DNA from: Alistipes sp.
Lineage (GTDB): Bacteria > Bacteroidota > Bacteroidia > Bacteroidales > Rikenellaceae
Length of the DNA stretch: 34,494 nt
NCBI GenBank assembly: GCA_017938765.1
Contig: JAGBAX010000013.1
Coordinates: 1 to 34,494, forward strand
Direction: 5' to 3'
Within the stretch, counting starts at the first letter, position 1. Each line of letters opens with the position of its first letter. The notes under the pieces were generated by a model that saw only the letters and a list, made by a program, of their open reading frames with translations, did not search any database and was not told the DNA's origin. A program made the position numbers and the translations under genes. Positions 1 through 34,494 of the stretch are shown one piece after another.

Positions 1-60
1 ACGCCCATGCCAGAGCCTTACAGCTCCACTACTAACCTGTTGCATTACTTTTTTGTTTAG
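1..60 (+). CDS. C-terminal tail of a protein entering from the left edge (partial, uncertain)
   Basis: Frame 1 is open from the first base and ends at TAG 58-60, giving 19 residues that finish NLLHYFFV. If real, it is the end of a rightward gene convergent with folE. Nineteen residues are too few to identify a family, and an open frame this short could arise by chance. No RNA gene is recognisable in the same stretch. Confidence 0.3.
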   Translation, partial: TPMPEPYSSTTNLLHYFFV

Positions 61-139
61 CTACACAAATGTATACGCAACAATCCACTTTTGCAAACAA
101 TTAGCCACAATATAGATAGTTGTGCCCAAATTTGCTATT

Positions 140-172
140 TTTTTCAAAAAAGGAGCGACAAAAGCCACTCCT
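140..172 (-). terminator. Rho-independent terminator after folE
   Basis: On the minus strand a 9-bp stem (bases 151-172, AGGAGTGGC pairing with GTCGCTCCT through two G-T pairs, TTTT loop) is followed by a run of T (complement of 146-150). It lies 20 bases past the folE stop and would end the leftward rdgB-folE transcript. The rest of 61-191 holds nothing else I can support. Confidence 0.65.
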
Positions 173-191
173 ACACAATCTTTATCTTTCT

Positions 192-794
192 CTACCTCAA
201 GCGGGAGGAGATTAGCGACATAAACTCCTCGCGGGTGCGGTGGTCGGAGAGGAAGATACCTGTAAAGGCAGAGGTTGTTGTGGCGGAGTCCTGTTTCTCT
301 ACGCCGCGCATCTGCATACAGGTGTGCGAAGCCTCAATAACCACAGCCACGCCCAGAGGGTTGAGCGCCTCCTGAATAGAGTCGCGAATCTGGACCGTCA
401 GTCGCTCCTGCACCTGCAGTCTGCGGGCAAAGCACTCCACAACGCGGGCAATCTTGCTCAGTCCCGTAATCTTACCATTTGGAATATAGGCCACGTGCGC
501 CTTACCGATAAATGGTAGCATATGATGCTCACAGACAGAGAAAATCTCTATATCCTTGACAAGCACCATCTGGCGATACTCCTCGTTAAACATCGCCGAG
601 CGGATAATCTCTATAGGGTCCTCGTTATACCCCTTTGTCAGAAACGACCACGCCTTTGCCACGCGCATAGGGGTTTTAACAAGACCCTCGCGATTTGGGT
701 CCTCACCCAGGAGCTTCAGCACCTCGGAGTAGTGGTAGGCAAGCTTCTCAAGGGTCTGCTCGTCAAAAATATCCTCTCTTCTATAGTTTTCCAT
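192..794 (-). CDS. folE: GTP cyclohydrolase I
   Basis: FolE opens the GTP ring to make 7,8-dihydroneopterin triphosphate, the entry step of folate and pterin synthesis; it is a cytoplasmic toroidal homodecamer. The 200-residue protein is of usual length. It has the zinc-site motif CEHH at 88-91 and the second cysteine in SHTCM (C159), so C88, H91 and C159 are the expected zinc ligands. The conserved stretch [20 protein letters not shown] (111-130) and the C-terminal TRGVEKQDS-like MRGVEKQDS (162-170) also fit. Its start overlaps the end of rdgB by 14 bases, implying co-transcription and translational coupling, and a terminator follows. Assignment is near certain from the motifs. Confidence 0.97.
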
Positions 795-1365
795 CCTTCA
801 AAAAATTAACAAGTTTAGCTACTGCGCGACCTCGGTGTGATATTGCATTCTTCGCCTCGGCCGACATCTGCGCAAAGGTAATAATTTCTCCCGAAGGTAC
901 AAAAAGTGGGTCATACCCAAAGCCCTCACTACCAGACTCGGCAGTGGCTATTGTCCCCTCCACGCGACCCTCAAAGGTATACTCCACACCATCAAGAATA
1001 AGCGCTATAACAGTTCTAAAGCGGGCTGTGCGGTCAGTTATCCCCTCAAGATTTTTCAGCAACAGGCGATTATTTGCCGCAAAGTCGTGTCCATCTGTGG
1101 CATAGCGAGCAGAGTGTACTCCTGGAGCACCTCCCAGAGCATCAACCTCAAGGCCTGTATCGTCGGCAAAGCAGTCTAATCCTGTTTTTTCGTATACATA
1201 GCGAGCCTTCTGCAGTGCATTTCCCTCAAGGGTGTCGGCGGTCTCTGGGATATCCTCTGTAATACCACACTCACGAAGGGTCACAAGGGTAAAAGCAGCG
1301 CCAAGCAGAGCCTGTACCTCGCTAAGTTTATGGGCATTATTTGTGGCAAAAATCAATTTTCTCAT
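781..1365 (-). CDS. rdgB: Non-canonical purine NTP pyrophosphatase (RdgB/HAM1, XTP/dITP diphosphatase)
   Basis: This cytoplasmic house-cleaning enzyme hydrolyses dITP, ITP and XTP to the monophosphate and pyrophosphate, keeping deaminated purines out of DNA and RNA. At 194 residues it has the usual length. The N-terminal TNNAHK (8-13) is the triphosphate-binding loop. [20 protein letters not shown] (67-86) carries the catalytic aspartates D68/D69. GFGYDPLF (148-155) and SHRGRA (176-181) form the base-recognition part. It begins 2 bases after the upstream lipoprotein gene stops and overlaps folE by 14 bases, so it sits inside a leftward operon. Pairing of two nucleotide-pool enzymes (rdgB, folE) is plausible but may be only positional. 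Confidence 0.96.
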
Positions 1366-1367
1366 AT

Positions 1368-2096
1368 CTATTCGTAACTTACATACTTACCATTTATCAC
1401 AGCTGTGGTCCTATCCTCAGTGCCTAAAACAAGGTCTTTATACTTAATATCTATCACGCCACTATCTACACCACTGCAGTTGATAGTAACCACTGGTGCG
1501 CTTTTAAGAATGGTAAAGTCAAGCGTATACCCCTCGCCATCAACAGTACCTACACCAGAAATAGTAGATAAAACGGCCAGAGCATCCATAGATGCATCAT
1601 ACTTGAAATCAAGGTGGTAAGAGAGTTTATCGGACTCATAGAGGTAAGGTCGGCTATCTATCTTCTCAATATAGAACTCTCTTTCAGCACCCTGCTTGCC
1701 CACAAACTGGGCAGATAACTTCTGATACTGACTAATTGCAGTAAGCTCCCACACAGCACCCTCGGAGAGCTTTTTGCCACCTGTTATGACTTTATAGTTA
1801 CTCGCTATTGTACCATTGCTAAGTACCCTCTGAAACTTTACTCCATCTTGCTCAATTGTAACAAGGTAATTATTTGAAAGCACTGCATTTGCAAGGCGAA
1901 TTTGGGTCTCATCTCCGCCAAGCAGTATATCTGTGTAAATCGCAAAAGAGGATAGTTCAGAAGCCTCTCGTACAGCTGTAATGGCTCTATTATAGAGCAA
2001 TCTATCTACCGCATCCTCGCTTCTACCAAATCCATCGTCAATCTTACAAGCTGTAAGTGACAACAGAGCCATAAGCGCAACAATATATCTTTTCAT
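1368..2096 (-). CDS. Predicted lipoprotein of unknown function
   Basis: The 242-residue protein starts with a lipoprotein signal: MKRYIVALMALLSLTAC, with lipobox LTAC and lipidation at C17, followed by KIDD. An aspartate close after the cysteine is compatible with outer-membrane retention, though sorting rules in Bacteroidetes differ from E. coli. The mature part is rich in beta-forming, polar sequence and I do not recognise a family; an Ig-like or lipid-binding beta fold is a guess. It lies 3 bases after the beta-barrel-like gene upstream and 2 bases before rdgB, so the three are almost surely co-transcribed. The two envelope proteins may act together. Confidence 0.8.
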   Translation of the reverse strand: MKRYIVALMALLSLTACKIDDGFGRSEDAVDRLLYNRAITAVREASELSSFAIYTDILLGGDETQIRLANAVLSNNYLVTIEQDGVKFQRVLSNGTIASNYKVITGGKKLSEGAVWELTAISQYQKLSAQFVGKQGAEREFYIEKIDSRPYLYESDKLSYHLDFKYDASMDALAVLSTISGVGTVDGEGYTLDFTILKSAPVVTINCSGVDSGVIDIKYKDLVLGTEDRTTAVINGKYVSYE

Positions 2097-2099
2097 AGC

Positions 2100-2765
2100 T
2101 TACCTCCTCTTTTTTGAATCAAAACGATAACCAATACCTACTCTACCGCAACCACCCGTACCAGTCAGCGAGCCCAGCTCCACAAAACCGAAGAGCTTAC
2201 GGCCGAAAGTACATCCAATAAGTGTGAAATCTGCCCAAGGAAGCATCATGCCACCACTTCCCGCAGCAAGACCCACAGAGACTGTTGAGTATAGCTGCAC
2301 CTTCTCGCGGTAGAGATAGACAAAGCGGAAAGTAGGCATAACGCTCACCATAAAACCAGTTTCTCGGCTCTTAAGTTTGTTACTCTCTACATAGCGTGTT
2401 GGGGTTGTTGTAAAGGCAAAATTGACCGTAGCACCACACTGTAGCCAACGGCGAGAGTGGTATGCATAGCTCAATGAGTAGATACCCGTAAAGTAAGTAC
2501 CTGCATCGTAAGTCTTGGCATCAAGAATCTGTTCGCGGAAACTTTTGGGATAGAAATCATCATTGTGCATGCCCGATATAAACAGACCCATACCTAACGA
2601 CGGAGTTCCAATGCCAATACGAAGGTCGTGCTGATCAACCCTCTTTGGCTTGACACGAGTTACGGTAACAGTATTCTGCTGACTGTCATACTCAACCGTG
2701 CGAGATTGCGCAGTTATTACACTAGTAACAAAAAGCGCACAGATTAGTAGTGTAATTCGTTTCAT
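2100..2765 (-). CDS. Predicted outer-membrane beta-barrel-like protein
   Basis: The 221-residue protein has a Sec signal peptide (about residues 1-19, MKRITLLICALFVTSVITAQ) and then alternating hydrophobic/polar strands with many aromatic residues. It ends in a strand-like GRVGIGYRF followed by a short basic tail. This pattern suits a small eight- or ten-stranded outer-membrane barrel, but there is no signature I can name. It is immediately upstream of the lipoprotein gene (3-base gap) and downstream of the HAD phosphatase gene (39-base gap holding a small GAGGC-ATAA-GCCTC hairpin). Function is unknown; a soluble periplasmic beta protein is the alternative. Confidence 0.72.
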   Translation of the reverse strand: MKRITLLICALFVTSVITAQSRTVEYDSQQNTVTVTRVKPKRVDQHDLRIGIGTPSLGMGLFISGMHNDDFYPKSFREQILDAKTYDAGTYFTGIYSLSYAYHSRRWLQCGATVNFAFTTTPTRYVESNKLKSRETGFMVSVMPTFRFVYLYREKVQLYSTVSVGLAAGSGGMMLPWADFTLIGCTFGRKLFGFVELGSLTGTGGCGRVGIGYRFDSKKRR

Positions 2766-2804
2766 ATGGTTAGTATTTTTGAGGCATAAGCCTCTGTGTT
2801 TACG

Positions 2805-3653
2805 CTATTTAGCTATCTCAAGTAGCTCTACATTGTAGTCAGCCACACACTTGTCAATAACAGCCTTTACAACAGCATCAATCTCCGAGCCCTCGGTATA
2901 ATCTGCCGGACAGACGTGGTTTACGCGGTTGTCACGAATAAGAGTGTTCATCTCGCCGCGCTTTGCCTTGTCTTTTGGGTTGTATACAGCAATGGAGTGG
3001 CCGCCAAAGTTCTTTACAAGGCGCATACAAGGGATGTCCGTCGTTCCATCGCCCACATAAATCATACGCGAGAATGGCACTGGGCGACTCTTCTCCTCCA
3101 TATACCTGTTCACCTGCTTTGTGTCGTAAACAGACTCTACACCCTTGTTGATTTTGAAGATAAACTGGGTCTTGTTCGTATAGTTTACTGCAACGGCTGG
3201 CCAATACGCAATGCCGTCAATATTGTATAGGAACGAGCAGGCATAAATCTTCTGGAACTTGTCAGCAATAGCCGTTCCCTCAATAATCTCCTTAAGGCCA
3301 GAGGAGTTTATGTAGTGCAGTATCTTTACACCATGCTGCTCGCCGTAGCTGTTTATGCGGTCAAACCACTCAAGCACACCTGGATAGAGTTCAACACCCT
3401 TTCCGCACTCCTGAAACGCCTCACGACGCAGCGAGATGCCCTTTGCCTGCGCCGCACGAATCATCAGCGCCATGTAAGTAAGAATCTGGTCTGCATCCTG
3501 CTGCTCGGCAAGGTCATTGGCCTCACTCCAAAACTCTTTGTTGCTCTTGCCCACCGCAGGGATAAAGTTGTACTCCTGCATATTTCCCGCCGACAAAGTG
3601 CCGTCAAAATCGTAGATAAGGGCAACGGTAAACTTATAACTACTCTTCTCCAT
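2805..3653 (-). CDS. HAD-superfamily phosphatase (phosphoserine-phosphatase-like)
   Basis: This predicted cytoplasmic phosphatase of 282 residues has all HAD signatures. Motif I is YDFDGTL (14-20) with nucleophile D15 and general acid D17. Motif II is the serine in INSSG (115-119). A conserved lysine is probably in the 160-170 region (TNKTQFIFKINK). Motif III is VGDGTTDIP (200-208) with D202 and D206. The helical cap between motifs I and II resembles the type-C1 cap of the phosphoserine phosphatase branch (PF12710-like). The substrate cannot be told from sequence. Its -7 box ends 4 bases before the ATG, so the mRNA is probably leaderless. Confidence 0.85.
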   Translation of the reverse strand: MEKSSYKFTVALIYDFDGTLSAGNMQEYNFIPAVGKSNKEFWSEANDLAEQQDADQILTYMALMIRAAQAKGISLRREAFQECGKGVELYPGVLEWFDRINSYGEQHGVKILHYINSSGLKEIIEGTAIADKFQKIYACSFLYNIDGIAYWPAVAVNYTNKTQFIFKINKGVESVYDTKQVNRYMEEKSRPVPFSRMIYVGDGTTDIPCMRLVKNFGGHSIAVYNPKDKAKRGEMNTLIRDNRVNHVCPADYTEGSEIDAVVKAVIDKCVADYNVELLEIAK

Positions 3654-3657
3654 ACTA

Positions 3658-3665
3658 CAAAGTTA
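3658..3665 (-). promoter_or_regulatory. -7 promoter box (TAACTTTG) of the HAD phosphatase gene
   Basis: TAACTTTG on the minus strand fits the Bacteroidetes -7 consensus TAnnTTTG and ends 4 bases before the ATG at 3653. The nearest TTTG upstream is only 12 bases away, so the -33 part is not standard. If used, transcription starts within about 3 bases of the start codon. Confidence 0.5.
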
Positions 3666-3682
3666 GTAATATTTTGTCAAAT

Positions 3683-3715
3683 AAAAAAATATCCACCCTC
3701 ATATACAGGTGGATA
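3683..3715 (-). terminator. Terminator after nadA
   Basis: An inverted repeat ATCCACC (3691-3697) / GGTGGAT (3708-3714) with a 10-base loop is followed on the minus strand by seven T (complement of 3683-3689). The plus-strand side has CTTTT, so it might work weakly in both directions. It separates nadA from the HAD gene. Confidence 0.8.
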
Positions 3716-3736
3716 CTTTTATAGAGTACTTTTTCT

Positions 3737-4675
3737 CTACCTTATATTAATCATATTAATAATTGAGCGCTCGGCAGCCTTACGAGTCTGCTCATCCATT
3801 GTTATCTCTGGAGACTCGTTCTCAAGGCAAGCGATGATACTCTCAAGAGTGACCATCTTCATATATTTGCACTCGTTGCAACTGCAGGTAGAGTCAATTG
3901 TTGGAGCTGGTATAAACTCTTTATTCGGCAGTTTTGAGCGCATTTCTGCCAAAATACCAGCCTCGGTAACCACTATAAACTGTGTAGCCTCGCTCTTTTC
4001 ACAATATGCCAAAATACCAGCTGTAGAGCCTACATAGTCGGCAGTATCAGCAACTGTTGCCTTACACTCTGGATGGACAACCACCTTAGCCTCTGGGTAC
4101 TTCTCCTTCAGTGCCAAAATGCCCTCCAAAGAGAACTGCTCATGCACATGACAAGCGCCATCCCACAGCACCATATTGTCTCTACCAGTAAGGCGTTTGA
4201 TATATCCGCCCAGATTTCTATCTGGTGCAAAGATAATAGGCTGCTCACGAGGGATACTCTCAACAACCTGCAGTGCATTTGAAGATGTACAGCAGATATC
4301 CGTCAAAGCCTTAACGCCGACAGTAGTATTTACATAGCTTACCACAAGGTGGTCGGGATATTGAGACTTAAAGGCTGCAAAAGCCTCCGCATCGCAAGAC
4401 TCGGCAAGAGAACAGCCCGCCTCAGGATTAGGAATAAGCACCTTTTTATCAGGCGAGAGCACCTTGGCTGTCTCGGCCATAAAGTGCACACCGGCAAAAA
4501 GTATAACTTTTGCCTCTATATCCTTAGCCTTAACAGATAGGGCCAATGAGTCGCCAAGAAAATCTGCTACGGCCTGCACCTCTGGGGTTGTATAGTAGTG
4601 GGCAAGGATTACGGCGCCCTTCTCTTTTTTGAGTTGCGCTATACGAGCGGCAAGCGCGGCGAAGTTTTCAACCAT
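3737..4675 (-). CDS. nadA: Quinolinate synthase A
   Basis: NadA condenses iminoaspartate with dihydroxyacetone phosphate to quinolinate in de novo NAD synthesis, using a [4Fe-4S] cluster with three cysteine ligands. The 312-residue length matches the family. The likely ligands are C88 (EAGCSLAE), C175 (GACHVHE) and C269 in the C-terminal cluster TCSCNECKYM (263-272), which also holds C264 and C266. Other family marks are HYYTTPEVQAVADFLGDS (26-43), HPEC (201-204) and the S-T pair near 217-218. No nadB or nadC lies alongside, so the pathway genes are split. A terminator follows; a possible promoter lies far upstream, at 5002-5009. Confidence 0.97.
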   Translation of the reverse strand: MVENFAALAARIAQLKKEKGAVILAHYYTTPEVQAVADFLGDSLALSVKAKDIEAKVILFAGVHFMAETAKVLSPDKKVLIPNPEAGCSLAESCDAEAFAAFKSQYPDHLVVSYVNTTVGVKALTDICCTSSNALQVVESIPREQPIIFAPDRNLGGYIKRLTGRDNMVLWDGACHVHEQFSLEGILALKEKYPEAKVVVHPECKATVADTADYVGSTAGILAYCEKSEATQFIVVTEAGILAEMRSKLPNKEFIPAPTIDSTCSCNECKYMKMVTLESIIACLENESPEITMDEQTRKAAERSIINMINIR

Positions 4676-5058
4676 AGTTGTTATTTTTGATTGTTATTTA
4701 ATTTTTTAATTATAAATAAATATATAAAATAATATAAACTAACAATAACAATAAAAGCTGTTGAAAGTGTTGGTAACTTTTTTTGAAAAAGTGGTTTGTT
4801 ATTATCTTTTAGCAACTATTTTTTAGTCTCTCTATAAGTTGTTGAGAGTGAGTGTTTGAGGGGTAGTTTTCAACAATTGTTAATATCTGTTTTCAACATA
4901 TAAACATACTTTTTTATCAACAGTTGAGGTTAGTAAAAGTGGGAAAAGTTGTTGGTAAATTTTGAAAACTTTTCTCTTTTTTCTTGCCCTCCAAAAACTC
5001 TCAAAGTTATTAACTCAACCCAACATTTAATTAACAATCTTTCATCAACTTTTCAACA
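4676..5058. other. Candidate replication origin region: AT-rich tract plus DnaA-box-like cluster
   Basis: The 355-base gap between nadA and mrp has no gene. Bases 4681-4756 are almost pure A/T and could serve as an unwinding element. To the right lie TTTTCAACA at 4867-4875, 4890-4898 and 5050-5058 (the last in the mrp end), TTATCAACA at 4914-4922 (one change from the DnaA consensus TTATCCACA), and TGTTGAAAG at 4759-4767 on the other strand. The exact consensus box is absent. Two parS sites lie 3.2-4.5 kb to the right. The arrangement is seen in the sequence; origin function is inferred. Confidence 0.45.
5002..5009 (-). promoter_or_regulatory. Possible -7 box (TAACTTTG) for nadA
   Basis: TAACTTTG on the minus strand matches TAnnTTTG, but the -33 TTG candidates are 11 or 25 bases away instead of 19-20. 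It would give nadA a leader of about 320 bases running through the whole AT-rich gap. It is the only consensus -7 box I found upstream of nadA. Confidence 0.3.
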
Positions 5059-6101
5059 ACTTTTACTGCTGCTTGTATATAATATTTCTCTACCTCGGCA
5101 GTGGTGCGAACAGCAGGTGTTCCACTGTCACTACCCTCCATAATTGCTTGAATAATAGGTATTTGCGCTAAAAGTTCTACGCCTGCAACCTCTGCATAAC
5201 GCGCCGCACCTCCATTGCCGAAGATGTAGTAGCGGTTGTTTGGCAGTTCGGCTGGTGTAAACCACGACATATTCTCAATAACGCCCAGTACCGGAATGTT
5301 TACATTAGGGTTGCGGAACATCTCAACACCCCTAACAACGTCAGCCACAGCCACTTGCTGAGGAGTTGATACAATTACAGCTCCATCAATAGTTAATTCA
5401 CTAATTATTGACAAATGAATATCGCCCGTTCCAGGAGGTAAATCAATAAGAAGATAGTCCAATTCTCCCCACTGTGTCTGGTGGATAAGCTGTCGCAGTG
5501 CGCTGTTTGCCATTGTACCTCGCCAGAGCAGTGCATCGGTTGGACGGATAAACATAGCGATTGAAATAATTTTGATATTTCCAACCTCAGCAGGGATGAT
5601 ATAGTCGCGTCCGTCAACCTGCACAGCATCAGGAAGATAATCCTCTACACCGAACATTTTTGACTGCGAAGGACCGTAAATATCGGCATCTAATACGCCC
5701 ACTCTATAGCCCGCATTAGCAAGCGCAACGGCAAGGTTAGATGTTACTGTGCTCTTACCTACTCCGCCCTTACCAGAGGCTACGGCGATAACTTTAGCCA
5801 CTGTAGCCGTTGTTGTATTGTGCTGCATATCCTCTATCTGCTCTTTGCGCTTGGCAGAGCTGTTTTCCCCCTGCTTAATGAAGACTGTAATGGTACTGTC
5901 AGGGTGCAAATCTTGCAGAAGCTGTTCAACACGGTTCTTTATTTTTACGGCAAAAGGGTCGCGAGATTTGCGGAAGCGAAGGCCGACTGTTATCTTACTC
6001 TCTGTAGCCGAGATACTCTCCACAAAGCCTCCATCTACCAGATTTTCCTCAGTTTCAGGGTGCACGACAGAGGCAAGTATTGCTCTAATTTCTCTATCCA
6101 T
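5031..6101 (-). CDS. mrp: Mrp/ApbC-family P-loop ATPase, iron-sulfur cluster carrier
   Basis: Mrp/NBP35 proteins bind and pass on Fe-S clusters, driven by ATP. Residues 1-75 form the MIP18/DUF59 domain; the MinD-like ATPase follows with the deviant Walker A SGKGGVGKS (109-117), LDADIYGPS (137-145) and DLPPGTGD (220-227). The 356-residue length is typical. Where most family members carry CPxC after ENMSxF, this protein has ENMSWFTPAELPNNRYY (276-292) with no cysteine, and its only cysteine is the last residue, C356. I recall other Bacteroidetes Mrp proteins with the same loss, so this is probably lineage-typical rather than damage. It is divergent from metG across 89 bases. Confidence 0.93.
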   Translation of the reverse strand: MDREIRAILASVVHPETEENLVDGGFVESISATESKITVGLRFRKSRDPFAVKIKNRVEQLLQDLHPDSTITVFIKQGENSSAKRKEQIEDMQHNTTTATVAKVIAVASGKGGVGKSTVTSNLAVALANAGYRVGVLDADIYGPSQSKMFGVEDYLPDAVQVDGRDYIIPAEVGNIKIISIAMFIRPTDALLWRGTMANSALRQLIHQTQWGELDYLLIDLPPGTGDIHLSIISELTIDGAVIVSTPQQVAVADVVRGVEMFRNPNVNIPVLGVIENMSWFTPAELPNNRYYIFGNGGAARYAEVAGVELLAQIPIIQAIMEGSDSGTPAVRTTAEVEKYYIQAAVKVVEKLMKDC

Positions 6102-6126
6102 AGTGTTTTAATATGGTTTATAAGGA

Positions 6127-6134
6127 CAAAGATA
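6127..6134 (-). promoter_or_regulatory. -7 promoter box (TATCTTTG) of mrp
   Basis: TATCTTTG on the minus strand fits TAnnTTTG and ends 25 bases before the mrp ATG. No TTTG is found at the expected -33 distance. It is paired back to back with the metG promoter box at 6148-6155. Confidence 0.5.
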
Positions 6135-6147
6135 CAAAAAAAAGTAC

Positions 6148-6155
6148 TAACTTTG
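6148..6155 (+). promoter_or_regulatory. -7 promoter box (TAACTTTG) of metG
   Basis: TAACTTTG fits TAnnTTTG and ends 35 bases before the metG ATG, giving a leader of about 30 bases. The -33 part is not evident. It shares the 89-base divergent gap with the mrp promoter. Confidence 0.55.
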
Positions 6156-6190
6156 TCGCTTAAATAGTATATAAATATAAGTATAAGGTT

Positions 6191-8227
6191 ATGTCAAAAG
6201 AATTTAAGAGATATTTGGTCACTTCGGCACTGCCGTACGCCAATGGTCCGGTACATATCGGTCACCTTGCAGGTGTATATATCCCATCAGATATCTATAC
6301 ACGCTACCTGCGCTTGCGTGGAAGGGATGTAATCCACGTCTGCGGTAGCGACGAGCACGGTGTGCCTATTACTATCAAGGCAAAGAAGGAGGGTATCACC
6401 CCTCAGCAGGTTGTAGATCGCTATCACGAGATTATCAAGAACGCCTTTGCAGGTCTGGGTATTGAGTTTGATATATACTCTCGCACATCTTCTGATATGC
6501 ACACTGTGACAGCTTCAGATTTCTTCCGTAAGCTCTATGATGATGGTAAGTTTGTAGAGCAGACATCTGAGCAGTACTACGACGAGGAGGCAAAGATGTT
6601 CCTTGCAGACCGCTATATCACTGGTACTTGTCCAAAGTGCGGCAATGAGCGCGCCTATGGAGACCAGTGCGAGGCTTGTGGCTCTACACTATCGCCAGAT
6701 GAGCTTGTAGACCCACACTCAACTCTCTCTGGCTCTGTGCCAGTGAAGAAGTCTACTACGCACTGGTATCTGCCGCTGAACGACTACGAGCAGATGCTTC
6801 GCGAGTGGATTCTTGAGGGTCATAAGGAGTGGAAGACAAATGTGTATGGACAGTGCAAGAGCTGGCTTGACGGAGGCCTTCAGCCACGCGCCGTAAGCCG
6901 TGACCTTGACTGGGGTATCCCTGTGCCTGTTGAGGGTGCAGAGGGTAAGGTGCTCTATGTTTGGTTTGATGCTCCAATCGGCTATATATCTGCTACAAAG
7001 GAACTTACGCCAGATTGGGAGAAGTATTGGAAGAGCGAGGATACAAAACTTGTACACTTTATCGGCAAGGACAATATCGTTTTCCACTGCATCGTCTTCC
7101 CATCAATGCTCAAGGCTCACGGAGAGTATATTCTTCCAGAGAATGTACCTTCAAATGAGTTCTTAAACCTTGAGGGCGACAAGATTTCTACATCTCGCAA
7201 CTGGGCTGTTTGGGCTCACGAGTACCTTGAGGATATGCCAGGCAAGGAGGATGTGCTTCGCTATGTTCTCTGCGCAAATGCTCCAGAGACCAAGGATAAC
7301 GACTTTACTTGGAAGGACTATCAGGCTCGCAACAATAATGAGCTTGTAGCTGTTCTTGGCAACTTTGTAAACCGCGCGCTGGTGCTTACACAGAAGTACT
7401 ACGGCGGCGTTGTTCCTCAGTGCGGAGAGCTGACAGAGTACGATAAGCAGACAATCGCCGAGCTATCTACTATCAAGGCCTCTCTTGAGAATAACATTGA
7501 GAACTACCGTTTCCGCGAGGCTCTTAAGGATGCTATGAACTTCTCTCGCATTGGTAATAAGTATCTTGCAGATTCAGAGCCTTGGAAGGTGGTAAAGACT
7601 GATACTGAGCGAGTTAAGACAATTCTATATATTGCTTTGCAGATTACTGCCAACATTGCTACAGCCATTGAGCCGTTTATGCCATTCTCGGCTGCCAAGA
7701 TTCTTAGTATGCTTGCTGTAGAGAAGTTCGGCTGGGACTCTCTTGGCTCTATGGAGCTTATCTCTGCGGGACATACTATTGGTACCCCTACCCTGCTCTT
7801 TGAGAAGATTGAGGATGAGGTTATACAGCGCCAGATTGATAAGCTTGAGGCTACGAAGGCTGCTAATGCTGCTGCCGAAGTTAAGGCCGAGCCGCAGAAG
7901 GAGGAGTGTACCTTTGACGACTTCCAGAAGATGGATATCCGCGTCTCTACTATCCTTGCTGCTGAGAAGGTTGCCAAGACAAAGAAGCTGCTCAAGCTCA
8001 CTGTAGATACTGGTATTGACCAGCGCACTATTGTCTCTGGTATTGCCGAGCACTTTACTCCAGAGGAACTTGTAGGTCAGCAGGTTCTTGTTCTTGTAAA
8101 TCTACAGCCACGCGAGTTGAAGGGTATTCTGTCACAGGGAATGATTCTTATGGCAGAGGATGCAACAGGTGCTTTACGCCTTGTACAGCCTTCAGAGGCG
8201 GTTAAGGCTGGTTCTATGGTTGGTTAA
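6191..8227 (+). CDS. metG: Methionyl-tRNA synthetase
   Basis: MetG charges tRNA-Met in the cytoplasm. It is a class I synthetase with HIGH at 22-25 and the KMSKS loop in the form KISTS (331-335). The connective domain has a zinc knuckle, C147xxC150 and C160xxC163. After the anticodon-binding helices (about 400-550) comes a linker and then a C-terminal EMAP-II/Trbp111-like tRNA-binding domain from about 575 ([14 protein letters not shown] to the end), which dimerises the enzyme. The 678-residue length is normal for the long form. Its stop codon TAA is directly followed by a parS palindrome, and ilvE starts 27 bases on, so ilvE may be co-transcribed. Confidence 0.98.
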
Positions 8228-8243
8228 TGTTCCACGTGGAACG
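8228..8243. other. parS-like site 1 (ParB-binding palindrome)
   Basis: TGTTCCACGTGGAACG contains the perfect palindrome GTTCCACGTGGAAC and differs from the well-known bacterial parS TGTTCCACGTGAAACA only at 12 and 16. It starts at the base after the metG stop and fills most of the metG-ilvE gap. A second copy lies at 9502-9517. Confidence 0.8.
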
Positions 8244-8254
8244 AATTGGTTGAG

Positions 8255-9265
8255 ATGGAACTAAATTGGGAAGAGTTAGGATTTGACTTTAATGCTACGG
8301 GAGGAGAAAACTTACGCACCTACTTTAAGGATGGAGCGTGGAGTGAGCCGATATATACGACAGATGAGTATATTCCCGTACATATGGCCTCGGCTTGTCT
8401 AAACTACGGTTTGCAGGCCTTTGAGGGGCTTAAGGCGTTTCGTGGCGTGGATGGAAAGGTGCGACTTTTCCGTCCACACGCACACGCAAGGCGTATGGCT
8501 TCGGGCGCGCGCAAACTCTGCCTGCCGATGGTGTCAGAGGAGTTTTTTGTTGAGGCTTGTGTAGATATTGTCCGCAGAAATCTTGATTTTCTGCCGCCAT
8601 ACGAGTCGCGAGCTGCGCTTTATGTGCGCCCAGTACTCTTTGGAACAAAGCCTTGCCTTACGGTTAGAGCCTATAATGAGGCGGGATTTTGTGTCTTTGC
8701 AACCCCTGCAGGCCCATATTTTAAGGAGGGTATCCACCCTATTGATGCTATTATCAACCGCAATCAGGACCGCTCTGCTCCACTTGGTACGGGCGATGTA
8801 AAGGTTGGCGGTAACTACGCCTCAAGTATGCTCTCTTGTCAGGAGGCGCACGATTTGGGCTACAAGGCGGTGCTCTATACAGAGTCTGTTGAGCATAGAT
8901 ATATTGAGGAGTGTGGCGCAGCAAACTTTATCGCCATCAAGGGTAATAAGTATATCACACCTCTCTCTCCATCTATTCTGCCCTCTATTACTAACGATTC
9001 TCTGCGCCAGATAGCCTCTGACAAGGGTTTTGTTGTTGAGCAACGCCCAGTAGATATTGCCGAATTACCCGATTTTGATGAGTGCGGAGCTTGCGGTACG
9101 GGTGCTGTAATTACCCCTCTGGGTAATGTTTACGACCCAGAAACAGGCAAAACAATCCACTACTCAGACCAGACCGGCCCAGTATTGCTTGACCTATACA
9201 ACACCCTGCAGGATATCCAGTACGGCCGAGCAGAGGATAAATATGGCTGGACAGTGGAGGTTTAG
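8255..9265 (+). CDS. ilvE: Branched-chain amino acid aminotransferase
   Basis: This PLP enzyme interconverts leucine, isoleucine and valine with their 2-oxo acids. I take ATG 8255 (MELNWEELGF) as the start; a TTG at 8246 in frame would add three residues and lies against the parS site. The 336-residue protein is of the longer, eukaryote-like class IV type: GLQAFEGLKAFRG (52-64), the PLP lysine K183 in GDVKVGGNYASS (180-191), and the cofactor-binding IEECGAANF in the C-terminal half. GACGTG near the end is also family-typical. No other ilv/leu gene is nearby. It is flanked by two parS sites and followed by a hairpin-rich repeat that probably stops transcription. Confidence 0.95.
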   Translation: MELNWEELGFDFNATGGENLRTYFKDGAWSEPIYTTDEYIPVHMASACLNYGLQAFEGLKAFRGVDGKVRLFRPHAHARRMASGARKLCLPMVSEEFFVEACVDIVRRNLDFLPPYESRAALYVRPVLFGTKPCLTVRAYNEAGFCVFATPAGPYFKEGIHPIDAIINRNQDRSAPLGTGDVKVGGNYASSMLSCQEAHDLGYKAVLYTESVEHRYIEECGAANFIAIKGNKYITPLSPSILPSITNDSLRQIASDKGFVVEQRPVDIAELPDFDECGACGTGAVITPLGNVYDPETGKTIHYSDQTGPVLLDLYNTLQDIQYGRAEDKYGWTVEV

Positions 9266-9276
9266 CTTTTAGAGGT

Positions 9277-9495
9277 ACAGACTTCGTCTGTGTGTTTATT
9301 CGGATTTAGATAGCTGCCGCAAGGCAGTGAAAGAGAAAATAGAGTCTAACACTCAAGTTTACTTGAAGGTGTAAAGACTCTATTTTTTATTTCAATAACT
9401 CGTAGAGTTATCCTAAATCCGCATCAGCACAGAAGCAAAACGAAGTTTTGCCTAAAGTCTTTTGGGTCACTTTTCTTCAGAAAAGGGACGGTACT
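9277..9495 (-). repeat. Multi-hairpin intergenic element, copy 1 (inverted relative to copies 2 and 3)
   Basis: Outer arms CGGATTTAG (9301-9309) and CTAAATCCG (9413-9421) enclose three hairpins: 9314-9327 (CTGCC, loop GCAA), a long central stem 9336-9347/9375-9386 with a nested inner stem and flanking A and T runs, and 9395-9411 (ATAACTC, loop GTA). Outside lie hairpins 9277-9291 (ACAGAC, loop TTC), 9435-9451 (GCAAAAC, loop GAA) and 9470-9485. It fills the convergent ilvE-mnmG gap; the central stem could act as a two-way terminator. The same architecture recurs at 25258-25479 and 28206-28398. Confidence 0.85.
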
Positions 9496-9501
9496 ATACA
9501 G

Positions 9502-9517
9502 CGTTCCACGTGGAACA
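9502..9517. other. parS-like site 2 (ParB-binding palindrome)
   Basis: CGTTCCACGTGGAACA has the same 14-base perfect palindrome as site 1. It ends at the base next to the mnmG stop codon (9518-9520, minus strand), so both sites touch the 3' end of a gene. The two sites are 1,274 bases apart. Confidence 0.8.
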
Positions 9518-11395
9518 CTATCTACCAAATCGCATCAGCAAGACATTGATATCGGCAGGAGATACGCCAGGGATTCTGGATGCTTGGGCAATAGTTTTTG
9601 GGCGTATTTTCTGCAATTTTTGGCGAGCCTCTATTGTTAGAGACTGCATTTTGCTGTAGTCAAAGTTCTCTGGTATTACAATATTTTCTAAACGATGTAG
9701 TTTTTCGGCAACGCTCTTTTCGCGTTCAATATATCCGCTATATTTAATCTCTATCTCTGCCTCTTCGATAATATCTTCGGTTATGCCGTTTGTTTTGACA
9801 AATTTTTTGAGTTTTGGAAGTACTGTTACAAGCTCGGCAAGAGTTATGTCGTTTCTTAGGGCGAGGTCAAAAATCTTCTTTCCCTGAGAAATTGGCGCTA
9901 AATTATGCGAAATTAAATAGTCTTGAATTTCGGATATTTTGACACTCTGTTCACGAGTGAATAAAATAAGCGAATTTAGAAGTCGTTTTTTTTCTGCGAA
10001 TTTTTGGTATCTTTCTTCAGAAATTAATCCCAATTCGTAACCAAGAGGCGTGAGTCTTTGGTCGGCATTATCCTGGCGGAGCAAAATTCTGTATTCTGCG
10101 CGCGAAGTAAACATACGGTACGGCTCGTCTACCCCCTTTGTCACAAGGTCGTCAATAAGTACGCCGATATATGCTTGGTCGCGACCCAGAACTACTGGCT
10201 CCTTGCCAGATATCTTGCGAACAGCATTTATTCCAGCAAGCAGTCCCTGTGCTGCCGCCTCCTCATATCCCGTTGTGCCATTTACCTGACCTGCGAGGTA
10301 GAGGTTTTCAACAGCCTTGCTCTCAAGCGAGTGCCAGAGTTGTGTTGGCGGGAAGTAGTCGTACTCAATAGCATATCCTGGGCGGTATACATGGGCATCC
10401 TCAAGACCTGCAATCTTGTGCAGAGCCTCAATCTGTATGTTGTATGGCAGGGAAGATGAGAAGCCGTTTAGATACATCTCATTTGTCGTAACTCCCTCAG
10501 GCTCAAGGAATAACTGGTGTTGGTCCTTATCTGCAAAGGTGCGCAACTTATCCTCTATGCTTGGGCAGTAACGAGGGCCGATACCTTGAATTGTGCCGTT
10601 AAATAGGGGAGAGTCCTCAAATCCTCGGCGCAGGGTGTCGTGTACCTCTTTAGAGGTGTAGACAAGGTAGCAGGGGAGCTGTTTTTTAACTGCCTCGGTG
10701 GTGTCGGAGAATGAGAATTTAGATGGTTTCTCGTCGCCATATTGAGGCTCCAGACGGCTGAAATCTACCGTGCGGGCATCTATGCGCACGGGTGTTCCCG
10801 TCTTCATTCTGCCCACCTCAAAGCCCACTTTTGTTAGGGACTCTGTAACACCGAAGCTCGCTGCATCGCCTGCCCTACCGCCAGTAGCGTTTTCCCTGCC
10901 GCAGTGCATAAGGCCAGAGAGGAATGTTCCCGCAGTAAGCACCACCGCGCTACACTGGAAAACCACCCCCATTTGCGTTTTTACACCCTTTACACGCACT
11001 TTGTCGCTACTATCGTCAAAGAGTATCTCCACTGCAGAATCCTGCCAAATATAGAGGTTTTCGGTGTTTTCTAACTCCTCGCGCCATAGTGCCGAAAAGC
11101 GAGACTTGTCACACTGCGCACGAGGCGACCACATTGCTGCTCCCTTGGAGCGGTTGAGCATACGAAATTGGATAGTAGATAGGTCTGTGATAATGGCTGT
11201 GCGACCACCTAATGTGTCTATCTCGCGCACAATCTGACCCTTTGCCACGCCACCTATAGCGGGGTTGCAAGACATAGAGGCAAACTTGGTCATATCCATC
11301 GTCAGCAGCAGTGTCCTTGCACCCATCCTTGCCGCTGCACTCGCCGCCTCACAGCCCGCGTGACCTCCTCCAATAACTATAATGTCGTATACCAT
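9518..11395 (-). CDS. mnmG: tRNA uridine 5-carboxymethylaminomethyl modification enzyme, FAD subunit
   Basis: MnmG (GidA) works with the GTPase MnmE to put the carboxymethylaminomethyl group on U34 of certain tRNAs. I start it at ATG 11395 (MVYDIIVIGGGHAG), 7 bases after ybeY ends, because the FAD-binding GGGHAG (9-14) is then at its normal place; an upstream ATG at 11419 would overlap ybeY. The 625-residue length is standard. Further marks are SMSCNPAIGGVAKG, GTFLSG, GRMKTGTPVRID, YLAGQVNGTTGYEEAAAQG and the C-terminal helical MnmE-binding domain. mnmG lies near the origin in many bacteria, which agrees with the adjacent parS site. It is the last gene of the pheS operon. Confidence 0.97.
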   Translation of the reverse strand: MVYDIIVIGGGHAGCEAASAAARMGARTLLLTMDMTKFASMSCNPAIGGVAKGQIVREIDTLGGRTAIITDLSTIQFRMLNRSKGAAMWSPRAQCDKSRFSALWREELENTENLYIWQDSAVEILFDDSSDKVRVKGVKTQMGVVFQCSAVVLTAGTFLSGLMHCGRENATGGRAGDAASFGVTESLTKVGFEVGRMKTGTPVRIDARTVDFSRLEPQYGDEKPSKFSFSDTTEAVKKQLPCYLVYTSKEVHDTLRRGFEDSPLFNGTIQGIGPRYCPSIEDKLRTFADKDQHQLFLEPEGVTTNEMYLNGFSSSLPYNIQIEALHKIAGLEDAHVYRPGYAIEYDYFPPTQLWHSLESKAVENLYLAGQVNGTTGYEEAAAQGLLAGINAVRKISGKEPVVLGRDQAYIGVLIDDLVTKGVDEPYRMFTSRAEYRILLRQDNADQRLTPLGYELGLISEERYQKFAEKKRLLNSLILFTREQSVKISEIQDYLISHNLAPISQGKKIFDLALRNDITLAELVTVLPKLKKFVKTNGITEDIIEEAEIEIKYSGYIEREKSVAEKLHRLENIVIPENFDYSKMQSLTIEARQKLQKIRPKTIAQASRIPGVSPADINVLLMRFGR

Positions 11396-11402
11396 CACTA
11401 CC

Positions 11403-11849
11403 CTACTTTTTGACTGCAAATTTTTGAGAAAACAACTCTAAATACTTATCCTCCTTGCTGTGCATAACAGCCTCAGTCTCAGGGGTTTTGTCGCCCTGGC
11501 CGCAGAGGTGTAACACCCCGTGAACAACTACTCGCAGCATCTCACATTCGGCCGTAGTGTTGTATATCTTTGCGTTATCTGTAACTGTCTGATAATCAAT
11601 GTAAATGTCGCCAGAAATGTAACCTTGTTCAAGGTTTGAGTAGTCAAAGGTTATAATATCTGTAAAGTAGTCGTGACCTACATAGTCAATATTCATCTGA
11701 CGGTGAACAGTCGATGGGCAGAAGATATAGTTTATCTCCCCTATTTGTAGGTTTCCCTCCTCTGTTGCCACCTCTCGCAGCCACTCTCTGATGGCTCTTT
11801 TGTGGCGTAGGCGGTAGTTGCACTCCTGACAGTAGTAATTGATATCCAT
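11403..11849 (-). CDS. ybeY: Endoribonuclease YbeY (rRNA maturation factor)
   Basis: YbeY is a zinc-dependent RNase acting in 16S rRNA 3'-end maturation and ribosome quality control. The 148-residue protein has the family segment NIDYVGHDYFTDIITFDY (53-70), GDIYID (80-85) and the metal motif HGVLHLCGQGDKT (110-122). H110 and H114 are conserved; the usual third histidine of HGxLHLxGYDH is missing, with D120/K121 there. I recall the same KDK-like variant in other Bacteroidetes, so it is likely natural. It starts 1 base after the EnvC-like gene and ends 7 bases before mnmG, so it belongs to the operon. Confidence 0.92.
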   Translation of the reverse strand: MDINYYCQECNYRLRHKRAIREWLREVATEEGNLQIGEINYIFCPSTVHRQMNIDYVGHDYFTDIITFDYSNLEQGYISGDIYIDYQTVTDNAKIYNTTAECEMLRVVVHGVLHLCGQGDKTPETEAVMHSKEDKYLELFSQKFAVKK

Positions 11850-11850
11850 A

Positions 11851-12960
11851 CTATTTGAAAAGGTTGCTTGCTTTCATTGTCACTTTTGGATTTGGAGAGT
11901 GTATAGCAAACAGAATCTTATACTCCACATCCATTGTTGATGGGTTTACCATCGTAGCTATTGTACCAATTTTCTGGTTCTTAAGCACTTTGTCATCCCT
12001 CTTTACACACACTGCAGAGAGGTTTGCGTATGAAGAAATATACTCTCCATGAGCAATGTAGACGTCGTACTTGTTGTTGATTTTGTTGCGCGAAATACGC
12101 ACCACCTTACCCTCGTATATAGAGTTGATGTTTGCCCCTTTGCTACCCACAATCTCGGCGGTATTGGCATTGTAGCGAACTACCCTACCACCCGCTACAG
12201 GCAGTTTTAGATGCCTTGTAGAGCTGCTAAAACTACCACCCGACTTGTTACCCTTTGTTAGCTTGCGAAGCTCTGCAATGGCACTATTCAGGCGCTTTTC
12301 GTGTTCTGCCATAGAGGCCTGCACGCTCTTCTCCTGCTTTGTCATCTTGCGGATAGTGGCCTTGGCAAGATCACGCTCCTCGCGCATCTTTGCCCTCTGA
12401 CGGTCCAGCTTCTTCTTTGCTTGGGCAACCTCCTCGCGCTTTGCAGCAAGCGTCTGTCGCTCCTTCTGCACGGCGTTGCGCGTTGTTGTTAGCTGAGTTA
12501 TCTGCTCTTTGCGGTATATAGTCGCTGTGCGCAACGAGGCTATGCGACGGGCAAAATCAAGGGCAGACGAAGATGAGAAAATATAAGCTAAAGTGTTGTT
12601 ATTACGGTAGTTACGATACGCCTCACGATACATCTCACTACAGCTGCGCTCTAACTGAGCCACAGAGACAGATAGCTCCCCTACTCGTTTTTCTGCCGCT
12701 GTAATATCGCGACCCAACTGCTTTATCTGCTTGTCGCGCGCCGCTATAAGGGCATTTCGCTTCTCAATCTGTCGCGCTAAAGAGTTTACCAACTTCTGCT
12801 TTGAGGATTTATTGCTCTGGAGCTTTGCCAACACCTTCTCTTCACGCTCTATGCTCGCCTCAAGGTTGTCTATAGTCTTGCGCAGCTCAGCCTCACTCTG
12901 TGCTTTGAGTGGTGTCTGTGCTGTAAGGATAAGCAGTATAAGAAATAGAAGTTTTTTCAT
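11851..12960 (-). CDS. EnvC-like murein hydrolase activator (coiled coil plus degenerate LytM/M23 domain)
   Basis: The 369-residue protein has a signal peptide (about 1-20, ending TPLKAQ), a long coiled coil (about 22-235, rich in K/E/R/Q) and a C-terminal LytM/M23 fold (about 245-369). In active M23 enzymes zinc is held by HxxxD and HxH. Here the first site reads GSKGANINSIYEGKVV and the last reads VEYKILFA, so the zinc residues are absent; only IAHGEY keeps a histidine. That fits EnvC/NlpD-type activators, which switch on amidases rather than cut peptidoglycan. It shares one base with the TPR gene's stop (TAATG) and precedes ybeY by one base. It should act in the periplasm during cell division. 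Confidence 0.87.
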   Translation of the reverse strand: MKKLLFLILLILTAQTPLKAQSEAELRKTIDNLEASIEREEKVLAKLQSNKSSKQKLVNSLARQIEKRNALIAARDKQIKQLGRDITAAEKRVGELSVSVAQLERSCSEMYREAYRNYRNNNTLAYIFSSSSALDFARRIASLRTATIYRKEQITQLTTTRNAVQKERQTLAAKREEVAQAKKKLDRQRAKMREERDLAKATIRKMTKQEKSVQASMAEHEKRLNSAIAELRKLTKGNKSGGSFSSSTRHLKLPVAGGRVVRYNANTAEIVGSKGANINSIYEGKVVRISRNKINNKYDVYIAHGEYISSYANLSAVCVKRDDKVLKNQKIGTIATMVNPSTMDVEYKILFAIHSPNPKVTMKASNLFK

Positions 12961-14666
12961 TATTTAACAGCTTTTTGAGTCTCTAATCTCGCTTTCTGAG
13001 CCTCTATGCGGCTCTCTATCTTCTCTGCATCTGCGCCCCTCTCAAGGGCTTTGCGCCAGTATGTCTGTGCAAGGAATGTGCTACCCAGAGCATCAAGGAT
13101 ATCTCCATAGTGGAGTGCAAGCTCGGCAGAGTTGTCCGTATCAAAGCTCATTGCCTGCTGCATATACCTCTTCGCCTCATCATACTGACCCATCTTGTAG
13201 TATACCCAAGCAAGGGTGTCAAGATATGTAGCATTGTTTTGCGATAGGGCGGTGGCTCTTTGCGCCATCTGTAGTGCCTGCTTGAGGCTTTTGCCCGTCA
13301 CGCTGAGGTGGTAGGCAAAGTTGTTGAGCACCATAGCATTCTGCGGGTCAAAACTTAGAGCTTTGTAGTAGGCAGAGTAGGACTTTTTAGTCTCGCCCAG
13401 CTCGTGGTATTGGTCGCCAATGTTTCCCCACAAAGAGCTCTTTGCCTTACTATCCTTAGCATGCTCAAGGGCGGCTCGCAAGGTCTCTATAGCCCCTCGG
13501 TTGTCACTCTTGCGCATCTGTAGCCACGCCTTGAGATTCCAGAAATCCTCAGTAGTAGGGTAGTGGTGTATGCCCATGTCGGCATATACCGCCACCGAAT
13601 CCATACGACCTAAGTGTTGCTCAATGCTGATAATACGCCCAATCTCCTGCTCATCTGGCTTTGAACGGTCAAGTCGCTCTTTGAGAAGCACTAACGCCTC
13701 TTCAACTCGGTTACCCGCGATAAGGTGGCCGATATATGAGTCAACAACCTTCGCATTCTCTGGATGAAGCTGATAGAGTCGTGTAACCAATGGCTCTATC
13801 AGCAGGAAGTTCTTGCGGTAAAAGTCCCTTTTAGATGTAACACTCTCGACAATAGCAATCTTTGACGATAGGGGAACGCTCGGCAAATCAATGATATTGC
13901 GCCAAACAAGCAGCATCTCGGTATATCGCTTGCGACGGTCCAAGAAGCTGGCATAGCTAAACCAAGAGTCGGCATTTGTCTTGTCAAGGTTTATGGCAGT
14001 GTTGTATGTGGCATCAGCCAGAGAGTCGGCTCCCATTACAGCATATACCTCAGCCAGAGCAATCTGATTTGCAGGGTCATATGGAGCCTCATTTACCAAC
14101 TCTACAGCACTCTTTAGAGCCTTCTCATTATCGCCACTCTCAAGATAAATCTGCTGGCGCATACGGCTGAAAAACTCAATCTTACCAAGTCGCACCTCTG
14201 CCGAGTCAAGAACAGCAATAGCCTTGTCGTTCTGCTTTGTCATCATGTGCAGTATGGCAAGCAATCGGAAGTGGTCGGGGTCATCGCCTCTCTTTACAAG
14301 GGTCTGCAGATAGTGCATCGCGCGCGAATACTTTTTCGCCCTCAGACTGCGCTCTGCCGCCTCTTGTAGCAGGTGGTGGTTTGTGCTATCAGCCCTTACT
14401 GCTCGCTCGGCGGCTCGCCACGCAACCTCTGGATTGCTCTCTATGCGGGCAAGAAGATAGGATGCGGGCATATAGTTTGAGTCCGCCTTAAGTGCCTCAT
14501 TAGTAAGGCGAATAGCAGAAACAGTATCGCCATAGATTGTCAATCGCTTTACAGCATCTGTATATAGTTTAAGAGGCTTGCTTGTTCGCGCAACAGCGCC
14601 CTGAGGTATAACTATACCGCAGAGTGCGACTGCCGCCGCAAAAAGATATAGAGCAAGCCTTCTCAT
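12960..14666 (-). CDS. TPR-repeat protein, exported
   Basis: This 568-residue protein has an N-terminal signal (about 1-26, MRRLALYLFAAAVALCGIVI) and then tetratricopeptide repeats over nearly all its length. The clearest lie in the C-terminal third: SSLWGNIGDQYHELGETKKS, AMVLNNFAYHLSVTGKSLKQ and ATYLDTLAWVYYKMGQYDEA. TPR arrays are protein-binding scaffolds, here most likely in the periplasm or at the outer membrane. It is 3 bases after pheS and overlaps the EnvC-like gene by 1 base. In other Bacteroidetes I recall a TPR protein standing next to an EnvC-like peptidase gene, so a joint envelope or division role is a fair inference. The partner is unknown. Confidence 0.85.
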   Translation of the reverse strand: MRRLALYLFAAAVALCGIVIPQGAVARTSKPLKLYTDAVKRLTIYGDTVSAIRLTNEALKADSNYMPASYLLARIESNPEVAWRAAERAVRADSTNHHLLQEAAERSLRAKKYSRAMHYLQTLVKRGDDPDHFRLLAILHMMTKQNDKAIAVLDSAEVRLGKIEFFSRMRQQIYLESGDNEKALKSAVELVNEAPYDPANQIALAEVYAVMGADSLADATYNTAINLDKTNADSWFSYASFLDRRKRYTEMLLVWRNIIDLPSVPLSSKIAIVESVTSKRDFYRKNFLLIEPLVTRLYQLHPENAKVVDSYIGHLIAGNRVEEALVLLKERLDRSKPDEQEIGRIISIEQHLGRMDSVAVYADMGIHHYPTTEDFWNLKAWLQMRKSDNRGAIETLRAALEHAKDSKAKSSLWGNIGDQYHELGETKKSYSAYYKALSFDPQNAMVLNNFAYHLSVTGKSLKQALQMAQRATALSQNNATYLDTLAWVYYKMGQYDEAKRYMQQAMSFDTDNSAELALHYGDILDALGSTFLAQTYWRKALERGADAEKIESRIEAQKARLETQKAVK

Positions 14667-14669
14667 CGT

Positions 14670-15710
14670 TTACAGTACGCTGTCAAACTGGTGGAGGAAG
14701 CGAACATCGTTCTCAAAGTAGAGACGAAGGTCCTTAACTCCAAACTTGAGCATTGCAATACGCTCAACTCCCATACCAAAGGCGAAGCCAGAGTACTCGT
14801 TAGGGTCTATGTTGTTGGCAATAAGCACGTTAGGGTCTACCATACCGCAACCCAAAATCTCCAACCAACCAGTACCCTTACATACTGGGCAACCCTTACC
14901 ACCACAGAGGTTACAAGATACATCAACTTCGGCAGATGGCTCTGTGAATGGGAAGTATGATGGGCGCATACGAATCTGAGTATTCTCGCCAAAGAGCTCC
15001 TTGGCAAAGTAGAGCAGCGACTGCTTGAGGTCTGCAAACGAGACATTCTTGTCAATATAAAGACCCTCAATCTGGTGGAAGATGCAGTGTGCGCGGTAAG
15101 AGATTGCCTCGTTACGGAACACACGACCAGGGCAGATTACGCGGATAGGTGGCTTCTGACGCTCCATAGTACGCACCTGAATAGAAGATGTGTGGGTGCG
15201 CAGCAGAATATCCTTCTCGCTTGGCTCTGACGACTGCTTCTCAATGAAGAATGTATCCTGCATATCGCGAGCAGGGTGCTCTGGTGGGAAGTTGAGAGCA
15301 GAGAATACGTGGTGGTCATCCTCAATCTCTGGACCATCAGCAATAGTGTAGCCCAGACGAGCAAAAATCTCACAAATCTCATTCTTCACAAGCGAGATAG
15401 GGTGGCGAGAGCCGAGCTGCTCAGCACTACCAGGGCGAGTCATATCGTCAATCTTCACATCAGCAGTAGCCTTTGCCGCAGCCGCCTCACGCAGAGAGTC
15501 AATCTTTGCGAGTATTGCCTGCTTGAGGGCGTTGATTTTCTGTCCATATTCACGCTTAAGCTCTGGCGCAACACTCTTAAATTGCTCCATCAGAGCTGTA
15601 AGCTCACCCTTTTTTCCAACCATTTTGACGCGGAAATCCTCGATTTCGGCAGCATTCTCAGAGTTAAACTGTTCTACTCTGGTCAATAAGTCTTTAATTT
15701 TGCTATCCAT
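14670..15710 (-). CDS. pheS: Phenylalanyl-tRNA synthetase alpha subunit
   Basis: PheS is the catalytic subunit of the class II PheRS heterotetramer. The 346-residue protein has the N-terminal coiled coil (1-90), motif 1 around GSRHPISLVKNEI, THTSSIQVRTM, motif 2 CPGRVFRNEAISYRAHCIFH and motif 3 GMGVERIAMLKFGVKDLR near the end. Between motifs 2 and 3 lies a four-cysteine segment (CNLCGGKGCPVCKGTGW) that looks like a zinc knuckle; I recall it in Bacteroidetes PheS. pheT is not in the window, so the subunits are encoded apart. It heads the leftward operon with the TPR, EnvC-like, ybeY and mnmG genes. Confidence 0.97.
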   Translation of the reverse strand: MDSKIKDLLTRVEQFNSENAAEIEDFRVKMVGKKGELTALMEQFKSVAPELKREYGQKINALKQAILAKIDSLREAAAAKATADVKIDDMTRPGSAEQLGSRHPISLVKNEICEIFARLGYTIADGPEIEDDHHVFSALNFPPEHPARDMQDTFFIEKQSSEPSEKDILLRTHTSSIQVRTMERQKPPIRVICPGRVFRNEAISYRAHCIFHQIEGLYIDKNVSFADLKQSLLYFAKELFGENTQIRMRPSYFPFTEPSAEVDVSCNLCGGKGCPVCKGTGWLEILGCGMVDPNVLIANNIDPNEYSGFAFGMGVERIAMLKFGVKDLRLYFENDVRFLHQFDSVL

Positions 15711-15721
15711 TATGATTATGT

Positions 15722-15752
15722 TTTGTATTTTCTCTAAAAAACCCTACCTTTA
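15722..15752 (+). promoter_or_regulatory. Promoter of the patatin/barrel gene
   Basis: TTTG (15722-15725), a 19-base spacer and TACCTTTA (15745-15752) fit TTTG-N19-TAnnTTTG with one mismatch at the last base. The predicted leader is about 50 bases to ATG 15810. Confidence 0.5.
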
Positions 15753-15786
15753 CACTCGTAAATAGGTATAATGGGTAAGTAAGGGA

Positions 15787-15794
15787 CAAAAATA
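15787..15794 (-). promoter_or_regulatory. -7 promoter box (TATTTTTG) of the pheS operon
   Basis: TATTTTTG on the minus strand fits TAnnTTTG and ends 76 bases before the pheS ATG. The -33 candidates are not at standard distance. It lies in the 99-base divergent gap, only 16 bases before the ATG of the rightward patatin gene. Confidence 0.4.
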
Positions 15795-15809
15795 CAAAAA
15801 AATTAGCAA

Positions 15810-18113
15810 ATGCTTCGCAAAACTCTAATAATTATCCTCTCTTTACTCTCTGTTTCTGTTATCAGGGCAGAGGGGGTGGCTCTTGTGCTTAGTGGCGGAG
15901 GTGCGAAGGGACTCTACCATATTGGTGTTTTGCAGGCTTTAGAGGAGAATGAGGTGGCAATAGATTATGTTGCTGGAACATCTATGGGCTCAATAATTTC
16001 GGGTCTCTATGCGGCAGGATACACTCCAGAGCAGATGCGACAGATTGCCGTCTCTGGCGATATGGAGCGTTGGCTCTTTGGTCGCCTTGATAAGCGCCAC
16101 TATCGCTACTTCCGCGAGCAGGATAGCCCCCCAACACTCCTTACGCTGAGGTTTAATGTTGCCAGAGACTCATTAAATGTGGGCGGAAATAGTCTCACAT
16201 CGGGCTCTGTGGATAGAAATCCGATGATGCAACTGCCGACCGATATACTCTCCTCAACACAGATTGAGCTTGCGCTGAGCGAGCTTCTACGTCCGGCTAC
16301 AGAGGCTTGTGGGGGTAAGTTTGACAACCTCATGGTGCCATTTTTCTGTGTTGCGGCCGATATGAACGACCGTAAGGCTGTTGTCTTTCGCGAGGGAGAC
16401 CTTGGCGAGGCTATCCGCGCGTCAATGTCTATTCCGTTTGTCTTTAAGCCTCTTCAGAAGAGTGATATGCTGCTCTATGATGGAGGTGTGTTTAATAATT
16501 TCCCTTGGCAGTATACGGTTGAGTATTACAATCCAAAGCATATTATCGGTGTTAAGTGTACTACTGGAAATAAGGATGTAACAGAGAAAAGCAATGTTAT
16601 AGAGCAGGCTATGTCGTTCATTATGGCCCATACGGACTACGCTCTGCCTGCGGAGGGTAACATACTGATTGATAGGGCGGTGGATGCTGGTATGCTGGAG
16701 TTTGATAAGGCAGAGCAGATTATTGAGCAGGGCTATAATGATACAATGGCGCGTATGGATGAGATTTTGGCAACCGTGCCAGCTCGTCGTTCAGCGGCGG
16801 AGCTTGCGGCTCGCCGTGAGGCCTTTACGGCCAAGTTGCCAAAGATGGTACTCTCGCGACCAAAGATAGAGGGACTTACCCAGCCTCAGGAGCAGTATGT
16901 ACGCTCGGTTATGCTCGCCCGCAAGCGCGACAACGACTCTCTGTCAACCTTTGCAGACTTCCGTGCGGGAATCTACGACCTTCTTGCTGAGCGAGACTTT
17001 ACTGTTGAGTATCCTCGTTTTGAGTATAACGCTGAGAATAAAACCTTTGTTCCACACCTTACCATCCGTCAACATCCATCTCTAAGGCTTACTGTTGGTG
17101 GAACACTCTCATCAACAGCCTATAACCAGGTGCGCTTGGGTGTTAAGTATGAGCATATTGGTCGTGTTGGAATCAATGCGGGCGCAAATCTCTATTTGGG
17201 ACCAGTCTACAATGCAGGAATTATCGGTGGCAGGGTATTTATCCGCCCTCGTAGACCAGTCTTTTTTGATTTGCACTATATCTTCTCTGTCAGAAATACC
17301 GCCTATGGAAACTTCGGTAACCTTACCCGTGTAGATAATACCCTGAAGAAGAAGCACCGAGAGCACTTTGCATCTCTTACGGCGGGTGCATCTACCTCAA
17401 ACCGAAGCCTTGTGCAGGCGACATTCAATGCTGGTCAGAATTTCTACCTCTTTGAGGGCGATGATAATCCGACAAGATTCTCATTTATCTCTACCAGATT
17501 GCAGTTCCGCCGAAGCACACTTGATAATCCTATCTCTCCTGTTAGTGGAACTCGTATCGCAGTGTCGGGAATATATGTTAATGGCCGCGATAAGTGGGTG
17601 GATGAGTTTGACTATGGTCTGAGCCGCGACTTCTCCGAGAAGCGTGAGTGGCTTGGTGCAAAGGTCTCTTGGCAACACTACTTACCATTTAGCGAAACGC
17701 GCTGGTTTTCATTTGGTTATAGCATTGAGGGTGTCTACACAAATCATCCGCGCTTTGATGACCTTAGGGTGACAAATGTATCCCTTCCGCAGTATGCACC
17801 AACGACCCACTCGCAGATGATGTATATGCCACAGTACCACTCGTCACGATATGTTGCTGCAGGCCTTATGCCGACCTTCCGCCTGTGGGATAACCTCTAC
17901 CTGCGCACAGCCTTCTACGCTATGTTCCGCCGTGCCGAGGCGGGTATTACAGACCAATGGCAGTATATAGCCGATATCTCTGTTACCTACCGCTCCGTCG
18001 TCGGCCCTGTAAGCATCTCAATGGCAAAGTATGGTATCAAGAACGGCAATAATCTCTATCTATCCCTTAACTTCGGATATCCACTCTTCGCCCCTAAGGG
18101 AACGTATTATTAA
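15810..18113 (+). CDS. Patatin-like phospholipase fused to an Omp85-type outer-membrane barrel
   Basis: This 767-residue protein has a signal peptide (about 1-20, ending VIRA). The patatin domain follows (about 22-330): oxyanion loop SGGGAKG (28-34), nucleophile S58 in GTSMG (56-60) and catalytic D224 in DGG (224-226), so both members of the Ser-Asp dyad are present. A linker with a possible POTRA-like segment (about 350-425) leads to a C-terminal barrel of Omp85/BamA type (about 430-767), with repeated amphipathic strands and the end LSLNFGYPLFAPKGTYY. The layout matches PlpD-like type Vd autotransporters. Expected role: an esterase/phospholipase carried to or through the outer membrane. It stands alone, divergent from pheS. 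Confidence 0.92.
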   Translation: MLRKTLIIILSLLSVSVIRAEGVALVLSGGGAKGLYHIGVLQALEENEVAIDYVAGTSMGSIISGLYAAGYTPEQMRQIAVSGDMERWLFGRLDKRHYRYFREQDSPPTLLTLRFNVARDSLNVGGNSLTSGSVDRNPMMQLPTDILSSTQIELALSELLRPATEACGGKFDNLMVPFFCVAADMNDRKAVVFREGDLGEAIRASMSIPFVFKPLQKSDMLLYDGGVFNNFPWQYTVEYYNPKHIIGVKCTTGNKDVTEKSNVIEQAMSFIMAHTDYALPAEGNILIDRAVDAGMLEFDKAEQIIEQGYNDTMARMDEILATVPARRSAAELAARREAFTAKLPKMVLSRPKIEGLTQPQEQYVRSVMLARKRDNDSLSTFADFRAGIYDLLAERDFTVEYPRFEYNAENKTFVPHLTIRQHPSLRLTVGGTLSSTAYNQVRLGVKYEHIGRVGINAGANLYLGPVYNAGIIGGRVFIRPRRPVFFDLHYIFSVRNTAYGNFGNLTRVDNTLKKKHREHFASLTAGASTSNRSLVQATFNAGQNFYLFEGDDNPTRFSFISTRLQFRRSTLDNPISPVSGTRIAVSGIYVNGRDKWVDEFDYGLSRDFSEKREWLGAKVSWQHYLPFSETRWFSFGYSIEGVYTNHPRFDDLRVTNVSLPQYAPTTHSQMMYMPQYHSSRYVAAGLMPTFRLWDNLYLRTAFYAMFRRAEAGITDQWQYIADISVTYRSVVGPVSISMAKYGIKNGNNLYLSLNFGYPLFAPKGTYY

Positions 18114-18118
18114 CAGCC

Positions 18119-18146
18119 GTTGGCCGTTGGCTGTTGGCCATTAGCT
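18119..18146 (-). repeat. Heptamer array, four units (RGCYAAY, reverse orientation)
   Basis: Four tandem 7-base units (18119, 18126, 18133, 18140) read GTTGGCC, GTTGGCT, GTTGGCC and ATTAGCT on the plus strand, the reverse complement of RGCYAAY. It starts 6 bases past the patatin stop. Bases 18133-18146 are complementary to the two-unit array at 18263-18276 with one mismatch, so the two could pair. Confidence 0.7.
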
Positions 18147-18163
18147 GGCTGACGCAGAACAGA

Positions 18164-18199
18164 GAATTTAGGGAGGTTAAGGAAGTTAATGAGATTAGT
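18164..18199. repeat. Nonamer array, four degenerate units (GARRTTARK)
   Basis: Four 9-base units, GAATTTAGG, GAGGTTAAG, GAAGTTAAT and GAGATTAGT, follow each other exactly. Variation is mostly A/G. A related nonamer array lies at 28430-28492. There is no long reading frame here and no known role. Confidence 0.55.
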
Positions 18200-18228
18200 G
18201 ATTTTGCGCTAAACTTTTACTATTACAC

Positions 18229-18260
18229 AAAAAAATGCGCCCGACACGCAAGTCGGGCGC
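18229..18260 (-). terminator. Strong rho-independent terminator after rubrerythrin
   Basis: GCGCCCGAC (18237-18245) pairs perfectly with GTCGGGCGC (18252-18260) around a 6-base loop. On the minus strand it is followed by a run of T (complement of 18229-18235). It lies about 100 bases past the rubrerythrin stop and would end that leftward transcript. Confidence 0.85.
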
Positions 18261-18262
18261 AA

Positions 18263-18276
18263 AGCCAATGGCCAAC
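18263..18276 (+). repeat. Heptamer array, two units (RGCYAAY)
   Basis: AGCCAAT and GGCCAAC follow directly on the terminator hairpin. The pair is almost complementary to the end of the reverse array at 18133-18146. Between here and 18333 lies a further hairpin, GGCAAAGT (18294-18301) with ACTTTGCC (18315-18322). Confidence 0.55.
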
Positions 18277-18333
18277 GCTGCGATTAAGCCGAGGGCAAAG
18301 TCAAACTTGTTTGAACTTTGCCGAGGCGGAGCA

Positions 18334-18367
18334 GGGTCGGGTTGCCGAAGGCAAGCCAACGGCTAAT
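18334..18367 (+). repeat. Shared hairpin module with two heptamers, copy 1
   Basis: A 33-base stretch beginning GGGTCGGGTTGCC recurs at 28528-28560 with only three differences, all transitions. It contains the hairpin TTGCC-GAA-GGCAA and ends in heptamers AGCCAAC and GGCTAAT. The last heptamer overlaps the rubrerythrin stop codon, so the repeat supplies the gene's end. Confidence 0.6.
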
Positions 18368-18899
18368 AATTCTCTGCCTTAATCTCAAAGTAAGCCTGTG
18401 GGTGAGCGCATACTGGGCAAAGCTCTGGTGCCTGCTTGCCAACAACAACGTGGCCGCAGTTTGAGCACTGCCAAATCATATCGCCCTCGCGAGAGAATAC
18501 AAGTCCGCCTTCAACATTTGCAAGCAGCTTGAGGTAGCGCTCCTCGTGCTCCTTCTCAATCTTTGCAACCGCCTCAAACAGAGCAGCAATCTCTACAAAA
18601 CCCTCCTCGCGAGCCTCACGAGCAAAAGTTGCGTACATGTCGGTCCACTCGTAGTTCTCGCCCTCGGCAGCAGCCTTAAGGTTTGCAGCGGTGTCGCTGA
18701 TGCCGTTAAGGAGCTTAAACCAAATCTTTGCGTGCTCCTTCTCGTTGTTTGCAGTCTCCTCAAAGAGCTTTGCAATCTGAACATAACCCTCCTTCTTTGC
18801 CTTTGAAGCAAAGTAGGTATACTTATTACGAGCCTGGCTCTCGCCTGCGAATGCTGCCCAGAGGTTCTGCTCTGTACGTGATCCCTTTAATTCTTTCAT
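18363..18899 (-). CDS. Rubrerythrin
   Basis: Rubrerythrin reduces hydrogen peroxide in the cytoplasm of anaerobes using a diiron site and a rubredoxin-type iron. The 178-residue protein has diiron ligands E20, E53 and H56 (NNEKEH), E94/E97, and E115 and H118 (KIEKEH). The C-terminal rubredoxin knuckles are C145xxC148 (WQCSNCGH) and C161xxC164 (ELCPVCAH). It has its own full promoter at 18932-18962, whose -33 box sits in the T-run of the upstream terminator, and a strong terminator at 18229-18260. It is therefore a single-gene unit. The presence of this gene supports an anaerobic or microaerophilic life. Confidence 0.96.
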
Positions 18900-18931
18900 A
18901 GTTGTATAAGTTTAAGTGTTAAAACGATGAA

Positions 18932-18962
18932 CAAAGGTAAAACGAAAATTGAAATTTTCAAA
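18932..18962 (-). promoter_or_regulatory. Promoter of rubrerythrin
   Basis: On the minus strand TTTG (complement of 18959-18962), 19 bases, then TACCTTTG (complement of 18932-18939) match the Bacteroidetes consensus exactly. The leader is about 30 bases. The -33 TTTG is the end of the upstream gene's terminator T-run. Confidence 0.75.
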
Positions 18963-18992
18963 AAAAGAGGGATATCAAACAATAATCCCTCT
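18959..18992 (-). terminator. Terminator after the 53-residue membrane protein gene
   Basis: AGAGGGAT (18966-18973) pairs with ATCCCTCT (18985-18992) across an 11-base loop; on the minus strand seven T follow. It is 20 bases past the small gene's stop. Confidence 0.8.
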
Positions 18993-19012
18993 AAACAACA
19001 GTTTCTCAACTT

Positions 19013-19174
19013 TTACTGCTTCTTGTTACCAATGATAAGGTAAACCAGAACAGCCAAAAGACCGAAGATAACCCCGAAAACAGCTGCTAAAACAGTGTTA
19101 CGACCCTGCTTCTCTGCCAATTTGTAGCAAGCAAAGCCACATGCAAGCCATACAAGTAAAGAGATAATTTCCAT
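19013..19174 (-). CDS. Small membrane protein, 53 residues
   Basis: The frame runs from ATG 19174 to TAA 19013-19015: MEIISLLVWLACGFACYKLA, then a short basic-polar stretch EKQGRNT, a long hydrophobic helix (about 28-48, LAAVFGVIFGLLAVLVYLII) and the tail GNKKQ. Two membrane helices joined by a polar turn are predicted. It has a perfect TTTG-N19-TACCTTTG promoter at 19218-19248 and its own terminator, which is strong support that it is a real gene. Similar two-helix proteins of unknown role are common; I cannot name this one. A structural or stress role next to rubrerythrin is only a guess. Confidence 0.85.
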   Translation of the reverse strand: MEIISLLVWLACGFACYKLAEKQGRNTVLAAVFGVIFGLLAVLVYLIIGNKKQ

Positions 19175-19217
19175 AACTTAAGTTTTAAAAAGTTAATAAA
19201 AGGTTTTATTCCCATAA

Positions 19218-19248
19218 CAAAGGTAGGAAAATATTTTTGAATAGCAAA
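19218..19248 (-). promoter_or_regulatory. Promoter of the 53-residue membrane protein gene
   Basis: TTTG (complement of 19245-19248), a 19-base spacer and TACCTTTG (complement of 19218-19225) match the consensus exactly. The leader is about 40 bases. Confidence 0.75.
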
Positions 19249-19257
19249 TAATTTTGT

Positions 19258-19288
19258 TTTGATGAACGGCGAAAAATCACTACTTTTG
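19258..19288 (+). promoter_or_regulatory. Promoter of the trxB operon
   Basis: TTTG (19258-19261), a 19-base spacer and TACTTTTG (19281-19288) match the consensus exactly. Transcription should start about 30 bases before ATG 19322 and run through trxB-rnz-trmH family-pcrA-GT2. It is back to back with the promoter of the small membrane protein gene. Confidence 0.75.
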
Positions 19289-19321
19289 TGCAGATGAAAT
19301 AACAATAAATAATATCATACT

Positions 19322-20248
19322 ATGGAGAGTGTAAAATGTCTTATTATTGGTAGTGGTCCTGCGGGTTTCACTGCAGCTATTTATGCGGCGCGTGCATCGC
19401 TTGCGCCAGTGCTTTATGAGGGTATTGAGCCAGGTGGTCAGCTCACAACAACAACCGAGATTGAGAACTTCCCAGGCTACCCAGAGGGTATTACAGGCAA
19501 GGCTATGATGGATGATTTGCGCCGACAGGCACAGCGTTTTGGTACTGATGTTCGTACGGGTATTATTGGTAATATCGACACCTCAAAGCGACCATTTGTT
19601 GTCACTGTAGATAACGGAGAGCAGATTGAGGCTCAGACAGTTATCATCGCTACTGGTGCATCGGCAAAGTATCTTGGTCTGCCATCTGAGCAGAAGTACA
19701 AGGGTCTTGGCGTGAGTGCTTGTGCTACTTGTGACGGATTTTTCTACCGCAAGCAGGATGTAGCTGTTGTAGGTGGTGGAGATACTGCTTGTGAGGAGGC
19801 TACATACCTCGCATCGCTCTGCCGTCAGGTATACCTTATCGTCCGCAAGCCATTTTTGCGCGCTTCAAAGGCTATGCAGGAGCGTGTGTTCAACACTCCA
19901 AATATCAAGGTGCTCTTTGAGCATAATACTGCCGAGGTGCTTGGCGATGAGGATGGCGTAACGGGTGTTCGCCTGCGTAAGAGTGATGGCGAGGAGTATG
20001 AGATTCCACTCTCAGGCTTCTTCCTTGCTATTGGTCACCATCCAAATACCGAGCTTGTTGCAGGTAAGCTCGCCCTTGATGAGCAGGGATATATCGTCAC
20101 TGTTGCTGGCACATCAAAGACCTCTTGCGAGGGTATCTTTGCTGCGGGCGATGTGTGCGACCCACACTACCGTCAGGCAATTGTTGCTGCTGGCTCTGGT
20201 TGTATTGCGGCACTTGATGCAGAGCGTTTTCTTCAGGCGCATAAGTAA
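19322..20248 (+). CDS. trxB: Thioredoxin reductase
   Basis: TrxB passes electrons from NADPH through FAD and a disulfide to thioredoxin in the cytoplasm. The 308-residue, low-molecular-weight form is seen here: FAD-binding GSGPAG (10-15), redox pair CATC (134-137) in GVSACATCDGFFY, NADPH-binding VVGGGDTACEEA shortly after, and the C-terminal FAAGDV. It opens an operon whose genes overlap by 1 to 4 bases; its stop shares a base with the rnz start (TAATG). It has an exact consensus promoter, and lies next to rubrerythrin, another redox-defence gene, though divergently. Confidence 0.97.
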   Translation: MESVKCLIIGSGPAGFTAAIYAARASLAPVLYEGIEPGGQLTTTTEIENFPGYPEGITGKAMMDDLRRQAQRFGTDVRTGIIGNIDTSKRPFVVTVDNGEQIEAQTVIIATGASAKYLGLPSEQKYKGLGVSACATCDGFFYRKQDVAVVGGGDTACEEATYLASLCRQVYLIVRKPFLRASKAMQERVFNTPNIKVLFEHNTAEVLGDEDGVTGVRLRKSDGEEYEIPLSGFFLAIGHHPNTELVAGKLALDEQGYIVTVAGTSKTSCEGIFAAGDVCDPHYRQAIVAAGSGCIAALDAERFLQAHK

Positions 20249-21156
20249 TGATAAAGGTTACGGTGTTAGGTCGTGCATCGGCAAAGCCGACCGTAAACAG
20301 CCACCCCTCAGCACAGGTAGTAAATGTGAACGAGCAGTACTACCTTGTTGATGCTGGGGAGGGTGTGCAGCAGCAGATGTTTCGCCGAGGTATCAACCCG
20401 CTAAAACTTCGCGCGGTATTTATCTCGCACCTGCACGGAGACCATGTTTTCGGGCTCTTTCCGCTCCTCTCTACACTGGGGCTTTGTGGTCGTCAAATGC
20501 CTCTCAAGGTCTTTGCTCCACGCCCTTTTGGGGAGATTTTGGAGTACCATCTGCGATACTTTGACCCTCAACTGCCATACGAGGTGGAGTGGGTTGAGGT
20601 TGATACGACCCGCCACCAGATGATTTTTGAGAGTAAGACCCTTGAGGTGTGGAGCATCCCTCTGCGCCACCGCGTGCCCTGCTCTGGATACCACTTTAAG
20701 GAGAAGTACCCAGAACTTAATGTAGACAAGTTTAAGATTACAAAGTACAACCTCACGATAGCCCAGATTGTGGCAGCAAAGCGAGGCGAGGATATAACCC
20801 TTGAGGATGGCACGGTGATAGATAATAGCGAACTGACATACCGGCCTTTTGAGCCGCGCAGCTATGCCTACCTGTCGGACACCTCGCGCTCGGCAGTGGC
20901 AGCCGAGAGGGTCAAGGGGGTGACACTGCTCTACCACGAGGCTACATATACCCGCGAGTTCCAGCACGATGCTAAGGAGCGCGGACACTCTACGGCCGCC
21001 GATGCAGCACAGATGGCCGTTGTGGCGGGGGCAGAGAGGCTTCTTTTGGGGCATTTCTCGTCGCGCTATAAGTCGCCAGAGGTGCTGCTTGAGGAGGCGA
21101 AGGAGATTTTTGAAAATTCGGCACTTGCCGAGGAGGGGGAGACATATACCGTATGA
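20248..21156 (+). CDS. rnz: Ribonuclease Z (tRNA 3'-processing)
   Basis: RNase Z cuts the 3' trailer from tRNA precursors. The 302-residue short form is a metallo-beta-lactamase-fold enzyme with the metal motif SHLHGDH (60-66). Later ligands are expected in PLRHRVPCSGY, LSDTSRS and the C-terminal HSTAADAAQ and GHFSSRY segments, all of which are present. The start overlaps trxB by one base and the stop overlaps the methyltransferase start by four (ATGA), showing tight translational coupling. No tRNA gene is near. Confidence 0.95.
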   Translation: MIKVTVLGRASAKPTVNSHPSAQVVNVNEQYYLVDAGEGVQQQMFRRGINPLKLRAVFISHLHGDHVFGLFPLLSTLGLCGRQMPLKVFAPRPFGEILEYHLRYFDPQLPYEVEWVEVDTTRHQMIFESKTLEVWSIPLRHRVPCSGYHFKEKYPELNVDKFKITKYNLTIAQIVAAKRGEDITLEDGTVIDNSELTYRPFEPRSYAYLSDTSRSAVAAERVKGVTLLYHEATYTREFQHDAKERGHSTAADAAQMAVVAGAERLLLGHFSSRYKSPEVLLEEAKEIFENSALAEEGETYTV

Positions 21157-21884
21157 TAACAAAGGCCGAAATACAATCTATTCGCGCACTGGCCGACAAG
21201 CGAGGGCGAGATGAGCAGCGACTCTTTATTGCCGAGGGGGAGAAACTTGTTGCGGAACTGCGCACCTCAACTCTGCGTGTAAGGAGGATATACACCACAA
21301 AGCCACTCTGGGCAGAAGCCGAGGTTATTGCCGAAAAGGATATGGAGCGTATCTCGCAACTTAAGACGGCAAATAATGCCCTTGCAGTGGTTGAGTGCCC
21401 GAAGTACGATATTGCTGCTGTAGACCCAACAAAAAACCTCGTTCTTGCTCTTGATAGGGTGCAGAACCCAGGTAACTTGGGTACTATTATCCGCCTTGCC
21501 GACTGGTTTGGCATTACAGATATCGTCTGCTCAGAGCAGAGTGCCGACTGCTTCAATCCCAAGGTTGTTCAGGCAACTATGGGGGCCATTATCCGCGTGA
21601 GGGTACACTATACAGACCTTGCAGGGTGGCTTGAGTGTCAGCACAATAGGGGAGTGAACATCTACGGAACATTCCTTGATGGGCAGAATATCTATAAGGC
21701 AGACAAGAGCCGTTGTGGCGTTATTGTTATGGGAAATGAGGGTCAGGGAATCAGCGCCGAGTGCGAAAAGAGCGTCACCCACCGCCTCTATATCCCGCCA
21801 TATCCGGCAGATAGGAGTGGCTCGGAGTCGCTAAATGTAGCCATTGCCACAGCAATAACCTGTTCGGAGTTTAGACGGGGATAA
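21153..21884 (+). CDS. SpoU/TrmH-family RNA 2'-O-methyltransferase
   Basis: This 243-residue protein is a SPOUT enzyme methylating a ribose in rRNA or tRNA with S-adenosylmethionine. The N-terminal substrate-binding part (about 1-85) resembles the L30e-like domain. The three SpoU motifs are intact: DRVQNPGNLGTIIRLADWFG (101-120), VIVMGNEGQGIS and SGSESLNVAIATAI near the end. The target nucleotide cannot be predicted. It is coupled to rnz by a 4-base overlap, so two RNA-processing enzymes are made together; the pcrA start follows 55 bases later. Confidence 0.92.
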   Translation: MITKAEIQSIRALADKRGRDEQRLFIAEGEKLVAELRTSTLRVRRIYTTKPLWAEAEVIAEKDMERISQLKTANNALAVVECPKYDIAAVDPTKNLVLALDRVQNPGNLGTIIRLADWFGITDIVCSEQSADCFNPKVVQATMGAIIRVRVHYTDLAGWLECQHNRGVNIYGTFLDGQNIYKADKSRCGVIVMGNEGQGISAECEKSVTHRLYIPPYPADRSGSESLNVAIATAITCSEFRRG

Positions 21885-21939
21885 GCTGTTGCAACGTTCA
21901 TCAGCAAGCTGTCGCCCAGCAGAAAAACAGAGAAGTAAG

Positions 21940-24327
21940 ATGAGTAAAATATTGGAAGGACTGAATCCGGCTCAGAGAGAGGCGGTGATACACTATAACA
22001 CCCCGTCGCTAATTATTGCTGGTGCGGGGTCGGGAAAGACGCGTGTGCTCACTTCGCGCATAGCCTATATGCTTGAGCAGGGTGTTCGCGCGGAGAATAT
22101 CCTTGCGCTAACATTTACCAAGAAGGCGGCAAATGAGATGCGCGAGCGTATTGATAGCATGGTTGGAACAGCTGCCCGAAGAATCAACATGGGCACTTTC
22201 CACTCTATCTTTGCCCGTATACTGCGCGAGAATGCCGAGGCGATAGGCTTTAAGCGAGAGTTTACAATCTATGAGACCACAGACTCTAAAAACCTTATCA
22301 AGACCATCATCAAGGAGCGAAATCTTGATGACAACAAGTATAAGCCCGGCCTTATCCACTCGCGCATATCTACGGCAAAAAATAGCCTTATAACTCCTGG
22401 TGCTTATGCGGCAAATGCAGCTCTTACGGGCGAGGATCGTAGCATGCAGATTCCAGAGTTTTCTAATATCTATATAGAGTACTGTCGCCGTTGCAAGCAG
22501 AATAATGCATTGGACTTTGACGATTTGCTGTTGCAGACAAATATTCTGTTGCGCGACTGCCCAGAGATTTTGCGCAGATATCAGGAGCTGTTTCAGTATA
22601 TCCTTGTGGATGAGTATCAGGATACGAACTACGCTCAGTATCTAATCGTGCGCCGACTCTCGCAGCTGCACGGCAGGGTGTGTGTCGTTGGCGACGATGC
22701 GCAGAGCATCTACTCCTTCCGAGGTGCAAAGATTGAGAATATTCTCTCTTTCCAGCGCGACTATCCATCAGCAGAGGTCTTCAAACTTGAGCAGAACTAT
22801 CGCTCTACGCAGACCATTGTAGATGCGGCAAACTCTGTTATCAAGCACAACGCTCGCCAGATGCAGAAGCAGTGCTTCTCGGCAGCCGAACAGGGCGAGA
22901 AAATCCGTATCTTCAAGGCCTATACAGACCGTGAGGAGGCGGAGCTTGTGGTAACGGACCTTCGTGACCGTGTGCGCGAGGGTGGCGACGACTGGCAGAG
23001 CGCAGCAATACTCTATCGTACTAATAATCAGTCGCTTGTGCTTGAGGAGGCACTACGCCGAAAAGGTATACCATATAAGATTTATAAGGGCAACTCATTC
23101 TACGACCACGCCGAGATTAAGGATTTGCTCGGTTATTTCCGCCTTGTGATAAATCCAAAGGACGACGAGGCCTTTAAGCGCGTGATAAACACCCCTGCGC
23201 GCGGTATTGGCGATACTACTGTTGAGCGCATAGCCGCCATAGCCCAAGAGCGCGACTGCTCTATGTGGGAGGCTATAGATACCCTTGTCGGCACAGTTCC
23301 AAATGGAAGTGTTGAGCGTGCGATAATAAAGAAGGTTACCGACTTTGTCTCACTTATCCGCTCCGTTGCCCTTGAGCGCGAGCAGAAGAGTCTCTACGAC
23401 TTCGGCCTTGAGGTGGCTACTCGCTCTGGGCTGCTCTCGCACTACCGACTGCAGAACACTCCAGAGGCTAAGTCTGCCGTAGATAATATTGAGGAGCTGC
23501 TCAATACAATGCAGGAGTATACAGAGCGCACCGAGGCTGATATTCGTCAGGGCGAGCGAGAGGAGTTTGACCGCCCGACGGTTGAGGAGTGGCTTCAGAA
23601 TGTTATGCTGATGACCGATATGGATAATGAGGACCCAGAGAGTAATAATAAGGTTACACTTATGACCGTCCACTCGGCAAAGGGCCTGGAGTATAAATAT
23701 GTCTATATCGTTGGCTGTGAGGAGAATCTCTTTCCAGCGATGATGTCGCTTGAGTCTCTTGAGGGACTTGAGGAGGAGCGACGACTATTCTATGTGGCAC
23801 TCACGCGCGCCAAAACCCTCGCCACACTCACTTGTGCCGATATGCGCTTCCGCTGGGGACAGATGAACTTCTCTACGCCAAGCCGCTTTTTAGCAGAGAT
23901 AGACGCCCAGTATGTAGAGAGCGACTTTGACCTGCGTGGCACGCGCCGCAACCGCGAGCTTAATATTGACGAGGGCGAGGATGCAATAACCACCCTGCGC
24001 CGCCGCTACGATGTGCGCAGTCAGCAGAAGCGAAGCCAAAATCAGCCATTCCGCCCGCAGCCTCAACCTAAGCCGCAGCCACAAGAGACACCAAAGCCGA
24101 GCTATAATACAGAGCGTATGCGCCGTGTGGAGAGTAGCGCGTCTGGTGCTACTACAACCCAGCCATGCGCCTACACAGTAGGGCAGAGAGTCAATCACCC
24201 CAAGTTCGGCAATGGAACTATCGTGGCTATAGAGGCGTTGGCTACAGACCATAAGCTAAAGGTTGACTTTGGAGCCTTTGGCGAGAAGACACTGCTTGCA
24301 AAATTGGCTAAACTAACTGTGCTATGA
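21940..24327 (+). CDS. pcrA: UvrD/PcrA-type ATP-dependent DNA helicase
   Basis: This superfamily 1A helicase unwinds DNA 3' to 5' in repair and clears proteins from replication forks. I choose ATG 21940 (MSKILEGLNPAQREAV), with the purine-rich AGAGAAG just before it; a TTG at 21889 would add 17 unlikely residues. The 795-residue protein has Walker A AGAGSGKT (27-34), motif Ia LALTFTKKAANEM (55-67), Walker B VDEYQDTN (223-230), motif III GDDAQSIYSFRG, motif V MTVHSAKGLEY and motif VI VALTRAK. After a Q/P-rich linker (RPQPQPKPQPQETPKPS) comes a Tudor-like C-terminal domain (HPKFGNGTIVAI), as in PcrA. pcrA versus uvrD naming is a matter of choice. Confidence 0.94.
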   Translation: MSKILEGLNPAQREAVIHYNTPSLIIAGAGSGKTRVLTSRIAYMLEQGVRAENILALTFTKKAANEMRERIDSMVGTAARRINMGTFHSIFARILRENAEAIGFKREFTIYETTDSKNLIKTIIKERNLDDNKYKPGLIHSRISTAKNSLITPGAYAANAALTGEDRSMQIPEFSNIYIEYCRRCKQNNALDFDDLLLQTNILLRDCPEILRRYQELFQYILVDEYQDTNYAQYLIVRRLSQLHGRVCVVGDDAQSIYSFRGAKIENILSFQRDYPSAEVFKLEQNYRSTQTIVDAANSVIKHNARQMQKQCFSAAEQGEKIRIFKAYTDREEAELVVTDLRDRVREGGDDWQSAAILYRTNNQSLVLEEALRRKGIPYKIYKGNSFYDHAEIKDLLGYFRLVINPKDDEAFKRVINTPARGIGDTTVERIAAIAQERDCSMWEAIDTLVGTVPNGSVERAIIKKVTDFVSLIRSVALEREQKSLYDFGLEVATRSGLLSHYRLQNTPEAKSAVDNIEELLNTMQEYTERTEADIRQGEREEFDRPTVEEWLQNVMLMTDMDNEDPESNNKVTLMTVHSAKGLEYKYVYIVGCEENLFPAMMSLESLEGLEEERRLFYVALTRAKTLATLTCADMRFRWGQMNFSTPSRFLAEIDAQYVESDFDLRGTRRNRELNIDEGEDAITTLRRRYDVRSQQKRSQNQPFRPQPQPKPQPQETPKPSYNTERMRRVESSASGATTTQPCAYTVGQRVNHPKFGNGTIVAIEALATDHKLKVDFGAFGEKTLLAKLAKLTVL

Positions 24328-25238
24328 CCCCGCTCGTCTCGGTCTGTATGACCACCTATAACCACGAGAAGTATATCTCACAGGCTATTGAGAGTGTGCT
24401 GTGCCAGCGCACAACCTTTAGCTTTGAGGTCGTTATAGGCGAGGATTGCAGCACCGACAACACCCTTGCCATTTGCCGTCAGTACGAGGCACAACACCCC
24501 GATATTGTGCGTGTAGTAACCTCTGAACACAACATAGGTATGCACCGTAACTACCGCCGAACTATTGAGGCGTGTCGCGGTAAGTATATAGCTATGTGCG
24601 ACGGCGACGACTGGTTTTCGGACGAGAATAAACTGCAGATGCAGGTAGAGATGATAGAGAAGAGCTCTGCCGATATGTGCTATACCCGCTCTCTTCGTCG
24701 TGGCGAGGATGGTAGTAGTGCAATATACCCAGAGTGTAGCCTGCACACCACGCTGGATGATATGCTTGCACTCAACACCGCCGAGAACTGCACAACTCTT
24801 GCACTCAAAAGCAAGATTTTGCAGTATTATGGCGAGGTTAAGCCAGAGTCTAAGGGTTGGCTTACGGATGACCTGCCGATGTGGCTCTGGTTTGCCGCTA
24901 CGCAGAAGATAGTAGCCATAGACCGCGTAACGGCAGTCCACCGCGTGCTTGCCACAAGCGTGAGCCATAGCCATATGTGGGAAAAACAACTTGACTTCTG
25001 CTACTCACTTGACACTATAATGCTCTGGTTTGACGAGCATTATAACAATAATAAACTCAACCACTTCCTCGCCAGCCGCCGCCAAAACCGCGCCCTCTGG
25101 CTGCTGTCCTATCACGGGCCAATATCAAAATACCTCAAACTCTGGTGGCACACCTGCCACGAACACCCACGACTGCTCCTTAACCTCGCCCCCTACGGTC
25201 TGCTCGCCAAAAAACTCCTCTGGCGTATGTGGCAGTAG
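24324..25238 (+). CDS. Family 2 glycosyltransferase
   Basis: The 304-residue protein starts with the GT-A fold typical of GT2: PLVSVCMTTYNHEKYISQAI (3-22), EDCSTDNT (40-47) and the metal/nucleotide DXD site in MCDGDDWF (91-98). A basic, hydrophobic C-terminal tail (about 250-304) may attach it to the membrane. Sugar donor and acceptor cannot be told. It overlaps the pcrA stop by four bases (ATGA), so it is read with a DNA helicase, an odd pairing; no other polysaccharide gene is nearby. A general envelope-sugar role is inferred from the family only. Confidence 0.9.
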   Translation: MTPLVSVCMTTYNHEKYISQAIESVLCQRTTFSFEVVIGEDCSTDNTLAICRQYEAQHPDIVRVVTSEHNIGMHRNYRRTIEACRGKYIAMCDGDDWFSDENKLQMQVEMIEKSSADMCYTRSLRRGEDGSSAIYPECSLHTTLDDMLALNTAENCTTLALKSKILQYYGEVKPESKGWLTDDLPMWLWFAATQKIVAIDRVTAVHRVLATSVSHSHMWEKQLDFCYSLDTIMLWFDEHYNNNKLNHFLASRRQNRALWLLSYHGPISKYLKLWWHTCHEHPRLLLNLAPYGLLAKKLLWRMWQ

Positions 25239-25257
25239 GCTACACAGTAGGCTGACG

Positions 25258-25479
25258 CGAACTGCCCGCTTTTTCGCGAAAAAGCAGGGCGTGCAAAAAG
25301 CTCTTGGCAAAACTCCGTTTTGCTTGTGTGCTGATGCGGATTTAGGATAGCCTTACGGCTATTACGACAAAAAATAGAGCCATTCACTTTCAAGCAAGCT
25401 TGAGTGAGGCTCTATTTTTCATCGTACTCTCTGCGAGAGTTTTCCTAAATCCGAATAAACACAGACAGACGGAGTCTGT
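25258..25479 (+). repeat. Multi-hairpin intergenic element, copy 2
   Basis: Order of parts: hairpin 25268-25285 (GCTTTTT, loop CGCG); 25307-25323 (GCAAAAC, loop TCC); outer arms CGGATTTAGGA (25337-25347) and TCCTAAATCCG (25443-25453), enclosing 25347-25362 (ATAGCC, loop TTAC), the central stem 25371-25381/25408-25418 with nested TCAAGC/GCTTGA, and 25426-25440 (ACTCTC, loop TGC); then 25465-25479 (ACAGAC, loop GGA). It lies in the 387-base gap between the GT2 gene and blaI. The A and T runs around the central stem could make it a terminator. Confidence 0.85.
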
Positions 25480-25489
25480 ACCGCTGAAA

Positions 25490-25517
25490 AGCTAATGGCT
25501 AATGGCCAACAGCTAAT
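25490..25517 (+). repeat. Heptamer array, four units (RGCYAAY)
   Basis: AGCTAAT, GGCTAAT, GGCCAAC and AGCTAAT stand in exact tandem, 10 bases after the last hairpin of copy 2. All differences between units are transitions. The same four-unit form occurs at 18119-18146 and 28548-28575. Confidence 0.7.
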
Positions 25518-25526
25518 GGTAATTTT

Positions 25527-25556
25527 CCTCTAACAACGTTAGAGGAATAATTTTTT
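25527..25556 (+). terminator. Perfect 8-bp hairpin with T-run upstream of the blaI operators
   Basis: CCTCTAAC (25527-25534) and GTTAGAGG (25538-25545) enclose AAC and are followed by AATAA and six T. It could end transcripts coming from the GT2 gene. The palindrome itself is also operator-like, so a regulatory use for blaI cannot be excluded. Confidence 0.55.
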
Positions 25557-25558
25557 AT

Positions 25559-25625
25559 CTAAAATTTTAGTAGAAAAAATTTGTTCATCTAAATTTTTAG
25601 TTATAACTTTGTACTAAACTTTTAG
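25559..25625. promoter_or_regulatory. Three BlaI-type operator dyads (CTAAANTTTTAG)
   Basis: CTAAAATTTTAG (25559-25570), CTAAATTTTTAG (25589-25600) and CTAAACTTTTAG (25614-25625) are near-identical 12-base dyads. They lie before, between and after the promoter boxes at 25580-25611; the third ends at the base before ATG 25626. This is what an autorepressed BlaI/MecI gene should show, with the dyad sequence differing from the staphylococcal TACAnnTGTA form. Binding is inferred. Confidence 0.75.
25580..25611 (+). promoter_or_regulatory. Promoter of the blaI-blaR operon
   Basis: TTTG (25580-25583), a 20-base spacer and TAACTTTG (25604-25611) match the consensus. Transcription should begin about 10 bases before ATG 25626, inside the third operator, so bound repressor would block it. 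Confidence 0.75.
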
Positions 25626-26015
25626 ATGAAAGACTTTATGAGCAAGGATTTACAGACACTTACACGCGGCGAGGAGGAGGTAATGCAGATTCTCTGGCAG
25701 CTGGGAGAGGCATCGGTGGCGCAGATTATTGAGCATATTCAGGAGCCCAAGCCAAAGTATACAACCGTAGCGACATTTATCAAGATATTGGAGAACAAGG
25801 GCTTTGTAGCACATAGGGCAGAGGGTCGCGGATTTTGTTACTACGCTGTTGTTAAGAGGGAGGAGTATGCCTCTGGGGTGGCAAAGAGTCTGCTAGATAG
25901 TTATTTTGGTGGCTCTCTTTCGCAGATGGTCTCTTTCTTTGGTAAGAAGGAGGATATCTCTGTTGCCGAGATGGATGAGATACTTGAGATTGTTGAACAG
26001 ATAAAGGGTAAGTAG
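25626..26015 (+). CDS. BlaI/MecI-family transcriptional repressor
   Basis: BlaI proteins are dimeric winged-helix repressors that are inactivated when the partner M56 peptidase cleaves them. The 129-residue protein shows the family core LTRGEEEVMQILWQLGEASV, then the recognition-helix region KPKYTTVATFIKILENKGFV and the wing EGRGFCYYAVVKREEY; the C-terminal helices (about 85-129) form the dimer part. ATG 25641 (MSKDLQTLTRG) is an alternative start five residues in; neither has a clear ribosome site. It ends one base before the M56 gene. Three dyads over its own promoter indicate autorepression. The signal need not be a beta-lactam. Confidence 0.92.
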   Translation: MKDFMSKDLQTLTRGEEEVMQILWQLGEASVAQIIEHIQEPKPKYTTVATFIKILENKGFVAHRAEGRGFCYYAVVKREEYASGVAKSLLDSYFGGSLSQMVSFFGKKEDISVAEMDEILEIVEQIKGK

Positions 26016-26016
26016 T

Positions 26017-27252
26017 ATGCGCCAAGTTGTTATATACCTTATTGAGGTTATTGTTTGTAGTGGCGTATTGGCAGCTCTCTACTCGCTACTGATTGAGCGC
26101 AAGGTGGACTACCTATTTGCTCGACTGTTTCTTCTCTTCTCAGTTGTTCTGTCAGCTGTAATACCTATTATAAATATACCCGTTTGGCAGGCAACGATAC
26201 TACCACAACAGACAGTGACGGCAGTCGTAGGGACTGGTGCCGAGGTTGTGCCGAGTGCTATGGAGGCGGTTTCGGGCTTCAATTTTGTGGCTCTATTGTG
26301 GGTTGTTTATGGCTTGGGTGTGGCGTTATGTGCGGGAAGTATTGTTCTTCAGTTTGTAAATGTTCTTCGCATACGAAGGGGTGGTAGTGTGACAACATTT
26401 GAGGGTATTAATATTGTCCGCTCACAGCAGAATATTGCCTCTTTTTCGCTCTTTAAGACGATATACATAGGTAACAACACCGCTGATAGTGATTTGCCGA
26501 CTATTGTGGCGCACGAGCGTAGCCATATTGTCCACAGACACTCTGTAGAGAGGGTTGTTATGGAGGTTTTCAAGGCTCTGCTTTGGTGGAACCCGTTTGT
26601 GTGGATTGCTTCGCGCCGTCTTGTTGAGGCTCACGAGTTTGAGGCTGATAGCGATGTTATAGGTAGTGGCTGTGATGCAAAACAGTATGTTACAACACTA
26701 TTAAAGCACCTATTTGGCTATAGTCCGGAGATAGCCAACGGTCTTCATAATTCATTAACTAAAAAACGACTAAAGATGATTCTTGAAAACAACAGTGGCA
26801 GATACGCTCTGCTACGCAAAGTGGCTGTTATTCCGGTATTGGGAGTTCTGTTTACTCTCTTCTCGCTCACAACAAAAGAGGCTGTGGCTCAAGATGTTCC
26901 GCAGAGTGATGTGGTACAAGAGAGTGTAGAGATTAACGATTACAAAGACTTCTATCGTTGGGTTGTAACTAATGTTCACTATCCCGCTGAGGCAAAAGAG
27001 CAGAATTTGTCAGGTACGGTAATAGCCTCACTGACAATAGATACAGAGGGCAATGTTAAGGATGTAAATATTGTAAAGTCCGATAGTGAACTCTTCACAA
27101 ATGAGGTGAAGCGAGTACTTGCCAAAGCTCCTGCGTGGAAGCCATTTGTCAAAGATGGCAAAAGTGTTGAAGTTAAGTATATGATGCCTGTAAACTTTGT
27201 CTTGGATGATGCAAAGAGCGAAGGAGTAGGCGGTGTGGTGGTAAAAAAATAG
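26017..27252 (+). CDS. BlaR1-like M56 membrane peptidase with C-terminal TonB domain
   Basis: The 411-residue protein has membrane helices at about 5-25, 35-55 and 88-115, then a cytoplasmic M56 zinc-peptidase part with HERSH (166-170, an HExxH form) and the third-ligand region EAHEFEAD (204-211). A further helix (about 269-286, VAVIPVLGVLFTLFSL) leads to the periplasm, where a TonB C-terminal-like domain (about 310-395: HYPAEAKEQNLSGTVIASLT, DGKSVEVKYMMPVNFVL) stands in place of the penicillin-binding sensor of BlaR1. It should sense an envelope signal and cleave BlaI. What it senses is unknown. It is 1 base after blaI and 4 bases before the aspartyl protease gene. Confidence 0.92.
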   Translation: MRQVVIYLIEVIVCSGVLAALYSLLIERKVDYLFARLFLLFSVVLSAVIPIINIPVWQATILPQQTVTAVVGTGAEVVPSAMEAVSGFNFVALLWVVYGLGVALCAGSIVLQFVNVLRIRRGGSVTTFEGINIVRSQQNIASFSLFKTIYIGNNTADSDLPTIVAHERSHIVHRHSVERVVMEVFKALLWWNPFVWIASRRLVEAHEFEADSDVIGSGCDAKQYVTTLLKHLFGYSPEIANGLHNSLTKKRLKMILENNSGRYALLRKVAVIPVLGVLFTLFSLTTKEAVAQDVPQSDVVQESVEINDYKDFYRWVVTNVHYPAEAKEQNLSGTVIASLTIDTEGNVKDVNIVKSDSELFTNEVKRVLAKAPAWKPFVKDGKSVEVKYMMPVNFVLDDAKSEGVGGVVVKK

Positions 27253-27256
27253 TGCT

Positions 27257-28198
27257 ATGAAAAACTTTATTCAACTCGTCGTAGCAATTCTCTTTGTGGC
27301 GACAGCCTGCTCAATTGCAAATCAGAAAACAGTGGCGCAGGTTGAGCCTAAACTGCCAGAGGGGGCTGTGGAGATGAGATATGAGCGCCATCTGCACTTT
27401 GATGTACTGCTGCGTGACTCAATACCCGCGCGGATGATTTTTGATTCGGGAAGTAGCAATCTGCTGTTGGACTCTACATTCTACACGACTACATTTGGCA
27501 AGAACAATAGTTTGCGCCGCGCAATGCTCTCAGGTGCGGGCGGTGGCTTTCAGCTAACAACGCTTGATGCAAGCCGCTGGAGCTATAGCATTGGCGAGCT
27601 GTCGCACACCGAGCCGATGGCTGTTGTTATGGATTTGCGAAAGATTGTGGGCGATGGTGTAGATGGTCTGTTTGGACTGCCATCTATGTTAGGCAAGCGC
27701 GTGGAGTTTAACTATGCTGTCGGCTATATGCGCATCCTAAAGCCAGAGGAGAAAATCACAGAGGATTTTACGGCCATCAAGTGTTCTTGGCTAAAGGATA
27801 AGGACCGTATTATTGTCCCTCTAACTGTCACATTTGCAGATGGGTATGCTCTTACAGGAAACTTCCTTGTGGATACGGGTATGCCCGATGCATTGGCTCT
27901 GGTTAGCGCAACAACTGCCCGCCTAAAGAGTGGCGGACACCTTGTGGGCGCGCAGAGCACAACCGTTGAGGTGGGAGGCGTTGGTGGCTCACGCACAGAG
28001 AGCTATGTGACAGCAAAACAGATTACTATCGGAGGTAAAACAGTGAATAGTGTCCGCATCTCCTGCTCGGAAAACAAGCAGGGAGCAATGACAGATAGTA
28101 GATTTGATGGCCTTGTCGGCAACGCCCTACTCGCGAACTTTGATGTTATCTTTGACTTTGAAAATTGGGTGATGTACCTCCGCCCAAACACAAGGTAA
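27257..28198 (+). CDS. Exported retropepsin-like aspartyl protease (probable lipoprotein)
   Basis: The 313-residue protein begins with a signal ending in a lipobox-like FVATAC, with C18 as possible lipid site. Two aspartyl-protease half-sites are seen: IFDSGSSNLLL (61-71, D63) and FLVDTGMPDAL (203-213, D206). Each lies in a repeated-fold half with an ILG-like later segment (VDGLFGLPSML and FDGLVGNALL), so it is a single-chain, two-domain enzyme of the PF13650/PF13975 kind. Place of action would be periplasm or cell surface. As the third gene of the blaI operon (4-base gap) it is probably under BlaI control, and may be the output of the system. Confidence 0.88.
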   Translation: MKNFIQLVVAILFVATACSIANQKTVAQVEPKLPEGAVEMRYERHLHFDVLLRDSIPARMIFDSGSSNLLLDSTFYTTTFGKNNSLRRAMLSGAGGGFQLTTLDASRWSYSIGELSHTEPMAVVMDLRKIVGDGVDGLFGLPSMLGKRVEFNYAVGYMRILKPEEKITEDFTAIKCSWLKDKDRIIVPLTVTFADGYALTGNFLVDTGMPDALALVSATTARLKSGGHLVGAQSTTVEVGGVGGSRTESYVTAKQITIGGKTVNSVRISCSENKQGAMTDSRFDGLVGNALLANFDVIFDFENWVMYLRPNTR

Positions 28199-28205
28199 AC
28201 TTGCG

Positions 28206-28398
28206 AGTACCGCGCCTTTTTGCAAAAAGGCGCCCCAAAAACTCTTGGAAAAACTGCGTTTTTCTTCTGTGCTGATGCGGATTTAGGATAGCTTTACAGC
28301 TATTACGATAAAAAAGAGAGATATGCTCTTGCTCAAGTAAACTTGGCAAGCAATCTCTCTTTTCTCTCGTACTCTCTCCGAGAGTTTCCCTAAATCCG
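28206..28398 (+). repeat. Multi-hairpin intergenic element, copy 3
   Basis: A perfect palindrome 28212-28233 (arms GCGCCTTTTTG and CAAAAAGGCGC) is followed by 28248-28264 (GAAAAAC, loop TGC). Outer arms CGGATTTAGG (28278-28287) and CCTAAATCCG (28389-28398) enclose 28288-28303 (ATAGCT, loop TTAC), the central stem 28312-28322/28353-28363, and 28371-28385 (ACTCTC, loop TCC). The last ACAGAC hairpin of copies 1 and 2 is lost here. It starts 8 bases after the aspartyl protease stop, within a 701-base gap to the next firm gene. Confidence 0.85.
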
Positions 28399-28429
28399 AG
28401 GAAACTCAAACAAACACAGTCTAAATAAA

Positions 28430-28492
28430 GAGTTTAAGGAAATTAGAGAATTTAGCGATAATATGCCTTAAACTCATTAAACTCATTAATTT
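28430..28492. repeat. Nonamer array in two facing halves
   Basis: Rightward units GAGTTTAAG, GAAATTAGA and GAATTTAGC (28430-28456) are followed, after GATAATATG, by leftward units CCTTAAACT, CATTAAACT and CATTAATTT (28466-28492). AGTTTAAGG (28431-28439) and CCTTAAACT (28466-28474) are exact inverses and can form a hairpin. The unit resembles GARRTTARK of 18164-18199. Confidence 0.55.
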
Positions 28493-28527
28493 CACTACTT
28501 TTAGCACTGCATTTTGTCGTCAAAACT

Positions 28528-28575
28528 GGGTCGGGTTGCCAAAGGCGAGCTAACGGCTAACGGCTAATAGCTAAT
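28528..28575 (+). repeat. Shared hairpin module, copy 2, with four-unit heptamer array
   Basis: The module starting GGGTCGGGTTGCC (28528) matches 18334-18366 with three transitions. It runs into four tandem heptamers AGCTAAC, GGCTAAC, GGCTAAT and AGCTAAT (28548-28575). The hairpin TTGCC-AAA-GGCGA is slightly weakened against copy 1. Confidence 0.65.
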
Positions 28576-28577
28576 GG

Positions 28578-28615
28578 TAAAAATTTGCAGTGCATAAGGC
28601 TCTGCAAATTTTTTA
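28578..28615. terminator. Bidirectional terminator hairpin
   Basis: AAAATTTGCAG (28580-28590) pairs perfectly with CTGCAAATTTT (28602-28612) around an 11-base loop, with five A before and six T in all after. It should work on both strands and probably ends the blaI-blaR-protease transcript. Confidence 0.7.
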
Positions 28616-28635
28616 CAAAAAAATGTCGTGTTTTC

Positions 28636-28666
28636 TTGCTAAAATGTAAAATATTCTTTACATTTG
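28636..28666 (+). promoter_or_regulatory. Promoter upstream of a 61-codon frame
   Basis: TTG (28636-28638), a 20-base spacer and TACATTTG (28659-28666) match the consensus. It predicts a transcript starting near 28672, about 16 bases before ATG 28688. Confidence 0.55.
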
Positions 28667-28687
28667 CAGTGTGAATGATAATCACAG

Positions 28688-28873
28688 ATGTTTGACAGAC
28701 TCTATTTTGCGAATACGGGGCGTGTAGATGCTGATGTGAAGAGGTGTTGGTCGCACTTTCCTGCCTCTTCGAATTTCTTAAAAGTGCTGTGTGCAATATA
28801 TAAAGGTGAGTTATTTGGTAGTATACACGACCCGTTTTCGTTTTTTATTTGGGATTTGTCTAAAAAGTTGTAA
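28688..28873 (+). CDS. Possible small protein, 61 residues, unknown
   Basis: The frame ATG 28688 to TAA 28873 encodes MFDRLYFANTGRVDADVKRC, ending FFIWDLSKKL. I recognise no family and codon use is not clearly like the neighbours. Support comes from a consensus promoter just upstream and a terminator before that. Its stop overlaps the -7 box of the next gene. It could also be a leader transcript, a remnant, or chance. Confidence 0.35.
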   Translation: MFDRLYFANTGRVDADVKRCWSHFPASSNFLKVLCAIYKGELFGSIHDPFSFFIWDLSKKL

Positions 28874-28878
28874 TTTTG
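28848..28878 (+). promoter_or_regulatory. Promoter of the membrane protein/XRE operon
   Basis: TTTG (28848-28851), a 19-base spacer and TAATTTTG (28871-28878) match the consensus. The leader is about 18 bases. A TTG inside the -7 box (28876) is in frame with the gene but lies before the transcription start, so it cannot be the start codon. Confidence 0.7.
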
Positions 28879-28899
28879 TACAAACAAATCTCTAAAGTG

Positions 28900-29349
28900 A
28901 TGAAAAATAGAAGTTTTCTACTACCGCATATCTTTGGTAAAATCGGATGGTTTATTTTAGTGCCCTTTACTATTCTGGGTCTGTTTATTATGTTTACAGG
29001 CGGGGCAGAGGTGAGCTTGGGCAGATTCTTCTCGGCTACGGGAAACCATCGTGAGATAGAGTCTCAGATACTTAACAATGTTACCATTATCGGACTGCTT
29101 ATAGGGCTTATTTTTACATCTTGCTCTCGCGAGAAGTATGAGGATGAGATGATTTCGGCGCTACGCCTTGACTCGCTTTTACTGGCGCTCTATATCTCTG
29201 TTGTGGTGCTTATTGTGGCGGTACTCTGCCTCTATGGCAACAACTTCTACGAGTTTTTGATATACCAGATGTTCATCTTGCCTCTGATTTTTCTTGTCAC
29301 CTTCAGGATTAAGATGTGGCGATTAAATAGAGACAACGATGAAGAATAA
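28900..29349 (+). CDS. Small four-helix membrane protein paired with an XRE regulator
   Basis: I start the gene at ATG 28900 (MKNRSFLLPHIFGKIGWFIL), giving 149 residues. Four membrane helices are predicted at about 11-32, 62-79, 91-116 and 120-141, with a charged segment SREKYEDEM between helices 2 and 3 and a basic-acidic tail RIKMWRLNRDNDEE. The family has no name that I can give, but a short multi-helix protein followed by a roughly 68-residue XRE regulator is a common bacterial pair. The next gene starts inside its last codons (11-base overlap), so the two are translationally coupled. It may act as membrane partner or target of the regulator. Confidence 0.82.
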   Translation: MKNRSFLLPHIFGKIGWFILVPFTILGLFIMFTGGAEVSLGRFFSATGNHREIESQILNNVTIIGLLIGLIFTSCSREKYEDEMISALRLDSLLLALYISVVVLIVAVLCLYGNNFYEFLIYQMFILPLIFLVTFRIKMWRLNRDNDEE

Positions 29350-29545
29350 TATCCGCGTAGCGCGAGCTGAGCGCCGTATGACTCAGCAACAGCTTGCCGA
29401 TAGCATTGGCGTAAGTCGTCAGACGGTCAATGCTATTGAGAGTGGTCGTTTTGTTCCCAGTACCACGCTCGCTCTTCGCATTGCTCGCCTGTTTGATAAA
29501 CCTGTTGAGGCGATGTTTATGCTTGAGGAGTCCGATTTGATTTAA
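29339..29545 (+). CDS. XRE-family helix-turn-helix regulator (short form)
   Basis: The 68-residue protein is essentially one Cro/C1-type DNA-binding domain: MKNNIRVARAERRMTQQQLA (1-20), then DSIGVSRQTVNAIESGRFVP, where SRQTVNAIE is the recognition helix, and a short C-terminal helix ending in MFMLEESDLI. It matches the small free-standing XRE regulators often found beside a membrane protein gene. It overlaps that gene by 11 bases. Targets are unknown; its own operon is the natural first guess, although no clear operator dyad is visible at the promoter 28848-28878. Confidence 0.9.
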   Translation: MKNNIRVARAERRMTQQQLADSIGVSRQTVNAIESGRFVPSTTLALRIARLFDKPVEAMFMLEESDLI

Positions 29546-29571
29546 TTTAATCTTCCAAACACTTGCTGGAG

Positions 29572-30585
29572 ATGAGGCAGTCGTTGATATCATTGCTACA
29601 GTGTGCGTTAGTCTCTCCAGAGGATCACTTTAGAACACTATGGAATAGGGTGGATGCTGCGCTCTGCGAGCCACCAGTGGTAGATAGACAGGGACTTTTT
29701 GCCGAGTCCAAGATTTATCTCAAAACAGAGGGGTATGCGATGATATATATGCCCCTGAGCAAGTATCATATAAACATCTCGCCAAAGTTGATGTGCAGTG
29801 ACAGCACAATTCTCGCACCATACACACTACTGAAGGATGAGTTGAGCTTTTATGATAACGAGGGCAACTACCAGTCGGTAGATGTTATGTTGCAATATAT
29901 CACAGATAGTGTGCCTCTGGCGTATGCTGGTTTAAAGAGCGATGAGGTGCTTGCTATTTTAGCCCAGCTGAAAGAGGAGTGTCATAGGATAGGCTTTAGC
30001 CATAACAACCTTACTCCTTACGATATTATGATAAGGGAGGACTCTACGCCATACCTTATCCGCTGCCATTATGCAACATTTACGGGCGCACACGACAACT
30101 TTGACTCTGTTTGCCACGCAATTCTCTCTAACGAAGGCTCATTGGCAGATGCCGAGTCGCTATATATCACAGATGACAATCAGAGGCAAGAGGGTAGTTG
30201 TTTTACCAGGTATAACCACGCGGGGCTGTATGGCTATAAAGACCACAGCGGGCAGGTTGTAATAAGGCCACAGTTTAAGTGGGCTGGTGATTTCTATGAG
30301 CACCGCGCAGTGGTAAGGACAAAGAGTGGCTATGGGGTTATTGATACTTCGGGCAACTTTGTACTTCTGCCAATGTTTGACACTCTCTACTACAACGTCA
30401 GCTACACAATATTCTACACCATCGTAAATAACAATCCTACAGCAAAGCGTCGCCGAGGCTCATTTGACGTGCGAGACTACGAGATAGAGGGCTATGATTA
30501 TAACGGCAATCAGATAGAGGCGGGCGATGCTCGACTTGGGGAGCTTCTTGCAATCCATATGCGGTCAATTTTTGTAGATAGGTAG
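29572..30585 (+). CDS. WG-repeat protein with a degenerate kinase-like N-terminal part
   Basis: I take ATG 29572 (MRQSLISLLQ), 26 bases past the XRE gene; a TTG at 29563 would add three residues. The C-terminal third has two WG/KWG-type repeats (217-275: GLYGYKDHSGQVVIRPQFKW, then GYGVIDTSGNFVLLPMFDTL). The middle contains SHNNLTPYDIMI (143-154) followed by PYLIRCHYATF, which resembles a protein-kinase catalytic loop (HxDLKPxNIxI) and the later DFG strand. The catalytic and metal aspartates are missing (N145/N146; R164-C165), so it would be a pseudokinase if the likeness is real. No signal peptide or membrane helix is seen. Function is unknown. Confidence 0.75.
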   Translation: MRQSLISLLQCALVSPEDHFRTLWNRVDAALCEPPVVDRQGLFAESKIYLKTEGYAMIYMPLSKYHINISPKLMCSDSTILAPYTLLKDELSFYDNEGNYQSVDVMLQYITDSVPLAYAGLKSDEVLAILAQLKEECHRIGFSHNNLTPYDIMIREDSTPYLIRCHYATFTGAHDNFDSVCHAILSNEGSLADAESLYITDDNQRQEGSCFTRYNHAGLYGYKDHSGQVVIRPQFKWAGDFYEHRAVVRTKSGYGVIDTSGNFVLLPMFDTLYYNVSYTIFYTIVNNNPTAKRRRGSFDVRDYEIEGYDYNGNQIEAGDARLGELLAIHMRSIFVDR

Positions 30586-30613
30586 CTGTTATTAGTGGTA
30601 AAAGTGGAGAAAT

Positions 30614-30644
30614 TTTGAATTTTCAATAGCTTTCAGTACCTTTG
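30614..30644 (+). promoter_or_regulatory. Promoter of the DHH phosphoesterase gene
   Basis: TTTG (30614-30617), a 19-base spacer and TACCTTTG (30637-30644) match the consensus exactly. The -7 box ends 6 bases before ATG 30651, so the mRNA should have almost no leader. The in-frame TTG at 30642 is part of the -7 box and cannot be the start. Confidence 0.75.
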
Positions 30645-30650
30645 TACGCT

Positions 30651-31679
30651 ATGAATATAGATTTAGATAAAATAGAGGCTCTCAAGGAGTTACTCTCTCA
30701 GCCTAAAAAGGTGGTAATCCTTTCGCACACCAATCCAGATGGCGATGCTATAGGCTCGTCACTGGCACTCTCTCAGGTGCTTAAGCAGCGGGGACATACA
30801 GTAAATTGTATCCTACCAAACCGCTTTCCGTACTACCTTAAGTGGATGCCTTGTTGTGATGAACTTATTATCCATGCACAGGATAAGATAGGTATCGCCC
30901 AGAGTGTTATTGCCGCTGCCGATGTGGTTATTTGCGCCGATATGAGCTCTCTGTCCCGCCTGGAGGCGCTGACGGAGATTATCGCGGCTAATACAACGGC
31001 TAAGCGCATACTTATAGACCATCACCTCAGCCCATCTGATGAGTTTGACCTTGTCTTCTCATTCCCAGAGTCGTCAAGTACAGCATATCTGGTCTACGAG
31101 ATTCTCAAGGCTGCCTTTGGTGCAGAGGTCTTTGACCAGACTATTGCTACACTGCTCTATGTGGGTATGATTACCGATACTGGCAACTTCGCCTTCTCTA
31201 CAATCAACCCTCAGCTGTTCCGCGCTGCGGCAGATTTGCTTGAGACGGGCATTGATGTTCCGACAATCTACAACAATGTCTACAACTCCTTTACCGAGGG
31301 TCGCGCACGACTCTTTGGTTATGTTATAAACCGCAAGATGAAGACCCTGCTCAAGGGTACTGTTGCATATATGTCACTTACCGAGGAGGAGATGCGCCGC
31401 TACTGGTTCCAGCAGGGAGATAGCGAGGGTTTTGTAAACTATCCACTCTCGATAAAGAAGGTCAAGATGTCGGCAATGTTTTCAGAGCAGCAGGGTGGCT
31501 TTATCCGCGTGTCACTGCGTAGTCACGGCAAGGTGGATGTGAATACCTTTGCTCGCCGATACTTTAACGGCGGTGGTCACCACAATGCTGCGGGCGGTAA
31601 GTCGTTTATGAATATGGAGGATACTATTGCCCACTATATTGCTGCCGTAGAGGAGTATCATAACGAGGGGTTAGTATAA
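30651..31679 (+). CDS. DHH/DHHA1 phosphoesterase, NrnA-type (nanoRNase / pAp phosphatase)
   Basis: Proteins of this kind degrade very short RNAs and cyclic-dinucleotide linear products, and many also dephosphorylate pAp. The 342-residue protein, from ATG 30651, carries the metal motifs SHTNPDGDAIGSS (25-37: H26, D30, D32), CADMSS (95-100, D97), the DHH signature LIDHHLSP (121-128) and GMITDTGNF. The C-terminal DHHA1 domain has GGGHHNAAGG near the end. It lies 19 bases upstream of the ABC transporter gene, likely the same transcript. Cytoplasmic. Whether RNA, pAp or pApA is the main substrate cannot be told. Confidence 0.92.
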   Translation: MNIDLDKIEALKELLSQPKKVVILSHTNPDGDAIGSSLALSQVLKQRGHTVNCILPNRFPYYLKWMPCCDELIIHAQDKIGIAQSVIAAADVVICADMSSLSRLEALTEIIAANTTAKRILIDHHLSPSDEFDLVFSFPESSSTAYLVYEILKAAFGAEVFDQTIATLLYVGMITDTGNFAFSTINPQLFRAAADLLETGIDVPTIYNNVYNSFTEGRARLFGYVINRKMKTLLKGTVAYMSLTEEEMRRYWFQQGDSEGFVNYPLSIKKVKMSAMFSEQQGGFIRVSLRSHGKVDVNTFARRYFNGGGHHNAAGGKSFMNMEDTIAHYIAAVEEYHNEGLV

Positions 31680-31698
31680 AGGTTAAAAAGTTAATGTT

Positions 31699-33531
31699 AT
31701 GTTTAAGACCTATTTGCGACTGTTAAATTTCGCCAGCCCGATAAGCAAGTACGCTGTTCCATACTTCTTTACAGCGGCACTACATGCGATATTTAATACA
31801 GCGACCTATGCCCTTATAATCCCTATTCTGAACACTATGTTTGATAAGGGGTTTGCATTTCAGCCGATATATACAGCACCTGCTATTGCCTTTGACAATC
31901 AGGCGCTTACAGAGTGGTTGAACTATATCTATACAATGCTCTTTGGCCCAGAGTTTACAATGACCCGCATCCTTGCTCTGCTTGGTGGAGTTGTTATTAC
32001 TGCCAATTTGCTCTCAAACCTCTTTAGATTTTTAAGCGCCTATACTGTTGAGTGTATGCGTACAACTACGCTCCAGCGTATGCGTAATATGATGTTTGAC
32101 AACATTATAGGTATGAATGTGGGCTACTTCTCGGAGCAGCGCAAGGGAGATATTATCTCTCGCATCACTTCGGATGTTATGGCAGTTCAGTTCTGCATTA
32201 CAAATACCCTTCAGGTGGCCTTCCGCGAGCCGTTCCTTATTATCGGATACCTCGTGCTGATGCTCAATGTGTCGTGGGAGTTGGCTCTGTTTGCAGTTCT
32301 GTTTTTGCCTGTTGTGGGAGTGCTTATTGGTGGCATTGTCAAGCGTCTTCGCCACCCTGCAAGCCGCGTTCAGGCACAGCAGGGAGAGATGGTCAGCGTG
32401 CTTGATGAGTCTCTGTCGGGCATTAAGATTATCAAGACCTATACTGCCGCAGATTATGTGCGCAATAAGTTCCACCAGATAAATGCCGAGCTGTCTCGCA
32501 TCATGCTCTGGATGGCTCGTCGTCAGCAGTTGGCATCCCCAATGAGTGAGTTTCTGGGTATTACGGCGGTAGCTGTGGTGCTTGTCTTTGGTGGCTCACT
32601 TGTCACTAAGGGAAGCATGAGCGCAGCGGGTTTTATCGCCTTTATTGCTGCCTTCTCGCAGATTACCCGCCCAGTGCGCGCATTTATTGACCAGTTTGCA
32701 AATATCAATCAGGGTGTTGCCGCAGGTGAGCGTATCTTTGAAGTTATTGATGCCAAGAGTGCAATTGTGGATAGTAGCAGTGCTGTTGAGTTTACAGGTC
32801 TTAAGGAGAAGATAGAGTTTAAGGATATCAACTTCTCGTATGACAGTAGCCGAGAGATACTGCACAACATCAGTTTTACTATCAATAAGGGCGAGACCGT
32901 TGCCCTTGTGGGTGCTTCGGGTGGCGGAAAGAGTACTCTCAGCGAGCTTATGCCGCGCTTCTACGACCCAAGCAGTGGAACGATTCTTATTGATGGCGTA
33001 GATATCAAACTCTTCAGCCAAGACTCGCTCCGTAGCCATATGAGCCTTGTTTCGCAGGATACGGTGCTCTTTAATGATACTATTGAGAGCAATATCGCCC
33101 TTGGAAAGCAGGGTGCAACGCATAGTGAGATTGTTGAGGCAGCCAAGATAGCCAACGCCCACGACTTTATTATGACTACGGCTGATGGTTATAATACCAA
33201 TATCGGCGACCGAGGAGCAAAGCTCTCTGGTGGTCAGCGTCAGCGACTGAGTATCGCACGTGCGGTGCTTAAGAATCCAGAGTTTTTGATTCTTGACGAG
33301 GCGACATCGGCCCTTGATACCGAATCCGAGCAGCTTGTTCAGCAGGCCCTTACCCGTATGCTCAAGGGTAGAACCTCTGTGGTTATTGCTCACCGACTCT
33401 CAACAATCCAAAATGCCGATAAGATTATCGTTGTTGACGATGGTCGCATTGCCGAGCAGGGCACACACAGCGAGCTTATTGCCAAGGGTGGCATTTACGC
33501 AAAACTTATTGAGATGCAAAGTCTGAAATAG
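31699..33531 (+). CDS. ABC transporter, MsbA-like full-length half-transporter
   Basis: The 610-residue protein fuses a six-helix exporter domain (about 20-345; helices near 20-45, 90-115, 175-212, 285-320) to one nucleotide-binding domain. The latter has Walker A GASGGGKS (405-412), Q-loop VSQDTVLF (451-458), signature KLSGGQRQR (508-516), Walker B LILDEATSALD (530-540) and the switch histidine in IAHRLST. It should work as a homodimer in the inner membrane. The layout is that of MsbA/LmrA-type exporters, which move lipid A precursors, lipids or drugs; the substrate cannot be fixed from sequence. It is followed after two bases by a DUF4924 gene. Confidence 0.93.
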   Translation: MFKTYLRLLNFASPISKYAVPYFFTAALHAIFNTATYALIIPILNTMFDKGFAFQPIYTAPAIAFDNQALTEWLNYIYTMLFGPEFTMTRILALLGGVVITANLLSNLFRFLSAYTVECMRTTTLQRMRNMMFDNIIGMNVGYFSEQRKGDIISRITSDVMAVQFCITNTLQVAFREPFLIIGYLVLMLNVSWELALFAVLFLPVVGVLIGGIVKRLRHPASRVQAQQGEMVSVLDESLSGIKIIKTYTAADYVRNKFHQINAELSRIMLWMARRQQLASPMSEFLGITAVAVVLVFGGSLVTKGSMSAAGFIAFIAAFSQITRPVRAFIDQFANINQGVAAGERIFEVIDAKSAIVDSSSAVEFTGLKEKIEFKDINFSYDSSREILHNISFTINKGETVALVGASGGGKSTLSELMPRFYDPSSGTILIDGVDIKLFSQDSLRSHMSLVSQDTVLFNDTIESNIALGKQGATHSEIVEAAKIANAHDFIMTTADGYNTNIGDRGAKLSGGQRQRLSIARAVLKNPEFLILDEATSALDTESEQLVQQALTRMLKGRTSVVIAHRLSTIQNADKIIVVDDGRIAEQGTHSELIAKGGIYAKLIEMQSLK

Positions 33532-33533
33532 TT

Positions 33534-34079
33534 ATGGATATAGCACAGTCAAAACGCAAAGAGAATATTGCCGAGTATATCCTCTACCTATGGCAGATTG
33601 AGGATATGTTGCGCGCACTGCAGTTTAGCCCAGAGGCTATCTTCTCGCAGTTCGTTGCGCCTCGTAACCTAACGGAGGAGCAGAAAAACCTCCACTTTAT
33701 CTGGTATATGGACATCGTGGCACTTCTGCGCGAGGAGGGCAAAGAGGAGCGTGGACATCTGGACCATACCCTGCACCTTATTGACGACCTACATAGCCTC
33801 CATCTTCAGCTTATGAGACTTCCTGTGGGTAAAGAGTACCGCGAGAAGGTTGCCAAGCTCTCGCCATACCTGCCTACACTAAAGAGTATCTTTGGAAAAA
33901 ATATTAGCGATACAGAGCTCTGCTTCAGAACACTCTATGGCGTTATGCTCTATCGTATGAAGGGCGATAGCCGCTCTGCAATCTCTGACACCCTTGAGTT
34001 TATCTCTCCAGTTATTGCCACTCTTACGGCGATGTACCATAAGGTTGAGCGCGGCGAGATAGACCTGTTCAAGGAGTAA
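33534..34079 (+). CDS. DUF4924 family protein
   Basis: This 181-residue protein is predicted to be all-helical and cytoplasmic, with no signal or membrane helix. Its start AQSKRKENIAEYILYLWQIE (4-23) and the segments KNLHFIWYMDIVALL and TLYGVMLYRMKGDSRS agree with what I recall of DUF4924, a family confined mostly to Bacteroidetes and of unknown function. It starts 2 bases after the ABC transporter gene, so it is co-transcribed, and ends directly against the stop of the oppositely directed AraC gene, with no terminator between them. Confidence 0.85.
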   Translation: MDIAQSKRKENIAEYILYLWQIEDMLRALQFSPEAIFSQFVAPRNLTEEQKNLHFIWYMDIVALLREEGKEERGHLDHTLHLIDDLHSLHLQLMRLPVGKEYREKVAKLSPYLPTLKSIFGKNISDTELCFRTLYGVMLYRMKGDSRSAISDTLEFISPVIATLTAMYHKVERGEIDLFKE

Positions 34080-34494
34080 CTACTCCTCTTTTCTGCCTTG
34101 TATCTGCTTCTTTAGGGCGTAGGGCGTAATGTTAAAACGCTGCTTGAAGAGGCGGATAAAGTGCGAGGTGTTGGTAAAGGTGCAGTGGTTGCCTATCTCC
34201 GAGACGGTCTTGTCGCTCGTGTAGAGGAGCGTCTTGGCAAGTTGCAATCGCTGCTCTATAAACCACTTGTGCGGCGAGGTGTCAAAGGCCCTTGAAAACT
34301 CCTTCTTAAACGATGTTAGCGAGCGGTGGGTCTGCTGTGCAAGGGTCTCAATGGTGTTCTCCTTCAGTATGTTGTCGTAGATACAACTCCTAAACTTCAC
34401 CTGGTCTACATCTGCCCCTTGAAGCAGTTTGCTTCGCATACAACTTCCCTCTGAGCTAAGGATATGGTATATCAACTCTGGCGTGCGCAGATGG
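34080..34494 (-). CDS. AraC-family transcriptional regulator (partial, runs off the right edge)
   Basis: The frame is open from the right edge of the window (…HLRTPELIYHIL) to TAG at 34080-34082, so the N-terminal part is missing; a TTG at 34475 is not a likely start. The 137 residues seen hold the double helix-turn-helix: TIETLAQQTHRSLTSFKKEF, then the linker, and TVSEIGNHCTFTNTSHFIRL with FKQRFNITPYALKKQ at the end, the usual AraC signature. The effector-binding domain would lie outside. The targets are unknown. It converges with the DUF4924 gene, stop against stop. Confidence 0.92.
   Translation of the reverse strand, partial: HLRTPELIYHILSSEGSCMRSKLLQGADVDQVKFRSCIYDNILKENTIETLAQQTHRSLTSFKKEFSRAFDTSPHKWFIEQRLQLAKTLLYTSDKTVSEIGNHCTFTNTSHFIRLFKQRFNITPYALKKQIQGRKEE

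Follow-up and report, generated by a model that had tools for sequence, protein, structure and literature searches.

A cloverleaf-forming interspersed repeat behind stop codons in gut bacteria related to Alistipes

Small structured repeats have a part in shaping the ends of bacterial genes, yet few show such strong selection on the fold with free sequence as the family described here. BOX, RUP and SPRITE of Streptococcus pneumoniae are small structured interspersed repeats that are overrepresented between convergent genes, SPRITE being terminator-like and BOX modular, according to the accessible part of PMC3049150. REP, BIME and REPIN sequences are palindromic and mostly found downstream of genes, and the CGTC group apparently has no dedicated transposase (PMC3733652, accessible part). 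Prokaryotic MITEs are short, with inverted arms, many copies and stable folds, as seen here (PMC10969869, accessible part). Within the Bacteroidetes of human microbiomes, the 132 bp palindromic candidate structured RNA HMP2_4205 is a predicted terminator (PMC8040213, accessible part). No description of the present repeat was found in searches of an open-access library, and it apparently represents a so far undescribed family in gut bacteria related to Alistipes.

The window, i.e., the whole stretch of DNA analyzed, comprises 34,494 nt (contig JAGBAX010000013.1, positions 1–34,494, forward strand) of the 87% complete Alistipes sp. assembly GCA_017938765.1. An earlier note had reported three copies of a multi-hairpin element in the window, and all three are located where it placed them. 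The repeat is approximately 120 bases long. Its core (111–127 nt in the cores analyzed) has an outer stem around three hairpins (C, the long arm D, and E), and two further hairpins, A and B, are usually found on its 5' side, as in all three window copies. Hairpins were assigned from sequence and fold, apart from A of copy 1 (sequence reading and module comparison), B of copy 2 (sequence) and the small 3' hairpin F of copies 1 and 2 (sequence reading).

Copy 1 is on the minus strand behind the stop codon of mnmG (gidA; 9518–11419, minus strand; Pfam GIDA, 2.6e-156). Its core spans 9301–9422 with the outer arms CGGATTTAGG (9412–9421) and TCTAAATCCG (9301–9310). Outer arms are present in all three copies as claimed, but the right arm of copy 1 is not the CCTAAATCCG that had been given. 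Hairpin A, of the GTC..GAC type (9466–9489), follows the mnmG stop codon, and then come B (GCAAAAC TTC GTTTTGC, 9435–9451), C (ATAACTC/GAGTTAT, 9395–9411), D (9328–9394; apex TCAAGTAAACTTGA, with the A-run and T-run flanks of the terminator-like build seen across the family), E (CTGCC TTGC GGCAG, 9314–9327) and F (ACAGAC GAA GTCTGT, 9277–9291).

Copies 2 and 3 are on the plus strand. Copy 2 (core 25336–25453, arms 25337–25346 and 25444–25453) stands behind the stop codon of a family 2 glycosyltransferase gene (24324–25238, plus strand; Pfam PF00535) and contains A (GCCCGCTTTTT/AAAAAGCAGGGC, 25264–25290), B (GCAAAAC TCC GTTTTGC, 25307–25323), C (ATAGCC/GGCTAT, 25347–25362), D (25363–25426; apex TCAAGCAAGCTTGA, 2-nt 5' bulge), E (CTCTC TGC GAGAG, 25427–25439) and F (CAGAC GGA GTCTG, 25466–25478). 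Copy 3 (core 28277–28398, arms 28278–28287 and 28389–28398) is found behind the stop codon of an aspartyl-protease-like gene (27257–28198, plus strand; Pfam PF13650), with A (GCGCCTTTTT/AAAAAGGCGC, 28212–28233), B (GAAAAAC TGC GTTTTTC, 28248–28264), C (ATAGCT/AGCTAT, 28288–28303), D (28304–28371) and E (CTCTC TCC GAGAG, 28372–28384). The paired arm changes quoted in the earlier note are in the sequence, except that the apex of copy 3 has a T.G pair (TCAAGT/ACTTGG).

Comparison of the cores shows a conserved predicted cloverleaf with an outer stem, hairpins C and E, and a long D arm that is flanked by an A-run and a T-run and bulges on its 5' side close to the loop; the bulge differs between families. 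The folding z-scores are −7.60 for copy 1, −6.55 (top strand) and −8.64 (bottom strand) for copy 2, and −7.15 for copy 3. The cloverleaf is the minimum-energy fold of 104/114 unique cores on the bottom strand and 87/114 on the top strand, compared with 19/570 dinucleotide shuffles. Among 38 diverse cores, 95% of the cells pair, 18 of the 36 pairs change on both sides, and the covariation score was reached by none of 500 shuffles; the measure of further pair types, one of five, is no higher than in the shuffles. The proposal that the fold is kept rather than the sequence is supported, and the covariation holds in this larger alignment. Every variant hairpin is paired, but the compensatory changes need a qualification: in many cases copies seem to differ by entire hairpins swapped out of a common pool, which are not independent substitutions in place. 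For 40 loci of other families, a structure model (R1) gives scores of up to 68 bits, while a sequence-only model from the same alignment (R2) gives E ≤ 1 in 29 of the 40 (best 33 bits); only the comparison between the two models counts, as the loci were picked with R1. The cloverleaf is the minimum-energy fold in just 4/13 (bottom) or 5/13 (top) copies of family G113, and the top strand of a related element with other arms (G003) folds as one long hairpin instead.

The two strands are not equivalent. The bottom strand is more stable in 114/129 cores (duplicates included) and in 36/40 cores of other families, and on this strand the E loop is C-GNA-G or C-GNRA-G in 91/104 and the D loop G-CUUG-C in 48/104. 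The cloverleaf might be read as a single strand, either RNA or single-stranded DNA, and the strand read would more likely be the one antisense to the abutted gene, since this strand folds better and carries the C-GNA-G/C-GNRA-G loops. The strand-specific loops, the better folding of the antisense strand and the covariation are all what a structured RNA would give, whether it acts in trans as a small RNA or forms part of a 3'UTR on that strand, its DNA copies being spread by recombination. GNA loops also have a very high stability in DNA, though, and the 3' flank in the Alistipes sp. genome, where a promoter for this strand would lie, falls into several unrelated repeat types. Dozens of copies with gain and loss would also be odd for an RNA gene, and we regard this explanation as distinctly unlikely. 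A hammerhead-like CTGATG motif was considered as well; its two sides pair with each other, which would leave no hammerhead. A frame open through A, B and the core occurs in 0/31 (top strand) and 10/31 (bottom strand) of the copies in this genome, in line with the earlier observation that no reading frame is conserved.

Further copies in the genome had been named beforehand as a test, and the Alistipes sp. genome contains 31 complete copies with 10-bp arms, scattered over several contigs. Of 58 CGGATTTAGG sites, 57 are arms of elements and the remaining one is solitary; as a control, the reversed 10-mer gives 2 matches. With just 1/58 10-mer sites outside elements, a DNA-uptake signal was rejected. 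The covariance model found cores in 33/180 genomes of the genus and 38/200 of the family, including families with other arms; at most 20 (genus) and 18 (family) candidates were scored per genome, so copy counts are lower bounds. From 139 nhmmer places, 3 incomplete ones and 7 without recognizable arms, including several G006 copies with other arms, were left out of the core counts. The outer arms are nearly constant in family 1, while those of G006 (locus L353) are CGGATTGAGG/CCTCAATCCG. In g60, counted by eye, 8 of 15 copies have the arm pair CGGGTTTAGG/CCTAAACCCG, one has the original pair and six have one mismatch there. One fold is shared by several sequence families across at least two well-stocked genera, and there are dozens of copies per genome.

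The arm pattern had 0 matches in viral contigs. Among the matches listed, the pattern scan also included Desulfobacterales, Alphaproteobacteria, Halomonas, Oscillospiraceae and another Bacteroidales MAG. Relatives outside Rikenellaceae were nevertheless rejected: 20 such stretches that were compared are mostly long simple hairpins with other interiors, and their shared 10-bp arm is therefore treated as selected by the search pattern. Rfam gave no match at gathering score in the window, in agreement with the earlier note, which knew no fitting family. In 11 loci the cores gave sub-threshold matches only, the best being MIR6135 at 35.5 bits (threshold 99). The lone above-threshold match in these loci was a tRNA outside the core of L041.

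The position of the element was analyzed at 92 site clusters with mechanically called ORFs of at least 100 aa. The core follows a same-strand gene at 78/92 sites, with a median distance from stop codon to core of 89 nt (IQR 81–107, n = 78), and the distance from the core to a convergent gene has a median of 225 nt (IQR 181–307, n = 63). Neighbor orientations were (+,−) in 49 clusters, (+,+) in 16 and (−,−) in 7, with one neighbor uncalled in 20; divergent pairs flanked the core at none of the 72 sites with both neighbors called. By these ORF calls, the element is shown to sit 3' of the stop codon of a single gene, and its two neighbors are mostly convergent. TAG as a target was discarded as too weak (47/89 abutting stops vs. 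47/110 in other own and sister loci and 128/417 in named loci).

This position bears on whether the repeat is an ordinary MITE, derived by deletion from an insertion sequence and mobilized by the transposase of that element, its place reflecting only selection against harmful insertions. The short length, inverted arms, dozens of copies and presence/absence between sister species all fit, and BOX, RUP and SPRITE also gather between convergent genes according to the accessible part of PMC3049150. Yet tolerance alone does not predict the tight spacing to one stop codon only (IQR 81–107 vs. 181–307 nt). No larger element with the same arms was found in the 87% complete assembly, where all arm sites but the solitary one belong to elements, and no target duplication was seen by eye among 24 sister loci at 7 sites, where whole spacers differ and no clean empty site occurs. 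The hairpins also co-vary, as do the arms between families, and an ordinary MITE seems unlikely to us.

A REP/BIME-like element mobilized on single-stranded hairpins by a Y1 transposase (RAYT or IS200/IS605) would share the hairpins with asymmetric bulges, the strand asymmetry and the downstream-of-gene location reported for REPs in the accessible part of PMC3733652. The core of 111–127 nt with three hairpins is not a 20–40 bp palindrome, however, and PF01797 was found in 0/14 element-rich and 1/14 other genomes, with the control positive in 5/14 named genomes. Such an origin is very unlikely in our view. Present-day Y1/RAYT mobilization is close to refuted, MAG incompleteness aside, and an ancient enzyme, since lost, could still have acted. 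Two other partners were rejected: the IS110/bridge-RNA type (PF01548 DEDD transposase in 0/17 element-rich and 2/14 element-poor genomes) and a reverse transcriptase related to group II introns (RVT_1 in 6/17 and 7/14, respectively, i.e., no association).

Copies at homologous sites were compared in 40 pairs, with positional homologs defined by a match spanning 300 nt or more in the region 125–900 nt upstream; a few pairs may rest on other repeats. The interior is less than 80% identical in 26/40 pairs, and both arms are unchanged in 24 of these 26. In 32/40 pairs the core is closer to a copy at another site, in any sampled genome, than to its positional homolog. Window copy 2 and its homolog in G028 have an interior identity of 0.77 next to a gene with 92%, and for L034/L167 the flanks are 0.98 and 0.83 and the interior 0.63. 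Interiors also differ at the same site with constant arms for window copy 2/L075, L156/L034 and L023/L138. These alignments show different interiors between unchanged outer 10-mer arms at apparently homologous sites. Both flanks are well conserved around an altered interior in only 3 and 4 of the 40 pairs, depending on which of two criteria is applied (5 different pairs together). Exchange limited to the arms can therefore rarely be demonstrated, and some of the interior change could instead reflect elements that inserted anew, and independently, at that gene end.

Site-specific cassette exchange, in which a recombinase swaps the interior between invariant inverted arms as a mobile hairpin cassette system, would explain why family-1 arms stay constant while same-site interiors differ, and the other families have arms of their own. 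Change is not confined to the interior, however: hairpins A and B differ in L024/L058 and L173/L039 though the interior is kept, and D alone differs between L064 and L163. Ordinary short-tract recombination between the many copies that resemble one another accounts for these data too, and we find such a system quite unlikely.

The D arm has the build of a terminator. In family 1 the 5' arm contains AAAA in 107/114 cores and the 3' arm TTTT in 110/114, and other families show the two runs less strongly (e.g., 16 and 17 of 22; 12 and 9 of 13). Eight sites for a sister comparison were chosen among own sites without a homolog; 24 sister loci at 7 sites were read by eye, and site L037 had no sister locus. 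The element is present in 4/24 sister loci, with one related element in addition, a share biased low by this choice of sites. Presence and absence at the same site thus vary between sister species, and the whole spacers differ. A strict terminator scan of approximately 200 nt behind the gene matched in 9/19 element-free loci, 0/5 loci with an element and 8/480 shuffles.

We slightly favor the view that the elements are small non-coding, non-autonomous, terminator-like mosaic interspersed repeats specialized for gene 3' ends. The D arm would act as a bidirectional intrinsic terminator and make a copy behind a gene harmless or useful, which could explain both the position and the plain terminators at element-free sites, and copies may be renewed in place by short-tract recombination between them. 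The reading of the cloverleaf as a single strand, more likely the antisense one, belongs to this view as well. Against this, the other 10 of the 19 element-free loci have no strict terminator match, and a terminator role alone would need no C, E or outer stems. The element is also not always the sole terminator, as a second plain terminator was seen by eye beside it at own sites L022, L025 and L037. The earlier options of a non-autonomous element, a structured RNA or a DNA structure site can be narrowed accordingly: with its gain and loss between sister species the repeat behaves as a dispersed element, and both its location and its structure agree with a terminator-like element of gene ends. 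A bolder possibility, which we consider improbable, is a new mobile unit, a cloverleaf cassette with lineage-specific arms that would colonize and replace gene 3' UTRs and be recognized as a folded single strand, and a dedicated enzyme would swap its interior hairpins between invariant inverted arms at gene ends that stay fixed. Should the interior change between constant borders be enzymatic, it would suggest a recombination system not described so far. Gene ends that carry the element in one sister species and lack it in another also offer a natural experiment on gene-end and terminator replacement.

Compared by description with BOX, RUP and SPRITE, as far as their accessible description goes, the present repeats differ in the four-way cloverleaf, the several sequence families, the tight position behind one stop codon and the differing interiors at homologous sites. 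Unlike REP, BIME and REPIN, the core is 111–127 nt rather than 20–40 bp, and no Y1 transposase was found in the 14 element-rich genomes searched. Prokaryotic MITEs, of which BrickBuilt of Porphyromonas gingivalis is reportedly an example, differ from the family in that here no larger element with the same ends was found in the 87% complete Alistipes sp. assembly, and compensatory change is seen in the hairpins and, between families, the arms. Given the location 3' of stop codons, integron attC sites were considered too; the own copies are dispersed over several contigs. HMP2_4205, compared by its accessible description only, is similar in length, palindromic, a predicted terminator and from Bacteroidetes. 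Like bidirectional intrinsic terminators, the D arm has an A-rich 5' side, a stem and a T-rich 3' side, and the element occupies places at which many sister loci carry plain terminators. Unlike them, it is embedded in a cloverleaf with more conserved hairpins and dispersed as a repeat family.

The earlier note had claimed three multi-hairpin copies, and all of them are present on reading the sequence, with cores at 9301–9422 (− strand, copy 1), 25336–25453 (+ strand, copy 2) and 28277–28398 (+ strand, copy 3). Each core is closed by an outer stem, CGGATTTAGG/CCTAAATCCG (with a single mismatch in copy 1), and contains hairpin C, a long D arm and hairpin E. Hairpins A and B are found 5′ of the core in all three copies and a small hairpin F 3′ of it in copies 1 and 2. 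Folding z-scores for the single strands range from −6.55 to −8.64.

A search of the window's own assembly (2.1 Mb, 29 contigs, 87% complete) revealed many further copies. Exact CGGATTTAGG sites numbered 58 versus 2 for the reversed control, and they represent 26 complete pairs, 5 with a changed partner arm and 1 solitary site. This arm-site count gives 31 elements, the same number as the own copies compared with homologous loci below, and to these L048, a diverged copy, and L050, a fragment at a contig end, are additional. No larger element bounded by exact CGGATTTAGG/CCTAAATCCG arms was seen in the assembly. A frame open through A, B and the core was found in none of the 31 copies on the top strand (that of the abutted gene) and in 10 of 31 on the bottom strand.

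Covariation was analyzed in an alignment of 38 diverse cores. Here 95.0% of the cells pair, compared with 26 to 44% when the partners are slid by 1 to 3 columns, and 18 of the 36 pairs show changes on both sides. The covariation score was 0.350 against 0.155 in shuffles, none of 500 reaching it; for further pair types the shuffles were not exceeded (474/500 reach the observed value). The cloverleaf is the minimum-energy fold of 104 (bottom strand) and 87 (top strand) of the 114 unique cores of family 1, the family with near-invariant outer arms, and of 19/570 shuffles. The same fold was obtained for 15/15 cores on each strand in g60 (a Rikenellaceae genus), and on the bottom and top strands, respectively, for 21/23 and 22/23 G027-type cores, 6/7 and 7/7 cores of genome G006, and 3/4 and 4/4 of G117/G048. 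G113 was weaker, with only 4/13 and 5/13.

The outer arms vary in the other families. They are CGGATTGAGG/CCTCAATCCG in the G006 copy L353, and among 15 g60 cores read by eye, 8 have CGGGTTTAGG/CCTAAACCCG; of the rest, 1 shows the original pair and the other 6 are mismatched there. Arms elsewhere include CAGCCTTTTGG, TTAGCCTTTCG, CAAATCTC and GCGGGGTTTGG. In the g60 loci L343, L344, L348 and L350 the core is preceded by a tandem series of several hairpin-A-like units (GCTTTTTGTAAAAAGC), suggestive of A being a module in its own right. Two G006 loci (L351 and L352) have two oppositely oriented cores ∼75 bp apart, an arrangement repeated on two contigs.

Among the matches listed, the arm pattern in named genomes is found mainly in Alistipes and Rikenellaceae MAGs, many from the guts of sheep, goat, cattle and roe deer. 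Our covariance model (R1) identified cores in 33/180 genus genomes and 38/200 family genomes (6/22 genera), own genome counted in both. Twelve genus-survey genomes have at least 13 matches each and three g60 genomes at least 18 each, copy counts being lower bounds as at most 20 (genus) and 18 (family) candidates were scored per genome. Deeper examination of 14 genomes gave further sequence families of unchanged build. In 40 other-family loci R1 scored up to 68 bits and a sequence-only model from the same alignment at most 33 (E ≤ 1 in 29/40); as the loci were picked with R1, only the comparison between the models counts. No fitting Rfam family was found for the window and 11 loci. A second structured repeat family of ∼127 nt (L019:1775–1902, L013:1681–1807, L014:1724–1850 and others) has one long stem, bearing GTAC..GTAC close to its tip, between the arms TTTTGTCGTCA/..ACGACAAAAT; its stems vary yet pair (19 distinct strings in the scanned loci, both strands counted). 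In Desulfobacterales genomes (L086, L117, L131, L143, L153 and others) there is another palindromic repeat, CTGATTATAACGGATTTAGG...CCTAAATCCGTTATAATCAG, whose interiors vary.

The element is found at gene ends. Taking ORFs of 100 aa or more, called mechanically, as neighbors, the nearest upstream ORF is on the same strand for 103 of 121 distinct copies. When copies are grouped into 92 sites, 49 are convergent, 16 follow the upstream gene of a tandem pair, 7 have the reverse tandem layout and none is between divergent genes, with one neighbor uncalled at 20. The distance from stop codon to core is narrow (median 89, IQR 81–107, n = 78) and that from core to convergent gene wide (median 225, IQR 181–307, n = 63). 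Of 15 short-type copies, which have no hairpins A and B, 12 were read as lying 4–40 nt past the stop codon. The three window copies abut mnmG, a glycosyltransferase gene and an aspartyl-protease-like gene, which therefore have no function in common. Directly behind mnmG (9503–9517) lies a TGTTCCACGTGGAAC palindrome, which we take to resemble the ParB parS consensus; a GTTCCnCGnnGAAC-type site is present in 27/30 orthologous mnmG loci (L185–L214), twice or more in 21. Repeated TCTAAA/TTTAGT-type motifs, seen by eye at 25545–25630 upstream of a BlaI/BlaR1-like pair (25626–27252), could be candidate BlaI operators.

A locus behind mnmG was obtained for 30 of the 58 matching genus genomes. The element is present here in the own genome, and G003 has a related one that shares the D apex but not the outer arms, its top strand folding as one long hairpin. 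In G028, the closest sister (protein identity 97%), another repeat occupies the site, and several other genomes have, by eye, plain hairpins with A- and T-runs. The stretch in G028 is related to a dispersed repeat, CCAACGCTGCGATTAAGCCGAGAGCAA..., also found 3′ of several copies (e.g., L021, L027, L040). Of 24 sister loci at 7 further sites, 4 have the element (one ended by a contig end), 1 the related G003 element and 19 neither, a share biased low since these sites were chosen from own sites without a homolog in the comparison below. A strict scan found a plain terminator in 9/19 element-free loci, 0/5 element loci and 8/480 shuffles. At L022 the element lies directly behind a terminator also found in G120. 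In two G028 loci an apparent hairpin-A half runs directly into later sequence, which probably reflects a deletion.

Interiors also differ between homologous sites. A homologous upstream region beside an element in another sampled genome was found for 19/31 own copies. Among 40 homologous pairs from all copies, there are 32 in which the positional homolog is less close to the core than a copy from a different site; homology here means a match of at least 300 nt within 125–900 nt upstream, and a few pairs may rest on other repeats. The interior is <80% identical in 26/40 pairs, and in 24 of these 26 both 10-mer arms are identical. Both flanks are well kept in few pairs (two criteria give 3 and 4, altogether 5), including copy 2 versus L075 and L034 versus L167. 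D alone differs between L064 and L163, the D arm looks inverted in L144 and L281, and hairpins A and B also vary where the interior is conserved. The simplest explanation for the differing interiors is that copies are renewed in place as they recombine with one another. A further repeat (CCGACGCTG.. GAGAGCAGAGACTGCT..GCAGGCTTTGCCGA..) lies in or beside hairpin B in L063, L082, L122 and L089.

Folding favors the strand antisense to the abutted gene in 114/129 cores (duplicates included) and 36/40 other-family cores. Of 104 three-hairpin folds of this strand, 70 have a C-GNA-G loop in E and 21 a C-GNRA-G loop there; either of the two occurs in hairpin C in 63, and D ends in a G-CUUG-C loop in 48. 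On the top strand, the 5′ side of the D arm is interrupted by a 2-nt bulge in 97/114 family-1 cores, five pairs from the loop in 68 of them; a 1-nt bulge is present in 15/15 g60 cores. Given this asymmetry, one of the strands may be read in folded form, either as RNA or as single-stranded DNA. The family-1 D arm has AAAA on its 5′ side in 107/114 and TTTT on its 3′ side in 110/114. Bidirectional intrinsic terminators are built in this way, and the element occupies places where many sister loci have a terminator. Because of this build and the terminators at the same place, our best reading, judging from sequence, is that the element belongs to gene ends, is terminator-like and does not move autonomously. 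No Y1 transposase was detected in 14 element-rich genomes and no IS110 in 17, and reverse transcriptases showed no association (6/17 rich versus 7/14 poor genomes).

Since the own assembly showed no autonomous element with the same arms and 14 element-rich genomes no Y1 enzyme, we file the element neither as a MITE nor as a REP, but as a new variant among structured interspersed repeats. Set against the parts of the published accounts drawn on here, it does not, as far as tested, have size, transposase or cloverleaf in common with BOX/RUP/SPRITE of pneumococcus (PMC3049150) or REP/BIME (PMC3733652), but with both groups it shares its place and its folded, partly modular nature.
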